DNA from: Acidobacteriaceae bacterium
GTDB lineage: Bacteria; Acidobacteriota; Terriglobia; Terriglobales; Acidobacteriaceae
Assembly (NCBI GenBank): GCA_003134815.1
Contig: PLCO01000035.1
Location: forward strand, 1 to 64,000
Length of the DNA: 64,000 nt
Reading direction: 5' to 3'
In this document: positions 1-64,000 of the stretch, in pieces
How positions within the stretch are numbered: position 1 is the first letter of the stretch
Layout: each line of letters starts with the position of its first letter
Position numbers and translations under genes: made by a program
Notes under the pieces: generated by a model
The model's database searches: none
What the model saw: the letters and a program-made list of their open reading frames with translations, nothing else
What the model was told of the DNA's origin: nothing

Positions 1-178
1 TGGCATCCTCGCTGGCCTTGCAGATGAGCTGCCGCAGACGATGGAAATAATACGCCGCGGTCGTCTTGTTGACCCCCACCAGAACGCCCGCCGTGCGGGC
101 TGTCGTACCCGCAACAAAGTGCTCCATCAGCCGTAACTGTTGGCTCCAGAGCAGGCGGCTCTTGTGCATCTTCGCCAT
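1..178 (-). CDS. IS1595-family transposase, N-terminal part
   Basis: The visible 59 residues start at the ATG whose complement ends at 178 and run off the window. The segment LRLMEHFVAGTTARTAG followed by GVNKTTAAYYFHRLRQLI matches the N-terminal region of IS1595 (IS1016/ISXO2-like) transposases, where FVAGxTAR-TAA-LVGVNxxTA-xFxxRLR is typical. The family acts as a DDE-type transposase on its own inverted repeats; the catalytic domain is outside the window. A second in-frame Met lies three codons in (complement ending at 169). Whether the full gene is intact cannot be seen. Confidence 0.75.
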   Translation of the reverse strand, partial: MAKMHKSRLLWSQQLRLMEHFVAGTTARTAGVLVGVNKTTAAYYFHRLRQLICKASEDA

Positions 179-198
179 CCTAGAAAATCTAGCTCTTC

Positions 199-220
199 GC
201 TAGTTATCTAGGACAGCCCC
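199..220. repeat. Terminal inverted repeat of the edge IS element
   Basis: The sequence ending at 220 is GGACAGCCCC on the plus strand; inward it reads GGGGCTGTCCTAGATAACT. It lies 21 bases upstream of the transposase start, as expected for the 5' terminal repeat of IS1595-type elements. Its partner is not in the window. Confidence 0.6.
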
Positions 221-581
221 GGCAGAATTAATCGGCAAACTTGCGAAATATTTATTTGGTTTGGAATGAGGGGGTTGGGGTGGGATGAGGCGGATGCAGG
301 GGTTGACGGGAAAGACAGGGAGTAGCCAGTAGGCAATAGGGAATAGGCGGACGGGGACCGTGGGAGCGCGATGGCGGAGTTGGCGGGGTTAGGTTGGCCG
401 GGTTGGGAGCGGAGGTCGGTCTGGATCGGGCGTGGCGTGATCGGCGACGGAAACGGCGTTTATCGGGACTGATCCTGATAAATCATGGTCCGGCGCCCTC
501 CCGCTCATCGCGATAAGACTGCGATGAACGGGGCACAGCTTCTTACCGCTCAAGTCGATTCTGATGCCCGGGCCACCCGCC
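221..581. other. Intergenic region between IS end and HNH-like gene
   Basis: I see no gene here. It contains a purine-rich tract of the AGGGAGTAG/GGGAATAGG type near 315-350, seen in degenerate form in several other gaps of the window, and one copy of a 28-bp repeat at 448-475. Short open frames on both strands have no recognisable similarity. Confidence 0.6.
448..475. repeat. 28-bp dispersed repeat, copy 1
   Basis: The sequence starting CGGAAACGGCGTTTATCGGG is repeated at 2865-2892 with one mismatch over 28 bases. Both copies are in non-coding DNA and in the same orientation. Function unknown. Confidence 0.75.
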
Positions 582-1370
582 TTAGAGGACACGAGGGGGG
601 CGGACTAAGACCACAGGGATTTTCCCGAACCATCGGTCAACGAACAGCTCTATGGCTCGCGGGCCAAGATACTTTGCTGGCCAATTGATCGTTTCCGTCT
701 CGATGGGCCAGATTTGCTGGCATGCTTGGCTCCAGACTTCCGCTTGCTTGGGCAATTCTATTTTGAGAGCGCGATTGAAGATGCTGTTGAACCGATATGC
801 GAGCACCTGGAAGACGAGATGGCCGACGACGTAGGTATGGGTGTAGATGTCCAGGTCGTTGAATGGCGGAGGGTCTGCCGTTGTTCTCGCATACCGGGGA
901 TTCGAGCGGCCGGAATATCTCGCGTGGCCCTGGAATGAGGATACCCAGATACGGATGTCGGGCGGGAGTTCGAGGGATGTTCTGAAGCGTTCGCGCTGCG
1001 CGCGCGTCGAGATGGGCTCCCCGAGAATACTTAGCGTCTGGTAGTTGGCAATGACTGACTTTTCGAAGGCATATGCGGCAAGGAATTTCAGATCGTCGTA
1101 GCCGAACGTTGTCCGCTTGCCGTTGATGATGACATCAGCAAGTAGACTTTTGGCGTGGCTCTCAAGCTCGCTCATCCAGGTTTCGTTGCATCTCTTACAT
1201 ACAACGTTGGCGGTTTGGTCGAGCTTAGTGGTCGTCCAGGTACTTTTCGCTTCGCCGTCTACTCGTTCATTTCGGTAGCGTGTTTTAGGCAGAAGCTTGC
1301 TTAGCCACGCTGGCCAAATATGTTCCCCGGTCATATTGGCAGCGGCGGTACAAAATGCGCAGACGGGCAC
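582..1370 (-). CDS. Uncharacterised zinc-binding, HNH-like protein
   Basis: A 262-residue protein starting at a GTG (complement 1368-1370). The N-terminus has CAFC, then TGEHIWPAWL, then VCKRCNETWM around residues 55-65. This is two CxxC-type knuckles around a conserved GEHIxP segment, the pattern of HNH-like zinc proteins in which the H of EHI is the candidate catalytic histidine. The rest has no motif I recognise. Its base composition is lower in G+C than the housekeeping genes, and it sits next to an IS end and an orphan membrane protein, which suggests acquired DNA. Nuclease activity is an inference from the cysteine/EHI pattern only; a purely structural zinc fold is also possible. Confidence 0.6.
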   Translation of the reverse strand: MPVCAFCTAAANMTGEHIWPAWLSKLLPKTRYRNERVDGEAKSTWTTTKLDQTANVVCKRCNETWMSELESHAKSLLADVIINGKRTTFGYDDLKFLAAYAFEKSVIANYQTLSILGEPISTRAQRERFRTSLELPPDIRIWVSSFQGHARYSGRSNPRYARTTADPPPFNDLDIYTHTYVVGHLVFQVLAYRFNSIFNRALKIELPKQAEVWSQACQQIWPIETETINWPAKYLGPRAIELFVDRWFGKIPVVLVRPPRVL

Positions 1371-1565
1371 GAAAGTAGACTAACAAATTCTAGTGGCACT
1401 ATTGGCAGGCGCATGGCTAAATAAGTGGCGACAAACCGGGGCGTTGATTACTTTCCATCATCGAAAAACCGGGGGAGTGTTCCATCTGTCCCCTCTTTCC
1501 GGTCCGAGTTTTCCGCGATCTCTAAGCAGTGTCCGCGCGCTATGATCTATCCAGCAAGGTCGAAA

Positions 1566-2192
1566 ATGCCCGATTTCAAACCGCAAGGCCCCGAACAGCA
1601 TTTCGCTCTGCAACGCACGACCCGCGCAGCCGAGACTGTAACTGCCGTTTCGGATGCACAGCGAAAGAGCGGCGAGGAAACCAAAAGCACAAACGAGCGT
1701 TTCTACAACAGCCTTGCCCTATTTTCCAGTGGCACGATAGCGCTCAGTGTAACGTTCATGGGGTACCTGAAGAACCTGCCAAAACCTCTAGCGCATCCGC
1801 ACTGGCTAGTTACGTGTTGGATTTGCCTTATGATTTGCGCCGCGTGTTCCTTGTTCTGGCCGTTTGTTTACGGATACTACAGCCATTACTTTCACGAGTG
1901 GCAAACAGCGAACGCAATCAAAGAGAAATTAGAAATCGAAGCCAAAGAGTATCCCACGTTGGCGCGGGGGACGCATAGCGTACAAACCAGGGCACCTCTT
2001 TCCGGTAAGGAAATAGAAGACTTCCGATCTAACCGATTAGAGGCAGCGGGAATATATAAGAAGAAAGCAGGAACGGCGAAGCGCCGAGAAACGTTCTACA
2101 CACATCTGTGGCAGTGGCTCGGTCGGATTGCGCAGGCCAGTTTTCTACTCGGCCTTGGATTCCTGCTCGCCTTCGCTGTAAGGAATCTATGA
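1566..2192 (+). CDS. Orphan membrane protein with three predicted TM helices
   Basis: I place the start at the ATG at 1566 because AAGG lies 7 bases upstream; in-frame starts at 1542 (ATG) and 1425 (GTG) would give longer forms. The 208-residue product has a charged N-terminal helix, two hydrophobic segments (near LALFSSGTIALSVTFMGYL and LVTCWICLMICAACSLFW), a soluble charged middle (KEKLEIEAKEYP) and a last hydrophobic segment (FLLGLGFLLAFAV) at the C-terminus. I do not recognise a family. It follows the HNH-like gene on the opposite strand and shares its lower G+C content. A role as a small membrane effector would be speculation. Confidence 0.6.
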   Translation: MPDFKPQGPEQHFALQRTTRAAETVTAVSDAQRKSGEETKSTNERFYNSLALFSSGTIALSVTFMGYLKNLPKPLAHPHWLVTCWICLMICAACSLFWPFVYGYYSHYFHEWQTANAIKEKLEIEAKEYPTLARGTHSVQTRAPLSGKEIEDFRSNRLEAAGIYKKKAGTAKRRETFYTHLWQWLGRIAQASFLLGLGFLLAFAVRNL

Positions 2193-2327
2193 TTGGTTCT
2201 CAACCAGCGCAAACGGACCACGCTCTATCACGATCGAACCCGCAGAAGAGCTTCCCGCCAAGCGGTCCTTCTCGATTTGCGCCGAACCCGCCGATGCACT
2301 CATCGACAGCCGATCGGTAATGCTAAG

Positions 2328-2539
2328 TCGGCTTGTCGGATGGAATCTTGGCCGCGGTTGCCGGAGGTGGGGCCGGGTTTGGGGCGTGGTCACCGCAAGA
2401 AGCGGGATCGGCTTGCTACGGAAACCGACTGCGCGCCGCGGCGGGGTGCGGAACTTTCATCGTCCCAGCGAGGACGGGTTTTTTTGGCGCGCGGTGTGTT
2501 GGGGCCGTGCTTTGTTTTCGAGATTTTTGTGGGTGGGTT
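2328..2539 (+). repeat. About 200-bp dispersed direct repeat, copy A
   Basis: Starts TCGGCTTGTCGGATGGAATC and ends near GTGGGTGGGTT. It matches copy B at 3896-4089 over nearly its whole length, with scattered substitutions and an extra ~15-bp stretch in copy A after the segment ending CCCAGCGAGGACGG. Substitutions show no third-position bias, so it looks non-coding. Confidence 0.85.
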
Positions 2540-2567
2540 GATGTACTCGATTGCGTCTGCGACGAAT

Positions 2568-2587
2568 GGATGGGTTAAAACCCATCC
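2568..2587. repeat. Perfect 20-bp palindrome after repeat copy A
   Basis: GGATGGGTT-AA-AACCCATCC forms a 9-bp stem with a 2-base loop and is followed by CTACC. A different-sequence palindrome occupies the equivalent place after copy B (4097-4116), also followed by CTACC. Confidence 0.8.
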
Positions 2588-2752
2588 CTACCAGCCCGTG
2601 CCCTTCACCAGGGTTCTGTCGCCCCTACGGGGCTGAAGTTGTTTTCGGGGGCTTTCCCAGGACTTCGTCCGCTGTGGCGGACTCCGTCCTGGGCTAACAT
2701 CCGTCGCTCCCTCCGGGAGCTGAAAGATCGCGTGAGTTTGAGATCGTGCCAT

Positions 2753-2787
2753 CCCTGGTCCCCAAGTGCGAGGGACCAGGGGCACCC
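2753..2787. repeat. CCTGGTC/GACCAGG hairpin with GGCACCC tail, copy 1
   Basis: CCCTGGTCCC and GGGACCAGG pair as a stem around AAGTGCGA, followed by GGCACCC. It is nearly identical to 4393-4427 and belongs to the same hairpin-plus-GGCACCC class as 2832-2862, 4166-4195 and 4308-4348. Confidence 0.8.
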
Positions 2788-2831
2788 AGTCTGTGGAGGG
2801 TGAAGAAAGGGAAACTCGAGGTTCGTGCGAT

Positions 2832-2862
2832 CCCACCCTAGCGTAGCCAGGATAGGGCACCC
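2832..2862. repeat. CCCACCCTA...TAGGGCACCC module, copy 1
   Basis: CCCACCCTAGCGTAGCCAGG followed by ATAGGGCACCC is repeated at 4166-4195 with one difference (ATGGGGCACC). The CCTA-GCGTAGCCA-GGATAGGG arms can pair imperfectly. Confidence 0.75.
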
Positions 2863-2864
2863 GG

Positions 2865-2892
2865 CGGAAACGGCGTTTATCGGGACTCATCC
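2865..2892. repeat. 28-bp dispersed repeat, copy 2
   Basis: Matches 448-475 with one mismatch. It abuts the GGCACCC end of the preceding hairpin module (2832-2862), which suggests these units move or are duplicated as modules. Confidence 0.75.
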
Positions 2893-3127
2893 TCAATCTG
2901 CCGCGAACGTAGCTCGATGTGTGGCTTGGCCTGACTTTTACCGTCAAGTGAGAATTACCTCCGGTTACCAGTAAATCGCCGGCGACTGGCAGACGCCGAG
3001 CCGCCTTATCCCGCCGCAAATCATCGAGGGTGGCCGGCCCTATTACCCGGCTTCGGGTTCCCGCATCCAACTCACCAAGCTTTGATATGCGGAACCGGCG
3101 CACTGGCAGGGGAATGAGGTCCTCCCA

Positions 3128-3826
3128 ATGAAAAAATGGATATTCTTCCTTGCCATGTTGTGTTGCCCATCGCTTTGCCGGGCGGCGTCAGACCGCCAGG
3201 ATGCTGTCAACCGCCTCGATCGCGCGGCAAAAGTGATGCACGAGATCATGGACGCATCCGACAAGCGCATTCCCGACCGAATCATGAGGCGGGCAAGGTG
3301 CGTAGCTGTCGTACCCCATTTGATCAAAGGGGGATTCGTTTTTGGAGCCGAAGAAGGAAAGGGAGTAGCCACTTGCCGGACCGGAAGGGGTTGGAGTGCG
3401 CCAGCCTTTATCCAAATGGGCGGTGGCAGCTGGGGAACGCAGATCGGCGCGGAAGCTGTTGACCTTGTGATGGTGATCAAGGGCACCAGAGGCATGCAGA
3501 AGCTACTGTCGAGCAAATTCGAAATTGGAAGGGATGCATCGGTAGCTGTGGGCCCGCTGGGACGGCATTCCTCTGAAAATACAGACGTGAATTTCAACGC
3601 GCTGATCCTGACCTACTCGCGCGCTCAAGGCGCTTATCTGGGGATGACATTCGACGGCGCAGTGGTCCGCCAAGACAACGGCTCCCGGCGCGCGCTGTAC
3701 GGGCCAAGGGTTACTACGCGGGCGTTGCTGCTGGGGCGAGTGCCACCGCCGCCTGCCGCAAGGTCATTCCTCTCCGCAGTGAGAGGAGCAAGAGCCCAGG
3801 CAATCCTCCAGGCTGCGAAGAAATAG
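3128..3826 (+). CDS. SYLF (Ysc84-like) lipid-binding domain secreted protein, paralogue 1
   Basis: The 232-residue product begins with a signal peptide (MKKWIFFLAMLCCPSLCRA) and then follows the SYLF/Ysc84 layout: a helical start (RLDRAAKVMHEIMDA), RARCVAVVPHLIKGGFVFGA, GKGVATCRTGRGWSAPAFI, GGGSWGTQIGAEAVDLVMV, then GRDASVAVGPLGR. SYLF domains are known to bind phospholipids; in bacteria they are exported and poorly characterised. Two further paralogues are at 26577-27272 and 28313-29002. This copy is the most divergent: the usual AGIDLxGxxV segment reads LGMTFDGAVV. It stands alone between two repeat-rich gaps. The ATG at 3128 is chosen for the signal peptide and the upstream GAGGT. Confidence 0.88.
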   Translation: MKKWIFFLAMLCCPSLCRAASDRQDAVNRLDRAAKVMHEIMDASDKRIPDRIMRRARCVAVVPHLIKGGFVFGAEEGKGVATCRTGRGWSAPAFIQMGGGSWGTQIGAEAVDLVMVIKGTRGMQKLLSSKFEIGRDASVAVGPLGRHSSENTDVNFNALILTYSRAQGAYLGMTFDGAVVRQDNGSRRALYGPRVTTRALLLGRVPPPPAARSFLSAVRGARAQAILQAAKK

Positions 3827-3895
3827 AGCTGCCAGGGGCGTAAATGAGCGCGCAATCTCCTGGGCACTCACCGAACTCGGATAGGTCCTCAAATG

Positions 3896-4089
3896 TCGGT
3901 TTGTCGGATGGAATCTTGGGCGCGGTTGCCGGAGATGGGGCCGGGTTTGGGGCGTGGTCGCCGCAAGAAACGGGATCGGCTTGCTACGGAAACCGACGGC
4001 GCGGCGCGTCGGGGTGCGGAACTTTCATCGTCCCAGCGAGGACGGCTCGCTGGGCCGTGCTTTGTTTTTGAGATTCTTGTGGGTGGGTT
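3896..4089 (+). repeat. About 200-bp dispersed direct repeat, copy B
   Basis: Starts TCGGTTTGTCGGATGGAATC, ends GTGGGTGGGTT, and matches 2328-2539. The two copies flank the SYLF gene at 3128-3826 in direct orientation, so recombination between them could delete that gene. Confidence 0.85.
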
Positions 4090-4096
4090 CGCGGCA

Positions 4097-4116
4097 GTCG
4101 GGGATGAATCCCCGAC
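4097..4116. repeat. Perfect 20-bp palindrome after repeat copy B
   Basis: GTCGGGGAT-GA-ATCCCCGAC, 9-bp stem and 2-base loop, then CTACC. Stem sequence differs from the palindrome after copy A (2568-2587) while symmetry and position are kept, which suggests paired changes in the arms or independent insertion at the same place. Confidence 0.8.
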
Positions 4117-4165
4117 CTACCGGTCAAACCCTGATACAAAGACCGTCGGTTTGGGTTCGTGCTTT

Positions 4166-4195
4166 CCCACCCTAGCGTAGCCAGGATGGGGCACC
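4166..4195. repeat. CCCACCCTA...GGGGCACC module, copy 2
   Basis: Near-identical to 2832-2862. It is followed by TGGCACCCATTT and then the GTGGTGGGTGAAGGTCGCGA spacer also seen, modified, at 4434-4457. Confidence 0.75.
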
Positions 4196-4307
4196 TGGCA
4201 CCCATTTCTTGTGGTGGGTGAAGGTCGCGAAAAGCAGAAGCAGGTCCCTCGGCTCCGCTGAAGAACGCTTCGCTCGGGATGACACGGCGAAAATGGGGTC
4301 GTGCTTT

Positions 4308-4348
4308 CCCACCCTAAACGCAAGGTGCGCGTTTAGGATGGGGCACCC
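4308..4348. repeat. CCCACCCTAAACGC...GCGTTTAGGATGGGGCACCC hairpin
   Basis: The CCTAAACGC and GCGTTTAGG arms are perfect complements around AAGGTGC, followed by ATGGGGCACCC. It has the same outer frame (CCCACCCTA...GGGCACCC) as 2832 and 4166 but a different stem. Confidence 0.75.
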
Positions 4349-4392
4349 ATTTTCGTGCCTTGTTGAAAGAGCCGGATCGGGGTTCGTGCGAT

Positions 4393-4427
4393 CCCTGGTC
4401 CCCGAGTGCGAGGGACCAGGGGCACCC
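4393..4427. repeat. CCTGGTC/GACCAGG hairpin with GGCACCC tail, copy 2
   Basis: One base different from 2753-2787 (CCCGAGTG instead of CCCAAGTG). Followed by GTTTTTTGTGGTGGGTGA. Confidence 0.8.
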
Positions 4428-4529
4428 GTTTTTTGTGGTGGGTGAGGGGCGCGAAAAGCAAATGCAGTTGCCCGTTCGATTTGGTGCTGCCCATTCAATT
4501 TGGCGCTGCCCGTTCGATTCCGTGCCGGG

Positions 4530-5594
4530 CTATTCGCCGGTGAAGGGATTCGAATCGGGCGGCTTGAGCGTGGTTGGATCGTGGGCAGGCGCGGGATTTT
4601 TTTCTTCGGGCTTCTGGCCAGATGATACCGATTCTGAGAGGGCAGATTCTGAGGGGACAGATTCTGAAGGGGCCGATTCGCCTGACGGCTTGAATACGCG
4701 ATAGGGATCGCCGGGAAGCATGTGGTGTTCTTCGAGGGCCAGGCGGACGCGCCGCTGGAATTCGCGCATGGGGCCGTATTGCTGCGTGGCGATGGTTTTG
4801 AAGACAACGGGAAAGATGACCTGCGAGCCTTTGACCGCGTCCACACCCAGAACCTGCGGATCCTGGAGAATGACACTCTTGAATTCGGCGCTGTTGCGGA
4901 CGTCCATGGCGATTTGCTTGAGGAGTTTTGTGACCTCGTCGGGATGGGCGGAGAAGTCGACGCTTACGTTGACGGTGGCGACGGAGAAGTCGGCGCTGAG
5001 GTTGGCGACGGTGGTGATCTGCGAGTTGGGAATGATGTAGAGAGTTCCATCGCCATCGCGCACCATGGTTTTGCGCAGGGTCATGGATTCGACGGTGCCG
5101 GTAAGGCCGGCGAGGCGGACGGTGTCGCCCACGTTGAACTGGTCCTCAAGCAGAAACAACATGCCGTTGAACATGTCCTTGACGATGTTTTGCGCGGCCA
5201 GGCCGATGGCGATGCCTGCGACTCCGGCTGAGGCCAGGAGCGGTGCGAGGTTGAATCCCATTGAGTCAAGCGCCTGCAGCAAGGCGATGACGGCGATGAT
5301 GGCGAGGCCTGTGGCGCGGATGACTCCTGCCATGGTTCGGACCTCGGCACGGCGTACCAGGCCTGCGCCGCTTTTTTCGGAGACGTGGATCATGCGAGAA
5401 GTGGCGAGACGCAGCAAGCGGCTGAGAATAAAGGCGATGAGTGCGATTACCAGCAGGCGCGGCAGCCTTGTGTGGATGAATTCCTGGCTGTCATAAGTCC
5501 ATTCGTCGAGGACGCGGCCGAGGAAGCGGCCCTGCTGGAACCACCCCCAGCGCAACATGAGGACGAATTCTGCCGCGTGACAAAGAAGTGACAT
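4530..5594 (-). CDS. MscS-family mechanosensitive channel
   Basis: A 354-residue inner-membrane protein. After an N-terminal region with hydrophobic segments (LLVIALIAFILSRLL; VIRATGLAIIAVIALLQAL) comes the MscS pore helix LLASAGVAGIAIGLAAQNIV, then the beta domain with DQFNVGDTVRL, TVESMTLRKTMVR and YIIPNSQI, and the C-terminal alpha/beta domain ending near EEHHMLPGDPYRVF. MscS channels open under membrane tension to release solutes. After the conserved domain the protein has a repetitive tail (SAPSESVPSESALSESVSS, about residues 307-325) encoded by a 15-bp tandem array at 4630-4689, then a Pro-rich end. It stands alone, convergent with the repeat region downstream. The start at 5594 is an ATG; the first hydrophobic residues could also allow a later start. 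Confidence 0.9.
   Translation of the reverse strand: MSLLCHAAEFVLMLRWGWFQQGRFLGRVLDEWTYDSQEFIHTRLPRLLVIALIAFILSRLLRLATSRMIHVSEKSGAGLVRRAEVRTMAGVIRATGLAIIAVIALLQALDSMGFNLAPLLASAGVAGIAIGLAAQNIVKDMFNGMLFLLEDQFNVGDTVRLAGLTGTVESMTLRKTMVRDGDGTLYIIPNSQITTVANLSADFSVATVNVSVDFSAHPDEVTKLLKQIAMDVRNSAEFKSVILQDPQVLGVDAVKGSQVIFPVVFKTIATQQYGPMREFQRRVRLALEEHHMLPGDPYRVFKPSGESAPSESVPSESALSESVSSGQKPEEKNPAPAHDPTTLKPPDSNPFTGE
4630..4689. repeat. 15-bp tandem array inside mscS-like gene (four units)
   Basis: On the plus strand the units are GATTCTGAGAGGGCA, GATTCTGAGGGGACA, GATTCTGAAGGGGCC and a degenerate GATTCGCCTGACGGC. Translated on the minus strand they give a pentapeptide repeat (SESxx). The unit resembles the array in coaBC (GCGATTCAGGRSGGG). 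Confidence 0.85.
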
Positions 5595-5677
5595 GCAAAA
5601 GCTCCACTTTCTAGACTAAACTGTGCGCAGGATTGGCCGGCGCTGCGGCCTTGCTCTTCCGAAATGCTCCATTGCGG

Positions 5678-6148
5678 ATGGTGAACCGGATGAGACGAGC
5701 GAGAAGCGAAACAAAAAGCCAGAATTGCCGGGCATGGAGCCGGGGGCGAAGCCCGAGACGGGGGCTCTATGCTGTTGTATGCGTTGCCGTGCTGATGGTT
5801 GTGGCGGGCCTGGGGCTGGTTCGCACGGATGCACAAGAGGCTTTCCCTCTTCCGGCGATCGATCCACCAGGAGCGAAAGCGGGGCCACCAGGGGATAAGG
5901 CCGGGGCTCAGGCCGCACCACAGGTCGCAGTGGCGCCAGCGGGCGCTAAGCCGGCCGGGACAACTGCCGAAAATGCGGACGCATCGGAGATCGCGAAACA
6001 GTGCGCCGACCTGTTGAAGATGGCGACTGCACTTAAGAGCGCGGTCGATAAGACTTCCGCAGGTACGCTTTCGGTGACCGTGGTCCGCAAGGCCGGCGAA
6101 ATTGAGCAATTGGCGCACAAGGTAAGAGTTACGAACGGGAAAAGCTGA
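5678..6148 (+). CDS. Small membrane-anchored/exported protein, paralogue A
   Basis: About 156 residues from the ATG at 5678. A basic N-terminus is followed by one hydrophobic segment (LYAVVCVAVLMVVAGLGLV), then a Pro/Ala/Gly-rich linker that contains two 7-residue units (PPGAKAG, PPGDKAG), and a helical C-terminal part (AKQCADLLKMATALKSAVDK ... VRKAGEIEQLAHKVR). The C-terminal part resembles that of the next gene (DTNKLLKLAKEVNDEIA ... IAEIEKLARSVKEKM), so the two are probably tandem paralogues. I do not know a function; the shape suggests a periplasmic helical domain on an anchor. It is divergent from the mscS-like gene. Confidence 0.65.
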   Translation: MVNRMRRARSETKSQNCRAWSRGRSPRRGLYAVVCVAVLMVVAGLGLVRTDAQEAFPLPAIDPPGAKAGPPGDKAGAQAAPQVAVAPAGAKPAGTTAENADASEIAKQCADLLKMATALKSAVDKTSAGTLSVTVVRKAGEIEQLAHKVRVTNGKS

Positions 6149-6184
6149 GGCAAACGATGCAATTTGTTTTTGGGACGGTGCAAA

Positions 6185-6646
6185 ATGCGTGAAGAAGGAC
6201 GCGCGGTGAAAAGCGGCTGGTTCGGAAGGTGGACACCGTCTCTGAGTTGGGGTTTAGGCTTGGCGATTATGTTTGTCGTTGTCTCCGGACTGACGGTGCG
6301 ATCCCAGTCGGGTCCGCCCAGGGACATCATCAATCGTCCCGCTCCGATGCCGACGGACCCATCATCAGCGGGCGAATATGATCCCGTCATGATGGAGCGT
6401 CGGATGACCGCGCTCAATAACGAGCGCCAGAAGGAGTTGGTCTCTGACACGAACAAGTTGCTCAAGCTTGCCAAAGAGGTGAACGACGAAATTGCGGTAA
6501 GAGACACAGGCGGGTTGACGCCGGAACAGGTGCACAAGATTGCCGAGATTGAGAAGCTCGCGCGCAGCGTGAAGGAAAAGATGGCCGACGGCGCGGGACA
6601 GCCGGGACCGTCGGTATCGGCACCCGCGATGTACCCCAATCGGTAA
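6185..6646 (+). CDS. Small membrane-anchored/exported protein, paralogue B
   Basis: About 153 residues from the ATG at 6185, with GGGACGG 5 bases upstream; an in-frame TTG at 6164 is less likely. It has a basic start, a hydrophobic segment (LGLAIMFVVVSGLTVRSQS), a Pro-rich linker (RPAPMPTDP), then two helices (RQKELVSDTNKLLKLAKEV; QVHKIAEIEKLARSVKEKM) and a short Pro/Gly tail. It follows paralogue A by 36 bases and shares its plan, so they are likely co-transcribed. Function unknown. Confidence 0.7.
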   Translation: MREEGRAVKSGWFGRWTPSLSWGLGLAIMFVVVSGLTVRSQSGPPRDIINRPAPMPTDPSSAGEYDPVMMERRMTALNNERQKELVSDTNKLLKLAKEVNDEIAVRDTGGLTPEQVHKIAEIEKLARSVKEKMADGAGQPGPSVSAPAMYPNR

Positions 6647-6888
6647 TTTGCATCCTGCCGATTAGATTTTAGATTGCTGTGCGTTGCATGGCCGGGGTTG
6701 AAAAGCGCCCGGGGCCGACAAGTTGGAAGTCATCCAGGGCTGGCAAATTGTTACAATCGGTTAAGGTGGTATCCGGAAGTAGGTTCTTCCGGCAAGGCGG
6801 GAGGCCCTGTGCCCGGATTGGCCAGGCGCAAGGTCGTCGCGACGCCGGGAAAGTATGGCTCCGGTTTTGCGTATGGGGGTCGACCGGA

Positions 6889-9096
6889 ATGGAAGTGGCA
6901 ATTTCCAGCGCTCGTTCGTCCGGAACGTTTCCGGCCTGGGATGAGCTGTCAGCGCAAGACAAGGTTGAGATCTACCGGCTGATGTTTCTTTCCCGCGCGG
7001 TGGACGACCGCGAAATTCTTCTCAAACGCCAACAGAAGATCTTCTTTCAAATTTCAGCGGCAGGGCACGAGGCGCTGCAGGTGGGCGCGGCGCTGGCGTT
7101 GCGGCCGGGCTACGATTGGTTTTTTCCCTACTATCGCGATCGCGCGTTGTGCCTGGCCGTGGGCGTTACGCCCTACGACATGATGCTGCAGGCCGTGGGC
7201 GCGGCGACCGATCCGGCAAGCGGCGGGCGGCAGATGCCAACGCACTGGAGCAGCCGACCGCTGCATATCGTCAGCACTTCGTCGTCGACGGCGACGCAAC
7301 TGCTTCATGCCGTGGGTTGCGCCGAGGCTGGGCGCGCATTCAGCAAACATCCGGAGACGGCGGCCAAAGCTCAAGGCGATTATCGCGCCTTTCATGATGT
7401 GGAGTTTCACGGGGACGAAGTGGCGCTGGCCTGCGTGGGCGAAGGCGCGACCTCGCAAGGGGAGTTTTGGGAAGCGATCAATACGGCCGCGAATCAGAAG
7501 TTGCCGGTGATTTTCTGCGTAGAAGATAACGGGTACGCGATCAGCGTTCCCGTGGAAGTGAACACGCCGGGGGGAAACATCTCCCGGCTGGTGGCCAACT
7601 TTCCCAATTTCCATTTTGCCGAGATCGACGGCAATGACCCCTTGGCGAGCCTGCGCGCCTTTCAGGAGGCTGCTGCGCATTGCCGCGCCGGCCGCGGACC
7701 GGCGCTGGTTCACGGCCATTGCGTGCGGCTGTATTCTCACTCGGATTCAGACGACGACAAAATCTACCGGTCGGCCGCAGAACGTGAGGCGGACCTGATG
7801 TGCGACCCCATCGCGCGAATGCGGTCGCGGCTGATCGGCGAGGGAGTTCTGACGGTCTCAGAGATCGACGAACTGGAACGGAGGCTCGGAAACGAAGCCG
7901 CCGAAGCTGCCGAGCGCGCTTTGGAAGCGCCGATGCCGGCTGTGGAGGGAATCACCGCACACGTTTACTCCGAGGATCTCGATCCGACGCGCGCTGCTTT
8001 TGCCACGGAGCAGCCGCAAGTTTCAGCAGAATCGAACGGTGCTGGATCGGTTGGCAGGCTGAAAGGTGCGGGCGCGCATACGATGGCCGACCTGATCAAC
8101 CGCTGCCTGCGCGACGAGATGCGGCACGATCCGCGCATCGTGATTTACGGAGAGGACGTGGCAGACGCGAGCCGCGCTGAAGCTCTATCGGAAGTGAAGG
8201 GCAAGGGCGGAGTTTTCAAGCTCACGGCGGGCCTGCAGACGGAGTTCGGATCGGAGCGGGTTTTTAATTCGCCGCTGGCGGAAGCGAATATTGTTGGCCG
8301 CGCCATTGGCTACGCTCTGCGGGGAATGAAGCCGGTTGTAGAAATTCAATTCTTTGATTACATTTGGCCAGCTATGCATCAGATTCGTAATGAGTTGGCG
8401 TTGATGCGCTGGCGGTCAAATGGGGCATGGGCGGTGCCCGTCGTGATGAGAGTTCCTATCGGCGGATACCTTACCGGAGGCTCAATCTATCACTCGCAAT
8501 CGGGCGAAAGCATCTTTACTCACACTCCGGGACTGCGCGTGATTTTTCCTTCGAACGCGCTCGACGCCAATGGTTTACTGCGGACGGCCATCCGCTGCGA
8601 CGACCCGGTGCTTTTTCTGGAGCACAAGCGGCTCTATCGCGAGACCTATGGCCGCGCGGCGTACCCAGGGCCAGAGTTCGCGATTCCATTCGGGAAGGCG
8701 AAGATCGTCCGTCCGGGCAAGGATCTGACTCTGGTGACGTATGGCGCGCTGGTGCCGCGAGCGATACAGGCCGCGCAGCAAGCGCAGCGAGAGCACGGGA
8801 TCGAGACGGAGATTGTCGATCTGCGAACGCTCAATCCGTACGATTGGGAGGCCATCGCCGAATCGGTGCGCAAGACCAATCGCGTGATTGTGGCGCACGA
8901 AGACATGCTGAGCTGGGGTTACGGCGCTGAGCTCGCGGCGCGGATTGCCGATGAACTTTTCGACGATCTCGACGCTCCCGTGCGACGCATCGGCGCGATG
9001 GACACATTTGTGGCCTACCAGCCGAAGCTGGAAGATGCGATTCTGCCGCAGCCGGAGAACATTCTGAAGGCCATTGTGGAGCTCAAGAGGTACTGA
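6889..9096 (+). CDS. Fused E1 alpha/beta 2-oxoacid dehydrogenase (branched-chain type)
   Basis: The 735-residue product joins both E1 subunits. The alpha part (about 1-380) has YYRDRAL, MPTHWSS, the thiamine-diphosphate motif [18 protein letters not shown]...EDNGYAIS, and YSHSDSDD. The beta part (about 430-735) has [50 protein letters not shown] and the transketolase C-domain ([17 protein letters not shown]). E1 enzymes decarboxylate 2-oxoacids and pass the acyl group to E2 lipoyl domains; the fused form is common in Acidobacteria and Bacteroidetes and is usually annotated as 2-oxoisovalerate dehydrogenase, but substrate cannot be fixed from sequence. No E2 or E3 gene follows. I chose the ATG at 6889 because the preceding 70 codons are unlike any E1. 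Confidence 0.9.
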
Positions 9097-9258
9097 AGCA
9101 TGCCGCGCATTGATGCACTGGCTCCGCGACGACCTTTCCGCCTTCCGATTTCGCGAATGGGAAGGCAGACCGGACCATGATCGAGCTCAGTACGATTCCA
9201 TATGCTTTAGCGACGCAGTATTTGTCGTTCATTGCTATGCCAGAGGTAGGGTCAAGAT

Positions 9259-10047
9259 ATGATTAAGATGAGCTCATGTGGCTGGCTTGTCGTAGCCGTA
9301 TTCTTGTATGCTGCCTCGCCTTTAAGTTCGCAAAGGCCGCCTAAGCCTCTCCCTGATTCACAGGCGGTTGGGTTCGATGTTGTATCAATCAAGCCGAACA
9401 ATTCGGGTGATCAACACGTAGATGTCGATAGCGATCTGGACACTTACACCACAAAGAATATTCGGCTTACGTCACTCGTGGCACAGGCTTATAAAACAAA
9501 AGAGTTTCTAATATATGGCATCCCAGATCGCCTTGGCAATCAGCGATTTGATATTAGCGCGAAGCTTCTTGATCCTAGCCCGGAGAGAATAGAAGCACTA
9601 AGAAATAAGCAATCGCAAATGATCCTCGCTATGCTGCAAGATCGCTTTTCTTTGCGGGCACATCATGGGTTAAAAAAGCTCCGAGCCTATAGTTTGGAGT
9701 CAAATCCGGCGAATCACAAGCTCCTTCATCCGTCGACCGAAAACGATGACTTTGGAACAGACGTGAGGGGAACGGGTAGGACTAGCTTCATTGCTCGACA
9801 TATCTCAATGGACGATCTTGCTCTCATTCTTTCCGATAAACTACAACAACCAGTGATCAATGATACCGGTCTTGCTGGGCGATATGATCTCGATCTAAGC
9901 TGGACGTCAGATCTTGAGGAGCCGACAACTAGCTCACCATCGCTCTTTACGGCACTTCGAGAACAACTCGGTCTAACGCTAAGGACCAAGAAGGAAGACA
10001 TTCAAACGGTCATAGTTGATTACATTTCGACGGCATCTCCTAATTAA
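9259..10047 (+). CDS. TIGR03435-family soil-associated protein
   Basis: A 262-residue exported protein with an N-terminal hydrophobic signal (WLVVAVFLYAASPLSS) and the family hallmark FDVVSIKPNN. Further on are IRLTSLVAQAYK, RFDISAKLL, MLQDRFSLRAHH, ISMDDLALILS and PVINDTGLAGRYDLDLSW, in the order usual for TIGR03435 proteins, which are expanded in Acidobacteria and have no known role. Its codons are visibly more AT-rich than the flanking E1 and ABC genes, which suggests a separate origin. It is alone; the next gene is convergent and ends two bases after its stop. Confidence 0.9.
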   Translation: MIKMSSCGWLVVAVFLYAASPLSSQRPPKPLPDSQAVGFDVVSIKPNNSGDQHVDVDSDLDTYTTKNIRLTSLVAQAYKTKEFLIYGIPDRLGNQRFDISAKLLDPSPERIEALRNKQSQMILAMLQDRFSLRAHHGLKKLRAYSLESNPANHKLLHPSTENDDFGTDVRGTGRTSFIARHISMDDLALILSDKLQQPVINDTGLAGRYDLDLSWTSDLEEPTTSSPSLFTALREQLGLTLRTKKEDIQTVIVDYISTASPN

Positions 10048-10049
10048 AA

Positions 10050-10844
10050 TCATCCGTATAGAACGGGTGTTGCCATGCCGAGCCTCCAGTCGTAGAAAAA
10101 CCAATTCGATGCGCCGGTAAAATGGCCGAAAGTAAATAAAAGTGTGCATAGCAGAGCGGGAAATCTGGGGAGGCTGGACGCCAGCCAAAACGCGCCCAGG
10201 CAGTAAGTCAGGTCCATCAAAACGTAGTGGGACCAACCACGCATCAAAAACGCGCTCCAAAAGGGGTTGCCTTCGCGGACAGTCGCCGGATGCGCCCAAT
10301 ACGAGTGGGGCTGGCCAATAAGTGTGACGAGGGGATCAATGGTCATCACTCCGATCATGACCCAGCGAAGCCTTCTGATCATTTGATGGCCCAATAGACC
10401 GGAAATTGGAGAAACGGCCCAGGCGATCGCCGCGCTTATCGCCAGCACGTACAAGGTCACACCAGTAAATCCCAAATGCCAGCGGACGGCGAGCCAGTGG
10501 GATGCACCGAACACATGACCGAAGATGAAGGAGAAGGCCGCGATGAGCGCAGACATACTGGGAAGAATGGACACAAGCAGAAACGCTGCTGCGAAATATG
10601 CGATGCAGGCGGCAATGTAGGGCAGCCAACCGTGTCCCAGGAAGAAGTCAAATGTGTGGTTGGTGGGATTGTAGATGGACAGTCCGTCGCCGCGCATTGC
10701 GGTTCCAGGGTTGCGCCAGAAGCTTTGCGGTTGGCCGAGAAGCGTAGCGATCGCACTGAAAAGCATTGTGCCAACCATGACCCAGCGAAGGCGCTTTACG
10801 ACTTGATCGTTAGTAAGTTGGACGCGGCGGAAAATTAATCGCAT
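10050..10844 (-). CDS. Internally duplicated polytopic membrane protein
   Basis: About 264 residues from the ATG (complement ending at 10844, with GAGG upstream). The two halves align: KRLRWVMVGTM...LLGQPQSFWRNP...FIFGHVFGASHWLAVRWHLG in the first (about 14-132) and RRLRWVMIGVM...LIGQPHSYWAHP...FTFGHFTGASNWFFYDWRLG in the second (about 152-264). Each half has about three hydrophobic segments and conserved GQPxSxWxxP and FGHxxGAS(N/H)W motifs. I do not recognise the family. The conserved His and Trp residues in membrane-proximal places are notable. It is convergent with the TIGR03435 gene. Confidence 0.75.
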   Translation of the reverse strand: MRLIFRRVQLTNDQVVKRLRWVMVGTMLFSAIATLLGQPQSFWRNPGTAMRGDGLSIYNPTNHTFDFFLGHGWLPYIAACIAYFAAAFLLVSILPSMSALIAAFSFIFGHVFGASHWLAVRWHLGFTGVTLYVLAISAAIAWAVSPISGLLGHQMIRRLRWVMIGVMTIDPLVTLIGQPHSYWAHPATVREGNPFWSAFLMRGWSHYVLMDLTYCLGAFWLASSLPRFPALLCTLLFTFGHFTGASNWFFYDWRLGMATPVLYG

Positions 10845-11139
10845 GATTCGACCTCGAGCGGAGTATTGGTGGTTGCGGGCAGGAGGAAGGTACATGCGCC
10901 GCTGCTCACATCGTCATAATACCTGCGCAAGCCAAAGTGAGAAGTCGCCCTTTTGGCTTGTGCGAATCAAAACGGCTTTCCGTAACTGACGAGATACGAG
11001 GCACATGGCTGGAGGCCTGCGCGCGAAGCGCGGATTGCGTCTGGCGCGGATACAATACTGGGATGGACTTCAGTACTCATTTCCAGCAGGGGTTTTCCAA
11101 CAGGAGTCCGCGCTGGACGCGCAGGGCAGGCCGAGCCGC

Positions 11140-13059
11140 ATGAGTCGATTCTTGCGCCTGCTGCGCTATGGGCTGCCCTATACGCTGGAGTGGCTGCCCG
11201 GGGTGATGTTGTCGGCGCTTGTGGGCATACTGGACACCTTTCGAGTCCTCCTGCTGCAACCGATATTCGATCAGGTTCTGAGACCGGACGCACCCGAAGG
11301 CCCCATTCTTCTCGGTCTTGCGAATAGCCGGTGGCATTTCGACCTGAGGACTCTGATCCCGCATATCGGAAATCTGAAAATCCATAATGCCTGGGATGTG
11401 GTGGCCATCGCGCTCATACTCTCTACGCTTCTGAAAGGGCTGTGCGATTATTTCGGGACGTATCTGGTGAATTATGCGGGGTTCGGCACAATCACCGATT
11501 TGCGCAACGATCTTTACGAAGTTACGCTGCGCCGCTCTTCAAGCTTCTTTCACAAGCATCCCACCGGCACCATACTTTCCACGCTCATTAACGATGTGGA
11601 TCGGGTACAAACCGCGCTGAGCTCGGTGATTGGCGAGTTCCTGCAGCAATTCTTTACGTTTGTTGTCGGGGTGGTGCTGGTGATCGACCTGGGCGGGCAC
11701 CTTAGCTGGGCGCTGCTGCTTTTCATCCCGGTGGTTGTCACTTCGGCGCGCCGAATCGGCCGCGAAGTCCGCACCCGCACCCGCACAGGCCAGGACAAAC
11801 TTGCGGAGATCCAGAACATCCTGCATGAAACGGTGACGGGCAACCGCATCGTGAAGGCCTTCAATACGGAGATATGGGAGATTCTGCGCTTCAAGAATGC
11901 GGCCAAACGCCTGTTCCGCGCCAACCTGCGCAGCGTGCGGATTCAATCGATCAGTTCTCCGCTGATGGACACGATTGGCGCGATTGCGATCGCGATGTTT
12001 CTGTTCATCGGGCGGAATGAGATTCGGCACGGCCACATGACCATGGGCCTGTTTGGCGCGTTCATTATTCTTCTCTTCAAGCTCTACGATCCGGTGCGCA
12101 AGTTCGCTTACTTCTATAACAGCTTTCAGCAGGCGATGGGCGCATCGGCATCGATGTTTGCCTTTTTCGATGCGGAGGACGATGTGAAAGAGCGTCCGCG
12201 CGCCGCCACCTTTACGCGCTTTCGCCAGGCAATCAAGTTCGAGGATGTCGGCTTCTCCTACTCGACGGGCGAGGGCGAGCACCAGATCCTTCACAATGTC
12301 GATCTGGAAGTAAAAGCCTGCGAGGTGCTGGCCATCGTTGGTCCCAGCGGCGCGGGCAAGTCGACGCTGGTGAATTTGATTCCGCGTTTCTTCGACGTGA
12401 CCTCGGGCCGCATTCTGATCGACGGCCGTGATCTGCGCGATCTGACGCTGGGCTCGCTGCGCCGGCAGGTGGCGCAGGTGACGCAGGAGACCATTCTCTT
12501 TAACGACACAGTGCATAACAACATTGCGTACGGGCAGCCCGATGCCAAACGCGCACTGGTTGAGCAGGCGGCGCGCAACGCACTGGCGCACGACTTCATC
12601 ATGAATATGCCGCTTGGTTACCAGACGATGATCGGCGAAAAGGGATTTCGGCTTTCAGGAGGAGAAAGGCAGCGCATCGCCATTGCGCGCGCAATCTTTA
12701 AGAATGCGCCGATTCTTATCCTCGATGAAGCCACGTCGGCGCTCGATGCAGAGAGTGAGTCCCTGGTGCAGACGGCGCTGGCCAACTTGATTCAGAATCG
12801 CACCACGGTTGTTATTGCGCATAGGCTTTCCACCATACGCCGCGCCAGCCGCATCGCGGTGCTTGAGTCCGGCCGCATTACCGCCATCGGGTCCCACGAC
12901 GAACTGCTCAACTCCTCACCCACTTACCAGAAGCTCTATCAGCTGCAGTTTATGGACATGCCTGAGACGCTGGACATGCTCGAACCGCAGGCTACCGATT
13001 CTAAGATGTATCTGCCGTTTGACCAGAGGGCCGCAATCGCCGCGGGCGCGAAAGAGTAA
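11140..13059 (+). CDS. ABC exporter, MsbA-like (TM domain fused to ATPase)
   Basis: A 639-residue half transporter. The N-terminal transmembrane domain (about 1-340) begins MSRFLRLLRYGLPY and contains several hydrophobic helices and the SSFFHKHPTGTILSTLINDV coupling region. The ATPase domain (about 360-600) has Walker A GPSGAGKST, the signature LSGGE, Walker B ILILDEATSALD and the H-loop AHRLSTI. Proteins of this type flip lipid A core or other hydrophobic molecules; a lipid role fits the presence of lpxD and lpxL-like genes elsewhere in the window but substrate is not proven. The ATG at 11140 is preferred over an upstream in-frame start because homology begins there. yicC starts 2 bases after its stop. 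Confidence 0.9.
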   Translation: MSRFLRLLRYGLPYTLEWLPGVMLSALVGILDTFRVLLLQPIFDQVLRPDAPEGPILLGLANSRWHFDLRTLIPHIGNLKIHNAWDVVAIALILSTLLKGLCDYFGTYLVNYAGFGTITDLRNDLYEVTLRRSSSFFHKHPTGTILSTLINDVDRVQTALSSVIGEFLQQFFTFVVGVVLVIDLGGHLSWALLLFIPVVVTSARRIGREVRTRTRTGQDKLAEIQNILHETVTGNRIVKAFNTEIWEILRFKNAAKRLFRANLRSVRIQSISSPLMDTIGAIAIAMFLFIGRNEIRHGHMTMGLFGAFIILLFKLYDPVRKFAYFYNSFQQAMGASASMFAFFDAEDDVKERPRAATFTRFRQAIKFEDVGFSYSTGEGEHQILHNVDLEVKACEVLAIVGPSGAGKSTLVNLIPRFFDVTSGRILIDGRDLRDLTLGSLRRQVAQVTQETILFNDTVHNNIAYGQPDAKRALVEQAARNALAHDFIMNMPLGYQTMIGEKGFRLSGGERQRIAIARAIFKNAPILILDEATSALDAESESLVQTALANLIQNRTTVVIAHRLSTIRRASRIAVLESGRITAIGSHDELLNSSPTYQKLYQLQFMDMPETLDMLEPQATDSKMYLPFDQRAAIAAGAKE

Positions 13060-13061
13060 GC

Positions 13062-13967
13062 ATGACAATTTCTTCGATGACCGGGTTTGCGCGGGTGCAG
13101 GCGCGTGCCGCCAGTGGCGGCGAAGAGCAGCTGAGCTACACGTTCACCGTGAAAAGCGTGAACCATCGCTTTCTCGATCTGCAGTTCCGCCTGCCGGCCG
13201 GTTTGGATGCGCTAGAACTCGAGTTGCGCCGCGTGCTGAAGGAGAAGCTCATCCGCGGTCACGTCGATCTGACGCTCTCCGTCGACCGCGCCTCGCAGGC
13301 CAAAGCGGGATACAATCGCGAGCTGATCTCAGGCTATCTGGCGGCATTCGATGCGGCGCGCCGCGAGCACCACTTGAACGGCGAGCCGGACCTGAACGCA
13401 GCATTGCGGCTGCCGGGGGCCTTGCAGTTGGAGGATCGCAGCAACGGCGACCTGAGCGCGCTTTCGGCGAGCGTGCTGGAGCAGGCGGTTCCGTTGATTG
13501 CAGAGTTGAAGGCGATGCGCGCGCGAGAGGGCGAGTCGCTGGAGGCGATACTCCGCGCGACTTTGGATCGGCTTGCTGCCGCAACTGAAAATATCGCGGA
13601 GCTTCGGCCGGAGATTGAGCAGCGTTGCCAGGAGCGCCTGACCGAGCGGCTCACCGCGGCCGTGGGGCCGGATTTCAACCAGCAAAGAGTGCTGGAGGAA
13701 GTGGCGATTCTGGTGGAACGCAGCGACATCAGCGAGGAGCTGGCGCGCATGACCACGCACATCGATCATTTTCGCGAGTTGCTGAGTGCGGGCGGCGAGG
13801 TGGGAAAGAAGCTGGACTTCTTGTTGCAGGAGATGAACCGCGAGGCGAACACTTTACTCTCGAAGACGGCGGGTGTAAGCGGGAAGGGAACCCGCATTAC
13901 CGAGTTGGGACTGGCCATGAAAGCGGAGATCGAAAAGGCTCGCGAACAGATTCAGAATGTGGAGTAA
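13062..13967 (+). CDS. yicC: YicC family protein (endoribonuclease-related)
   Basis: A 301-residue protein beginning with the conserved ISSMTGFARV, then VKSVNHRFLDLQFRLP, and ending with EVGKKLDFLLQEMNREANTL and GLAMKAEIEKAREQIQNVE, all classic YicC features. E. coli YicC is described as an endoribonuclease that affects small RNA stability. Its position just before gmk, with an RraB-like gene between, follows the yicC-gmk-rpoZ order seen in many bacteria. The start is 2 bases after the ABC exporter stop, so translation is probably coupled. Confidence 0.95.
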   Translation: MTISSMTGFARVQARAASGGEEQLSYTFTVKSVNHRFLDLQFRLPAGLDALELELRRVLKEKLIRGHVDLTLSVDRASQAKAGYNRELISGYLAAFDAARREHHLNGEPDLNAALRLPGALQLEDRSNGDLSALSASVLEQAVPLIAELKAMRAREGESLEAILRATLDRLAAATENIAELRPEIEQRCQERLTERLTAAVGPDFNQQRVLEEVAILVERSDISEELARMTTHIDHFRELLSAGGEVGKKLDFLLQEMNREANTLLSKTAGVSGKGTRITELGLAMKAEIEKAREQIQNVE

Positions 13968-14059
13968 GGCAGCTTCTAGCCACTAGCTGCTAGCCTCCAG
14001 CTCAAGCAGAGCTGGGGCGACAGCGCTGGAGCTAACGAGAATAGCCATTAGGAGAGCGG

Positions 14060-14416
14060 ATGGCGCGCCAGGATTTGATTCATCCGGATGACGAAAATGG
14101 CGATGTTCTCCGACGAATGGAAGAACAGGGCGATGACCTCGATAAGGCGCGAAATATCGATTTCAGCGTGGTTTTCTCGGTCGAGAGCACGGCTGAACGC
14201 TTTGCAGAACATTTCCGTGCACAAGGCTTTGCAGCGTCGGTCTATTTTTCTGAAAAGATGAAGGAGTTTCCCTGGAATGTGAACGTCGTCAAGCATATGG
14301 TGCCCTCGCACCGAGGGATCGGGGAATTTGAGGCTTCCCTGCAAGCTGTCGCAGATCCTTTAGGAGGCCACAACGATGGTTGGGGATGCTTTTCTGAACC
14401 AAGCTCCAGCAGTTAG
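14060..14416 (+). CDS. RraB-like (regulator of ribonuclease E) domain protein
   Basis: A 118-residue acidic protein. ENGDVLRRMEEQGDDL, RNIDFSVVFSVESTAERFAEHF, WNVNVVKHMVPSHRGIGEFE and the C-terminal GGHNDGWGCF match the RraB/DUF695-type family. E. coli RraB binds RNase E and reduces its activity; whether this protein does so here is unknown. Placement between yicC and gmk puts two RNA-decay-linked genes side by side. The ATG at 14060 has GGAGAG a few bases upstream. Confidence 0.8.
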   Translation: MARQDLIHPDDENGDVLRRMEEQGDDLDKARNIDFSVVFSVESTAERFAEHFRAQGFAASVYFSEKMKEFPWNVNVVKHMVPSHRGIGEFEASLQAVADPLGGHNDGWGCFSEPSSSS

Positions 14417-14443
14417 AAGCTAGGAACTCTGAAGAGGAGAACT

Positions 14444-15187
14444 TTGGCAGGAATCTTATTTATCATCTCGGCGCCGTCGGGGTCGGGCAAAAGCACTTTG
14501 GTGAGCGAACTGCGCAAGCAGGTGAGTGGCGTGGATTTTGCCATCTCGTGGACCACGCGCACGCCGCGCGGCTCTGAAGAAAACGGGCGCGAATACTATT
14601 TCACAACGCGCGAGGAATTCCAGCGCATGATTGACGCGGGAATGTTTCTGGAGCATGCAGAGGTCTTTGGGAAAGATCTTTACGGCACTCCTCGCAAAGC
14701 TCTCGACGATGCGCTCGCGGCCGGCCACGACCTGATGCTCGACATTGACGTGCAGGGCGCGGCGCAAGTGCGCGCAAAGATGGCTGAGGCTATCGGGATT
14801 TTTGTGTTGCCTCCTAACCCCAAGGTTCTGCGCACGCGTTTGCGCAACCGCAGCCGCGCCGAAGGGGTTATGAACGAAGGCGAGTTGTACCGGCGGCTGG
14901 GAGAGGCCAGCCGGGAGATTGAGAAATATCGCGAGTACGGCTATATTTTGGTCAATGACGTTCTCGACCGGGCGGTAGCGCAACTGGAGGCCATTGTGCT
15001 GGCAGAGCGCTTCTATCGCAATGGCGAAGCGATTGCTTTCCGTTCCCGTCGAGTTTTGGAGGTCGCCGCGGCTTGCATGCAAGCGAACTCGCAGGAGCGG
15101 CTCAAACCTGTGCTGGAGGCTTTCGGGATCGATGGGACTTCCGGCCAGCAACAACTTCTGTTTGGGGACGATTCCGATGACGATTGA
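14444..15187 (+). CDS. gmk: Guanylate kinase
   Basis: A 247-residue enzyme that phosphorylates GMP to GDP. The P-loop APSGSGKST lies near residue 10, followed by SWTTRTPRGSEENGREYYF (GMP binding), FLEHAEVFGKDLYGTP and DIDVQGAAQVR. The C-terminal about 45 residues, ending GDDSDDD, extend past the usual gmk length (about 205). The start is a TTG at 14444 preceded by GAAGAGGAGA, and no ATG fits better. The 3' end overlaps rpoZ by 11 bases. Confidence 0.96.
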   Translation: MAGILFIISAPSGSGKSTLVSELRKQVSGVDFAISWTTRTPRGSEENGREYYFTTREEFQRMIDAGMFLEHAEVFGKDLYGTPRKALDDALAAGHDLMLDIDVQGAAQVRAKMAEAIGIFVLPPNPKVLRTRLRNRSRAEGVMNEGELYRRLGEASREIEKYREYGYILVNDVLDRAVAQLEAIVLAERFYRNGEAIAFRSRRVLEVAAACMQANSQERLKPVLEAFGIDGTSGQQQLLFGDDSDDD

Positions 15188-15407
15188 GACGAACTTCGAT
15201 TCCAATTACCGCAAGGTGCTGGTGGCCGCGCGACGGGCCCGGCAGATACAGAACGGCTCCCAGGCGCTGGTGGCGACCCGATCCAGCAAAGCGTGCCGGA
15301 TTGCGCAGGATGAGATCAACGCCGGCAAGATTGCCTACGTGAAAAATGAGGTCGAGATCACGAAGCCTCTGGTTGAAGGGCCGGCCATTCCCTTCCTGCT
15401 GAGCTGA
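15177..15407 (+). CDS. rpoZ: RNA polymerase omega subunit
   Basis: A 76-residue protein, read MTIETNFDSNYRKVLVAARR, with ALVATRSSKACRIAQDEINA and AYVKNEVEI. These match omega subunits, which help assemble RNA polymerase by binding beta-prime. The start overlaps the end of gmk (ATG within the GATGAC near the gmk stop), so translation is coupled. A hairpin with a T-run (15444-15474) follows. Confidence 0.92.
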   Translation: MTIETNFDSNYRKVLVAARRARQIQNGSQALVATRSSKACRIAQDEINAGKIAYVKNEVEITKPLVEGPAIPFLLS

Positions 15408-15443
15408 AGAACAGGGGTAAGGGATTGGTGGTCGGGGACCTGA

Positions 15444-15474
15444 AAGACCGTCGTGAATTGACGCGGCGGTTTTC
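15444..15474 (+). terminator. Rho-independent terminator after rpoZ
   Basis: AAGACCGTCG pairs with CGGCGGTTTT (two G-U pairs) around TGAATTGACG; the T-run is part of the stem's end. It lies 37 bases after the rpoZ stop and before coaBC, so coaBC probably has its own promoter in 15475-15567. Confidence 0.6.
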
Positions 15475-15567
15475 CTGCGCCCCCTGTGAGAATGAGTGTC
15501 CGCCTGCGATCTTACCGATCGGTGATGCCCGCCACCTGTCGACTGTTCGCTGAACTACAATCTAAAC

Positions 15568-16941
15568 ATGAGAGTGACGGTCGGCGTCTCGGGTGGAATC
15601 GCCGCGTACAAAGCGGCTGAACTGGTGCGCGCACTTCAGCGCCAGGCCATCGAGGTGCATGTGGTGATGACCGCGTCAGCGCAGAGGTTTGTGCAGCCGC
15701 TCACCTTTGCTGCGCTCACCGGCCATAGAGTGATCACCAGCCTTTGGGACGAAAGCGATTCAGGGGGGGGCGATTCAGGACGGGGCGATTCAGGAGGGAT
15801 CGACCTGGGAGCTTCCGCACCGGAGCAAAACGGCATCGAGCATATCGCCGAGGCACAGTGGGCCGATGCGCTGGTTGTGGCGCCAGCCACGGCTAACATT
15901 CTGGCGAAGTTTGCGCACGGCATTGCCGACGATTTTCTTTCAACGCTGTATCTTGCCACCGCCGCGCCGGTGGTGGTTGCGCCCGCAATGAACGTGAACA
16001 TGTGGAATCATCCGGCCACTCGGGCGAACATTGAAACACTACGGCAGCGCGGCGTGGCAATCATCGAGCCGGGAACGGGCGAGCTTGCCTGTGGCATGGT
16101 GGGCGCAGGCCGCATGGCGGAGCCGGAGACGATTGCCGCAGCAGTGCAGACCGCACTTGGACGCCGCCACGATCTGGCCGGTGAGGTGGTACTGGTGACT
16201 GCGGGCGGCACGCGCGAGGCGCTCGACCCGGTGCGATTTATCGGCAACCGCTCCAGCGGCAAGATGGGTTACGCATTGGCCGAGGCTGCGCGCAGCCGTG
16301 GCGCTAAGACGATTCTGATCAGCGGCCCGACGGCATTAAATCCGCCCGCGCACTGCGAATTCGTAAAGGTAATTACCGCTGACGAAATGCGGAACGCTGT
16401 GCTCGAGCGAATGAACGAAGCTACGCTGGTGATCAAAGCTGCCGCCGTGGCCGATTATCGACCGATCGCAGTGTCGGAGCAGAAACTCAAGCGCACCGGA
16501 CCGCTTACCCTGGAGCTCGCGCCCACTGAAGACATTCTGGCTGAAGTGGTGCGTCGGCGCAGGCCCGGGCAACTCATTGTCGGCTTCGCCGCGGAAACCG
16601 AAAATCGCATGGAGAACGGCCGCGCCAAGCTTCTGGCCAAGGGCGCGGACGCGATTGTGGTGAACAATGTGACGGGTGAGGGCGTGGGCATTGACGCGGA
16701 TACCAATGCGGCCACATTTCTTACTCGAACGACATCCCAGGAACTGCCGCAGATGGCCAAACGCCAACTGGCTGACCGCATTCTCGACGAAATTCTCACG
16801 CTACGCCGGCCGCAATCCGTTGTGGTGGAGCTCGACGATGAGCGGGATGCGGGAGCGTGGAAGAAACAGGCCATTCAGGATCGCGTGCTGGATGAGAGCG
16901 TTCCTATCGGCGCAGGTCGCCGGCAACTGATCGTGGAGTAA
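15568..16941 (+). CDS. coaBC: Bifunctional CoaBC (phosphopantothenoylcysteine synthase/decarboxylase)
   Basis: A 457-residue enzyme of coenzyme A synthesis. The CoaC part (FMN flavoprotein, about 1-200) has [31 protein letters not shown] with the catalytic His, [12 protein letters not shown], and [12 protein letters not shown] with the catalytic Cys. The CoaB part has [42 protein letters not shown] and [11 protein letters not shown]. Between the WDESDS segment and the active-site His there is an extra [20 protein letters not shown], encoded by a 15-bp tandem array (15755-15799), where the family normally has a short loop. The udg gene follows after 5 bases. Confidence 0.95.
15755..15799. repeat. 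15-bp tandem array inside coaBC (three units)
   Basis: Units GCGATTCAGGGGGGG, GCGATTCAGGACGGG and GCGATTCAGGAGGGA encode Gly/Asp/Ser pentapeptides in a surface loop of the CoaC domain. The unit resembles the one in the mscS-like gene. Confidence 0.85.
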
Positions 16942-16946
16942 GCAGA

Positions 16947-17837
16947 TTGCCGCGCGCACTTGATTCCGCCACTCGCGACGCTCTGGCCGAGCGGATGCGC
17001 TTCTACCGCGATTTGGGCGTGACCGAGTTCTACCGCAGAGATGTGGAGCCAGTCACCGCAGTCGACGATCCCAAGCTGGGCCGAAGCGTGGCTGAAGAAC
17101 TGGCGGAACGAGATGGGCTCTTGCAGGCTGCGGTTGCGGCGGCGGGGCAATCTGCGATTGAACCGGCGGCGCAGCAGGAGAGCTTTTCCGGGGAGGAAGC
17201 TACAATTAGGACTCGCAGAAACTTTTCCGCGGCCCCTGAAGTCGGGACTGTCGTCCCCGTGGAGGAACGCGCTGCCGCGTTGCAGATTATCCGTGAGGAC
17301 CTCGGCGATTGCACGCGCTGCGCGCTGCACAAGGGCCGCAACACGATCGTCTTCGGCGTGGGCAACCCGGCCGCACGGCTGATGTTTGTGGGCGAAGGGC
17401 CGGGCGCCGATGAGGACGCGCAGGGATTGCCCTTCGTGGGGCGCGCCGGCCAACTGCTGAACAACATGATCGCCGCCATGGGGCTACAGCGCGAAGAGTG
17501 TTACATCGCAAATATCGTGAAGTGCAGGCCGCCGGGCAACCGCACGCCTGAGCCGGATGAAGCCAACACATGCTCGCCATTTCTCTTTCGGCAGATCGAT
17601 GTGGTGCGGCCGCAGGTTCTGGTTGCGCTGGGCGCGACAGCGGCAACTTATCTATTGGGCGCGCGGCAACCGCTGGCCGGATTACGCGGACGCGTACACG
17701 CATTTCGCGGAATGAGTTTGATCGTTACGTATCATCCGGCGTTTCTGCTGCGCGATCCGAGGCAGAAGAAGGAAGCGTGGGCTGACCTGCAGATTGCGAT
17801 GAAAGAGCTGGGATTGAAAGCACCGGCGAAAGCGTAA
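16947..17837 (+). CDS. Family 4 uracil-DNA glycosylase (iron-sulfur)
   Basis: A 296-residue protein with a TTG start 5 bases after coaBC. The conserved domain (about 105-290) has [39 protein letters not shown] with the GEGPGxDED catalytic/uracil-binding motif, [13 protein letters not shown] and [10 protein letters not shown]. Four cysteines (two in CTRC, one before RPPGNR, one after DEANT) fit the 4Fe-4S cluster of this family. The enzyme removes uracil from DNA. The first about 100 residues are a variable low-complexity extension. It sits between coaBC and priA, as in many genomes. Confidence 0.9.
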
Positions 17838-17925
17838 GCGATACTCCTGGCCGCGATGCTCCATTCGAAACGGCGCGCTTCGACGCAGCGGCGCGCCGCA
17901 TCCCCTACACTGAAACTTGTCTCCC

Positions 17926-20463
17926 ATGCCTGCATATTGCGAAGTCGCATTGCCGGTGCCGCTGGACCACACGTTTACCTACGGCGTGCGGCTGGGGCAG
18001 CGGCCGCAGCGCGGGGCGCGGGTGATCGCGCCGTTCCGCAATGAGAAGCTGATCGGCGTGGTGACGGCGATTGAAGCGAAGGCTCCTGCCGATGTCGAGG
18101 TCAAGTATCTCGAAGCGGTGCTGGATGAAGAGCCGCTGCTGAGCGAGCATTTGCTCGAGCTGGCGGAGTGGACCGCGCAATACTACCTGGCGCCGCTCGG
18201 CGAGGTTCTGCGCGCGATGCTGCCGCTGGCGGCGGAGGTGCGGCGGACGGTCTACTACCGGCTGACGGACGTGGGCCGCGATGTGCTGGCGCGGAGCATG
18301 GACGGGGACGGTACGACTTCCCCGGTCTCAAAATCGAGACCGGTGGCACCCGGCGAGCAGGGGAAGGGAATCGCGGCGCGTGGACGCGGGCGCGGCAAGC
18401 TCTCAAAAGAAGACCAGGACATGGAGCGGCGAGTACTGGAGCGGCTGGCCAAGGGTGAGCCGGTGAAGGTGTCGACGCTGAGGACTTCAACGGCTGCTTC
18501 GCTGACTCTGCTGGCCAGCATGGCGCGCAAGAAGTGGATTGCGCGCGAGACCGCAGCAGCAGAACGCGACGCGCGGCGCATGGAGCGGTTTGCCGTGCTG
18601 ACCAGCGACGGGCGGCTGCCGACGCTGACCGAGAAGCAGACGGCGATTCTGGCCGAGCTGGCGGCTAGCGGCGGCGAATTGCCGCTGGCGGAGTTGCGAC
18701 GACGCGAATTGCCTTCGTCAACTTTGCAAACACTTGTGCGACGCGGCCTGGTGCGGATTGATGAGCGGCCTGAGGCGTTCCGGTTGGGCGGGCTGACTCC
18801 TTCGTCGGAACTCTACAGTTTGAACGCGGCGCAGACGGACGCGCTGGCGACGATTACGGACGCGTTGGAGGGATTCCATCCGTTCCTGCTCTATGGCGTA
18901 ACGGGATCAGGGAAGACGGCTGTTTATCTGGCGGCGATGCAGAAGGCGCTCGATCGCGGGATGACGTCGATTCTGCTGGTGCCTGAGATTGGGCTGACGC
19001 CGCAGATGGCCGGGTTGCTCGACCAGGCCTTCGGGCAAAAAGTGGCGCTGCTGCACTCCGCGCTGACGCCCGAGGAGCGCAGCGAGCAGTGGCGGCGGAT
19101 TCGCCGCTGCGATGCGCCGATTGTGGTGGGCACGCGCTCGGCGATCTTTGCGCCGGCGCCGAATCTGGGACTGATTCTGGTGGACGAGGAACACGACCAG
19201 AGCTACAAGCAGGAGGAGACGCCGCGCTACAACGCGCGCGACGTGGCCGTGATGCGCGCCAAGCTGGCCGGCGCGGTGGTGGTGATGGGCTCGGCCACGC
19301 CTTCGCTCGAAAGCTGGCAGAATGCGGAGCGGGGCAAGTACACGCGCATCGAGTTGCGCGACCGCGTGATGAATCGACCGCTGCCGGAAGTGGAACTTGT
19401 GGACATGCGGCGCGAGTTCAAGGAATCCGGTCAGGACCAATTGTTTTCGCGATCGCTGGTGGAGCAGACCAAGGCGGCGCTGGAGCGCGGTGAGCAGGCG
19501 CTGATCCTGCTCAATCGGCGCGGCTACTCGTTTGCCGTGATGTGCCGGTCGTGCGGAGAGAAGCTCGAGTGCCAGAACTGCGCGATCGCGTTGACGCACC
19601 ATAAAGCGCCAGCCGAAGACGCATGCGAGGCGCGCGCTGGTCAACGGCTGGAGTGCCACTATTGCGGCTACAAGCGAACGGTACCAGCGAAGTGCCCGAA
19701 GTGCGACAGCGAGCATTTGTACTATCTTGGCGCGGGCTCGCAGCAAGGCGAAGAGCGGCTGGCGGAGATTTTTCCGGGTGCGCGCATCGGGCGCATGGAC
19801 CGCGACACGGTGCGCGGGCGCTATGATCTTGAGCATCTGCTGGCGCGGCTGCACTCGGGCGAGATCAATCTGCTGGTGGGCACGCAGATGATCGCCAAGG
19901 GCCACGACATTCATAGCGTAACGCTGGTTGGCGTGGTGGGTTGTGACCATGCGCTCTCGATGCCGGATTTTCGCGCGGCGGAGCGCGTCTTTCAACTGAT
20001 GACGCAGGTGAGCGGGCGCGCGGGCCGGGGCGATCTGCCGGGACGCGTGGTAGTGCAGACGTATTATCCCGATCACTATGCGATCCTTGCCGCAACGGCG
20101 CACGACTACAAGGCATTCGCCGAGCGCGAATTGAAATACCGGCGGTGGATGCACTATCCGCCTTTCGGCGCGCTGGCTAATGTATTGGTGCAATCGCAAA
20201 AGCTGGAAGAGGCTGCAGGGTGGGCCGGTGTCTTAGGCAAGTATCTCCTCCAAAACAAGAACAGCGGAGCTGTGCGGGTGCTCGGGCCGTGCACCGCGCC
20301 GATTGCGCGCATTAAGGGCGTGTACCGTTTCCACATGATCCTCAAGAGCGCGACGCGCAAGGCGCTGAACGATGCGCTACGCGGAATGCTGGCGCACGCG
20401 GCGGCCCAGAATGTACCGCGACGGAATCTGATCGTGGATGTGGATGCGCTGCGCTTAATGTGA
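17926..20463 (+). CDS. priA: Primosomal protein N' (PriA helicase)
   Basis: An 845-residue replication-restart helicase. The 3'-DNA-binding domain opens with CEVALPVPLDHTFTYGV. The helicase core has Walker A GVTGSGKTAVY, DEEHDQSYKQ, MGSATPSLES, and GTQMIAKGHDI. Eight cysteines in CRSCGEKLECQNC and CHYCGYKRTVPAKCPKC bind zinc. Residues about 130-147 (TSPVSKSRPVAPGEQGKG) come from a palindromic repeat inserted in frame (18319-18361), in the linker before the winged-helix part, so the protein is somewhat longer than usual. ATG at 17926 chosen over TTG 17917. Confidence 0.95.
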   Translation: MPAYCEVALPVPLDHTFTYGVRLGQRPQRGARVIAPFRNEKLIGVVTAIEAKAPADVEVKYLEAVLDEEPLLSEHLLELAEWTAQYYLAPLGEVLRAMLPLAAEVRRTVYYRLTDVGRDVLARSMDGDGTTSPVSKSRPVAPGEQGKGIAARGRGRGKLSKEDQDMERRVLERLAKGEPVKVSTLRTSTAASLTLLASMARKKWIARETAAAERDARRMERFAVLTSDGRLPTLTEKQTAILAELAASGGELPLAELRRRELPSSTLQTLVRRGLVRIDERPEAFRLGGLTPSSELYSLNAAQTDALATITDALEGFHPFLLYGVTGSGKTAVYLAAMQKALDRGMTSILLVPEIGLTPQMAGLLDQAFGQKVALLHSALTPEERSEQWRRIRRCDAPIVVGTRSAIFAPAPNLGLILVDEEHDQSYKQEETPRYNARDVAVMRAKLAGAVVVMGSATPSLESWQNAERGKYTRIELRDRVMNRPLPEVELVDMRREFKESGQDQLFSRSLVEQTKAALERGEQALILLNRRGYSFAVMCRSCGEKLECQNCAIALTHHKAPAEDACEARAGQRLECHYCGYKRTVPAKCPKCDSEHLYYLGAGSQQGEERLAEIFPGARIGRMDRDTVRGRYDLEHLLARLHSGEINLLVGTQMIAKGHDIHSVTLVGVVGCDHALSMPDFRAAERVFQLMTQVSGRAGRGDLPGRVVVQTYYPDHYAILAATAHDYKAFAERELKYRRWMHYPPFGALANVLVQSQKLEEAAGWAGVLGKYLLQNKNSGAVRVLGPCTAPIARIKGVYRFHMILKSATRKALNDALRGMLAHAAAQNVPRRNLIVDVDALRLM
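18319..18361. repeat. Palindromic repeat with GGCACCCGGCGAGC tail inside priA
   Basis: CCGGTCTC-AAAATC-GAGACCGG (18322-18343) is an 8-bp perfect stem followed by TGGCACCCGGCGAGCAGG. The tail recurs at 20504-20521 just past the priA stop (GGGGCACCCGGCGAGCGGG), and the hairpin-plus-GGCACCC plan matches the intergenic modules at 2753-4427. It is read through in frame. Confidence 0.75.
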
Positions 20464-20526
20464 GGATGCGGTTGGGGGCTCAAGGCGCTGACTACGAAGG
20501 TTGGGGCACCCGGCGAGCGGGTATGT

Positions 20527-22482
20527 TTAGACGGCTTCCGCCATCCGCACTACGGTCAACACGGTGATGTCGTCTTCCTGGCCGAATTCCTGTGCGGCTG
20601 TTGCAAGCGCCGCCGCAGCCACTCCTTTGCGGAGCAATTCGGCGATGCGATCGAAGCCAAAGAGTTGGCCGGCCGCGTCCTGAGCCTCGGCCACGCCGTC
20701 AGTCATGAGCATGAGCGAGTCGCCCTCGGCCAGCTTGAAGCGCAGAACAGAGAAGTCGATGCCGGAGATTGCGCCGAGCGGAAGCGCGCCCTCGATGGGC
20801 AGTTCTTTGCCGTTCAGATAGGGCGGCAGGTGACCGGCGTTCGTCAGCAGTGCGCTACCGTCCTTCTCAATGCGCAGCGCGAGGCAGGTGGCCAGGCCGC
20901 GGCCCTGCATGCGCTCGTTCAACAGAGAGAGAATCTGTGCGGGGTCGCAAGTGAAGGTTGCGGCGGTGCGGATTGCGCCAACGATAAGCGTGGCCAGCAT
21001 GCCGGCCTGCATGCCTTTGCCGGCTACATCGCCCACCACGATCAACGCGCTGCCGTCGGTTGTGTGGAGAAGCACCTGAAAAAAGTCGCCGCCGACTTCA
21101 CGGGAGGGACGATAGACGCTTTCGATGGCCAGGCCGGGCGTGTCGGGCAGGTGCTCGGGAATCAGATACTGCTGAACGTTGCGCGCCGACTGCACTTCGG
21201 CGGCGAAGCGCTCCTCTTGGCCACGCGTGCGGGTGAAACGCAGAATCAAGATGGCGAGGACGCCCAGCAGAAAGAGCAGATTTCCAACCTGAACAAGCTC
21301 GATTGGGAAGGGGCGGTCGGAAAGGGTGATATGGAACTGCAACCGGCGTTGCCAGCCGAGCACAAAGGTGATGATCGCGGACCACTGGATGAGTACGGCC
21401 GAAAACTGGAGTAGGACGGGCGCCAGTAGAAGGCGCGCATCGACGAAGTTCTGACGCGCGCGAGAGAAGAGCAGTGACAAAATCCAGATGTAGCCGGGCA
21501 ACAAGGACAGCGAAAACACCAGAAAGAATCGAAACGGGCTGGCGGCTAAGGCCGCGAAGAGCATGACCAGAAGGCCGTAAGCCAGGGCACCGAACAGGCA
21601 GGCCAGAGATGCGAAATAAAGCGGCGAGCGGCGGGCCTGGAGCAATTGGCGATAGAAGGCAAGCTGGGCAAGTCCGGCACAGGGGAAGCCAAATGTGTAC
21701 ATGAGGGTGTTGATCAGCAACATGGGCGATACCTGCAAACCCTCCGACAGGATGGCCCAGCCCTGCGCCGCGCTGAAGGCGAGGAAAAGCGAGAACCACA
21801 GGTATTCGCGCTCCGAGCGCCGGAGCAAAAAGAGCAGGAAGACGGCGATTGCACCCAGGGATTGCAACAGCGATAGGATTACGGTGCTTGAATAGCTCCA
21901 GCTTCGAGCGGCTCGATACTCGGCGTAGATTCTCTGAATGTCATCGGAATCTCCAATCATCGAGCCGCCATTTCCAGGTCCGCCGCCCTCGTAATCGGCC
22001 CAACCGGGCCAATGCCAAATGCGGATCGCGATTTCAATCTGCCTGGCTGACCCGCCGGCCAGCGGAAGCGCGTAGATTTGGCTGGCATAGTTGCTGTAGG
22101 GAATGGGATCGGGCGGCATTTTGCCGATGCCACCGATTCGAAGGCCATTCGCGTAGATTTCATAGTTCGTAAAAATGACGGGCAGGTAAATCGAGAGGCC
22201 ATTCATCCCGGCCGGAACAGACACGCGAAAGCGATACCAGGCGGAGCCGGTGTAGCCCTTGTATCCCTGCGCGTCCCAACTTTCGTCCGACCGCAACAGC
22301 GACCACTGCGAGTCGTCGAAGCTGGAGCCTGCCCATAGCGGATTGTCGCCGGTATGGAAGCGCCACAGGCCGTCGAGCGAGGCCACTGGTTCCCGGCCGG
22401 TCTTGAGGTCGAAGGTCTGCGGGCGCGCGGGAGCGCACACCAACAGTGCGAGGACCCAAAGGAGCAGAAGAGACTTTTTCAT
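20527..22482 (-). CDS. Membrane-anchored PP2C/SpoIIE-type phosphatase with extracytoplasmic sensor
   Basis: About 651 residues from the ATG (complement ending 22482). After a signal peptide (LLLLWVLALLVCAPARPQ) comes a jelly-roll-like ligand domain (about 30-200; SLDGLWRFHTGDNPLW, WYRFRVSVPAGM, IRIWHWPGW), then a block of about seven hydrophobic helices (7TMR-DISM-like), then the phosphatase domain (about 440-651) with SREVGGDFFQVL, IVVGDVAGKGMQAGMLATL, LATCLALRI, TNAGHLPPYL and LMTDGVAEAQ. The metal-binding Asp residues of the family (GD, DVAGKG, DG) are present. Such proteins usually feed anti-sigma/anti-anti-sigma switches in response to an outer signal; no partner gene is adjacent. It is convergent with priA. 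Confidence 0.85.
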   Translation of the reverse strand: MKKSLLLLWVLALLVCAPARPQTFDLKTGREPVASLDGLWRFHTGDNPLWAGSSFDDSQWSLLRSDESWDAQGYKGYTGSAWYRFRVSVPAGMNGLSIYLPVIFTNYEIYANGLRIGGIGKMPPDPIPYSNYASQIYALPLAGGSARQIEIAIRIWHWPGWADYEGGGPGNGGSMIGDSDDIQRIYAEYRAARSWSYSSTVILSLLQSLGAIAVFLLFLLRRSEREYLWFSLFLAFSAAQGWAILSEGLQVSPMLLINTLMYTFGFPCAGLAQLAFYRQLLQARRSPLYFASLACLFGALAYGLLVMLFAALAASPFRFFLVFSLSLLPGYIWILSLLFSRARQNFVDARLLLAPVLLQFSAVLIQWSAIITFVLGWQRRLQFHITLSDRPFPIELVQVGNLLFLLGVLAILILRFTRTRGQEERFAAEVQSARNVQQYLIPEHLPDTPGLAIESVYRPSREVGGDFFQVLLHTTDGSALIVVGDVAGKGMQAGMLATLIVGAIRTAATFTCDPAQILSLLNERMQGRGLATCLALRIEKDGSALLTNAGHLPPYLNGKELPIEGALPLGAISGIDFSVLRFKLAEGDSLMLMTDGVAEAQDAAGQLFGFDRIAELLRKGVAAAALATAAQEFGQEDDITVLTVVRMAEAV

Positions 22483-22573
22483 GCGGCGACGGGGAAACTG
22501 GAGTGGCCTTGGCAAGCTATAGCACGATGACCGGCACTGCCGGAAGGAAATAGACGGCTGGGGGGACTGAGAG

Positions 22574-22612
22574 CGGAGAACAGAGAACGGAGAACAGAGA
22601 ACAGAGTAAAGA
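22574..22612. repeat. Purine-rich 14-bp tandem repeat
   Basis: CGGAGAACAGAGAA occurs twice in tandem (22574-22601), followed by a partial unit. It lies upstream of the phosphatase gene start on its 5' side and is one of several GAACAGAG/GGAATAGGGAGTAG-type tracts in gaps of this window. Confidence 0.6.
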
Positions 22613-22954
22613 GGATAGAACAATGGGGGAAGGTGAGGCCACCGGCGAAGGCGAGATGACCAACCTGGCGAATGACAAATTATTCACTTGCTGGGGAATT
22701 GAGTGTGCCGGTATGATCCGGGGCAGCTTCCGTGCAGTCATGAGCGCGGTCTGTGGACTCTGGAAGCAGCCCTTCGGCAGATCGCAGTCCCTCCCCACGG
22801 CAAATGTTGGCGCAGCAACGATGAGGGCGTCAACCAACTGCCTCACCGTTTTAACAAATCGCGGGCTCTGTCGATGGGCGTGAAGTTCCATTTCCCTTGG
22901 AGCGGACATGAGCAGCACGCCATGAACGGTTGCCGTCGATTTGAGGAGGACAAT
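22613..22954. other. Divergent intergenic region
   Basis: Together with 22483-22612 this separates the phosphatase gene (minus) and the small secreted protein gene (plus). Short frames on the plus strand have no recognisable content. Promoters for both genes should be here but I cannot place them with confidence. Confidence 0.4.
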
Positions 22955-23326
22955 ATGCGTACTTTTACGAGACTGCTTCTAACTGCGATTCTGCCTGCCG
23001 TTCTGCTGGTCTGCGTGCTTCCGCAGCATGCGAGCCCGCAGAGCCGGGCGAACTTCTGGTTCCTGAACAACACAGGGAAGGATCTGAACAACCTGTATGT
23101 CTCGCCGCACTCACAGGGTTCGTGGGGCGCGGATGTGCTGGGGCGCGCAACACTGCCTGGCGGGATGGGCACGTTGATCGTCTTTCCGCCGGAATGGCGC
23201 GGTGTGTGCCACGAGGATTTCAAGCTGGTCTTCAAGGACGGAACCTCTGAGGTATACACGCAGGGCCTCGATGTTTGCCAGTTGCATGCATTGCAGTTCG
23301 ACGCGGCCACGGTCGAAGGATTCTGA
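22955..23326 (+). CDS. Small exported protein of an uncharacterised family
   Basis: A 123-residue product from the ATG at 22955, which has a strong GAGGAGG upstream. A signal peptide (LLLTAILPAVLLVCVLPQHA) is followed by a domain with FLNNTGKDLNNLYVSPH, WGADVLGRATLPGG and the end region FKLVFKDGTSEVYTQGLDVC. The NNTG-xxLxxLYVSP ... WGxDVLGRxxLPxG ... LVFxDG pattern occurs in a family of periplasmic proteins found in proteobacteria and others, with no established role. Two cysteines in the mature part (GVC and DVC) could form a disulfide. Confidence 0.75.
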   Translation: MRTFTRLLLTAILPAVLLVCVLPQHASPQSRANFWFLNNTGKDLNNLYVSPHSQGSWGADVLGRATLPGGMGTLIVFPPEWRGVCHEDFKLVFKDGTSEVYTQGLDVCQLHALQFDAATVEGF

Positions 23327-23631
23327 AGGGAGTGGGAGAACAGGGAATAGCCACCCCATCGGGCACAGGTCGCCCGCTGCGCGGCCCCGGCAGGGAGCAG
23401 TAAGCTGCGATGCGAGGGAAGGATGGATCTTTTCGTTCGCTGAGGCGGGGCTGTCAGAGGATTGGCGCGGCTTCGCCTCAGGCTGCCTTTGTGACTACGC
23501 TCTCTAGCTCGCTACGCGGGCTTGCGTTCGCTCGAAGGCTAGGTCCGAGGTGCAAGCGCAGAAACCGACGACTGGGCAGTCGCCGTCATTCGCCGACTTG
23601 GGCGATTTAGTTTCGACATCCAGCGACGGTG
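23327..23631. other. Intergenic region
   Basis: No gene is supported. It starts with GGGAGAACAGGGAATAG, a degenerate form of the purine-rich tract. A segment near 23558-23606 contains related arms (CGACGACTGGGCAGTCGCCG) that may fold. Confidence 0.4.
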
Positions 23632-23955
23632 TTAGCTGGCAGAAGCACCCGGCTCGAGGGCGTGCAGTTCCTTTCCCGGCTTAAAGCGAACGGCTTTGCC
23701 GGGAGCAATGTTGACCTCAGTGCCGGTGCGGGGGTTGCGGCCGATGCCGGTTTTGCGGGCGCGGACGCTGAAGACGCCGAATCCGCGCAGTTCAATGCGC
23801 TCGCCAGCCTTCAAAGCCTGCTTGAGGCCCTCGAAGACCGTGTCCACTGCCGCTTCGGCCTTGGTGCGCGGCAGGCCCGTGCGCTCAACCACGTTGTGAA
23901 CGATGTCCTGTTTGATCAATGCAGTAACCTCGTTGGAGAGTATCTTCGCTGCCAC
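23632..23955 (-). CDS. HU/IHF-family DNA-binding protein
   Basis: A 107-residue histone-like protein. After a short N-terminal extension (MAAKILSNEVTA) it has LIKQDIVHNVVERTGLPRTK, EGLKQALKAGERIELRGFGV and the DNA-binding arm RARKTGIGRNPRTGTEVNI ending in KPGKELHA. The RNPRTG arm with Pro intercalates in the minor groove. The arm and GFGVF are closest to IHF-alpha/HU, and sequence alone does not tell which. Alone on the minus strand; the upstream gap (23956-24284) should hold its promoter. Confidence 0.92.
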   Translation of the reverse strand: MAAKILSNEVTALIKQDIVHNVVERTGLPRTKAEAAVDTVFEGLKQALKAGERIELRGFGVFSVRARKTGIGRNPRTGTEVNIAPGKAVRFKPGKELHALEPGASAS

Positions 23956-24284
23956 GAACCGATTGCTCAGAATCTTACCACAACCTTGCCCATACTACAG
24001 ATTTGGTTGCGATTAGGGAATAGAAAAGCAGGGAACAAGGAGTGGGGATCAGAGGTGAGGGGTCAGGGATCAGAAAAACGTTGAGCGAGCGAACGAATGA
24101 GTGATGGAGCGGAAGGGCCGAGCGAAGGGAGCGACGGGGGACCGACAGTATAAGGGATCGGAACAGCAGGAAACGGGGCAGCGAATTGTCGACCGGCGTG
24201 GTGGTTTAAGATGGTGAATCGGGGTCGTAAACGAGACTGGAAAAGCCGCAGCAAGCCGGGCGCAACACCCGGAACAGGAGACGC
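23956..24284. other. Divergent gap between HU/IHF gene and dcd
   Basis: No gene. 24009-24080 is purine-rich (AGGGAATAG, CAGGGAACAAGGAGTGGGG, AGGGGTCAGGGATCAG), of the same degenerate tract class as 22574 and 37630. Promoters of both flanking genes are expected here. Confidence 0.5.
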
Positions 24285-24839
24285 ATGTCGATTCAGAGCG
24301 ATCGATGGATCAGGGAACAGGCTCTTAACCACGGGATGATAGAGCCGTTCAGCGAAAAGCAGGTGGCCGGCAATGTCATCTCCTATGGACTTTCTTCCTA
24401 CGGCTACGACCTGAGAGTCTCCGACGAGTTCAAGATTTTCACGAATGTGAACAGCGCGATCATCGATCCCAAGGCGTTTGATGAGCGGTCGTTTGTTTCT
24501 GTCCAGGCGGATTCGGTGATTGTTCCGCCGAATTCGTTTGCGCTGGCGCGGTCGGTTGAATACTTTCGGATTCCGCGAGACGTGCTGACGATCTGCGTGG
24601 GGAAGTCGACTTACGCGCGATGCGGAATCATTGTGAATGTGACGCCCTTCGAGCCGGAGTGGGAGGGATTTGTCACGCTTGAGATTTCAAATACCACGCC
24701 GCTGCCGGCGAAGGTGTACGCCAACGAAGGACTGTGCCAGATACTGTTCTTTCACGGCGACCAGCCCTGCGAGACGAGCTATGCTGATCGCAAGGGCAAA
24801 TATCAAAAGCAGCAGGGAATCGTTTTGCCCAAGCTGTGA
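24285..24839 (+). CDS. dcd: dCTP deaminase
   Basis: A 184-residue enzyme making dUTP from dCTP. Conserved pieces are [57 protein letters not shown] (with the catalytic Glu in [20 protein letters not shown]) and the C-terminal [14 protein letters not shown]. Length is normal. ATG at 24285 has GGAGACGC upstream. Monocistronic. Confidence 0.96.
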
Positions 24840-25199
24840 GAGTTGGCAGTAGTTCCGCCACGGCGGAGCGATGAAGGTGAAGAGGAATCAAGCACTAACC
24901 CGGGATCGGTCAAGAGTTGGCAAACGATCGATTCGGGAGGGCCCCCGATGACGAACGACTTCCCGATGCCACCTTAGGGTCAGAGTCCTAGCACCTATCT
25001 CTTAGCAAGCTGGATGTTGGTGGTATTTCCGTTTTAGCTCATGGGGACAATGATTCAATTCAGAACTCAATTCAGACGTTCGGGCCAGACGCTTGGGGTC
25101 GAAGTGGTCTCGGGCGATCTCATGTCCATGTGGTCTCGATGGACTGGCTCTGTGCGATGAGATACTGAGAGCCGGACAAAGATAGGGTAAGGCAAAACG

Positions 25200-25256
25200 A
25201 TGCAGACGCGTCGCGCAGTGGCTTTGACCGGATTAGGAATTTGCGCGAGGAATTAA
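25200..25256 (+). pseudogene. Possible remnant of a beta-ketoacyl-ACP synthase start
   Basis: The frame reads MQTRRAVALTGLGICARN and stops. Ketosynthases (FabF type) commonly begin RRVVVTGLGxxxPxG, so the match covers the whole peptide. AAGG lies upstream. The remainder of a synthase is absent. Chance similarity in 18 codons is possible. Confidence 0.3.
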
Positions 25257-25336
25257 AGCCTGTGCAAGGTGCCGTTTTCTTAAGGAAAACGGCACTTGAT
25301 GGCATCAACCTCCTTTACAGCAATTCCTAATCCGGT
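25227..25336. repeat. Long imperfect inverted repeat
   Basis: Outer arms ACCGGATTAGGAATT (25227-25241) and AATTCCTAATCCGGT (25322-25336) are perfect 15-bp complements. At the centre GTGCCGTTTTC-TTAAG-GAAAACGGCAC (25269-25295) is a perfect 11-bp stem. The DNA between is only partly complementary. This could fold into one long hairpin or be a small non-autonomous mobile unit. Confidence 0.7.
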
Positions 25337-25548
25337 GTAGCCACGCTGACGGGCACATCGAGAAAAGGCCGAGGCGGCATTTGGGGTGCGCGCGCCGGCT
25401 TTGTTCATTCGCAAGAGCGGTTGCACTGACGTTTTTCTTCCCGGATCAAATGAAGACATCAAGCAAAATCTGACCAGAATCGGACAGAGTCGGACAACGC
25501 AGTCGCGACTTCGGCCGTGCGTGGACGGGTTTTGGGGCGGATGTGGGG

Positions 25549-26286
25549 ATGACATCGTCAAGGCGAGCACCTGACACAATTCGAATCGGAGTGGCGGCGG
25601 ATGAGCCGGTTCGCGTGGCCGGCCTGGCGAGCATCTTTGACCTGCCCGGGCAGGAGACCCAGGCCCAGCTCGTTCCGGTGATCGCGCCCCTGACTAATCT
25701 GCTCGAGCTCATCGACATCCATTACATTGTTGTGGATCTTCATTCCGCCGAGGGTGGTTTAGGGGCGCTGGAGATGATCGGGCGCGAGCGTCCCGACATT
25801 CGATCAATTGTGATTGGGCCAGACAGCGATGATGAGCTTGTTTTAAGTGCGATTATTGCCGGCGCCAGAGGCTTTCTGGGGGAATCTGCTGGGCCTGAAT
25901 TGGTTCGCAGCGCCATCGACGTGGTGACATCAGGGTCGATCTGGGCGCCACGCCGGCTGCTTTGCCGAGTCATCGACCGCCTGCTCCAGGTTCCTGGTAT
26001 ATCTCAAGCCGCTGCGAATGAACCGCTTACAAGGAGAGAGCAGGATGTGCTTGAACTCATTCTGCGGGCTCATTCGACGCGCGAAATTGCCCGGCAACTG
26101 GGAATCGATCAACGCACTGTGAAGGTTTATGTAGGCCGCCTGATGCGCAAGTCAGGGGCCGACAACCGCATCAAACTATCCTTGTCGGCGCTGGGCCGTT
26201 CGTTTGCTCCAGCGGGCCAAGGCTTCCAAAATGCCACAGGGAACGCAGACGCGACAAAGCGTTCGAAAATGCAACAGGATAGCTGA
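25549..26286 (+). CDS. LuxR/NarL-type regulator with an altered receiver domain
   Basis: About 245 residues from the ATG at 25549 (an in-frame GTG lies two codons upstream). The N-terminal domain follows the receiver fold (IRIGVAADEPVRVAGLASIF, IHYIVVDLHSAEGGLGALEM, GARGFLGESAGPELVRSAI). The candidate phospho-Asp in VVDLH is kept, but the near-invariant Lys at the end of beta-5 is replaced (GFLGES). The C-terminal LuxR HTH (about 155-215) has LTRREQDVLELILRAHSTRE, IARQLGIDQRTVKVYVGRLM and the usual DNA-recognition helix. A short polar tail follows. No histidine kinase is adjacent. A terminator lies about 95 bases after the stop. Confidence 0.85.
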   Translation: MTSSRRAPDTIRIGVAADEPVRVAGLASIFDLPGQETQAQLVPVIAPLTNLLELIDIHYIVVDLHSAEGGLGALEMIGRERPDIRSIVIGPDSDDELVLSAIIAGARGFLGESAGPELVRSAIDVVTSGSIWAPRRLLCRVIDRLLQVPGISQAAANEPLTRREQDVLELILRAHSTREIARQLGIDQRTVKVYVGRLMRKSGADNRIKLSLSALGRSFAPAGQGFQNATGNADATKRSKMQQDS

Positions 26287-26440
26287 GGCACTGGTTACTT
26301 TATGTCATGTCCCCTAAGTACTCTTGTATGGTCGCCCTTTATCGGCGATCTTAGTTTTAGAAACAACGCAGATCTGGGGAAAGGAGTTCCTCAGCGGCAT
26401 GTAAACATGATGCTGGAGAACTCCTCTTTTTTGCCTTAGA
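26287..26440 (+). ncRNA. Possible small RNA or 3' UTR ending in a strong terminator
   Basis: Between the LuxR stop and the terminator are about 95 bases with several small symmetrical segments, e.g. CGCCCTTTATCGGCG around 26332 and the TTAGTTTTAG repeat. It may be a transcript of its own or simply the 3' end of the regulator mRNA. No known family recognised. Confidence 0.25.
26382..26436 (+). terminator. Rho-independent terminator
   Basis: AGGAGTTCCTCAGC pairs with GCTGGAGAACTCCT (14-bp stem with two adjacent mismatches) around a loop that contains the palindrome CATGTAAACATG, then a run of six T. It ends transcription from the LuxR-type gene side. Confidence 0.8.
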
Positions 26441-26576
26441 AATCTCCCGATCCTGGTTGTCTCGTTCTTGTCAGCCCTCCCCCTCCACAACTTTCACGCA
26501 TTTCAACAGCAAAGCTTGCGGCCTGGATCGGGCCGTGCGTAACGAGAGCCAGCTGCGATACGGCTCAGCGGCGCAT

Positions 26577-27272
26577 TTAATCGTGGTCGTGCATTTTAGC
26601 TTCGCCGAAATACTCCCTCACAGCGTGAAGAAATCCCTCGGCCTGCGGAGGCGGAGGCACCTCTCCCCTGAGAACGGCGTCGAAGTGATGGTGTCCGCCG
26701 TAGAGCACATCGGTGTCTTCCTGATTCTGGCTCACCGTTGCACCATTCAGGTCGATGCCAGCAAAAAGGCCACGGCTGCGCGACCAGGTAAGCATTTCAG
26801 CTCTCATGCTGATGTCGGTTGAGGCTTGCGCGTCGCGTCCCACGGGCCCGGCTGCTGCCGACGCGTCGGCGCCGATCTTGAACTTGTCATGCAGCAAGTA
26901 CTGAAAGCCCTTGTCATTCGTCGCTACCAGCACCAGATCGGTACCCTGCCCACCAACCTGGAAGCCGAATGATCCGCCGGCCAGGCGAATGAACACAGGT
27001 GCGCTCCAACCGTGCCTGGTGCGGCACGTAACCACGCCCTGTCCGTACTCGACGCCTACAATGAACGCCCCTTTCAGCACGCCGGGCACCACGGCGATAC
27101 ATTTTGCATGCCGCGCGATCCCATCGGGAATGGCCTTGTCAGGCACAGACATAATCGAGTCGATTACGGATCGGGCTGCGTCCAGGCGGCCATCCAACCG
27201 ATCATGGTCGTCGGCGGCACGCGCCGCAACCCCACAACTGGCAATTAGCAATATCGCAAGCCACTTTTTCAT
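26577..27272 (-). CDS. SYLF-domain secreted protein, paralogue 2
   Basis: A 231-residue product from the ATG (complement ending 27272) with AAGGAGG upstream. A signal peptide (MKKWLAILLIASCGVAARA) precedes the SYLF domain: HAKCIAVVPGVLKGAFIVGV, GQGVVTCRTRHGWSAPVFI, GGSFGFQVGGQGTDLVLV, KFKIGADASAAAGPVGRDA, FAGIDLNGATVSQNQEDTDV, then a HHHF segment and HDHD end. It is close to paralogue 3 (28313-29002), which lies one gene away on the opposite strand, and more distant from paralogue 1. SYLF domains bind phosphoinositides in eukaryotes; the bacterial exported form likely contacts outer-membrane or periplasmic lipid, which is inference. Confidence 0.9.
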   Translation of the reverse strand: MKKWLAILLIASCGVAARAADDHDRLDGRLDAARSVIDSIMSVPDKAIPDGIARHAKCIAVVPGVLKGAFIVGVEYGQGVVTCRTRHGWSAPVFIRLAGGSFGFQVGGQGTDLVLVATNDKGFQYLLHDKFKIGADASAAAGPVGRDAQASTDISMRAEMLTWSRSRGLFAGIDLNGATVSQNQEDTDVLYGGHHHFDAVLRGEVPPPPQAEGFLHAVREYFGEAKMHDHD

Positions 27273-27536
27273 ATCCAATCCTCCTTGATTCGGATTCGCA
27301 CGCCTTATCGCGTCTTGACAAACTTGCACGAGCGTCAAGTTTGCTACCTTCTGCTTCGATGCAGGTTATCGAGCGGCGGCAATCTGAGTCCTGAATAAAA
27401 TGTCGAAGTTGTGGCCGTACAAGGAGATATGGCGTAGGGTCCGCCAGCCCGGAATGTTTACCGATCTATAACTTCCGGTTGGGTGACTACACACCAGCTG
27501 CGCAAGAAACGCTCAAGAAAGAGCTAGAATCTTTCT

Positions 27537-28046
27537 ATGCTTCGTGCCTCATTTCTGTTCTTCGCCTGCACTTTCGTGGCTGCGGAAAGCGCTGCTCGAG
27601 TAGATTTCTCAATCGTCCGATTCGACGGCATTGGGCCAGTCCGGGTGGGGATGAACCTCTTAGAATTGAACAAGGCGCTACACACCTCTTACGCAAAACC
27701 AACAGATCCGGATGAGCAAGCCTGCACCTATGTCGAAGTGCCCCATCAGCCTGGGATAGGATTGATGATCCTCGACGGATTTGTCGCACGGGTGGATGTC
27801 GACAACAGATCCACTCACACTAGCGAAGGCGTTCACAATGGAGACTCCGAAGCGCACGCTTTGCAGGTGTACGGAAAGAAGCTCGAGGCGGAGCCGAACT
27901 ACTATGAGCCAGAGAACGGACATTACCTGACTCTGCTCTCCAATGATCGGAAACTCGGAATTCGGTTTGAGACCGAAGACGGCAAAATAACGCGCTACTA
28001 CGCAGGGACCACAAGCGCAATCGCACTTGTCGAAGGTTGCAGCTAA
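27537..28046 (+). CDS. Exported protein of unknown function
   Basis: A 169-residue product with a signal peptide (MLRASFLFFACTFVAAESA). The mature part starts with IVRFDGIGPVRVGMNLLELN; a DGxGPxRxGMTxxE segment like this is seen in several exported proteins of unknown role. Two cysteines remain (ACTY and EGCS). G+C content is lower than in housekeeping genes. It lies between SYLF paralogues 2 and 3 and is divergent from paralogue 2. Confidence 0.7.
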   Translation: MLRASFLFFACTFVAAESAARVDFSIVRFDGIGPVRVGMNLLELNKALHTSYAKPTDPDEQACTYVEVPHQPGIGLMILDGFVARVDVDNRSTHTSEGVHNGDSEAHALQVYGKKLEAEPNYYEPENGHYLTLLSNDRKLGIRFETEDGKITRYYAGTTSAIALVEGCS

Positions 28047-28312
28047 TCGGTATCCATTCCTAGATCGCGAGTGAGCGACCGCCGGGCTTGGCAATTACTG
28101 GTTCGTTAACATTCCATTACTCTATCGGCGCGGGTATGGCAATTGTGGAACCGCTGTGCCCATGAATGCTGTAGCCTAATCGAGGAGGATTCGGCGCAGG
28201 CTGCCATGCGACCGTTCCCAAGAGTCCTCTGGCTGGATGACTGCGGCAGAGAGATGAATCCCCGACACAGAGTTTTGTATCCGCGGCGCCAGCCGCCGGA
28301 AAGGATATGCAG

Positions 28313-29002
28313 ATGAAAAAAGTCTTTGCTTTGATTTGCGTCAGTTTTCTGCTCCCATCCACAGTCTTTGCAGCCTCGACACGTGAGGATTTGCAGGCTC
28401 GCGTCGATGCGTCGAAGGTGGTTCTCGACCAGATCATGAACGCCGGTGACCGAACGGTTCCCAGCAACATTTTGAAATCGGCCACTTGCGTAGCGGTGGT
28501 GCCCAGCATGGTGAAGGGCGCTTTTTTCGTCGGCGCTCAGTACGGTCAGGGCGTGGTTACCTGCCGCACGGGTCACGGCTGGAGCGCGCCCGTGTTTATC
28601 CGCATGGCCGGTGGATCGATCGGATTTCAGTGGGGCGGCCAGGCGACGGACCTGATTCTGATTGCCGTGAATGACCGCGGCATGCAGGATCTGCTCAAGA
28701 ACAAATTTAAGATCGGCGCCGACGCTTCAGCAGCCGCTGGACCGGTGGGCCGCTCGGGAACGGCCTCAACGGATTGGAAGATGAGCGCGGAGCTGTTGAG
28801 CTACTCGCGCACCAAGGGCATCTTTGCCGGCATCGACCTGGACGGCACGAGCGTGAGCCAGAATCAGGAAGACACGGAAGTGTATTACGGAACGCCTCAC
28901 CATTTCGAGGCGATTTTGGGCGGTGACGTTGGCGTGCCACCAGGCGCGGTTCCATTTGTCCGGGACGTTGCGCAATACTTCGTTGAAGCGAGAGCCCAGT
29001 AG
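28313..29002 (+). CDS. SYLF-domain secreted protein, paralogue 3
   Basis: A 229-residue product; the ATG at 28313 fits best with AAAGGA seven bases upstream, an ATG two codons earlier is possible. Signal peptide MKKVFALICVSFLLPSTVFA, then SATCVAVVPSMVKGAFFVGA, GQGVVTCRTGHGWSAPVFI, GGSIGFQWGGQATDLILI, KFKIGADASAAAGPVGRSG, FAGIDLDGTSVSQNQEDTEV. Nearly the same motif set as paralogue 2, so a recent duplication relative to paralogue 1. Role unknown. Confidence 0.9.
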   Translation: MKKVFALICVSFLLPSTVFAASTREDLQARVDASKVVLDQIMNAGDRTVPSNILKSATCVAVVPSMVKGAFFVGAQYGQGVVTCRTGHGWSAPVFIRMAGGSIGFQWGGQATDLILIAVNDRGMQDLLKNKFKIGADASAAAGPVGRSGTASTDWKMSAELLSYSRTKGIFAGIDLDGTSVSQNQEDTEVYYGTPHHFEAILGGDVGVPPGAVPFVRDVAQYFVEARAQ

Positions 29003-29150
29003 TTGGTTCGCGTTCTCCGGGGCCTCCCTCCCTCTAAGCTGCTTCGCCTGTCCTTTTCGTTCATTCGCGGAGAGGATGAGCCGTAGTCGGCTTTGTGTCG
29101 GGTTACTCTGCCTTTCGGGCTACGTTGAGCGTCTACACTGATGCTTGCTC

Positions 29151-30050
29151 ATGTGGGAAAACCTTGAGTATGGGATAGTTGTAGCCGTCGCGGGCTGCCT
29201 GGGCCGCCTGCCGCGCGGCGTAGCGCGCTTCTTCTCCGGCTGCATCGCGTTCGGAGTTTACTGGAGCTTTGGGCGGCTGCGGCGCGTGGGTATGCGCAAT
29301 CTCCAGCTTGCCCTGCCGAAGCTCCGATCCAACAACAGGAAAAAGATTTTGCGGCGAGTTTATATCCATTTGGGTTGGCAGCTTGTCGAGTTCTGCCGCA
29401 TGACTCGCTACACGCCCGAGAACACGAGCGACTGGGTGCGCACCGAGGGGCTGGAATATTTTACTGGTGCGAAGGCTCGCGGCAAGGGCGTGCTTGTGCT
29501 CACCGGGCATCTGGGAGCGTGGGAGCTTTCGAGTTTCTATCACTCGCTCATGGGTTATCCCATGGGCATGTTGATCCGCAGACTCGATAACCGCCGCCTG
29601 GATGAGTATGTGAACCGCATCCGCTGCATGCACGGCAATTTTGTCTTGTCGAAGGACGACTTCGGCCGCGGGCTGCTCACGGCGATCCACGCAGGCGGGG
29701 CCGTGGGAATGCTGATCGACACCAACATGACGCCGCCACGAGGCGAGTTCGTGAAGTTCTTTGGCATTGATGCCTGCACCGGCACTGGCCTGGCGCATGT
29801 GGCGCGCAACACTGGAGCCGCCGTGCTGCCGGGCTTCATGCTCTGGGAGTCGGGTGAAGGGAAGTACGTTTTGCACTTCGGGCCGGAGATCAAGATTCCA
29901 CACACGGAAGACCGCGGCGCGGATATTCTGGAAGGCACGCGGCGATGCACAGCGGAGCTGGAGCGGTGGATCCGGCGCTATCCTGACCAGTGGCTGTGGA
30001 TTCACCGGCGCTGGAAGACGCGGCCGGCGGGAGAGCCGGGGCTGTACTGA
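29151..30050 (+). CDS. LpxL/HtrB-like lysophospholipid acyltransferase
   Basis: About 299 residues from the ATG at 29151 (a TTG two codons earlier is also open). It has an N-terminal membrane anchor (VAVAGCLGRLPRGVARFF), MRNLQLALPKL, the acyltransferase motif TGHLGAWELSSFY (HxxxxE), and the late segments MLIDTNMTPPRGEFVKFFG and HYPDQW-like RRYPDQWLWIHRRWKTRP. Family members add a secondary acyl chain to lipid A at the inner membrane. lpxD lies about 1 kb downstream, with a toxin-antitoxin pair between them. Exact acyl chain and substrate cannot be told. Confidence 0.88.
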   Translation: MWENLEYGIVVAVAGCLGRLPRGVARFFSGCIAFGVYWSFGRLRRVGMRNLQLALPKLRSNNRKKILRRVYIHLGWQLVEFCRMTRYTPENTSDWVRTEGLEYFTGAKARGKGVLVLTGHLGAWELSSFYHSLMGYPMGMLIRRLDNRRLDEYVNRIRCMHGNFVLSKDDFGRGLLTAIHAGGAVGMLIDTNMTPPRGEFVKFFGIDACTGTGLAHVARNTGAAVLPGFMLWESGEGKYVLHFGPEIKIPHTEDRGADILEGTRRCTAELERWIRRYPDQWLWIHRRWKTRPAGEPGLY

Positions 30051-30076
30051 GGGCAGAATCGAGGTATGATTCTTCT

Positions 30077-30349
30077 ATGGCAACGTTCCGTATCTCCGAG
30101 GCCGATGCTGCCCGAGATTTCTCGCGGCTGCTGGCTCGCGTGCGCGCGGGAGCCGAGGTTGTTATCGAATCCGATGAGCGCCCGGTGGCTGTGATGCGCC
30201 GCCCAGATCCACCGCTCCGAACGATCGAGGAGTGCGTTGCTTTGCTGCCTGAGGACTCATCCCTCGTGATGGGCGCGGACTTTGCACGCGACGTCGAAGA
30301 AGCGATCGCTTTTCATCGCGAAGCCCTTGATCCGCCATCCTGGGAATAG
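30077..30349 (+). CDS. Phd/YefM-type antitoxin
   Basis: A 90-residue protein starting at ATG 30077. FRISEADAARDFSRLLARVR and AEVVIESDERPVAVMRRPDP form the Phd/YefM DNA-binding fold; the C-terminal acidic part would wrap the toxin. The next gene, 3 bases later, is a PIN-domain toxin, so this is the antitoxin of a VapBC-type module. Such antitoxins usually repress their own operon. Confidence 0.88.
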   Translation: MATFRISEADAARDFSRLLARVRAGAEVVIESDERPVAVMRRPDPPLRTIEECVALLPEDSSLVMGADFARDVEEAIAFHREALDPPSWE

Positions 30350-30352
30350 CTC

Positions 30353-30766
30353 GTGAGCATCCTCGTCGATTCCACTGTGTTCATTGAAGCGGAGCGCAAA
30401 GGCTTGAGCGCGCGCCAGGCTTTGGCCGCGATATCGCTGCGATTTCCCGGTGAAGAGGCTGCCATCTCGGTAATCACCCTGACCGAGCTTGCGCACGGTG
30501 CAGCGCGTGCCGACACTGCAACTCGAAAAGCCTCGCGGTATCTTTTTATCCAAGAGCTAATTGCCGTTATCCCTTCTTCACCGGTTACAGCCGCCGCAGC
30601 CCTAAAGGCGGGAGAGATAGACGGGGAGAGCAAATCAAAGGGAATTCATCTCGCGCTTTCCGACTTGCTCATCGGGGCCACTGCTTTGGAACTTGGGTAC
30701 AAGGTGGCGACTGCCAACCTTCGCCACTTTCAGATGATCCCGGGATTGTTGATCGTCTCCTTCTAG
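30353..30766 (+). CDS. vapC: VapC-type PIN-domain toxin
   Basis: A 137-residue protein with a GTG start 3 bases after the antitoxin stop. PIN-fold acidic residues are in ILVDSTVFIEAER (Asp near residue 6), TLTELAHGA (Glu), and LALSDLLIGATAL (Asp), with the closing segment VATANLRHFQMIPGL. VapC toxins are ribonucleases that cut tRNA or rRNA. All expected acidic positions seem present, so the toxin is probably active. It sits between lipid A genes. Confidence 0.9.
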   Translation: MSILVDSTVFIEAERKGLSARQALAAISLRFPGEEAAISVITLTELAHGAARADTATRKASRYLFIQELIAVIPSSPVTAAAALKAGEIDGESKSKGIHLALSDLLIGATALELGYKVATANLRHFQMIPGLLIVSF

Positions 30767-30858
30767 GGTCAGGCCACAGGTTCTTCTCGTCCGTTGCAGC
30801 CTGTACAATTCCATTTCGGGCGACCGAGCAGGGAAATTAGTCTCTCGAGGAGGACGGC

Positions 30859-31887
30859 ATGATGCTGGGAGATCTAGTACAGTCGCTCGGCGGGACGTTG
30901 GCGCAGGGCCGGCCGGAGACGGAGATCACCGGCGTGAACGGGCGCGAGAGCGTGACGCCCACGGAGTTGCTTTTCGCTGAGGATGATGCTGCGGCCGCTG
31001 CGGCGCTCAAGAGCCCCGCGGCGGCGGTGGTTTTGAAGCCGGGACTGGCGGCCTCGTATGCGGCGAATCCGGCGATTGCGGTGATCGAGGCCGACCAGCC
31101 GAAGCTGTGGTTTTCGCGCGCCGCAAAGATTCTGCGGTCCAAAATAGAGTGCAAGTGGATTCACGAGACGGCGGTGATTGGCGAAGGGGCGATGCTTGGA
31201 GCCGAGGTGACCGTGGGCCCGTGCGCGGTGATTGGCGATCACGCGCAGATCGGCGCTGGCACGCGCATTGAAGCGGGGGCGGTGATTGGCGATGGCGTTC
31301 GCATCGGCGCGCAGTGCCGCATTTATCCGCGGGTCGTGGTTTATTCGGGAACAACGATCGGGAATCGCGTGATGGTTCACGCAGGTGTGGTGCTGGGCGC
31401 GGATGGGTTTGGCTACGTTCGCGACAAAGCGACAGGCGCGTATACGCAGTTCCCGCAGCAAGGAACACTGGTGATTGAGGACGACGTAGAGATTGGCGCA
31501 AACTGCACGATTGATCGCGGCGCGCTGGGCGAGACGCGCATTCGGTGCGGGGCAAAGTTCGACAACCTGGTTCACGTGGCGCACAACTGCGACATTGGCG
31601 AGGACGTGGTGATCGTTGCGCTCACCGGCATCAGCGGGTCGTCGACCGTGGGCAATGGCGCGGTGATCGCGGGTCAGGTGGGAATCGGCGACCATGCGCA
31701 TGTTGGGCCGGGCGTGATTCTTGGCGGGCAGGCGGGCGTGTTCAGCGGCGCGACGGTGACCAACGACGGCCTGAAGCCGGGAACGGTGCACTGGGGCACG
31801 CCTGCGCGACCGTTGCGAGAAGTTTTGCGCGAGCAGGCGACGCTGGCGCGGATGGCGCGAAAGCAGAAGAAAGCTACTAGCTCCTAG
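30859..31887 (+). CDS. lpxD: UDP-3-O-acylglucosamine N-acyltransferase
   Basis: A 342-residue enzyme of lipid A synthesis that adds the amide-linked acyl chain to UDP-3-O-acyl-glucosamine. The N-terminal uridine-binding domain (about 1-100) is followed by many left-handed hexapeptide repeats ([20 protein letters not shown] and on), with [29 protein letters not shown] (catalytic His), and [12 protein letters not shown]. The ATG at 30859 has GAGGAGG upstream. The other lpx pathway genes are not adjacent. Confidence 0.93.
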
Positions 31888-31979
31888 TCTCTAGCTTCTA
31901 GCTTTGCATCGGTTGAAGCAGCGTTTTTGGCTCTCGCGAGAAAAAGCCAGGGGCTAGAAGCTCGGATCGGGTTAGTGCA

Positions 31980-32672
31980 ATGGCGGTGATTGTTGTTGGC
32001 GGGGGCGGGCGCGGCGTGGGGAAGACAGCGCTGGTGTGCGGCCTGATGCGCGCGCTGCCGGAGATCGCATGGACTGCCATCAAGGTGACAACGCACGAGC
32101 ACGGAAAGCCGACTCCGATCTGGGAAGAAACTGAGCCGGGTGAGGGGAGCGACACAGGACGCTACCTAGCGGCCGGCGCGCGGCGCGCGTTGCTGGTGAG
32201 AGCATCCGAGGATGCTCTGGGACCGGACGACGATACGCTTGGACCAATAGTGCAGCAAGTTCTGCGGGAATATATGCAAGCGGACGAAATTGTCAGGTCC
32301 GAAATTCGTAGGTCCGGGGCGGACGAGGCTGGTGAAAGCAGGGCTGGCGAAAGCAGGGCTGGCGAAAGCAATGATGGCGCGATGCGTGCCGGCGCGATCC
32401 AGTCCGGTGTGATCCCTTACGGCGTGATTTTCGAATCGAACAGCGTGCTGCGCCACTTGCGGCCCGACGTTTGCCTTTGTGCGGCGACCAGTCCGTGGAT
32501 GAACGAGAAGTCTTCGTACGATCTTGTAGCGCAGCGCATGGATGCGATGGTTGAGCTGGCGGGGCATGATCACATCATCGAGGCGGAGAAGATTACGTTT
32601 CGTTTGGCGTCGTTGGAGCGAGTCTCGCCTACGATGCAGGAGTGGCTGCGGGAGCGGCTGGGTGCGCCGTAG
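31980..32672 (+). CDS. P-loop NTPase, MobB-like, with pentapeptide-repeat insertion
   Basis: A 230-residue protein. The N-terminus has VIVVGGGGRGVGKTALVCGL (Walker A), then AWTAIKVTTHEHGK and DTGRYLAAGARRALLV, which resemble MobB-type P-loop proteins that help load GTP/cofactor in molybdenum-cofactor synthesis. From about residue 103 to 152 the protein is made of three successive 15-bp arrays (EIVRS/EIRRS, then AGESR x3, then xxGA(I/V)-type), ending IPYGVIFESNSVLRHLRPDV, after which a conserved-looking C-terminus (PWMNEKSSYDLVAQRMD) resumes. No moco genes are nearby; function uncertain. Confidence 0.65.
   Translation: MAVIVVGGGGRGVGKTALVCGLMRALPEIAWTAIKVTTHEHGKPTPIWEETEPGEGSDTGRYLAAGARRALLVRASEDALGPDDDTLGPIVQQVLREYMQADEIVRSEIRRSGADEAGESRAGESRAGESNDGAMRAGAIQSGVIPYGVIFESNSVLRHLRPDVCLCAATSPWMNEKSSYDLVAQRMDAMVELAGHDHIIEAEKITFRLASLERVSPTMQEWLRERLGAP
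32286..32432. repeat. Three adjacent 15-bp tandem arrays inside the P-loop gene
   Basis: First GAAATTGTCAGGTCC and GAAATTCGTAGGTCC (32286-32315). Second GCTGGTGAAAGCAGG, GCTGGCGAAAGCAGG, GCTGGCGAAAGCAAT (32328-32372). Third a looser series GATGGCGCGATGCGT, GCCGGCGCGATCCAG, TCCGGTGTGATCCCT, TACGGCGTGATTTTC (32373-32432). All keep frame. Confidence 0.85.
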
Positions 32673-32751
32673 TGGATGAATTTTGCGTTTTGTTCATTGA
32701 GGATAACGTTAGGGTGGTTGAGAGGGTTTCTGCGGAGGTTGAAGAGATTAA

Positions 32752-33051
32752 ATGCTCCTGATTGTTGGGACACTGAGGCTTCCTGCAGGTCGATTAGGCG
32801 CGGCGCGGCCAAGCATGGCATCCATGATTGAGGCCAGCAGAGCGGAGGCTGGATGCCTGGAATATTGCTATGCGGAGGACGTGCTTGATCCGGGCCTCGT
32901 CCATGTAAAGGAACGCTGGACAGATCGAGTAGCGCTCGACGAGCATTTCAAGTCCGCTCACATAGCGACTTGGCGTGCGACCTGGCCCTCTCTTTGCATT
33001 GGGGAGCGAGATCTAAACCTATACGATGTTGGCGAACCAAGGCCAATTTGA
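32752..33051 (+). CDS. Antibiotic biosynthesis monooxygenase (ABM) domain protein
   Basis: A 99-residue single-domain protein: LLIVGTLRLPAGRLGAARPS, SRAEAGCLEYCYAEDVLDPG, VHVKERWTDRVALDEHFKSA. These are features of ABM/quinol monooxygenase-type ferredoxin-like folds (EAGCLxYxxxxD...ExWxxxxALxxHxxS). Function in quinone or small-molecule oxidation is the usual guess. It stands alone. Confidence 0.82.
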   Translation: MLLIVGTLRLPAGRLGAARPSMASMIEASRAEAGCLEYCYAEDVLDPGLVHVKERWTDRVALDEHFKSAHIATWRATWPSLCIGERDLNLYDVGEPRPI

Positions 33052-33199
33052 GCTCGTTGCGGATTCATGGTCTCCGAAGAGATTCAAGCTGAGGCGCGAT
33101 CTCGTGACCGCGAGACTTGACTTCAGGCAGACATGCATGTAACTTGGGCCAACATTTCCCTTGAACTGCGTTTGCGTTTCTTAATGCGACGGCCGGAGT

Positions 33200-34486
33200 G
33201 TGCGAATTTTGGATACTGTATCGATATCGGATGATGGCGCAGGTTCGGATAAGGGCGTGGGCCTCGAAAGTGGCGCGGCTGTGGTCGCGGCGCGTACAGG
33301 CGGGGCGGAAGCGGGTTACGCCGCGCAAGAGCCCGCGCTGCGGGAGCAACTCGACGAGAATCGGCTGGCTTGGCTGGCGCTTACGCTGGCGCCGGGATTG
33401 GGGCCAAAACGAATTCTGGACGCCGTGAAGCAACTGAAGTCGGCGAGCCAGATTTTCACACTGCCGTTGACGGCTCTTGAAGGGCTCAGGTTTCCGGCCG
33501 GGGCGGCGCAGTTCCTGTTCGACGGTAAAGGACGGCGCGCGGCTGAAGAAGAGTGGGGACGTGTAGTCGCGCAGGGCGCGACGCTCGTCAGCTACTCCTG
33601 CCCGGAGTATCCCGAGCGGCTGCGCGAGATTTATGATCCACCTCCGGTGCTGTGGGTGCGCGGCGACGCGAAGCTGCTAAGCAGGCCCGCGATTGCCGTG
33701 GTGGGAACGCGGCATCCGACGCCGTACGGCACGGGCATCGCAGAGATGCTGTCGCGGGACCTGGCGGCGCGGCGGCTATTGATCGTAAGCGGCATGGCGC
33801 GGGGCATCGACTCCTGGGCGCACAAGGGAGCGCTGGCGGCGCGTATGCCCACGGTTGCTGTGTGGGGTACGGGAATCGACGTGGTCTATCCAAAGGAGAA
33901 CAAAAAGCTGGCCGAAGAGATTCTCGCGCTTGGCGGGGCGATCGTAAGCGAATTGCCGATGGGGACTTTTCCCGCGCCGCAGAATTTTCCCCGGCGCAAT
34001 CGCATTTTGAGCGGGCTGTGCGTTGCGGTTCTGGTTGTCGAGGCTGGCGAGAACTCGGGAACACGCGTGACCGCACGGTGCGCCGCGGAGCAGAATCGCG
34101 ACCTGTTTGCCGTGCCGGGCAACGTGACCAACAAAGGCTCCTGGACGCCTAATACATTGATAAAACAGGGGGCTAAGCTGGTGGCCACCTGGGAAGACGT
34201 GTGGGAGGAGCTGCCCTCGCAGGTGCGGCTGGAGCTGGAGTCTGAGGGGCAAACTGCATCGAAACCAGAAGCTGGCGCATCTCTACTAGCCGACCCAGTG
34301 CTGAGGCCCCAGGAGGCGATGGTGCTGGAGGTTCTGCGCGCCGACGAGAGCCTGCAGATTGATGAGATTCTCGAGCTGCTCGAGACGCAACTCACTTCCT
34401 CTGAGGTATTTACCGCACTTTTTGAGCTTGAAATGGCGGGCCGGATACGGCAATTGCCGGGGAAAAATTACGTGCGGACGATGTGA
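33200..34486 (+). CDS. dprA: DNA-processing protein DprA
   Basis: A 428-residue protein with a GTG start. After a variable N-terminus comes a helix-hairpin part (LAWLALTLAPGLGPKRILDA), then the Rossmann-like domain with YPERLREIYDPPPVLWVRGD, IAVVGTRHPTPYG, LLIVSGMARGIDSWAHKGAL, NFPRRNRILSGLCVAVLVVE and FAVPGNVTNKGSWTPNTLIK, and a C-terminal winged helix. DprA loads RecA on incoming single-stranded DNA in natural transformation. topA follows, the common dprA-topA order. A start within 50 codons downstream cannot be excluded. Confidence 0.93.
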   Translation: MRILDTVSISDDGAGSDKGVGLESGAAVVAARTGGAEAGYAAQEPALREQLDENRLAWLALTLAPGLGPKRILDAVKQLKSASQIFTLPLTALEGLRFPAGAAQFLFDGKGRRAAEEEWGRVVAQGATLVSYSCPEYPERLREIYDPPPVLWVRGDAKLLSRPAIAVVGTRHPTPYGTGIAEMLSRDLAARRLLIVSGMARGIDSWAHKGALAARMPTVAVWGTGIDVVYPKENKKLAEEILALGGAIVSELPMGTFPAPQNFPRRNRILSGLCVAVLVVEAGENSGTRVTARCAAEQNRDLFAVPGNVTNKGSWTPNTLIKQGAKLVATWEDVWEELPSQVRLELESEGQTASKPEAGASLLADPVLRPQEAMVLEVLRADESLQIDEILELLETQLTSSEVFTALFELEMAGRIRQLPGKNYVRTM

Positions 34487-34949
34487 CGATGTAAGGTCAC
34501 GCAATGGGGCGTAGCCAGTAGGGCGTAAATTGCGGCAACTAGCCCATTCCGCAAAATGCCGCTTTCAAGTGGCAGACGCCCGAATTGTGGCAGTTACTTT
34601 CCGGGTGCGCTTCCATATATCGACGTAAAGAGGCGGATTTGGGCGGGTTTGCGGGCCGCGGAGGGGTGGTTCTGTAGTCGAAATCGGGATGGAAATCGAC
34701 GAAAAAGTCGCCGTGCTGCTAGAAATGAGGGGGTATTCCGTGCTACGGTGCAAGCCTTGTGGCCAATTTTTGCCGGCACCGGTAGCAGACGCATTGGCCG
34801 CGAACTGATTGACGAGATTACGCCGCTGGAACGGATTGCCGGTAAGTGAGTCAAACATGGGAACGAGCCGGGCAAGAGCAGGCAAGTAGTAAAACAGGCA
34901 AGTAGTAAATAGAGAGTGAATGGGGTCAGAGAGGGAATCGGGTTAAGGA
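34487..34949. other. Gap between dprA and topA
   Basis: About 460 bases. A frame of 97 codons at 34556 has no recognisable content and I do not call it. Near 34860-34930 there is a tandem-like purine-rich tract (AGGCAAGTAGTAAAACAGGC, AAGTAGTAAATAGAGAGTG). Confidence 0.45.
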
Positions 34950-37628
34950 ATGGCAACAACAAAATCATTGGTGATCGTGGAGTCGCCCGCTAAGGCGAAG
35001 ACGATCGAAAAATATCTGGGCAAAGGATTCGATGTGAAGGCCTCAGTGGGGCACATCATGGACCTGCCCAAGAACGTACTTGGCGTAGAGCTGAAGAATC
35101 GCACCTTCGAGCCCAAGCTGATCGTGTCTCCGGGCAAAGAAAAGGTGGTGGATCAATTAAAGAAAGCCGCCGCGAAGGCCGACGAGATCTATCTTGCGCC
35201 CGACCCGGACCGCGAAGGCGAGGCGATCGCCTACCACCTCGCGTTGCAACTGGGGACTAACGCAAAAGAGAGAAAGAAGATTCACCGCGTTACCTTCAAC
35301 GAGATTACGAAGAAGGCGGTGCAGGAAGCATTCAAGCATGCACGCGACATCGACCAGAATTTAGTGGCCGCGCAGCAGACGCGGCGGGTGCTCGACCGCT
35401 TGGTGGGCTACCAGATTTCTCCGCTGCTTTGGGACAAGGTGCGGCGCGGACTTTCCGCGGGGCGAGTGCAAACGGTTGCGCTGCGGTTGATTGTCGAGCG
35501 CGAACGCGAGATTCGCGCGTTTCAGCCAGTCGAGTACTGGACGCTCGAAGCTCTGCTGCACCCGGAGAAGCAAAGCGACCAGAAATTCAAAGCAAAGTTT
35601 ATCGGGATCGGCGGCGAGCCGGTGCGAGTGCCTACCGGCAAGGACAAGGAAGGCAAAGAGCAGTTCATCGCGAACGCGCTGCCCGACAAGAAGCAAATGG
35701 ACGAGGTGGTGGCCGCGCTGGAAAAGGCGGACTGGTCGATCATCGGCGTACAGGCGCGCGAACAGCAGCGGAGGCCGCTGGCGCCGTTCATCACGAGTCA
35801 GTTGCAGCGCGATGCCGCCAACAAGCTGGGCTTCAACGTGCGCCGCACGATGGGCGTTGCGCAACGGCTTTACGAAGGCGTCGAAATCGGCGACGAAGGA
35901 ACGACGGGCCTTATCACTTATATGCGTACCGATTCGCCACGGGTTTCGCCGGACGCAATAACTGGCGCGCGCGAGTGGATTGGAAAGGAGCTGGGGAATA
36001 AGTATTTGCCCGAAACTCCCAACACGTACAAAGGCAAGAAGGAAGCGCAGGACGCGCACGAAGCGATCCGGCCGACGGATGCATCGCGCACGCCGGAGTC
36101 GATTGCGCGCTACCTGAGCGATGAGCAACTGAAGCTGTACACGCTGATCTGGCGGCGCTTTGTGGCTTCGCAGATGGTTCCGGCAGTCTACGACGTGACG
36201 ACAGCAAACATCGCCGCGGTTTCGCGGACGACACGCAAAAAATACGACTTCCGCGTCAGCGGATCGGTGATGCGCTTTGACGGATTCCTGAAGGTTTACG
36301 AAGTTTCAGAAGAAAAGAAGGACGAAGACGACGAGAGTGCGAACCGGCTGCCAAATCTTGACGGAGTGAAGGAGTTGGGGCTCGATGAGTTGCTGCCGGA
36401 GGATCACTTCACGCAGCCGCCCCCGCGTTACAACGAAGCCTCACTGGTGAAAGAGCTGGAAGAGCGCGGCATTGGGCGACCTTCGACCTACGCGTCGATT
36501 ATCAATACCATTCAAGATCGCGAATACGTAGTGAAACACGGCGGCTCACGCGGGCGATTCTATCCGACCGAGATCGGCGTCGTCGTATGCGATTTGCTGG
36601 TCGAGAACTTTCCGTACATCTTCGACACCGCGTACACGGCCAAGCTGGAAACCGAACTGGACGACATTGAAGAGGGCACGGAGAAGTGGACCGATTTGCT
36701 CAGCGCATTCTACGACCATTTTGAAGGCGAACTGAAAGACGCCGGCAAGAAAATGCGGAACATCAAGCGCATGGAAGAAGTGACCGGCGAAAAATGCGAA
36801 GTATGCGGGGCGCCACTGGTTCTGAAGTGGGGCAAATTCGGCACCTTCTTTGCCTGTTCGACTTATAACAAAAAGGATCCGACAAGCTGCACATTCACCA
36901 AGGAGAACATCGCCTCAAAGCCCGACCTGAATACGCCCGAGGCACAGGAGGCAGGCGACACCGAGGAGTACTGCGAGAACTGCGGCAAGGTGATGGTAAT
37001 GCGGCGTGGCATTTTTGGGCCGTTCATGGCTTGCCCGGACTACAACGCCGATCCTCCGTGCAAGACCTTTCGCAAGTTGAGCCAGAAGCAGCAGCAAAAG
37101 CCGCCTGAGCCGACCGGCGAGCCTTGCCCGGTTTGCGGCAAGCCGCTGGTACTGCGCCAGGGAGCGTACGGCGAGTTCGTTTCGTGCTCCGGATATCCGA
37201 AGTGCAAATATGTGAAGCAGAACCTGATCGAGGGGATGAAATGCCCGAAGTGCGGCGAGGGCGACCTGGCTGAGCGCCGCGCGCGCAGGGGCAACGTCTT
37301 CTGGGGTTGCACCAACTATCCCAAGTGTGACTTTACCTCGAATCTAAAGCCGGTGGCGAAGAAGTGCCCCAAGTGCGGCAGCCCGTACCTGCTTGAAAAG
37401 ACGCTGAAGTCAGGAGTGTTTCTGGTATGCCCGAATTTGAAGAAGTCAACCGAGGAAGAGGCCGCGACGAAGCGGCGCGGCAAGAAGGCGCCGGTAGCGG
37501 ATGACGGAGCCAAGGTGGTTTGCGAATACTCCAAGCGCATCGGCGATGCACCGCCGCCGCCTACTGCAGAAACTCATGGCCCGATCGCCGAGAAGAAGGA
37601 AGAGAAGCACGAACTACAGCCGGCGTAA
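34950..37628 (+). CDS. topA: DNA topoisomerase I
   Basis: An 892-residue type IA topoisomerase. Toprim domain: SLVIVESPAKAKTIEKYLG with Glu, then APDPDREGEAIAYHL. Core: RVLDRLVGYQISPLLW, LSAGRVQTVALRLIVERERE and TTGLITYMRTDSPRVSPDA, with the catalytic Tyr in YMRTDS. RPSTYASIINTIQDREYV follows. The C-terminal part carries several Cys4 zinc ribbons (CEVCGAPLVLKWGKFGTFFAC, CENCGKVM..., CPVCGKPL..., CPKCGEGDL..., CPKCGSPYL...). It relaxes negative supercoils. A terminator-type hairpin follows at 37710. Confidence 0.97.
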   Translation: MATTKSLVIVESPAKAKTIEKYLGKGFDVKASVGHIMDLPKNVLGVELKNRTFEPKLIVSPGKEKVVDQLKKAAAKADEIYLAPDPDREGEAIAYHLALQLGTNAKERKKIHRVTFNEITKKAVQEAFKHARDIDQNLVAAQQTRRVLDRLVGYQISPLLWDKVRRGLSAGRVQTVALRLIVEREREIRAFQPVEYWTLEALLHPEKQSDQKFKAKFIGIGGEPVRVPTGKDKEGKEQFIANALPDKKQMDEVVAALEKADWSIIGVQAREQQRRPLAPFITSQLQRDAANKLGFNVRRTMGVAQRLYEGVEIGDEGTTGLITYMRTDSPRVSPDAITGAREWIGKELGNKYLPETPNTYKGKKEAQDAHEAIRPTDASRTPESIARYLSDEQLKLYTLIWRRFVASQMVPAVYDVTTANIAAVSRTTRKKYDFRVSGSVMRFDGFLKVYEVSEEKKDEDDESANRLPNLDGVKELGLDELLPEDHFTQPPPRYNEASLVKELEERGIGRPSTYASIINTIQDREYVVKHGGSRGRFYPTEIGVVVCDLLVENFPYIFDTAYTAKLETELDDIEEGTEKWTDLLSAFYDHFEGELKDAGKKMRNIKRMEEVTGEKCEVCGAPLVLKWGKFGTFFACSTYNKKDPTSCTFTKENIASKPDLNTPEAQEAGDTEEYCENCGKVMVMRRGIFGPFMACPDYNADPPCKTFRKLSQKQQQKPPEPTGEPCPVCGKPLVLRQGAYGEFVSCSGYPKCKYVKQNLIEGMKCPKCGEGDLAERRARRGNVFWGCTNYPKCDFTSNLKPVAKKCPKCGSPYLLEKTLKSGVFLVCPNLKKSTEEEAATKRRGKKAPVADDGAKVVCEYSKRIGDAPPPPTAETHGPIAEKKEEKHELQPA

Positions 37629-38062
37629 AAACAGGGAATAGGGAGTAGCTAATAGGGAATGGCCACCCCGCCGCGCGATTTGTACCCGATGGGGACTCCG
37701 ACGGAAAACAAGGCGCGCCGAAATGGCGCGCCTTTCTTGTGTTGGGTTGGCGTGAGATGGAGAGAGGGCGCGCTCCGTTGGTGAGTATTCCGCCCTAACA
37801 GGCAAGAATTTTCAAGGCATGGGGGTCTTTCGATCCGATGTAGCTCAACTAAAAAGCGCGGAGGCGAAGCCGCCGCGCGCCGAACATCGTCTCGATGAGC
37901 CCACAGAGTTATCCCTCAGCATGCTTGCGTCCCCGCAGTGCCGCTTCCGTTCGCGCGGCAGAATCGTTGCCGCGCCGCCGCGACCAGCGCGGCCAACATC
38001 CGGATGGCGCGTGATTCGGGCGCAATCAACTCCCCGTCAAGTAGACTGGTTGAGTCTTCTCC
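37629..38062. other. Gap between topA and the kinase-propeller gene
   Basis: Begins with another purine-rich tract (CAGGGAATAGGGAGTAGC, 37631-37650), holds the terminator at 37710-37740, and otherwise has no gene I can support. Confidence 0.5.
37710..37740 (+). terminator. Rho-independent terminator after topA
   Basis: AAGGCGCGCC-GAAAT-GGCGCGCCTT is a perfect 10-bp GC-rich stem, followed by TCTTGT. It lies about 80 bases after the topA stop. Confidence 0.8.
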
Positions 38063-40723
38063 ATGTCTCTATCCATTGGCGAAAAACTCGGACCTTACGA
38101 GATTCTCGCGCCCATCGGCGCGGGCGGCATGGGTGAGGTGTACAAGGCCAACGACACGCGCCTCGACCGCATTGTCGCTATCAAGACCTCCAGGACCGAA
38201 TTCAGTGAACGATTCGAGCGGGAGGCCCGCGCCGTCGCGGCGCTGAATCATCCCAACATCTGCCATCTGTACGATGTCGGGCCCAATTATCTGGTGATGG
38301 AGTACATCGATGGCACGCCTCTTAAGGGGCCGCTGCCGCTCGACCAGGCGTTGAAGTTTGCGGCGCAGATCTGCGATGCCCTTGACGCCGCGCACAAGAA
38401 GGGCATCACGCACCGCGACCTGAAGCCCGCCAATATTCTCGTCACCAGGCAAAGCATCAAGTTGCTCGACTTCGGACTTGCGCAGTTGAGCGCCAGCGCC
38501 CAGAAGCCTCTCGACGACGCCACGGTCTCTAAGGCGCTTACCGGCAAGAACGAGATTGTCGGCACGCTGTTCTACATGTCGCCGGAGCAGTTGCAGTGGC
38601 AAGCCACCGGCCGTGAGATCGACGGCCGCAGCGACATCTTCTCCTTCGGCCTGGTGCTGTATGAAATGCTGACCGGCAAGCGGGCGTTTGACGGCGCCTC
38701 CTCAGCGAGCGTGATTGCGGCGATTATCGAACGTTCTGCGCCTTCGATCGCGCACATTGCGCCTCCCGCGCTCGATCGGGTGCTGCAAAAATGTCTGGCC
38801 AAGGATCCCGATGAGCGTTGGCAGTCGGCGCGCGATCTGAAAGACGAGTTGCAGTGGATTGCCGGCCAGAGTTCGTCACAAACCGTTCCCGACTCCGCGT
38901 CGACCTCGCCGGCCCTGCGTTGGAAGACCGGCCTGGCTGCGGCCGCTCTCGTGCTGGCCGCGGGATTGGGGTGGATGGGACGGTCGATGTTTTGGGGACC
39001 GCGCGCGGGCGCAGGGCCTACGACGAATACAACATTGGAGATGCCGGATCAGACGACGGCCGGTTTTCTGGCGTTGTCGCCGGATGGCCAGACTCTTGCG
39101 TTTAACCTGTTGGGAGCCCAACGCGGCCTGGCTCTGCGGCCGCTCGGCTCGGACCAGTTTCGGTTGTTGGCCGGCACGACCGGCGCGAGGGCGCCTTTCT
39201 GGTCCGCCGACGGGAAAAATATCGCGTTCTTTCAGAATGGAAAATTGAAGTACATATCCGCCAGCGGCGGGCCGGCGCAGGAACTGTGCAGCGGCTTCGT
39301 GAGTGGCGGCACATGGAATCAGGATGACGTCATTCTTGTTGGAACAGGCAAAGGAGAACTCCTGAAGACATCTGCCTCCGGCGGCGGTTGCACTCCATTG
39401 CCGGGCGATCCAGCCTTGGCGCGAAGCAGTCCTTACTTTCTTCCCGACGGCAAGCACTTTCTGTACAACGGCTATCCCAGCGGGCCGGACCTTGCTGCTG
39501 CCAGCAAAACCGGCGTCTATGTGGCCTCACTGGATGATGCCGCCGCAGGGAAGCGGCTCCTCCCGGACGATTCCTCCACTGTTTTCGCACCGGCCGATTC
39601 CAGCGGAGACGGGTACCTGCTGTTCCAGCGGGACGACGCGCTGATGGCACAGGCTTTTAATGCGAAGACGCTCGAAGTGAGCGGGGAAGTCTCCAAGATC
39701 GCGGACGGCGTGTCCATCGACCAGAGCGCACGCGTCATGGTTGCGGCCGCTCGGAGTGGTGTGCTGGTCTACGGGACCGGAAGGTCACCGGCAAACTTAC
39801 AGATGCTTTGGCTTGACCGCACAGGCAAGCCGCTGGCGCCAGCGGGTCCCATCGTGAAGCAGGTCGGAGTTGCGCTCTCGCCGAACGGCCGGCAGATTGC
39901 GATTACAAGAGCCGATCAGATTCTTCCACAGATCTGGCTGGGCGAGGCGACGGGCGGCGCCGTAACGGGCGACAACGAATCGCGGTTGACGAATGAACCG
40001 CTTGGCGGCGCGACTGCGGTGTGGTCGCCGGACGAAAAAATCATTGTGTTCACGGGAATAGACGGGAATCTCTACCGGAATGATGCGTCCGGCGGCGGAA
40101 ACGAAGAGTTGTTGCTCAAGAGCGAAAACGTGAAGCACGCTTCCGATTGGTCCCGCGACGGGCGCTTCTTGTTGTATACGGAAGCCGGCGCCAACACGCA
40201 GGGGGACATCTGGGTTTTGCCGAACCCCTTGGGCGCGGCCGGTGAGAGCAAGCCCTACCGGTTTCTGCAGACGGCAGCCGACGAATCCGAGGCACAACTT
40301 TCACCCGACGGGCGGTGGGTGGCATACACGTCGAATGAATCGGGCACAGGTGAGGTGTATGTGCGGCCGTTTCCGACCGGCGAAGGACAGTGGAAGGTAT
40401 CCGTCAAGGGAGGCATGGAACCTCGCTGGCGAGGCGACGGCAGGGAACTTTACTATTTGGAATCCCCATCCGACCGCCAACAAGCGGGATCTGGTTGGAC
40501 CTTTATGGCGACGCCAGTGACCGGCGGAGCCAACGGAGCGTTCGTGGCTGGAAAACCTTTGCCGTTGTTCAATCACGCTCTTCGGGTACGTAATCCCGAT
40601 CAGAATGCATTCAGCTATGCTGTTTCGACGGACGGCCAGCGGTTTCTGGTGCTCTCCAGCCCGCAGGTGCAGGAGAGTATCCACGTGCTGACGAACTGGA
40701 CAAAGCAGTGGGAAAAGAAGTAG
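38063..40723 (+). CDS. Ser/Thr protein kinase with C-terminal beta-propeller
   Basis: An 886-residue protein. Kinase domain (about 8-275): GAGGMGEVYKA, VAIKT, EREARAVAALNHPNI, HRDLKPANILV, DFGLAQL and GTLFYMSPEQ, all catalytic residues present. After a linker comes a single transmembrane helix (TGLAAAALVLAAGLGWMGR, about 292-310), then a TolB/WD40-like propeller (about 330-880) with repeated blade starts such as LALSPDGQTLAF, APFWSADGKNIAF, VALSPNGRQIAI and AQLSPDGRWVAY. Acidobacteria have many such kinases; the propeller is thought to be an outer sensor or binding module. Alone, no phosphatase adjacent. Confidence 0.93.
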   Translation: MSLSIGEKLGPYEILAPIGAGGMGEVYKANDTRLDRIVAIKTSRTEFSERFEREARAVAALNHPNICHLYDVGPNYLVMEYIDGTPLKGPLPLDQALKFAAQICDALDAAHKKGITHRDLKPANILVTRQSIKLLDFGLAQLSASAQKPLDDATVSKALTGKNEIVGTLFYMSPEQLQWQATGREIDGRSDIFSFGLVLYEMLTGKRAFDGASSASVIAAIIERSAPSIAHIAPPALDRVLQKCLAKDPDERWQSARDLKDELQWIAGQSSSQTVPDSASTSPALRWKTGLAAAALVLAAGLGWMGRSMFWGPRAGAGPTTNTTLEMPDQTTAGFLALSPDGQTLAFNLLGAQRGLALRPLGSDQFRLLAGTTGARAPFWSADGKNIAFFQNGKLKYISASGGPAQELCSGFVSGGTWNQDDVILVGTGKGELLKTSASGGGCTPLPGDPALARSSPYFLPDGKHFLYNGYPSGPDLAAASKTGVYVASLDDAAAGKRLLPDDSSTVFAPADSSGDGYLLFQRDDALMAQAFNAKTLEVSGEVSKIADGVSIDQSARVMVAAARSGVLVYGTGRSPANLQMLWLDRTGKPLAPAGPIVKQVGVALSPNGRQIAITRADQILPQIWLGEATGGAVTGDNESRLTNEPLGGATAVWSPDEKIIVFTGIDGNLYRNDASGGGNEELLLKSENVKHASDWSRDGRFLLYTEAGANTQGDIWVLPNPLGAAGESKPYRFLQTAADESEAQLSPDGRWVAYTSNESGTGEVYVRPFPTGEGQWKVSVKGGMEPRWRGDGRELYYLESPSDRQQAGSGWTFMATPVTGGANGAFVAGKPLPLFNHALRVRNPDQNAFSYAVSTDGQRFLVLSSPQVQESIHVLTNWTKQWEKK

Positions 40724-40809
40724 GAGCCATTTACGAGTCACTGGCCCCGGACGTCAGCCAGGAGCAACTGTTGGCTGAGGAGTGGCCGGCCACTCGGAAG
40801 TTATGCGTT

Positions 40810-41063
40810 TCATCCGCGACTGTGAACGTGGATCCTCTTCTCCAGATAGGCGATGCGCTGCTGCTCGGCTGAATGGTTCGGCCGTGCCTTCTGCTCGAGG
40901 GCAGACGCCCCGTTCTCTAGGAACTCCTTTTGCCAGCGGTAGAATACCGTGGGCTGCAAACCCAGTTCATCGCAGGCCTCGAGATGGGCTCCTCGTCCAG
41001 CAAATGCCGCCCCAGGATGGCGACTTTTTCTTCCAGCGTGTAGTGCTTCCGTTGCTTCTTCAT
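40810..41063 (-). pseudogene. Decayed IS-type transposase OrfA (frameshifted, truncated)
   Basis: On the minus strand from 41063 the frame reads MKKQRKHYTLEEKVAILGRH, then a frame change occurs near RPAM / CDEL and a second frame continues ACDELGLQPTVFYRWQKEFL, NHSAEQQRIAYLEKRI. Together they match the helix-turn-helix OrfA of IS3/IS66-like elements. The rest of OrfA and any OrfB are missing, and no inverted repeats are obvious, so this is a remnant. Confidence 0.72.
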
Positions 41064-41194
41064 GCGTTCTCTCCATTACCCTACTTTGAGAACGCCTGCT
41101 CCAATTCCCGCTAAATCGGAACATTTTTCGTTAGTGCGAAATAGCACGGCATGATTTCCGCCGAATCCTGTACCATTGGCAGCGGAGACGCCCA

Positions 41195-41638
41195 ATGCAA
41201 CGAATGCTGGCCACTGCGGCTGATGCCGAAATTATTCTTAAACTTTACGAACTGCGCACTGAGGCGGTAATGCGCCAGGCGCGGGCCTGGGTCGGCGGCG
41301 AATTCTGGCCGCAGACGGTGGACGAGTTCTACGCTGTCTATGAAAATCCGCGCGATCCGCACAATCCGTGGCTTCGCCAGGTGCTCACGTACTGGGAGAT
41401 GGGGGCGGCAATGGTTCTGCACGGCGCAGTCTCGGCCGAGCTGTTTGTCGACTGCAACGGCGAGGGCTTTTTCCTGATGGCCAAGTTCGCGCATCTCCTG
41501 GAGGCGATCCGTGAGAAGAACCCGACTTTCTTTAATAAGACCACCGAGCTGATTAACCGCTTTTCAGCAGCGGGACAGCGTTATGAAGTGACCCTTAAGC
41601 GCGTTGAGGCAACGCGGAGCGCTCGCGCAGGGAAGTAA
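41195..41638 (+). CDS. Conserved-looking protein of unknown function
   Basis: A 147-residue, mainly helical protein: AEIILKLYELRTEAVMRQAR, WPQTVDEFYAVYENPRDPHN, WEMGAAMVLHGAVSAELFVD, LMAKFAHLLEAIREKNPTFF. The even codon use and clean start support a real gene. The NPRDPHNPW and FVDCNGEGFFL pieces look conserved but I cannot name a family. A small DUF427 gene follows. Confidence 0.65.
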   Translation: MQRMLATAADAEIILKLYELRTEAVMRQARAWVGGEFWPQTVDEFYAVYENPRDPHNPWLRQVLTYWEMGAAMVLHGAVSAELFVDCNGEGFFLMAKFAHLLEAIREKNPTFFNKTTELINRFSAAGQRYEVTLKRVEATRSARAGK

Positions 41639-41842
41639 GCGCGCCTTAAGACTCAGCGAATCATCGAGCGAACAACTGGACCGGTCCAGCGGCAACGTTG
41701 ACGGCCTGGGCAAGACGAATCTGGTTGGTACTCGCCATACGGGGCAAACTCTGGTAGTGTCGTATGGATTCCTTCCGCTTGGCTGGCCTTGAAGCTTGTG
41801 CCGGAGTAAGGGAAGGATTTGACCGAGAGCATCCTGATAACA

Positions 41843-42136
41843 ATGGCGCGAGCAATCTGGAACGGCAGAGTTATTGCAGAGAGCGATCAAACCCTGGAAC
41901 TGGATGGAGATGTCTATTTTCCCGATTCCAGTCTCAAGCGCGAGTTCTTTCGCTCCAGTTCTACCACTTCAACACATCCCCTGAAAGGCCAGGCGCGGTT
42001 TCTGACGGTCGTAATCGACGGGCAGGATAACCAGGATGCAGCCTGGTACTATCCCGATCCCAAGCCGCATGCGCGGAAGGTAAAGGGCTACGTAGGCTTT
42101 TGGCGCGGCGTGGAAGTGGAAAAAGAAAGCAAATAG
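41843..42136 (+). CDS. DUF427 family protein
   Basis: A 97-residue protein from the ATG at 41843. ARAIWNGRVIAESDQTLEL, YFPDSSLKREFFRSSSTTS, and DAAWYYPDPKPHARKVKGYV with the following GFWRGVEV are the standard DUF427 segments. Structural genomics shows a small beta fold; no activity is established. The preceding start at 41819 is open but gives residues outside the family. Confidence 0.88.
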   Translation: MARAIWNGRVIAESDQTLELDGDVYFPDSSLKREFFRSSSTTSTHPLKGQARFLTVVIDGQDNQDAAWYYPDPKPHARKVKGYVGFWRGVEVEKESK

Positions 42137-42246
42137 GGAGCAGGGAATAGGGAGTAGTCGCGAAACATGAGCGCTGGCTGGTGTGGCAAGGAACAACCCG
42201 CAAACTAGATCAGCCCAAATGAACCTTCGCATTGCAGCTCTCTGAA

Positions 42247-43488
42247 CTAGACGCGAATCGGCGGTTTCAGTTTACCTTTTTCCAATTCCTCGAAGTTCGG
42301 CGACCGGCTAGGGACCAGTCGATCTTTCCATCGCAGGATCGGTGACTCCAACGCATACCACAGGCCATAAGCCACACCGAAGCTGAGCAGAAGAGCAAAC
42401 ACGTGTCCCAGCAGGAGTAGCTCATGCCCCTCCACGCGGACTCTCTTCAGAAGCCCTTCGACAAGATCCAAGAGAGCGATGTGGAAGAGGTAAAGGCTGT
42501 AACTAACCTTGCCCACTGAGCGCAGCCATGGAGCTCGCAGCGATCGGAGCCAAAGTCTATCGCCGCCGGACTTGCGAAGCGTTGCGTAAACGACAAAAGC
42601 AAAACACAGGGCTGTCAGAGACGTGTTCAAAGTGTAAAAAAAGCGGGCGCTGAATGCGCCATAGTTTTCCAGAACGTTGAAGAGGACCGCGGAGACCGCC
42701 GAGATGGCGCACAGTCGGTCGAAGGTCCCATCTGCCGGCAACCATCTGTCTGGGTTGCGGCGGCGCGCATACAGAAGCAGGGCCACGCCTGATCCGCAGG
42801 CCAGCCCATCCATCTCACAATAAAAGGTGTACCCCGCGTAGCCATTTAAAGGGACGAACAGCAAATAGCGCAGAAGGGGCGCGGAAAGCAGCATAGCTGC
42901 GATGATCGCGATCAGTCCCTTCTCTGAGATATATCGAATCACCGGGGCCCAAAATGTGTAATACAGCTCTTCAACCGAGAGTGACCAGAGCGGCATGAGC
43001 CCGCCGCAAACTGCAATCGGCAAAAGCGGGGGAACAGCTGTTAATTCACGCGGAAGCTGTGGGAGCAGGCTGCTGTAATAAAAGATATAGCGCAGCCACA
43101 AGCCCCAGCTCCCCGGTTTTCCAAGGGCGAAGGAGCTCACGATATAGACGAACATGCCGAGCATGTAAGGCGGCAAAATGCGGAAAGCGCGTCGCGAATA
43201 GAAGACACCGAAGAAATATTTCTGATGACGCAATTCGAGCAATATTGTGGTAATCAGGAATCCCGATAGCACGAAAAAGAGAGTTACTCCCTGGCCACCG
43301 CTTCGGGGCAGAAGCACGACAAAATCTACTGGCTTAAGAAGTAAATTGATCAGCCATCCTTGTCGAGGCCTCGGCAGGGGAACCCAGCTGAAGTAATGCA
43401 CGCAAATGACCGAGATGATGGCGATGCCTCTCAGCCCATCGAGTTCCTTTACACGCACTTTTGTTCCCCTTTTAACGGGTGCGGCCAC
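42247..43488 (-). CDS. Acyltransferase-3 family membrane protein (OafA-like)
   Basis: A 413-residue polytopic protein with a GTG start. ELDGLRGIAIISVICVHYF (conserved R and H), FFVLSGFLITTILL, YSRRAFRILPPYMLGMF, PLWSLSVEELYYTFWAPVI, and VGKVSYSLYLFHIALLD are the family signatures. Members move acetyl or other acyl groups onto surface sugars. It is divergent from the DUF3574 lipoprotein and near an FkbM methyltransferase and glycosyltransferases, which fits a surface polysaccharide role (inference). Confidence 0.9.
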   Translation of the reverse strand: MAAPVKRGTKVRVKELDGLRGIAIISVICVHYFSWVPLPRPRQGWLINLLLKPVDFVVLLPRSGGQGVTLFFVLSGFLITTILLELRHQKYFFGVFYSRRAFRILPPYMLGMFVYIVSSFALGKPGSWGLWLRYIFYYSSLLPQLPRELTAVPPLLPIAVCGGLMPLWSLSVEELYYTFWAPVIRYISEKGLIAIIAAMLLSAPLLRYLLFVPLNGYAGYTFYCEMDGLACGSGVALLLYARRRNPDRWLPADGTFDRLCAISAVSAVLFNVLENYGAFSARFFYTLNTSLTALCFAFVVYATLRKSGGDRLWLRSLRAPWLRSVGKVSYSLYLFHIALLDLVEGLLKRVRVEGHELLLLGHVFALLLSFGVAYGLWYALESPILRWKDRLVPSRSPNFEELEKGKLKPPIRV

Positions 43489-43574
43489 TGAAGGCTCATC
43501 TGCTATGAAAGCATGCGAAGCGTGCTAAAAAAACGAATCCTACGTTCATCATCGCATTTGTTGTCAATCAGGCG

Positions 43575-44000
43575 TTGTTTACGCTAGCAGGGTGTGTGCA
43601 CCCTCCGGCGGGAACGCCCGCACCCGTGCCACCCGCACTCCATGGCGATCAAGCACATCCCGGTCAGGCTCAAGGGTGGGTTGAGTCCAGACTCTACTTT
43701 GGCCTTGGTCCAGCCGACCATCCCGAAAAGAGAATCGACGACGCCCAATGGCGTGATTTTCTCAATAAGGAAGTCACGCCGCGCTTTCCGGCCGGGCTGA
43801 GCGTTCTCGATGTCTATGGGCGGTGGCAGGACAAAAAGCAATCCTCTCCCGAAAGGCTGCGCTTGAAGCTGCTCATCATCGATCATTCCGACACGCAAGA
43901 GGATAGCGGCAGGATTGAAGCGGTACGTGCCTCCTGGAAGCAATGCACCGGTGACCAGTCGGCCCTGGCCGTCACCGAGCCTGCCGACGTGAGTTTCTAA
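43575..44000 (+). CDS. DUF3574 lipoprotein, N-terminus probably set by a frameshift
   Basis: The domain part has WVESRLYFGLGPADHPEKRI, DAQWRDFLNKEVTPRFPAGL, SVLDVYGRWQDKK, which is DUF3574. The lipobox LAGC lies near the start. From the only in-frame start (TTG 43575) the signal is too short for export. A longer, ideal lipoprotein signal (TNPTFIIAFVVNQALFTLAGC, in two parts) is encoded just upstream, but its ATG at 43513 is in the other frame; a -1 shift at the A7 run at 43527-43533 would join them. Role unknown. Confidence 0.75.
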   Translation: MFTLAGCVHPPAGTPAPVPPALHGDQAHPGQAQGWVESRLYFGLGPADHPEKRIDDAQWRDFLNKEVTPRFPAGLSVLDVYGRWQDKKQSSPERLRLKLLIIDHSDTQEDSGRIEAVRASWKQCTGDQSALAVTEPADVSF

Positions 44001-44113
44001 CCGCGCCGATCCTTCTCGTGTGTCATCCTGAAGGTGTGGTCTTCAGTGATTCGCATTTGCAAGAATTGCATTTGTTTCCGTCGGCGTGATCGAATTTATG
44101 TCAGGAGACGACC

Positions 44114-44986
44114 TTGAGCTTCCCAAAAAGGCTAAGAACCGCTGCAAGCCGGTTCATCGTTAGCCTGCCATTCGGATCGACGCTGCGGGTTATGGCCTGG
44201 CGCGCGGCCATTGGGGTATACCGTATTTTCCGGCTCTTTCGCTGCCTCACATTGCTGTCTGTGGCGAGACTTGTTTCCTGGCGCGTGGCGTATCGGTTCG
44301 GCTGGGCCGAGCGTTCTCTGAAGCAGTTGAACCTGCGCGGCACTCACCGCGCATTGTCCATGCGTATCGGTAGCAGCAGCGATTTTGCGGTCTTTACGCA
44401 AATCTTTCTTGATGAAGGATACAAGCCTCTGCGAGCGATTGCAAAGCCCCGCGTCATTGTCGACTGTGGCGCCAACGTCGGCTATGTCGGCAGATATCTC
44501 CTTGATGCCTTCCCGAATTCCAGGCTCATAGCCATTGAGCCTGATCCGGAGAATTTCAAGATTTGCCAGCTCAATCTGGAGCCATTTCGGGACCGATCGA
44601 GCGCCCGCCTTGCCGCGGTATGGACAAGTGCGACGCGCCTTAACCTCTTGCGCGGAGCGTACGGAGATGGCCGCGAAGACTCCACGCAGGTTCGCCCTTC
44701 CGGTCAAGGGGAGACTGCGGATGTGGTTGCGGTCGATATCCCGACGCTGATGGAACAGGAGAAAATCGATGGGATCGACATTCTGAAAATCGACATTGAG
44801 GGCAGCGAGCTTGAGTTGTTTCGAAGCGAGTCCACCCGAGACTGGCTTCCGAAAGTCAGGAACATCGCGATCGAGCTGCATAGCGAGGACTGCGAGAAGG
44901 CATTCTTCGATGCCCTGGCCGGTTTTCGCTACACTGTGTTGCGGTCAGGTGAGCTTCACATTTGCATGAACATCGAGCCTTTGTAA
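44114..44986 (+). CDS. FkbM-family methyltransferase
   Basis: A 290-residue protein with a TTG start and CAGGAG six bases upstream. The SAM-binding part has VIVDCGANVGYVGRYLLDAF, LIAIEPDPENFKICQLNL, and IDILKIDIEGSELELFRSES, the standard FkbM pattern. The first about 80 residues are basic with hydrophobic stretches. FkbM enzymes O-methylate sugars or polyketides; with nearby acyltransferase and glycosyltransferases a glycan substrate is likely. Confidence 0.88.
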   Translation: MSFPKRLRTAASRFIVSLPFGSTLRVMAWRAAIGVYRIFRLFRCLTLLSVARLVSWRVAYRFGWAERSLKQLNLRGTHRALSMRIGSSSDFAVFTQIFLDEGYKPLRAIAKPRVIVDCGANVGYVGRYLLDAFPNSRLIAIEPDPENFKICQLNLEPFRDRSSARLAAVWTSATRLNLLRGAYGDGREDSTQVRPSGQGETADVVAVDIPTLMEQEKIDGIDILKIDIEGSELELFRSESTRDWLPKVRNIAIELHSEDCEKAFFDALAGFRYTVLRSGELHICMNIEPL

Positions 44987-45071
44987 TCCGATGCCTGTGG
45001 CGCCTACTGCATCCGCTTGGATTGTGGCCTGGCCCTGCCGGATCATCCACTTCGTATCCGATTTCTTTTTT

Positions 45072-46520
45072 CTAGTACGCCTGAAGCTGATCAAGGGGAA
45101 GCCGTACTCGGAAGCAGGTTGAACCCGGTTCCGACTTTACACTCAAATGGCCGCGATGCTTGCGTACGATGCGCATCGCATTGTCGAGCCCAAGTCCAAG
45201 CCCTTTGCCCGGCGCTTTGGTGGTAAAGAACGGCTCGAAGATGCGCTCTTGCAGCTCGGGCGGAATGCCGGGCCCGTTATCCCAGATTTCCACCAACAGC
45301 ATGTCTCCCTCATGCCTACAGGCGACACGAAGGCGGCCTTTGTCGCCCATCGCGTCCAGTGCGTTTTCTATGAGCGCGGTCCATACCTGGTTCAACTCGC
45401 CACTGTAGGCGCTGATGCGCGGCAAGTCCGGCTGGTAGTCGCGCTCGATTTCAATTTGCCCAATCCGCGAGCGCAGCATCTGCAGCGTTGCGTCCAGGCC
45501 TGCCGGCACATCAACCTCGAGGATCGGGGCGCGGTCCATGTTGGAATAGTCCTTGACCGCGCCGATGAGATCGAAGATGCGCGCGGTTGAGTTCACAATT
45601 GTCTCTGCCGCGCGCGCGGAGCGCAGGTAGCGCGCGAAATACTGCAGGGCAACACAACACTCGGCCGGGCTGAGGAACAAGCGAAGCTCGTCGAGGTCGG
45701 TGGTGGACACGCGTTGTTCGGACAATTGCGCTGCCACTTCCCATGCGTCACCGCATCCAGCGTCGGTGAGCCACGCGCGAAGCGATTCTTCACGGCGAAT
45801 GAATCCCAGTGCGTCGGTTTCGGCAGGCGGATCGAGAGTTTCGCCGGAGCGACAGAAGATGTTTTCCTCCCATGCTTCGATCCTTCCCATCTTTTCTTCA
45901 GTCAGACCGAGGCCGATAAGCTTGATGCGATTGCTGCGGTTGGCTCGAAAGGCAGCGAGCAGGGTTGCTGCGGCGCGCTGTGCGGCCGATGCGGGATTGT
46001 TGAGCTCGTGTGACAGATTTCCGGCCAGTTGTCCCAGCGCCGCGAGTTTCTCCGCCTGTTGCTCGATACGGGTAACTTCGCGCACCCGGTCAAGCAAGGT
46101 AGAGACCACACGCTGCGTCATGGAGGGAATGGCATTGAGCATCTCAGGAAAGATCGAGCGATGAATTAACAGCGTCCACACCGGCGAGACTGCGAATCCT
46201 TGCCCGCCATAGCTCTTCATGCGCGAGAAGGGGAGTATGCCTGTCATCTGCCCGGCGCGGCCGATGAACAGCCCCATCGGGCCTCCGCGCTGACGGCGCA
46301 CGTGAATCTCGCCTTTGAGAATGAGGACCATGTGTTCGGCGGGAGCGCCTTCTTCAAACAAAGTGTCCCCTGGATTGGCAATGTATTCCTGGCCGTGGCG
46401 AGCCAGCCACAGACGGTCCTCGAGCGGCAAACCATGCAAGGGGCCGATGTGATCGATGGCTTCCGCGATCTCTTCGATCGGCGTTGGAGTGGCCGGCGGG
46501 GTGACAGTGGGGGCAAGCAT
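45072..46520 (-). CDS. Cyclic-nucleotide-binding-domain histidine kinase with helical insert
   Basis: A 482-residue soluble kinase. The CNB domain (about 25-140) has FEEGAPAEHMVLILKGEIHV and MTGILPFS. A coiled segment leads to LAALGQLAGNLSHELNNPAS with the phospho-acceptor His (about 175). Between this and the ATPase (about 360-480; ELNQVWTALIENALDAMG, VEIWDNGPGIPPELQERIFE, TTKAPGKGLGLGL) lies a roughly 130-residue helical region instead of a short linker. No response regulator is adjacent; the upstream minus-strand genes are glycosyltransferases. Confidence 0.88.
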   Translation of the reverse strand: MLAPTVTPPATPTPIEEIAEAIDHIGPLHGLPLEDRLWLARHGQEYIANPGDTLFEEGAPAEHMVLILKGEIHVRRQRGGPMGLFIGRAGQMTGILPFSRMKSYGGQGFAVSPVWTLLIHRSIFPEMLNAIPSMTQRVVSTLLDRVREVTRIEQQAEKLAALGQLAGNLSHELNNPASAAQRAAATLLAAFRANRSNRIKLIGLGLTEEKMGRIEAWEENIFCRSGETLDPPAETDALGFIRREESLRAWLTDAGCGDAWEVAAQLSEQRVSTTDLDELRLFLSPAECCVALQYFARYLRSARAAETIVNSTARIFDLIGAVKDYSNMDRAPILEVDVPAGLDATLQMLRSRIGQIEIERDYQPDLPRISAYSGELNQVWTALIENALDAMGDKGRLRVACRHEGDMLLVEIWDNGPGIPPELQERIFEPFFTTKAPGKGLGLGLDNAMRIVRKHRGHLSVKSEPGSTCFRVRLPLDQLQAY

Positions 46521-46571
46521 GCGGCGAACCTCCGGGGTGCAATGACAGAATAGCCGATGGGCGGGTTGCCG

Positions 46572-47633
46572 CTAGCGCTGTTCGCTCGCGGCTGGGTGGC
46601 TTTGGTATTCAGCTAAATGCGCCGACGCTTCCGCTTCGGAGAGGCGAGTAACGTTCCAGGTGTCTGCAACGATGTAGAGCGGACGCCCTTTGCTTTCCTC
46701 AAAGATTTTGGCGACATACTCACCCAGAATACCCACGGTGATGAGCAATGCTGCGTTGCTCATGCAGAGCACAATCATGAGCGATGTCCAACCGGGGACG
46801 GTTCGGCCGGAGAGATGTGCGACCAGGGCTCGGACTGCTTCTTCGATGGCCAGCAACGACATGAATCCGCCGGCGAAGAAACTAATTCGCAGCGGCAAAG
46901 GAGAAAAGGAAATAGCGGCGGTCCACGCCAGGCGGATCATGCGGCTGAGAGGGTAATTTGTGGCTCCAGCAACCCGCGCCTGGCGCTCATAGCGCACGCA
47001 GATTTGCGGATAGCCGACCCAGGCCACCATGCCGCGCAGAAAGCGATGCAATTCGCGCATGGAGCGCAGGTTATCAACGCAGCGGCGCGACATGAGGCGA
47101 AAATCTCCCACGTCATGAGGCAGCGACTTAAGAAAGAACATCTGCATCATGCGATAGAAAATCCATGCAGTGGCCCGCTTGAAAAAATTCTCGCCCTTGC
47201 GAACCGCGCGCTGACCGCACACCACGTCGTAACCATTGCGATACTGCGCGACCATCTCGTGAATCACGTCGAGCGGGTCCTGCAGATCTGCATCCATGAG
47301 AACGACTGCGTCGCCGGTGGCGTAGTCGACGCCTGCCGTAGCTGCGAGCTGGTGGCCGAAGTTCCTGGAAAGGCTCAGCACTTTGATGCGTTTGTCGCGC
47401 GCGCTCCAATCGGCCAGGAATTCAATAGTGCGATCGACACTGCCGTCGTTCACCAGGACGACTTCACACGGATACGGCGACGCGCTCATGAAGCGCGTCA
47501 CTTCTTCGGCAAACAGCGGAAGGCTTTGCTCCTCGTTGTAACAGGGAACGACGAGCGAGAGCAGCGCCGGATCTGGCCGAGATTGCAGATAGCCGGAAGA
47601 CATAGTCAGCGGTTTGTAGCCGTTTGGAGCCAT
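46572..47633 (-). CDS. Family 2 glycosyltransferase (DPM1/ArnC-like) with C-terminal TM helices
   Basis: About 353 residues; Mets at 47633 and 47603 are both open and a GTG/other start at 47699 would add a non-conserved part. SLVVPCYNEEQSLPLFAEEV, VLVNDGSVDRTIEF, VVLMDADLQDPLDVIHEMV (DxD), ENFFKRATAWIFYRMMQMFF and two C-terminal hydrophobic helices are typical of polyprenyl-phosphate sugar transferases. The upstream gene (47680-49059) is an ArnT/GT39-like membrane transferase that would use the lipid-linked sugar, so they form a likely pair. Confidence 0.9.
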   Translation of the reverse strand: MAPNGYKPLTMSSGYLQSRPDPALLSLVVPCYNEEQSLPLFAEEVTRFMSASPYPCEVVLVNDGSVDRTIEFLADWSARDKRIKVLSLSRNFGHQLAATAGVDYATGDAVVLMDADLQDPLDVIHEMVAQYRNGYDVVCGQRAVRKGENFFKRATAWIFYRMMQMFFLKSLPHDVGDFRLMSRRCVDNLRSMRELHRFLRGMVAWVGYPQICVRYERQARVAGATNYPLSRMIRLAWTAAISFSPLPLRISFFAGGFMSLLAIEEAVRALVAHLSGRTVPGWTSLMIVLCMSNAALLITVGILGEYVAKIFEESKGRPLYIVADTWNVTRLSEAEASAHLAEYQSHPAASEQR

Positions 47634-47679
47634 CGAAACTGATGGTATCGCCTGCGACCGCGCTGTGGCCAAAGTGCAG

Positions 47680-49059
47680 TTACCTGGCCGGGGAGACAAA
47701 ACCGCCGCCGGCTGGTGCAGGATTGCGTTTCTTGGCGCGTTTCAGCGAGAGTGCGCCGACGACGCCGAGGACAACAACAGCCGGCTCAAGCGGCTGCCGG
47801 TAGTCCATCATGGGATGCGTGAGGTAATAGGTGATGGGAAAAATGAGGATGCTGAACAGATATGGCATGGCCGCGGTACGATTTGCGCGCCACAGGCTGC
47901 GAATACCGAGCAGCATGAACAGGGTTACGGTGGAGACGTAAAAGACATTCTCGGGAGTGAAGGGCTGATCGCGCAGCTCCTCGGCGGAAAAACTCCAATA
48001 GCCGGTCCAGTAGTAGACGATTCGTCTTAATGTCTTGACGACCAGGAACTCGTAATGAGGGTGATTCCTGAGATCGTCGAGCGACATGGCCTTCTTTTCC
48101 GCGAGATAGGGAATCTCGCCCATGGTGAGATACTTCTGCAACTCCCGCGGGCTGTCGGCCGGATACCCGCGGTCGCCGGCTGTTGGCGGCGAAGTGTGGT
48201 CGTTAGGAGCGTTGCCAAAATCGTCAGCGTATAACTCAAGCCAGATGTTGTCGCGGATGGGCACGATGACACCGAGCTCGCGATAGTTGCGGATGGTCCA
48301 TGGAGTGAGCGCCAGGAAAAAAGTGACCATGGTAAGCGCGCCGTTCAGTACCCAGGGCTTTCCCGCCTTATGCGCTTGATAAAGTGCAAAACCGAGCAGA
48401 AACGGCAGCGTGGACATGATGGAGGCGTTGGAGTGCGCGGTGATTCCGTAGAGCGCGCCGAATCCGATCCACGCAAGCGGCCTGACGGACTGGTGAATGC
48501 GCTGGGCAATGCAGAAACATGTGGTGAACAGCAGACTGGTCAGCGCATATTCCCAAACACGGCCGGCGGAGAAGTAGATCGCGAAGGGATAAAGTGCCCA
48601 TGCCCAGGCGGAGATTTTGGCTCCGCGGGGGCCGAGCGAGTATCTGGCGCTGAAATAAACAGGAATGCAGGTGAGCGTAGAGAGAACGCTATTGATGGAG
48701 AGAATGACGAACGCTGAGGTGAGGGAATAGACGCCAAAGAGGCGAAAAACGAGGGAGAGCAAGCCGGGATAGAGCGGGGACATAATGGCGGTGGGACCGC
48801 TCAAGGGGTAGTAAGGCGATGAGAAGCCGTGCCCGGTGGCGAGCGCGCGCGCAATCCAGCCCATCTCCCAGCCAAAGGCTTCATAGTGCTTGTCCGCGTC
48901 AGGCAGGTCGCGAAAAGTGAAGAAGACCACAACCATGCGGATGGCCAATGCGACCAAGAGCGCAGGAAGAATTTGACGCAGCCAGCCGAACTGATTCGCC
49001 GGTGGGCCCGAACTTTCTTGAGGGCGGGGAATTGGTTTGTTCTTCACGGGTGAAAGCAA
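47680..49059 (-). CDS. ArnT/GT39-like membrane glycosyltransferase
   Basis: A 459-residue polytopic protein with a TTG start (a GTG four codons later is possible). After a polar N-terminus come about ten hydrophobic segments; the first periplasmic loop has DLPDADKHYEAFGWEMGWIA with the acidic residues expected for GT-C enzymes, followed by PLYPGLLSLVFRLFG. A long soluble loop (GDRGYPADSPRELQKYL) precedes the last helices. GT39/ArnT enzymes transfer sugar from a polyprenyl phosphate to protein or lipid A. It is followed by the DPM1-like gene. Confidence 0.85.
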   Translation of the reverse strand: MLSPVKNKPIPRPQESSGPPANQFGWLRQILPALLVALAIRMVVVFFTFRDLPDADKHYEAFGWEMGWIARALATGHGFSSPYYPLSGPTAIMSPLYPGLLSLVFRLFGVYSLTSAFVILSINSVLSTLTCIPVYFSARYSLGPRGAKISAWAWALYPFAIYFSAGRVWEYALTSLLFTTCFCIAQRIHQSVRPLAWIGFGALYGITAHSNASIMSTLPFLLGFALYQAHKAGKPWVLNGALTMVTFFLALTPWTIRNYRELGVIVPIRDNIWLELYADDFGNAPNDHTSPPTAGDRGYPADSPRELQKYLTMGEIPYLAEKKAMSLDDLRNHPHYEFLVVKTLRRIVYYWTGYWSFSAEELRDQPFTPENVFYVSTVTLFMLLGIRSLWRANRTAAMPYLFSILIFPITYYLTHPMMDYRQPLEPAVVVLGVVGALSLKRAKKRNPAPAGGGFVSPAR

Positions 49060-49266
49060 GGCTCAGTCCGAAAGGTTCTCTTAATTGTTTCATAAGTCGA
49101 CCATCGTTCGCTTTCGCCGATGGCAATGATATAGAGACGGTTGGTCGGATCGCGGGACTCGAGCGGCGCAGGCTCGCTATTCCATATTGCGCTTACGTTC
49201 CGGCGCGACTTTCGCATAGTGGCGCGTAGTAGACTGGGCCTTGGTTTTTGAACCTGGAGCCGCTCG

Positions 49267-50733
49267 ATGAAGATTACGTTTGCCGCTTCGGAGGCCACTC
49301 CGTTTGCCAAAACCGGCGGGTTGGCGGACGTGGTGGGCGCGCTACCCCGCGAGCTGATCAAGCTCGGGCATCAGGTGACGGTCTTCCTCCCGTTTTATTC
49401 ACGCGTCCCGCGGCAGATCGAAAGTGATGGGGGGGGCGAGCCGCAATACGCGATTCAATCGCTCACTATCCCATTCCGCTCCTACAATCGATTCGCCGGC
49501 GTGGTGGATGCGGGCAAGCTCGATGGGGTACAGCACTACTTTATTGATTGCCCAGAACTATTTGATCGCAAAGAGCTTTATGGTCCAAGCGGCGCCGATT
49601 ACACGGACAATGCCGAGCGATTTGGCCTTTTCTGCCGCGCCGTTGTCGAGGCCTCAAAGCAGCTTGGCGTGCCGGATGTGTTTCATGTACACGACTGGCA
49701 GGCCGCGCTCATTCCCGTTTACCTGCGTACGACCTATTTGACCGACCCCGCTTTGCACAGCGCGGCGACGGTGCTGACGATTCATAACGCCGCGTATCAG
49801 GGCACGTTTTCGCCCAAGACCACTGAAGATCTGCTTCTGCCGTGGGAAGTTTTCACCATGAACAAGCTGGAGCAGTACGACAGTTTCAACTTTCTGAAAG
49901 GCGGTATAGTTTTCTCGGATCAACTGACAACAGTGAGCAAGAAGTATGCCGAGGAGATTCAGACGCCGGAGTTTGGCGAACAGCTCGACGGCGTTCTGCA
50001 CAAGCGCGCCGCCGACCTGCACGGCATCCTCAACGGCGTGGACTATGAGCTGTGGAATCCTGCCACTGACGGCCATCTCGCCGCGCACTACACTCCGGAG
50101 AATCTGGAGGGCAAGCGCGCCTGCCGCGCCGACCTGCTGCACGCTTTTGGATTGGAGGGCGTCGCGGATACGACGCCCGTGATCGGCATTGTGTCGCGAT
50201 TTGCCAAGCAGAAGGGCTTCGACATCATGGCTGAGATCGCCGAAGAGATTGCCGAACGCGATGTGGCGGTGGTGGCGCAGGGAACTCACGATCCCTATTA
50301 CGAAAATCTCTTCCGCGAATGGGCCTTTCGCTATCCGGCTAACGTTGCGGTGCAGATTCGCTACGACGAGGCATTGGCGCACAAGATCGAGGCCGGCTCC
50401 GACATGTTTCTGATGCCGTCGCGCTATGAGCCCTGCGGCCTGAACCAGATTTACTCGCTCAAGTACGGAACAGTACCCATCGTGCGAGCCACCGGTGGAC
50501 TCGACGACACGATCGAGAAGTGGGACGCGAGGGAAGGTACGGGTACGGGTTTTAAATTCGAGGGATTGAAATCGAAAGACCTGCTCGCCGAGATCGACCG
50601 CGCCATCGAGGCGTTCCGTAACAAAACGAGCTGGACGCAGTTAATGCGCAATGGCATGGCCCGCGACTACAGCTGGTCAGGTCCGGCCAAGGAATACGTG
50701 CGGGTGTATGAGGAAGCCGCGCGGAGCAGATGA
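49267..50733 (+). CDS. glgA: Glycogen synthase (ADP-glucose)
   Basis: A 488-residue GT5 enzyme. KITFAASEATPFAKTGGLAD (KTGGLADV binds ADP-glucose), DVFHVHDWQAALIPVYLRT, TIHNAAYQGTFSP, GILNGVDYELWNPATD, IGIVSRFAKQKGFDI, and MPSRYEPCGLNQIYSLKYGT are all standard. It extends alpha-1,4-glucan chains. No other glg gene is near. Length is normal. Confidence 0.96.
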   Translation: MKITFAASEATPFAKTGGLADVVGALPRELIKLGHQVTVFLPFYSRVPRQIESDGGGEPQYAIQSLTIPFRSYNRFAGVVDAGKLDGVQHYFIDCPELFDRKELYGPSGADYTDNAERFGLFCRAVVEASKQLGVPDVFHVHDWQAALIPVYLRTTYLTDPALHSAATVLTIHNAAYQGTFSPKTTEDLLLPWEVFTMNKLEQYDSFNFLKGGIVFSDQLTTVSKKYAEEIQTPEFGEQLDGVLHKRAADLHGILNGVDYELWNPATDGHLAAHYTPENLEGKRACRADLLHAFGLEGVADTTPVIGIVSRFAKQKGFDIMAEIAEEIAERDVAVVAQGTHDPYYENLFREWAFRYPANVAVQIRYDEALAHKIEAGSDMFLMPSRYEPCGLNQIYSLKYGTVPIVRATGGLDDTIEKWDAREGTGTGFKFEGLKSKDLLAEIDRAIEAFRNKTSWTQLMRNGMARDYSWSGPAKEYVRVYEEAARSR

Positions 50734-50802
50734 ATTCCCGCCTGTGCTTCTCTCTGTTAACCTGAGAAGTCCTGAAGGACAGACTTTATTCGGAGGATTG
50801 CA

Positions 50803-51399
50803 ATGCAGATTCGGTGGATGGCGGTGTGTTGTTTGATGGGCATGAGTTCACTTGGCGCAGCGGCGCAGGCGGGTAGCGCGGGAAGCGGGCCGGCCGCTGG
50901 GACGATTGCCACGCCGGCGCAAGGCTACGATTCGCAGCTGAGCATCATCGAGAATGAGATGATGAGCGCGGTGAAGGCTATGCCAGCAGATAAATTCGAT
51001 TTCGCTCCGAGCCAGGCGATCTTTGTGCCGGGACAGAAGACCGAATTCGCCACGGTGAGGACCTTTGCGCAGCAGGCAACCCACGTGGCGCAGGCCAATT
51101 ACTTTTTCTACAGCACGGTCAGCGGGCTTAAGCCGGACGTGGATATGCAGGGACTGCCGAAGCTGACGAAGAAGGACGACGTTGTGGCTGCGCTGGCAGG
51201 CTCGTTTGCCTTTGCGCACAAGGCGATTGCGACGCTGACGCCAGCCAACGCATTTGAAGTGGTGAAATTGCCCGAGCCGGGCATGTGGACGCGAGGAACG
51301 CTTGCTGGGTTCGGTGTTGCGCACGCATTCGACCATTATGGGCAGATGGTGGAGTATCTGCGAATGAATGGGATTGTGCCGCCGGCCAGCGCGAGATAG
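50803..51399 (+). CDS. Exported DinB-family protein
   Basis: A 198-residue product with a signal peptide (MAVCCLMGMSSLGAAAQA region). The mature domain has NEMMSAVKAMPADKFDFAPS, TFAQQATHVAQANYFFYSTV and AHAFDHYGQMVEYLRMNGIV. The His residues in THVAQ, and HAFDHYGQ match the metal-binding three-His pattern of DinB/YfiT-like four-helix proteins. Function unknown; thiol or metal-dependent transferase activity is suggested for the family. Start has GGAGG upstream. Confidence 0.88.
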   Translation: MQIRWMAVCCLMGMSSLGAAAQAGSAGSGPAAGTIATPAQGYDSQLSIIENEMMSAVKAMPADKFDFAPSQAIFVPGQKTEFATVRTFAQQATHVAQANYFFYSTVSGLKPDVDMQGLPKLTKKDDVVAALAGSFAFAHKAIATLTPANAFEVVKLPEPGMWTRGTLAGFGVAHAFDHYGQMVEYLRMNGIVPPASAR

Positions 51400-51424
51400 C
51401 CGTGAGCGATGAAGACGCTGGCCG

Positions 51425-51691
51425 ATGAAGTGGCTGGCGTTGTGGCTTCCGCTTCCGTGGACGCATGGGGTCCCCACGGTGCCGGAGTGCGATGCCAACA
51501 TCGGAGGAACTCCGCCGGCGGAGCTGGAGCGCGACAAAGGCGAGCTCCTTGAACTGCTCGATCAATTCACAACGCCTCTAAACGGACTCGAGCAACAGGC
51601 GCATCCGTTCTTCGGCAAGATGACTGAGAAAGAATGGCTGCGCTGGGGCTATTTGCACGTCGACCACCACCTGCAGCAGTTTGGGGCTTAG
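51425..51691 (+). CDS. DUF1569-like protein, apparently N-terminally truncated
   Basis: An 88-residue frame whose sequence (LWLPLPWTHGVPTVPECDAN, AELERDKGELLELLDQF, HPFFGKMTEKEWLRWGYLHV, then DHHLQQFGA) matches the C-terminal part of DUF1569 proteins, which are about 150 residues and carry a first His-bearing helix before this segment. That first part is missing; only 25 bases separate it from the DinB stop. Either a deletion remnant or a mini version. The end overlaps the convergent gene by 4 bases. Confidence 0.6.
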   Translation: MKWLALWLPLPWTHGVPTVPECDANIGGTPPAELERDKGELLELLDQFTTPLNGLEQQAHPFFGKMTEKEWLRWGYLHVDHHLQQFGA

Positions 51692-52953
51692 GCGGGAGTG
51701 AGCATCCGAATCTTCAGCGCATCCTCGACGATGTCCGCGGCTTGCTCGAGCCCGTCGATCTGGGCAATAGCAGACTGCATTTTGCGGGCGGCGGCCCGAT
51801 ACGAATCGTTATCGAGGACTGCACGCACGGCGGAGCGGAGGCGTTCTGGATTGACCCGGCGCGGAGGCACAACCACACCTACTCCGTGCGCCTTGACGCG
51901 CGCCGCGACCCCCGGCTGGTCGTTGCCCAATGGTATGCACACCAGTGGTACACCTTCAGACAGCGACTCGAGGACCGTATTGATTCCACCGTGCGTGATG
52001 ACCACCGATGCCCGCTTGACGATATCCAACTGCGGGGCGAATCGCACGACCAGCGGATCGCCGCTGAGAGCGCCAAGCCGATCCGGCTCCAGGCCCCCGC
52101 CCAGTGAGATCACCAGTTGGACACTCAGTCCCGCGCATGCCTCGGCGATTTTGCGGAAGATGTCCCGAGATCGATTCTGCAGCGTACCGAGAGATGCGAA
52201 GACGAGTGGGCGGCCATCCAGCCGATCCCATGGAAAGTCCACGGCGGCCCGCTGCGCAGCCTCAACAAACGGTCCCGTGTAATAGAGGTGCGGAGGCGGG
52301 GGGTCGATGTCAAACTCAAACGCCCGCGGCAACTGCGTGATCTGCGCAAGCTTCGATAGTCCGTCTTCCGGAACCCCCACCCTCAGTCCCCACGCCGCGC
52401 GGTATTCGTTGACTCCGTCAAAGATTGGCGCCGCTACGCGAGTGAGGACGCGAATTGCAATCTCATTGCGCAGGCGGGCCCACCATTTCTGGCTTCCCGA
52501 CCAGCCAAAGTAAAACGGCGGATAACGATTGTCTTTCACCATGGGCGGAATGAGCGCGAGCGAGAGAAAGGGCAGACCAAGATATTCCGCGACGTTGTTG
52601 GCCATTTCGACTTCATCAATTAACAAGGCGTCGAGGTTGGCGTTGCGAACCGCCTCCGGTCCGTCGCGAAGCACCATGCGAGCGGTATCGCCGATCCGCT
52701 TCATCGTGAAGCGGAGAACCTGCAGAGCCGTCATCTCGCCCAATTGATGGTCAAGTTTTGGCAGCGTTCCCGGAGGGTAGTCGCTCTGGCCAATCAGGCA
52801 GAAATCGATTCCTGCAGCCTTTACTCTGGCCTCCACATCGGCGACTCCGAAAATGATTACAGTGTGTCCGCGCTGCTGGAGGCGACGCGCCAACGCGGTG
52901 AGAGGGTTCAAGTGCCCCGTTCCTGGAAAACAAAAAGCGCCCAGCCTTGCCAT
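51688..52953 (-). CDS. GT1-family glycosyltransferase (MGT/zeaxanthin glucosyltransferase-like)
   Basis: A 421-residue GT-B enzyme. It starts ARLGAFCFPGTGHLNPLTAL (nucleotide-sugar GT1 opening), has DALLIDEVEMANNVAEYLGL, LVFASLGTLQNRS, and VVRFAPQLDIVKRASVVITH followed by GGINTVLESLSEGVPLVCIPLGNDQPGVA in two stretches, the signature of UGT-type transferases. Likely adds a sugar to a small lipophilic acceptor such as a carotenoid or macrolide; acceptor unknown. Isolated gene. Confidence 0.9.
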   Translation of the reverse strand: MARLGAFCFPGTGHLNPLTALARRLQQRGHTVIIFGVADVEARVKAAGIDFCLIGQSDYPPGTLPKLDHQLGEMTALQVLRFTMKRIGDTARMVLRDGPEAVRNANLDALLIDEVEMANNVAEYLGLPFLSLALIPPMVKDNRYPPFYFGWSGSQKWWARLRNEIAIRVLTRVAAPIFDGVNEYRAAWGLRVGVPEDGLSKLAQITQLPRAFEFDIDPPPPHLYYTGPFVEAAQRAAVDFPWDRLDGRPLVFASLGTLQNRSRDIFRKIAEACAGLSVQLVISLGGGLEPDRLGALSGDPLVVRFAPQLDIVKRASVVITHGGINTVLESLSEGVPLVCIPLGNDQPGVAARVKAHGVGVVVPPRRVNPERLRSAVRAVLDNDSYRAAARKMQSAIAQIDGLEQAADIVEDALKIRMLTPA

Positions 52954-53069
52954 TCTTCACCATGTTACTAGAATCGAACGAGTTTGAATTGCTGCAATTT
53001 GTTCCTGGCCGCGAAGTTCTCTACTCTCGAGGGCCCAGGGGCCGGACCTGGGTGAAACGTGGGCGGGAT

Positions 53070-53384
53070 CTAGCGAGCGGCCTGGCGGCTCAGGGCTTCA
53101 CGGGCGAAACTGATGCGCAGGCGGGTTTTGGTGGCTTTGGCAAAACGCTCCAGTGTGCGGGTCGAGGGCAGGACCTTGCCACTTTCGAGACGCGCGACTA
53201 CGGCCTGGGTGGTGCCCATGGCCCTGGCAACTTGTTCCTGTGTCATGTCGGCGTCCGCTCGGGCCTTGATCATGGCGGAGGCGAGAGCGAATTCCGCTTC
53301 CAACGCATTGTAGGCTGCAACGTACTGAGGGTCCTTCTTCCACTTCTTAAACGAGTTTTCCACGGGGATGAATTTCGTCTTCAT
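53070..53384 (-). CDS. XRE-family HTH antitoxin-like regulator without a toxin partner
   Basis: A 104-residue protein from the ATG (complement ending 53384) with AAGGAGG upstream. An N-terminal helical region (FKKWKKDPQYVAAYNALEAE) is followed by the XRE HTH: MTQEQVARAMGTTQAVVARL, SGKVLPSTRTLERFAKAT. This layout is that of HigA/RelB-type antitoxins encoded after a small RelE/HigB toxin, but the upstream DNA (53385-53487) is too short for one and none follows. A TATAAT-type -10 hexamer is at 53409-53414 (complement). It may be a stand-alone regulator or a relic. Confidence 0.8.
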   Translation of the reverse strand: MKTKFIPVENSFKKWKKDPQYVAAYNALEAEFALASAMIKARADADMTQEQVARAMGTTQAVVARLESGKVLPSTRTLERFAKATKTRLRISFAREALSRQAAR

Positions 53385-53487
53385 TGAACCTCCTTCACCT
53401 TCACGCGGATTATACCGTTTTTGCAATATATCAGTGCTGGCCTACGGCTCCCGGGAGTCGTACAATTCAAAGAAATCGGAGCCGAAA

Positions 53488-53919
53488 ATGAAATCCCCGC
53501 TAAGACATCTGTTCTTGTGCATTATGTTTTGTGCCGTGGTGACCGCTGTATTTGCGAAGACGAAGGATCGACCGGATAGTGATTATCGAGACGGAGTCTT
53601 GGTCAGCTTCCGGACCGTTGCGGCTGGAAGCAACTGCTCATCCTCTGGTTCGGTGAAGGGGGCGGTCGATGACAGCGGAAATGTTGAGGGAACTGATAAT
53701 AGCAACGGTTCCTGCTATAACATCAGCGTTCGCCTCTACACCATCAAGGTTGGAGACACCACATTTGTCATCAAACATGCACCTGAGAGTTGGAACCGGA
53801 ACAGCGTTTTGGAACAGCAACTGCCCGGACTGAAATTCAAAGTGAGAACTCAGAAGGATAAGCTCTATATAAAAGTCGGGGAGCGAGAATCCCCTTTCTT
53901 CATTGTCGATGCGCAATAG
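53488..53919 (+). CDS. Exported protein of unknown function
   Basis: A 143-residue protein from the ATG at 53488. Signal peptide LFLCIMFCAVVTAVFAKT; mature part SDYRDGVLVSFRTVAAGSNC, a Gly/Ser/Asn-rich middle, YNISVRLYTIKVGDTTFVIK, and LPGLKFKVRTQKDKLYIKV. G+C content is low compared with neighbours. Looks like a small beta-rich domain. I do not recognise the family. Confidence 0.65.
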   Translation: MKSPLRHLFLCIMFCAVVTAVFAKTKDRPDSDYRDGVLVSFRTVAAGSNCSSSGSVKGAVDDSGNVEGTDNSNGSCYNISVRLYTIKVGDTTFVIKHAPESWNRNSVLEQQLPGLKFKVRTQKDKLYIKVGERESPFFIVDAQ

Positions 53920-54014
53920 CCCGTACTGGACTTGCTGGATTCAGATGAAGATTTTTCTTGAGTCCAAAAAAGTAGTGTCTATGATCGGCGCTAATCCGAA
54001 ATCGTGGCGCGACT

Positions 54015-54302
54015 TCAAATGGGCACGGCCGTATTTATAGGGGGTGACTGAAAGCCGAAGCGAACAAGCTCCTCAGGGTCTACTACGGGGTTTTCTTTGG
54101 CTGAATAACGTACCACCAGCGTCCATCGCTCGCCGCTGGGCTGCACCTGGCGATCCGCTAGTCCAAGTTGTGTGGCTTCGACACACGCGTCAAGGCGCGA
54201 ACCGTACCATTTCCACAGCAAGTTATCTGCGTATCGCACCCATAGCGCCTCGCCATTGCTCTCGCTGGGTTCAATTGTGACTTTGACAGGAACTGCCCCC
54301 AT
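54015..54302 (-). CDS. Small hypothetical protein
   Basis: A 95-residue frame: VPVKVTIEPSESNGEALWVR, WKWYGSRLDACVEATQLGLA, SGERWTLVVRYSAKENPVVD. Codon use is plausible and it lies in an otherwise empty gap with a GGGG stretch before the ATG. No family recognised; might be spurious. Confidence 0.45.
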   Translation of the reverse strand: MGAVPVKVTIEPSESNGEALWVRYADNLLWKWYGSRLDACVEATQLGLADRQVQPSGERWTLVVRYSAKENPVVDPEELVRFGFQSPPINTAVPI

Positions 54303-54382
54303 GTGCCCCCCAAACTGGAATCCTGTCTACGATACTAGCTGATTTCGCTGGCCTGAAAATCGGTGCTTATCTTCGAGCTTGT

Positions 54383-55981
54383 TTAGTTATGCTTGCCCTT
54401 CCACTCCTCGTACGCCCCCTGGAAGTCTTCGATGCCGCTGTCATTGAAGATCCAGAGGCGCGTGGCAACCTCGTCGATCAGGTCGTGATCGTGGGTGACC
54501 AGCAGGACCGTGCCCTCGTACCGCTGCAGCGCGATGTTGAGCGCGTTGATGGCTTCGAGGTCGAGGTGGTTGGTGGGCTCGTCGAAGATGAGAATGTTGG
54601 GCTTGGTGAGAATGAGTTTGCAGAAGGCGAGGCGCGCCTGCTCGCCGCCCGACAGAGCTTTCGTTGGCTTGGAGCCCTCTTCGCCGGAGAAGAGCATCTG
54701 GCCGAGAATGCCACGAATGTCCTCGATGTGTGCGCCGGGGTTCCACTGGTGCAGCCAGTCGGCCACGGTGAGGCCGTGCTCGATGGTTGCGCCCACATCC
54801 TGCGGAAAGTAGCCGATCTGCGCTTCGTGGCCCCAGAAAACCGAGCCGGAATCGAGCGTGAAGTCCTTTTCTGCTAAGCCGGGATAATTAGCCAGCAGGC
54901 TCTTGAGCAGAGTGGTTTTTCCCGCGCCGTTGCGGCCCATGAGGCAGACCTTCTCGCCTCGCAGGACATTCGCGGTAAAGCCATCAATGACTTTCAGATC
55001 GCTGTAAATCTTCGTCAGATGTTTAAGCTCTAATACGTGCTTGCCGCTGGGCCGGACCTGATCGAATTTGACGAACGGCCGCTGGATGTTGGAGCGCGCC
55101 AGCTCGTTGGTTTGGAGGCGCTCCACCTCCTTGCGCCGGCTGGTGACCTGGCTGGAACGCGTGCCCGCGGCAAACCGGGCGATGAACTCGTTGAGCTGCG
55201 CGATCTTCTTTTCGCGCTGCGCGATTTGCGATTCCAGCGTGGAGCGAATCTGCGTTTTGGCCATCACCATGTCGTCGTATCCGCCGGTGTAGGTGATGAT
55301 CGTCTGGTAGTCGATGTCGGCGGTGTGCGTGGTGACGGAATTGAGAAAGTGCCGGTCGTGCGAGATGGCGATCATTGTGCCGTCGTAGCTCGCGAGGAAG
55401 TCCTGCAGCCAATGGATTGAGTCGAGATCGAGGTAATTGGTCGGCTCATCCAGCAGCAGCGCCGGGGGCTTGCCGAAGAGCGCCTGCGCCAGCAGTACGC
55501 GGACTTTTTGGCCGCCCTGCAGTTCGCCCATTTTGCGGTCGTGCAGCGGTTCGGCAATATCCAGGCCATCGAGCAGGACAGCGGCATCGCTTTCGGCGGT
55601 GTAGCCGTCCTCGTCGCCGATGGTGCCTTCGAGTTCGCCGAGCCTCATGCCGTCGTCGTCTGACATTTCGGGCTTGGCATAGATGCGGTCGCGCTCTTCG
55701 AGCGCAGCCCACAGCGGCTTGTTGCCCATGATGACCGTGTCGATGACGCGATAGGCGTCAAAGGCGAACTGATCCTGGCGCAAAACGCCGAGCTTGCGCG
55801 GGCGCACCACAGTGCCCTTTTGCGGCTCGAGCTCACCGGAGAGAACCTTCATGAAGGTTGACTTTCCGGAGCCGTTCGGCCCGGTCAATCCGTAACGGCG
55901 ACCGGGCGTAAAGGCTGTGCTGACGTCCTCGAAGAGGAGCTTTGAGCCGTAACGCATGGTCAGATTGCTGACGCTGATCAT
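54383..55981 (-). CDS. ABC-F family ATPase (tandem ATP-binding cassettes)
   Basis: About 532 residues from the ATG (complement ending 55981). Two cassettes: Walker A GPNGSGKST and GRNGAGKTT, signatures LQGGQ (unusual) and LSGGE, Walker B ALLLDEPTNYLD and ILIFDEPTNHLD. Between them is the ABC-F linker with SQIAQREKKIAQLNEFIARF. No transmembrane part. ABC-F proteins act on the ribosome, in translation control or antibiotic protection; this one is most like YbiT/YdiF-type housekeeping members. Monocistronic. Confidence 0.92.
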   Translation of the reverse strand: MISVSNLTMRYGSKLLFEDVSTAFTPGRRYGLTGPNGSGKSTFMKVLSGELEPQKGTVVRPRKLGVLRQDQFAFDAYRVIDTVIMGNKPLWAALEERDRIYAKPEMSDDDGMRLGELEGTIGDEDGYTAESDAAVLLDGLDIAEPLHDRKMGELQGGQKVRVLLAQALFGKPPALLLDEPTNYLDLDSIHWLQDFLASYDGTMIAISHDRHFLNSVTTHTADIDYQTIITYTGGYDDMVMAKTQIRSTLESQIAQREKKIAQLNEFIARFAAGTRSSQVTSRRKEVERLQTNELARSNIQRPFVKFDQVRPSGKHVLELKHLTKIYSDLKVIDGFTANVLRGEKVCLMGRNGAGKTTLLKSLLANYPGLAEKDFTLDSGSVFWGHEAQIGYFPQDVGATIEHGLTVADWLHQWNPGAHIEDIRGILGQMLFSGEEGSKPTKALSGGEQARLAFCKLILTKPNILIFDEPTNHLDLEAINALNIALQRYEGTVLLVTHDHDLIDEVATRLWIFNDSGIEDFQGAYEEWKGKHN

Positions 55982-56193
55982 TCTTGTCGATTTCCTGTGA
56001 GTGTTTTCCGGTGCTGCACCCAAGCCGCAGTGGGGCACTAGCTTCACCGGCCAGTTGAGGTTGATTTTGAAGTGGGTTTGGGGCATATAACGTTGCCCCG
56101 AAACGGGTGCTCACTTCCGCACTTTTAGTGTCTCACAGCGGTGCGGAAACTCTGTAAGACCGGGGACTCGGAAAGGAGGGGCCCGATTGGGGC

Positions 56194-56859
56194 TCACCGA
56201 GTTTTCAGCGCTGACTCTTGGCCCTGATCAAGCCTCGCGCCACCCAAAAGTTTGGCGGCGAGAAAGGCTGACCACAAAGTCCGCGTGGAGGCGGCTAGTT
56301 TTTCCAGCAGTCCTGCGGGTCCACCAAGATGGTTGGCAGCTCCGAAGGCGGCGAGAAGCGCCATCATCAGGATTGCAGTGATCAGTGAATAGGCGGCCCA
56401 GCCCTTCCATCGGACATCACGCCGGAAACGCCAGGCAAATGTGAACAGGACGAGCAGAGCAGAGTCGAATGCGATCAGATCGCAGACGAGATGCAGGGGG
56501 TTGTAAATAAATATCGCGTCGCCAATCACGCCGATTCCGGAGAAAAGCTGGAATAGCGGGATCAGCAGCGCGCCCCGCTCATGGTTCAATTCCCGGCGCA
56601 GTCCCGCAGCAAACGTGCAAAGCAGCAGTCCGAATACGGAAAAGTTTGCTCGCTGAGCGACGCTCATTGGTGTGAATTCAAGGGCGCTGATGGTGTCGCG
56701 CGCGAAACTGTAGTTGGGAGCAAGTGCGCCGAGAATTGTGAAGACGGAAAAGAAAACGACTCCACTGAACCCCGCGGCTAGAAGGATTTTCTGCACCCCT
56801 GATCGCTGTATATCGTACCCTGCGGCCGTGGACAAGATCGTTCGATTTGGCTCGTTCAT
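56194..56859 (-). CDS. DUF998 family membrane protein
   Basis: A 221-residue protein with about six hydrophobic segments, e.g. ILLAAGFSGVVFFSVFTILG, FSVFGLLLCTFAAGL, LVCDLIAFDSALLVLFTFAW. NYSFARDTISALEF after the first helix is the conserved DUF998 piece (YxxxxDxISxLE-like). No known function. Its end is near a second minus-strand gene. Confidence 0.82.
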   Translation of the reverse strand: MNEPNRTILSTAAGYDIQRSGVQKILLAAGFSGVVFFSVFTILGALAPNYSFARDTISALEFTPMSVAQRANFSVFGLLLCTFAAGLRRELNHERGALLIPLFQLFSGIGVIGDAIFIYNPLHLVCDLIAFDSALLVLFTFAWRFRRDVRWKGWAAYSLITAILMMALLAAFGAANHLGGPAGLLEKLAASTRTLWSAFLAAKLLGGARLDQGQESALKTR

Positions 56860-56898
56860 GAAGGCGCTCTGCCCGATCGTAACAAGAATCCTCGCCGC

Positions 56899-57987
56899 CT
56901 ACTGCGTTGGCGGAGCGGCGTACTTGCCGGATTTGGCGTAGAGCCAGTCGCCGCCATCGCCTGGATTGGCAGGATCTTTCACGACGTAATAGAGCATGGT
57001 GACGGGCGCGAAGCACTGGCGGTAGATAAGGCCGACATCGGCACCGTGGTTAGGCGTGGGAATGTTTACGCCGAACATAAAGTAGGCGGGCGGATTGTCG
57101 ATGCGGAGCATGCCGTTATGGATCTCATTCGTGATCTCGTGAAGTCCGCCGCCGGCATAGGTTGAAGTGCCATCGTTGCCGACGCCAAATTCGTAATGTG
57201 GCGCAGTCGGGTTGTTCTGGTCGTAGGTTGTGTCAATAGCGGCCTGATAATGGCGGTTGATGGGGGCCATGGTTTTGGCGGCAACGACGCGGACAAGGAT
57301 AGAGCATGAGTTCGCCGAGCCGGGGCCGTAGATGGCGTTGACCCAGTTTGCGGCGTCGTCTCCGGTCTCGGCGGCTATGAGCTCAGCTGGGGTGGGCGGC
57401 GGCTTGATCCCTGCGCAGGCAGCCGGCAGAAGGAAAAGCGAAGCGGGCGGTGTTGCGAATGAGACTTTGGTGATGTTGACCAAGGTCATCGAAGCGCCCC
57501 CCGCTGCGCTCAGTTCCATGCGGATCACGAGACTGTCCTTCATGTCGATCCAGGCCTTCACATTTGCGCCCTGCGTGGTGCCCGTGAACACCTGTGTCGC
57601 GATGCCGTTGATGGTCTCGGCACCTGCAGGCTTGATGTCGCCTTTGGCAACGCTCGAATTCAAGTCAGCGGTCGAGGCAAAGGGGTCGCCCCAGTCTCCG
57701 GAAAAAGTGCCCGCGCCGCACGAAATCGGATGGGCGTCGGGGTCCCAGGAGTCCGTGGTGCCGGCCTTAAGGTCATAGAGGCTGAAGGATCGGCTGGCTG
57801 GAGTTCCGCTCTGCGCCGGTTGTTTTACCTCCATCAGAACTTTGGAGCCGCTGCGGTAAATGGTGGATGTGGAGCCCGTCGAACTGACCGACTGGGTGAT
57901 GATGTAGGCCGTGGGCGGCGTTTGCGCATTCAGGAGCGGGGCGCAAGCAAGGGCGCAAAGACAGGCGATGATGCGTGGAGTTGACAT
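56899..57987 (-). CDS. Exported protein of unknown function
   Basis: A 362-residue protein with a signal peptide (IIACLCALACAPLLNA). The first half (TAYIITQSVSSTGSTSTIYR, KVLMEVKQ, WIDMKDSLVIRMELS) resembles DUF4412/LolA-like beta-sheet proteins; the second half (NWVNAIYGPGSANSC, HYEFGVGNDGTSTYAGGGLH, YYVVKDPANPGDGGDWLY) is not known to me. Four or more cysteines could form disulfides. Same strand as the DUF998 gene upstream; possibly co-transcribed. Confidence 0.7.
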   Translation of the reverse strand: MSTPRIIACLCALACAPLLNAQTPPTAYIITQSVSSTGSTSTIYRSGSKVLMEVKQPAQSGTPASRSFSLYDLKAGTTDSWDPDAHPISCGAGTFSGDWGDPFASTADLNSSVAKGDIKPAGAETINGIATQVFTGTTQGANVKAWIDMKDSLVIRMELSAAGGASMTLVNITKVSFATPPASLFLLPAACAGIKPPPTPAELIAAETGDDAANWVNAIYGPGSANSCSILVRVVAAKTMAPINRHYQAAIDTTYDQNNPTAPHYEFGVGNDGTSTYAGGGLHEITNEIHNGMLRIDNPPAYFMFGVNIPTPNHGADVGLIYRQCFAPVTMLYYVVKDPANPGDGGDWLYAKSGKYAAPPTQ

Positions 57988-58153
57988 GGGAAAACTTCCT
58001 CAGAGAGCGATGAATCCGGAAAACGAAAACGGCGATCGTGATCGAGCGAAAAACGAATCTGCCCGAGGGTTAGCCGATGATATTTGCCGAATTACATCTC
58101 GTCAAGTTGGATGATTGAGCCGGATTCTGCCGCGCGCCGGCCTGTGCGTCGAG

Positions 58154-58858
58154 TCAGAAGATGTCGCAGAGCTTTGCGAACGCGTCAAGCTCGATGAGGT
58201 GCTGGCCTGCGGGAGCGGCGTCCACTGCAGCGTGCTCCAGAATCCATGTGTCCTTGTGAAAGAGAAAGACCGCGTGCAGGCCGGCCGCGAGCGCGGGATT
58301 GATGTCGCTTTTGGGACTATTACCGATCATCCAAGCGCTCCGCGCTTCAATGTTTTGGTGAAGAAGCACTTCACGGTAAGCAACCGGATCTTTTTCAGCG
58401 ACAATCTCAACGGAGGCAAAGAATTGTGCAAGCCCGGAGCGCGCGAGCTTATCAGCCTGCTCGGCGTGGTTGCCTTTGGTCATTAGGATGAGGTGGTGGC
58501 GACGGGCGAGGTCTTTGAGCGTTTCCGCCACGCCGGGCAGCAACTCGATCTCCTGCTCAGCGATCGACCGCGCGAATCCGCGGATGCGCTCCCGTTTTTC
58601 ATCCGTCACCGGCAAAGGACTGAGCCGCTCAAAGCAATCAACCAGCGACTGCGTAAAGCTGGTCAGGCCGTAGCCATGCGCCAGGATTGTTTCGCGCTCT
58701 ACTGTGTTGAGGGTTTGCCGCACTTCGGCGGGTGAGTGCTCGTGATGATCAAGGAAGCTGATGAACGCGGCGATCGCGCGCTCAAAATAGATGTTGTTTT
58801 CCCACAGCGTATCGTCGGCGTCAATGAGCAGCGTCTGGCCGGCGGGGAAGCGGGGCAT
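58154..58858 (-). CDS. HAD-superfamily hydrolase
   Basis: A 234-residue protein from the ATG (complement ending 58858). Motif 1 LLIDADDTLWENN with nucleophile Asp and acid Asp two later, motif 2 ILMTKGNHA, motif 3 SVEIVAEKDP and motif 4 AWMIGNSPKSDINPA. A cap domain lies between motifs 1 and 2. A phosphatase of the phosphoglycolate/haloacid type; substrate unknown. Divergent from the HigA-like gene. Confidence 0.9.
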   Translation of the reverse strand: MPRFPAGQTLLIDADDTLWENNIYFERAIAAFISFLDHHEHSPAEVRQTLNTVERETILAHGYGLTSFTQSLVDCFERLSPLPVTDEKRERIRGFARSIAEQEIELLPGVAETLKDLARRHHLILMTKGNHAEQADKLARSGLAQFFASVEIVAEKDPVAYREVLLHQNIEARSAWMIGNSPKSDINPALAAGLHAVFLFHKDTWILEHAAVDAAPAGQHLIELDAFAKLCDIF

Positions 58859-58940
58859 GAAGCGAGAATACAAGCTTGCGCAGCCAACCTCCAGTCCGCT
58901 GCGCGCGAAAGCGTACACTAGAGCCGACGGAGGATGCAGT

Positions 58941-59249
58941 ATGCCGATGAAGAACCCGCCGCATCCCGGAGATTTTATTCGCACGGAGATCGTTGAAGCC
59001 TCCGGGCTGACCGTTACGGCCGCCGCGCGTGCACTGCATGTCTCGCGGCCCGCATTGTCCAGCCTGCTCAACAGCAACGCGGATCTTTCCGGCGAGATGG
59101 CTTTGCGCATTGAGAAGGCCTTTGGGGTGAAGATGGACACGCTGATGCGCATGCAGAGCGCCTATGACATCGCGCAGACGCGGAAAACCGCGAGCCGAAT
59201 CGATATTCCGCGCGTTGGGTTGACGAGCGCTGCCGATCTGCGCGCCTGA
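58941..59249 (+). CDS. HigA-family antitoxin-like protein without a toxin
   Basis: A 102-residue protein with GGAGG six bases before the ATG at 58941. MKNPPHPGDFIRTEIVEASG, LTVTAAARALHVSRPALSSL, NADLSGEMALRIEKAFG and MDTLMRMQSAYDIAQTRKTA are the standard HigA (VapI) segments. The toxin gene higB normally precedes it, but only 82 bases separate it from the divergent HAD gene and none follows. It may still be a DNA-binding repressor. Confidence 0.88.
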   Translation: MPMKNPPHPGDFIRTEIVEASGLTVTAAARALHVSRPALSSLLNSNADLSGEMALRIEKAFGVKMDTLMRMQSAYDIAQTRKTASRIDIPRVGLTSAADLRA

Positions 59250-59269
59250 ACGAACAACCGACGTCCTCT

Positions 59270-60721
59270 TTACACACCTAATTCGTTGCGAATGGCGGCT
59301 GCGATGGCTTCGGCGTGGCGGCGCATCGCCTCTTCGCTCTCCGCTTCGATCATCACTCGTGCCAGCGGCTCAGTTCCGGAATAACGAATGACCACGCGGC
59401 CCGTGCCGTCGAGCTCAGTCTCTGCCGCGCGGATCGCGTCGACGACCGCCGGAATTCCGTCGAGCGGCTTTTTCTCGCGGACCTGCACGTTCACGATCAC
59501 CTGGGGAAAGACTTTGAGATCCGCTGTTAAATCGCCGATCGATTTGCCGGTGCGCGCCACGAGATCGAGCACAACGAGCGCGGTCAGGAGACCGTCGCCG
59601 GTGGTGGCGAGATGCGGAAAGAGAATGTGTCCTGACTGTTCGCCGCCCAACGCGGCGTTCGTCTTTTGCATCTCCTCCAGCACGTAGCGGTCGCCTACCG
59701 GCGCGCGCAACATGCGAATTCCGCTGCGCTTGAGCGCGGCTTCCAGGCCCATGTTCGACATGGTTGTGGCCACCACCAAGTCGCCCGTCAACAGGCCGCG
59801 GGCTTTCAGGTCGCGCGCGGCCATCAGCAGAATGGCGTCACCGTTGATCACGTTGCCTTCGGCGCCGGCCATCATGCAGCGGTCGGCGTCGCCATCGAAG
59901 GTCAGACCGAGGTCCGCTCCGCGAGACTTTACCTCGCGGGCCACGAACTCGGGATGAAGCGCGCCGCAATTCGCGTTGATGTTGCGTCCGTCGGGCGTTG
60001 TGTTCAGCAATGTGATTTCAGTGCGGGCGTCGGCATTCAGCCGGCGCAAGAGCTCTTCCCCTATCTCAGGAGTTAAATGTCCGAATCTCAGCTTGGATAC
60101 TTTGGAACCACTTAGCCGACGCAAAAGCTCGGGAGCGATCGCCGCGGCGGCGCCGTTGGCGCAATCGGCCACAATCTTCAGGCCGGAGAGCGAAAGCCCC
60201 GGCACGCAGTCGATGAGGAACTGAATGTAATCGCTCTGAAGAGCAGTGTTGTCCTCGACGGGCGCGAAGCAGTGCGGATCGGCGATCTGCACCTGCGCGG
60301 AGTGAAAGAGAATTTCCTCTTCCATGGCCAGCTCCGCCGCGTCGGGGAACTTGAATCCATCTGCGCCGAAGAGCTTGATGCCGTTGTCAGCCCAAGGATT
60401 GTGCGACGCGGAGATGACCACGCCTGCGTCGAAACCGTGAGTCTTGGCCAGGAACGCGACGGCGGGGGTCGTCACGATGCCCGCGCTCTCGACTGTCGCA
60501 CCTGCCTGGCGCAGGGCCTCGGCCAGAGTGGCAGCGATCCACGGACCCGATTCGCGTGTGTCGCGCCCGATGAGAACTTTGGGCCGCGTCGACTTCTTAC
60601 GCAGCGAATGCGCGAGCGCGAGGCCGACGCTATAAATTGTCGTTGGATCCAGCGGGGCCTCTCCCGCGACGGCGCGAATGCCGTCTGTGCCGAATAGTTT
60701 GCGTGTGCCGTTGGAGGTCAT
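59270..60721 (-). CDS. glmM: Phosphoglucosamine mutase
   Basis: A 483-residue enzyme that turns glucosamine-6-P into glucosamine-1-P for cell-wall and LPS precursors. LFGTDGIRAVAGEAPLDP, VISASHNPWADNGIKLFG with the phospho-Ser, LTFDGDADRCMMA (metal), GGEQSGHILF and RYSGTEPLARVM are all normal. It is about 38 residues longer than E. coli GlmM. Much of this is a 25-residue insertion (SGSKVSKLRFGHLTPEIGEE then LLRRL) flanked by direct repeats (see 60039-60130). The ATG overlaps the xseA stop by 4 bases (ATGA). Confidence 0.95.
   Translation of the reverse strand: MTSNGTRKLFGTDGIRAVAGEAPLDPTTIYSVGLALAHSLRKKSTRPKVLIGRDTRESGPWIAATLAEALRQAGATVESAGIVTTPAVAFLAKTHGFDAGVVISASHNPWADNGIKLFGADGFKFPDAAELAMEEEILFHSAQVQIADPHCFAPVEDNTALQSDYIQFLIDCVPGLSLSGLKIVADCANGAAAAIAPELLRRLSGSKVSKLRFGHLTPEIGEELLRRLNADARTEITLLNTTPDGRNINANCGALHPEFVAREVKSRGADLGLTFDGDADRCMMAGAEGNVINGDAILLMAARDLKARGLLTGDLVVATTMSNMGLEAALKRSGIRMLRAPVGDRYVLEEMQKTNAALGGEQSGHILFPHLATTGDGLLTALVVLDLVARTGKSIGDLTADLKVFPQVIVNVQVREKKPLDGIPAVVDAIRAAETELDGTGRVVIRYSGTEPLARVMIEAESEEAMRRHAEAIAAAIRNELGV
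60039..60130. repeat. 75-bp in-frame insertion in glmM flanked by 17-bp near direct repeats
   Basis: AGCCGGCGCAAGAGCTC (60039-60055) and AGCCGACGCAAAAGCTC (60114-60130) differ at two positions and are exactly 75 bases apart. Both encode ELLRRL on the minus strand. The DNA between is more AT-rich than the gene. Confidence 0.8.
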
Positions 60722-62256
60722 TTTGGCGATCTCTTGCCTCGTTTGCCGGTTTTGCGCGTATCGGAAATGGAGTGCGTGCCGGGTGAAACGGCCTCTACGC
60801 GGCTCGCGAATGACCCGTCGGCCAGGCGCGTGGAAAGTTGATCGCCAGAGCCGACTTGCGCTGTGGAACGAATGAGCGTGCCGTCGCTCGAGAGAACCAG
60901 CGCATAGCCGCGGTCGAGCACAGCCAGTGGCGAGAGCGAACGGAGCCGTGCGTCGAGTGCGCCAAGCCGAGAGGACGAGGACTCGATCAGCCGTTCGAGG
61001 GAGCGATAAAGGCGGGCGCGGAAGTCGGCGAGGATTTGGCGCGCATGAGCGAGTCTCTGTCGGGGGTCGTGATGAAGAACGCCGGCGGCAAGCTCGGCGA
61101 TGCGATTCTGGCCCCGGCGAAGTTGATTTGTAACCGCGGCGTCCATTCGCTGCGTTGCGTCGTCGAGACGCTGCTCCAGCCGATGCAGCAAGGTGACCAC
61201 GCGCGACTCGGCGCGGCTGATGGGCGAATGCGCGAGGCGCTGGCGGGCCTGCAGAATCTGAAAGCCGATTGAGCGTTCCAGCCGGTGCGATTGAGTAGCA
61301 AGGTGATCGGCGATTTTATGCTGGGCTTCGGTGATGAGTTCGGCCGCGGCGGAAGGCGTGGGCGCACGCAGGTCGGCGGCGAAGTCGGCAATGGTGAAGT
61401 CGGTTTCATGTCCGACGGCGGAGACAACGGGCAACCGCGATGCCGCGATGGCTCGCGCAACGCGCTCGCTGTTGAAGGCGGCAAGGTCTTCGAGTGAGCC
61501 GCCTCCGCGCGCCAGAACAATCAAGTCCACCAGATTTATCGCGTTCAACTCGACGAGCGCCGCTTCGATCTCGGCCGGCGCGGATTCGCCTTGCACGGAG
61601 ACTGGGGAGAGTAGCACATTCAGGCCGGAATGACGGCGGCTGACAATATTCAGAAAGTCGCGAATGACCGCGCCCGTGGGCGAAGTGACGATTCCAACCG
61701 TGCGCGGAAACATGGGCAGCGGTTTCTTGCGTTCGGCGTCGAAGAGGCCCTCGACCCTGAGCTGCTGCTTCAATTGCTCGAAGGCAAGCTGCAGCGAGCC
61801 GGCGCCGACCGGCTCCATTGTCTCCGCGACGAGCTGCATCTGGCCGCGCTGTTCGTAGACGCTCACGCGGCCCCGCACGAGGACGTGCAGGCCGTCTTCA
61901 GGCCGAAAGCGGAGGAGCACTGCCTGACGCCGGAAGAGAACGACGGGCAATTGCGCCTCGGCGTCCTTCAACGTGAAGTAAACGTGGCCCGAGGGCGCGG
62001 GGCGGTAGTTCGAAATTTCGCCCTCGACCCAAACGTCGCCGTACTCCTGCTCCACCAGTTCCCGCACCTGCGATACAAGATCGCGCACAGGCCAGATGCG
62101 GCGCGACGGGCGCGGCTCCTCAAATCGGAACTCCAATTGTGGGGTTTCGTCGCGGTCTGACGCGAGGTGCTCTGGTGCGAAGTGGTCGGGCACGAAGTGC
62201 TTTGGCGCGAATGGATCGAGTGGAGTCACTGCTGATGAGTTTAACGGTTCTGACAT
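60718..62256 (-). CDS. xseA: Exodeoxyribonuclease VII large subunit
   Basis: A 512-residue nuclease subunit. The OB-fold part has VRDLVSQVRELVEQEYGDVW, VEGEISNYRPAPSGHVYFTL and LKDAEAQLPVVLFRR; the core has VGIVTSPTGAVIRDFLNIVS, LIVLARGGGSLEDLAAFNSE, PVVSAVGHETDFTIADFAAD and RAPTPSAAAELIT; the coiled-coil C-terminus follows and ends with LDRGYALVLS. A variable N-terminal leader (about residues 12-35) is a pentapeptide repeat encoded by 15-bp units (62162-62221). xseB is not adjacent. The ATG overlaps the Hpt stop. Confidence 0.95.
   Translation of the reverse strand: MSEPLNSSAVTPLDPFAPKHFVPDHFAPEHLASDRDETPQLEFRFEEPRPSRRIWPVRDLVSQVRELVEQEYGDVWVEGEISNYRPAPSGHVYFTLKDAEAQLPVVLFRRQAVLLRFRPEDGLHVLVRGRVSVYEQRGQMQLVAETMEPVGAGSLQLAFEQLKQQLRVEGLFDAERKKPLPMFPRTVGIVTSPTGAVIRDFLNIVSRRHSGLNVLLSPVSVQGESAPAEIEAALVELNAINLVDLIVLARGGGSLEDLAAFNSERVARAIAASRLPVVSAVGHETDFTIADFAADLRAPTPSAAAELITEAQHKIADHLATQSHRLERSIGFQILQARQRLAHSPISRAESRVVTLLHRLEQRLDDATQRMDAAVTNQLRRGQNRIAELAAGVLHHDPRQRLAHARQILADFRARLYRSLERLIESSSSRLGALDARLRSLSPLAVLDRGYALVLSSDGTLIRSTAQVGSGDQLSTRLADGSFASRVEAVSPGTHSISDTRKTGKRGKRSPK
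62162..62221. repeat. 15-bp tandem array inside xseA (four units)
   Basis: Units on the plus strand: GCGAGGTGCTCTGGT, GCGAAGTGGTCGGGC, ACGAAGTGCTTTGGC, GCGAATGGATCGAGT. In protein they read FAPKH, FVPDH, FAPEH, LASDR. They lie upstream of the conserved OB domain. Confidence 0.75.
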
Positions 62257-62636
62257 CAACTGCCCGATTTGCGATTTTCGATCCCTGCTTGGCGCCTCCC
62301 GATCATGGTCCGAAGCTTCGCTGCAAGGGAGGCTAGATGTGGGCCGGACGCAGCATCGGGAGCGGATTCCGGCGAGTATGCGAGTTCCAAATCGCGAGCC
62401 AGATCGGTGCCGCGCTCCAGATTGAACATTCCCAGGGTGCCGGCCAGCTTGTGCGCGGCTGCGTGGGCAGATGCGCACTCGGATGCAGTAAGGTCTTTCG
62501 CGATGACGGCGGAGGCTGCGGCTTCAAGAACGGCCACGCGCTCGAGAATCTGAGACCGGTGGCTGGCCCACATCTTATCCAGAGCCTCGGAAATTCTTAC
62601 GTCTATCGGGTCGGCGGATTGGTTGGGGCTTTTCAT
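62256..62636 (-). CDS. Hpt (histidine phosphotransfer) domain protein
   Basis: A 126-residue protein from the ATG (complement ending 62636). AHAAAHKLAGTLGMFNLERG carries the phospho-His of Hpt domains (HKLAG), within a four-helix pattern, and then LARDLELAYSPESA. Adjacent upstream genes are a lone receiver protein and a hybrid kinase, so these three likely form a phosphorelay. The stop shares a base with the xseA start. Confidence 0.88.
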   Translation of the reverse strand: MKSPNQSADPIDVRISEALDKMWASHRSQILERVAVLEAAASAVIAKDLTASECASAHAAAHKLAGTLGMFNLERGTDLARDLELAYSPESAPDAASGPHLASLAAKLRTMIGRRQAGIENRKSGS

Positions 62637-62662
62637 GTCGGGCCTGTCATGGCGAATCGCGG

Positions 62663-63037
62663 TTACTTCCAGCCGAGCGCGCGCGAAATCTGCGCCGGAA
62701 GCGTGAGCGGATCGAATGGTTTGAAGAGCACAGCCTCCACGCCGAGGTCGGCGAATCGCCGCTGATCTGTTCCTTGAACCTTTGCTGTGAGCAGCAGGAC
62801 CGGAATCGACGCCGTGGCGGGATTCTTGCGCAGCTCCCGAAACGTGGTAGGTCCGTCCATTCCGGGCATCATCACGTCCAGCAGGATTGCGTCGGGATGC
62901 TGTTCTGTGGCGCGGGCTATGCCCTGCGCTCCAGAGCTGGCTTTGATCACTTCCCACCCGGCCACGGTTTCCAGGCTCAGCGAGGCAACCTCGCGAATGT
63001 CGTCTTCGTCGTCGATGATCAGAATCTTGCGGGCCAC
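62663..63037 (-). CDS. Single-domain response regulator
   Basis: A 124-residue CheY-like receiver: KILIIDDEDDIREVASLSLE (acid pair), AILLDVMMPGMDGPTTFREL (phospho-Asp), VLLLTAKVQ (Thr), VLFKPFDPLTL (Lys). It has no output domain and sits between a hybrid kinase and an Hpt protein. Confidence 0.93.
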   Translation of the reverse strand: MARKILIIDDEDDIREVASLSLETVAGWEVIKASSGAQGIARATEQHPDAILLDVMMPGMDGPTTFRELRKNPATASIPVLLLTAKVQGTDQRRFADLGVEAVLFKPFDPLTLPAQISRALGWK

Positions 63038-63125
63038 AAGCGAACTCCCTCTAATTTCATTGTCAAGCGCAGCCGCAGCGTTGTCGAAGGCGCCGATCGT
63101 TTCTATTGATTCATGAATTGGCGTT

Positions 63126-64000
63126 TCATGAATTGGGTACCGCCGATTCAGGCAGTGTATTCTCTTCGGATTGGCGCGATGAGCGCAGCATGGTCAGCAC
63201 CAGTGCCTCCAGTTGTTGCGGCTGCACCCGGGTTTTGGCGAGGAAATAAGTGGGCCCTAGAGTTAGCTGGCTTCTCTCTTCCTGCGAAAGGTCGCGGCCG
63301 GAGTAGACAACCAGCGGCAGGCGCGCCAGGTTCTCGTGCTGGCGCAGCCAATCCGCTACATTGAAGCCGTCGCCGTCGGGAAGCCCTATATCGAGCAACA
63401 AAAGGTGCGGCTGAAAAGTCTTGCATGCTTTGATCGTCTCCTGCAGCGAATGCGCCGTTTGAACGGAGATGCTGTCGCGAGAGAAGACTTCGCTGATCAC
63501 ATTTGCGAGATCGTGATCGTCCTCGACAATGAGGATGCGCGCCTTCTCGCCTGCACCGCAAAGCACGCGTGCCAGTTCGGTGAGCAGGGCATCTTCGCGG
63601 AGCGGCTTGGAGACCCAACCGTCGGCGCCCACCGGCAGATCTCGCGGATTCTGCGGATCTTCTACGCTGATCAAAACGACAGGCGTATGCGCCGATGCAT
63701 CCATGCGGCGCAGAAGCGGAAGAATCTCCCACCCGTTCATGCCGTCCAGCCCAGTATCGAGAAGGATGGCTTGAGGATCGTTGCGGGCAGCGGACAAGGT
63801 TTGCTCCACAGTTGCGGTCTGCACCACAGAGTAGCCATGCCGCGCCAGTTGCGCCGCGATTTTGGGGCGCGAGTCGGGGTTGGAGTCGGCCAGCACAACC
63901 GTGCCATGGCCGGGTTCCATTTCCATGCTGCCGGGGGCGGCCACTGGAGCAGGATGATAAGGCAGAAAGATACGGAAAGTTGATCCACGAACCGGATTGC
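63126..64000 (-). CDS. Hybrid histidine kinase, C-terminal part with two receiver domains
   Basis: The frame runs to the window edge without a break; the last residues before the receivers, GSTFRIFLPYHPAP, are the usual end of a HATPase_c domain, so this is the tail of a hybrid kinase rather than a stand-alone regulator. Receiver 1 has TVVLADSNPDSRPKIAAQLA, AILLDTGLDGMNGWEILPLL and GWVSKPLRED. Receiver 2 has RILIVEDDHDLANVISEVF, LLLLDIGLPDGDGFNVADWL and FLAKTRVQPQQLE. The N-terminal sensing and kinase part is outside the window. Downstream are a single receiver and an Hpt gene. Confidence 0.88.
   Translation of the reverse strand, partial: NPVRGSTFRIFLPYHPAPVAAPGSMEMEPGHGTVVLADSNPDSRPKIAAQLARHGYSVVQTATVEQTLSAARNDPQAILLDTGLDGMNGWEILPLLRRMDASAHTPVVLISVEDPQNPRDLPVGADGWVSKPLREDALLTELARVLCGAGEKARILIVEDDHDLANVISEVFSRDSISVQTAHSLQETIKACKTFQPHLLLLDIGLPDGDGFNVADWLRQHENLARLPLVVYSGRDLSQEERSQLTLGPTYFLAKTRVQPQQLEALVLTMLRSSRQSEENTLPESAVPNS

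Follow-up and report, generated by a model that had tools for sequence, protein, structure and literature searches.

Rickettsia palindromic elements are inserted in frame in conserved genes, a feature shared by the arrays described here, which differ, however, in being local tandem copies without a common unit or a palindromic excess. Pentapeptide repeat proteins, which we take to be the family PF00805, have a five-residue period in common with the present arrays, but the latter have another consensus and only some 3–4 units, and a Pfam search of the four array proteins (E up to 0.001) gave no match to the pentapeptide repeat profile. Coding minisatellites, or VNTRs, offer a further likeness, consisting as they do of head-to-tail units of more than 10 bp, in frame and enriched in multiples of three. 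This enrichment in coding tandem repeats is described in a study of human genes (PMC1273636) and in a survey of 7006 prokaryotic genomes (PMC6344855), the latter also reporting that, among the tandem repeats which prokaryotes carry between genes, heptamers are the most abundant. Models of slippage and recombination at minisatellites are standard (PMC3899988).

By comparison with coding minisatellites, the arrays considered here are led by one period class (15 bp, within a hump of 14–18 bp) in a free-living bacterium; they occur in many unrelated genes, have unrelated units and are raised in a small part of a genus. Heptamers of the prokaryotic intergenic kind are also present, yet they are separable from the 15–17 bp arrays by a lag-7 test. 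No title or abstract reporting a period-15 excess in Acidobacteria was found in the open-licence literature. We consider it probable that the arrays are ordinary minisatellites, generated by a mutational process whose activity is unusually high in this branch of the Acidobacteriaceae. The observation is real and the process mostly an ordinary one, with a size mode near 15 bp and a raised rate in the lineage.

Four genes with period-15 arrays

The window is a stretch of 64,000 nucleotides at the start of contig C21 of an Acidobacteriaceae genome of 4.18 Mb in 66 contigs. The nearest named relatives of this genome are MAGs from peat and soil, some of them labelled Terracidiphilus, and the nearest genome found is about 80% identical to it in DNA. 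The genes concerned, and the arrays detected in them by TRF, are as follows.

4530-5594, minus strand: mscS-like gene (Pfam MS_channel)
4630..4679, minus strand: 15-bp array, 3.3 copies, 85% match, in the C-terminal tail of the mscS-like gene
7903-7946, in the window: 21-bp coding array
15568-16941, plus strand: coaBC (Pfam Flavoprotein and DFP)
15755..15798, plus strand: 15-bp array, 2.9 copies, 89% match, in the flavoprotein-domain loop of coaBC
31980-32672, plus strand: gene of the third protein, with a GRGVGKTA stretch and without a Pfam family
32285-32316, 32327-32370 and 32390-32428, plus strand: trio of period-15 arrays in a loop of the third protein
60718-62478, minus strand: xseA (Pfam Exonuc_VII_L), the start probably lying nearer 62229
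62156..62211, minus strand: 15-bp array, 3.7 copies, 73% match, in the linker before the xseA OB fold

The initial annotation had reported period-15 arrays within four genes, each at a domain edge or loop. TRF recovers all of them in place and in frame, and they occupy a tail, loops and a linker; all four sites also vary in length among orthologs. The in-frame reading of the window arrays includes FAPKHFVPDHFAPEHLASD.

The mscS-like protein, whose tail array has the peptide units SESAP/SESVP/SESAL, is 15 residues (three units) longer than sister L215, and this array is absent from all 29 same-genus relatives aligned. The coaBC array is a 45-bp insertion (15 residues, three units) relative to the sister genome G053. 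It is absent from the 99 other readable CoaBC rows, from the genus and beyond, of an alignment of 100 found from 109 loci, in which L141 was masked and some genomes appear twice. Different five-residue repeats are present at the same CoaBC loop in L151 and L163, and the solved CoaBC structure 6tgv is shorter at the loop of the window array.

A Pfam search gave no family for the third protein, so that its label of 'P-loop' protein is our presumption from the GRGVGKTA stretch. Against sister L245 the protein has 35 additional residues (7 x 5). The middle array of its trio is the strongest (32327-32370; 2.9 copies, 96% match), the flanking two being weaker by TRF. Whilst the array at 32390-32428 is partly common to L245 and L246 (AGAI/AGGI repeats), those at 32285-32316 and 32327-32370 are absent from the 19 relatives aligned, L263 being represented by only a fragment. 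In xseA the founder unit is present singly in the sister, against four units in the window; the difference is a 45-bp insertion of 15 residues (three units), and the linker array is absent from the 29 same-genus relatives aligned.

The four arrays are whole-unit gains relative to the same-genus orthologs aligned, the window proteins differing from the sister by 15, 15, 15 and 35 residues in the manner of coding minisatellites. The gains come in whole units, and their copies have diverged.

Periods inside and between genes

Array periods were compiled for the window together with 60 further stretches (1.177 Mb in total, 28% of the genome), with genes called by a dicodon score (a purpose-made, non-curated caller; CDS fraction 0.82) and arrays taken from TRF at a score of at least 50, overlapping rows being reduced to the best one. 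This yielded 92 coding and 136 intergenic arrays, as well as 27 gene-edge arrays which were kept apart from both tallies. Coding arrays with periods of 12, 15, 18, 21 and 24 bp number 12, 33, 15, 11 and 6, the excess of 15 having p=0.002 over 12 and p=0.013 over 18; at 2.5 copies or more, the counts for 12, 15 and 18 bp are 9, 24 and 5. The window was picked because of its four arrays, and counts are for this reason also given without it. The predicted lead of period 15 over 12 and 18 in coding sequence is clear in the whole sample and weaker once the window is excluded (29 arrays at 15 bp, 12 at 12 bp and 15 at 18 bp). It is marked in contig-start stretches (21, 7 and 5 at 15, 12 and 18 bp), narrower in interior stretches when the window is counted among them (12, 5 and 10) and lost when it is left out, 15 then not being ahead (8, 5 and 10). 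Period 15 thus clearly outnumbers 18 in some samples and not in others. A stricter lag count (T=13) gives 11 coding sites at lag 15 and 8 each at lags 12 and 18, and perfect duplicates in genes of the window genome number 4, 5 and 1 at 15, 12 and 18 bp. The notion of a period of exactly 15 throughout the genome must be relaxed, since many coding arrays have periods of 12, 18 or 21 bp, the 21-bp array of the window among them.

Calibration with implanted arrays of 2.5 copies gave detection of 0.61 at 12 bp, 0.86 at 15 bp and 0.95 at 18 bp. TRF detection thus climbs with period, without a peak at 15. Detection therefore does not account for the coding excess of 15 over 18, though it does in part for that over 12. 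When the complete sample was shuffled once by local triplets, 2 period-15 arrays reached a score of at least 50, against 53 observed (33 in coding DNA, 19 between genes and 1 at a gene edge), which rules out chance as their source. An assembly artefact, or chance, in this MAG is scarcely credible as an explanation of the whole: the arrays are short and the genome lies in 66 contigs, yet, besides the outcome of the shuffle, the sister carries arrays of its own, an enlarged CoaBC loop is also found in P0001, a separate record, and array density is much the same in the interior of contigs as at their starts.

The 15-bp excess had been expected to be confined to coding DNA, and this expectation is contradicted. 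Intergenic DNA of the window genome is the denser in arrays (633/Mb vs 96/Mb for coding DNA), and its periods of 12, 15, 18, 21 and 24 bp (3/19/8/9/3) have the same 15-centred spectrum as those in genes (chi-square p=0.66), accompanied by periods of 14, 16 and 17 bp. Multiples of three make up 49/136 of the intergenic arrays and 89/92 of the coding ones. Occurrence between genes at least as often as within them, named beforehand as one of the outcomes that would tell against the proposed system, is therefore established, whilst out-of-frame periods inside genes are rare (3/92), as a reading-frame filter predicts.

Heptamer-like arrays account for 29/136 intergenic arrays by the lag-7 test; the others, including those of 15–17 bp, fail it. 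ORF-like stretches hold 6/19 of the 'intergenic' period-15 arrays. With these stretches removed, and with the 29 heptamer-like arrays also removed for this count only, non-coding periods of 14, 15, 16, 17 and 18 bp number 6, 13, 8, 10 and 7. Intergenic periods thus form a broad hump at 14–18 bp. Intergenic arrays detected by TRF in the window, none with an assigned strand, include the following.

4469..4519: 19-bp array, 2.7 copies, adjoining the mscS-like gene
22569..22606: 7/14-bp heptamer array, GAGAACA
34879..34943: neighbouring 16-bp and 17-bp two-copy arrays

The arrays at 34879..34943 correspond to the coding arrays, but free of any reading frame.

Several further arrays were seen in passing. 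Heptamer arrays (AGAGAAC, TTGTCAGT, CTAACCA), a known common class, lie between genes across Terriglobales, for example at L018:18984-19055. At L018:3121-3228, in a stretch called intergenic, three distinct period-15 arrays directly follow one another, an arrangement like that in the gene of the third protein. A 15-bp array (VERKELERKELERKELGRK) at L039:9982-10036 falls exactly at a predicted start codon, and 30 bp of it are missing from the sister. Almost 4.7 perfect 18-bp copies, which appear recent, are found within a predicted gene at L061:14115-14198.

Copies, units and loop lengths

Mismatch between copies is even over codon positions 1, 2 and 3 (0.172/0.152/0.182, p=0.36; 60 coding arrays with periods of 12–21 bp, indel-bearing arrays left out), so that the peptide repeat is without visible constraint, contrary to what a selected pentapeptide system would lead one to expect. 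Nor do the units resemble one another. Among 49/53 period-15 arrays, the 4 with a consensus not 15 long being left out, 3/1176 unit pairs agree at no fewer than 12 of the 15 bases in any rotation on either strand, where 0.9 would be expected from base-shuffled units; the mscS and coaBC units match at 10/15 bases, which is within chance. The units show no palindromic excess, their self reverse-complement match averaging 6.78/15 against 7.32 (sd 0.19) when shuffled. A shared or palindromic dispersed element was rejected on the dissimilar units and the lack of such an excess.

In the process which we favour, a local stretch, mostly of about 14–18 bp, would be duplicated in tandem, alike in coding and non-coding DNA. 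Copy number would then shift by slippage, itself an inferred step, whilst the copies drift apart. In genes nearly only multiples of three would survive, so that a hump of 14–18 bp would be seen as a 15-bp peak flanked by 12, 18 and 21. Loop tolerance may act as a second filter, the four window arrays lying in length-variable loops, linkers or tails. A mutational hump combined with a reading-frame filter would predict the coding and intergenic spectra, the even mismatch over codon positions and the unrelated units.

Loop lengths in homologs bear on a different reading, that flexible pentapeptide linkers are under selection and five-codon repeats are kept as useful peptides. Loops were compared in the best 120 of 3163 CoaBC and the best 120 of 750 third-protein homologs, of which 118 and 116, respectively, fitted the patterns. 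Among those 116 of the best 120 of 750, the third-protein loop ends at residue 97 in 35 sequences, 102 in 11, 107 in 6 and 117 in 5, a series of five-residue length classes, though other registers occur too in the same set (104 in 15, 114 in 3, 119 in 6, 123 in 9, and 128). CoaBC loops have gained five-residue units from different founders in the window genome/P0001, P0065, L151 and L163; the loop of P0001 (91% identical; another record, of 12 member sequences) extends 10 residues beyond the usual 14. All four window arrays likewise consist of five-residue units, and lie in loops, a linker or a tail. The recurring expansions at the CoaBC and third-protein loops could also be read as selection. 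A first duplication fixes the unit, however, and slippage would keep it, so the ladder alone does not show selection. Furthermore, intergenic DNA has the same period mode and is itself array-dense, the copies have no codon-position bias, and both peptides and units are dissimilar between arrays. We regard selected linkers as quite unlikely to be the explanation, and selection for pentapeptides is not needed under the minisatellite interpretation.

Distribution in the lineage and candidate causes

The coding 15-bp excess is seen in the window genome and its sister. Period-15 coding arrays occur at 34.3/Mb in the window genome, against 5.6/Mb at 78 relative loci and 6.5/Mb in controls (E. coli K-12, pSymB and the C. 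metallidurans megaplasmid; 550 kb), and at about 7.4/Mb in nine other genomes of the genus (4 arrays in ~0.54 Mb). Of the lineage-specific mutational or selected system originally proposed for adding pentapeptides, the lineage-specific process is borne out by this coding rate, 5–6 times that of relatives and controls, and the selected system is not.

For all periods, sister G053 has 108/Mb in coding and 460/Mb in intergenic DNA (301 kb sample). The nine other genus genomes, sampled at 47–92 kb each, have 2–5 coding arrays per genome and, when pooled, 25 coding arrays in ~0.54 Mb and 13 intergenic arrays in ~0.105 Mb. The window genome and G053 exceed these nine about fivefold in intergenic density and about twofold in coding density. 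One of the nine, G018, is high in intergenic DNA (5 in ~8 kb, or 603/Mb, a small sample). Intergenic density is also high at 46 near-relative loci (317/Mb) and 32 far loci (489/Mb), compared with 28 and 138/Mb in two control megaplasmids, so to some extent the intergenic component extends across the family; 7-, 8- and 14-bp units lead at the far loci, most arrays there being 7- and 14-bp heptamers. A single gene neighbourhood supplied all the relative loci, and the single-genome samples are small.

Length changes between the window genome and the sister are less distinct. Indels counted by DNA have no clear 15-bp mode, the count being noisy at ~80% identity. Protein indels in 1679 ortholog pairs (951 deduplicated events) number 99, 77 and 35 at 4, 5 and 6 residues and 21, 21 and 7 at 9, 10 and 11 residues, which may be a mild sign of five- and ten-residue steps, though 4 residues stands higher. 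Tandem-like protein indels of 3, 4, 5 and 6 residues number 13, 17, 24 and 3, figures affected by rounding of the 40% cut-off.

Weakened repeat-stabilising repair, through mismatch repair or RecJ/ExoVII, might raise the rate. Single-strand exonucleases stabilise tandem repeats in E. coli according to PMC3942315 (citing Feschenko 2003), and xseA itself carries an array. RecJ of the window genome (L034:3648-5750, minus strand; ~700 codons) has a 24-residue loop insertion and a second, long Ala/Ser/Pro-rich insertion beginning with a five-residue repeat. Its presumed catalytic motifs are retained, and the RecJ of the array-dense sister is without the 24-residue insertion and has only part of the second, so loss of RecJ is an unlikely cause. 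Genes for MutS, MutL, RecJ, XseA and XseB were found in both genomes, a finding of gene presence and not proof of activity; loss of mismatch repair was set aside on the presence of MutS and MutL. Overall, we judge weakened repair unlikely.

Ku-type end joining, in which fill-in of staggered breaks would give duplications of set length, is very improbable. Of the perfect two-copy intergenic duplicates of the window genome, 24/36 extend 0–2 bp past the unit, a raw count by which long pre-existing direct repeats are unneeded and which fits with or without slippage. Ku was, however, not found in the window genome, the sister or, in all, 27/40 genus genomes, low-density ones included. Ku is thus absent with or without dense arrays, and was rejected as the cause, an argument which bears on the Ku-dependent route only.

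It is conceivable, albeit doubtful, that tandem duplication in the clade depends on a distinct machinery, or on a lesion, whose physical step is ~15 bp, for example through paired nicks or re-priming at a spacing of roughly one and a half turns of the helix. Five-codon steps would then be added continually to loops genome-wide, and this would constitute a new bacterial mutational signature.

Under the reading of ordinary minisatellites in an unusually active branch, a common period across genes does not imply a common function, and caution is needed in this respect. If the hump is mutational, loops would grow in a predictable five-residue step which arises from DNA metabolism and the reading frame, and not from protein design. 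Array density differs between the pair of genomes and the nine others, so the genus provides a natural contrast for finding the determinant of rate and size. This contrast may offer a route to the gene or condition which governs how often short tandem duplications arise in bacteria, and how long they are.
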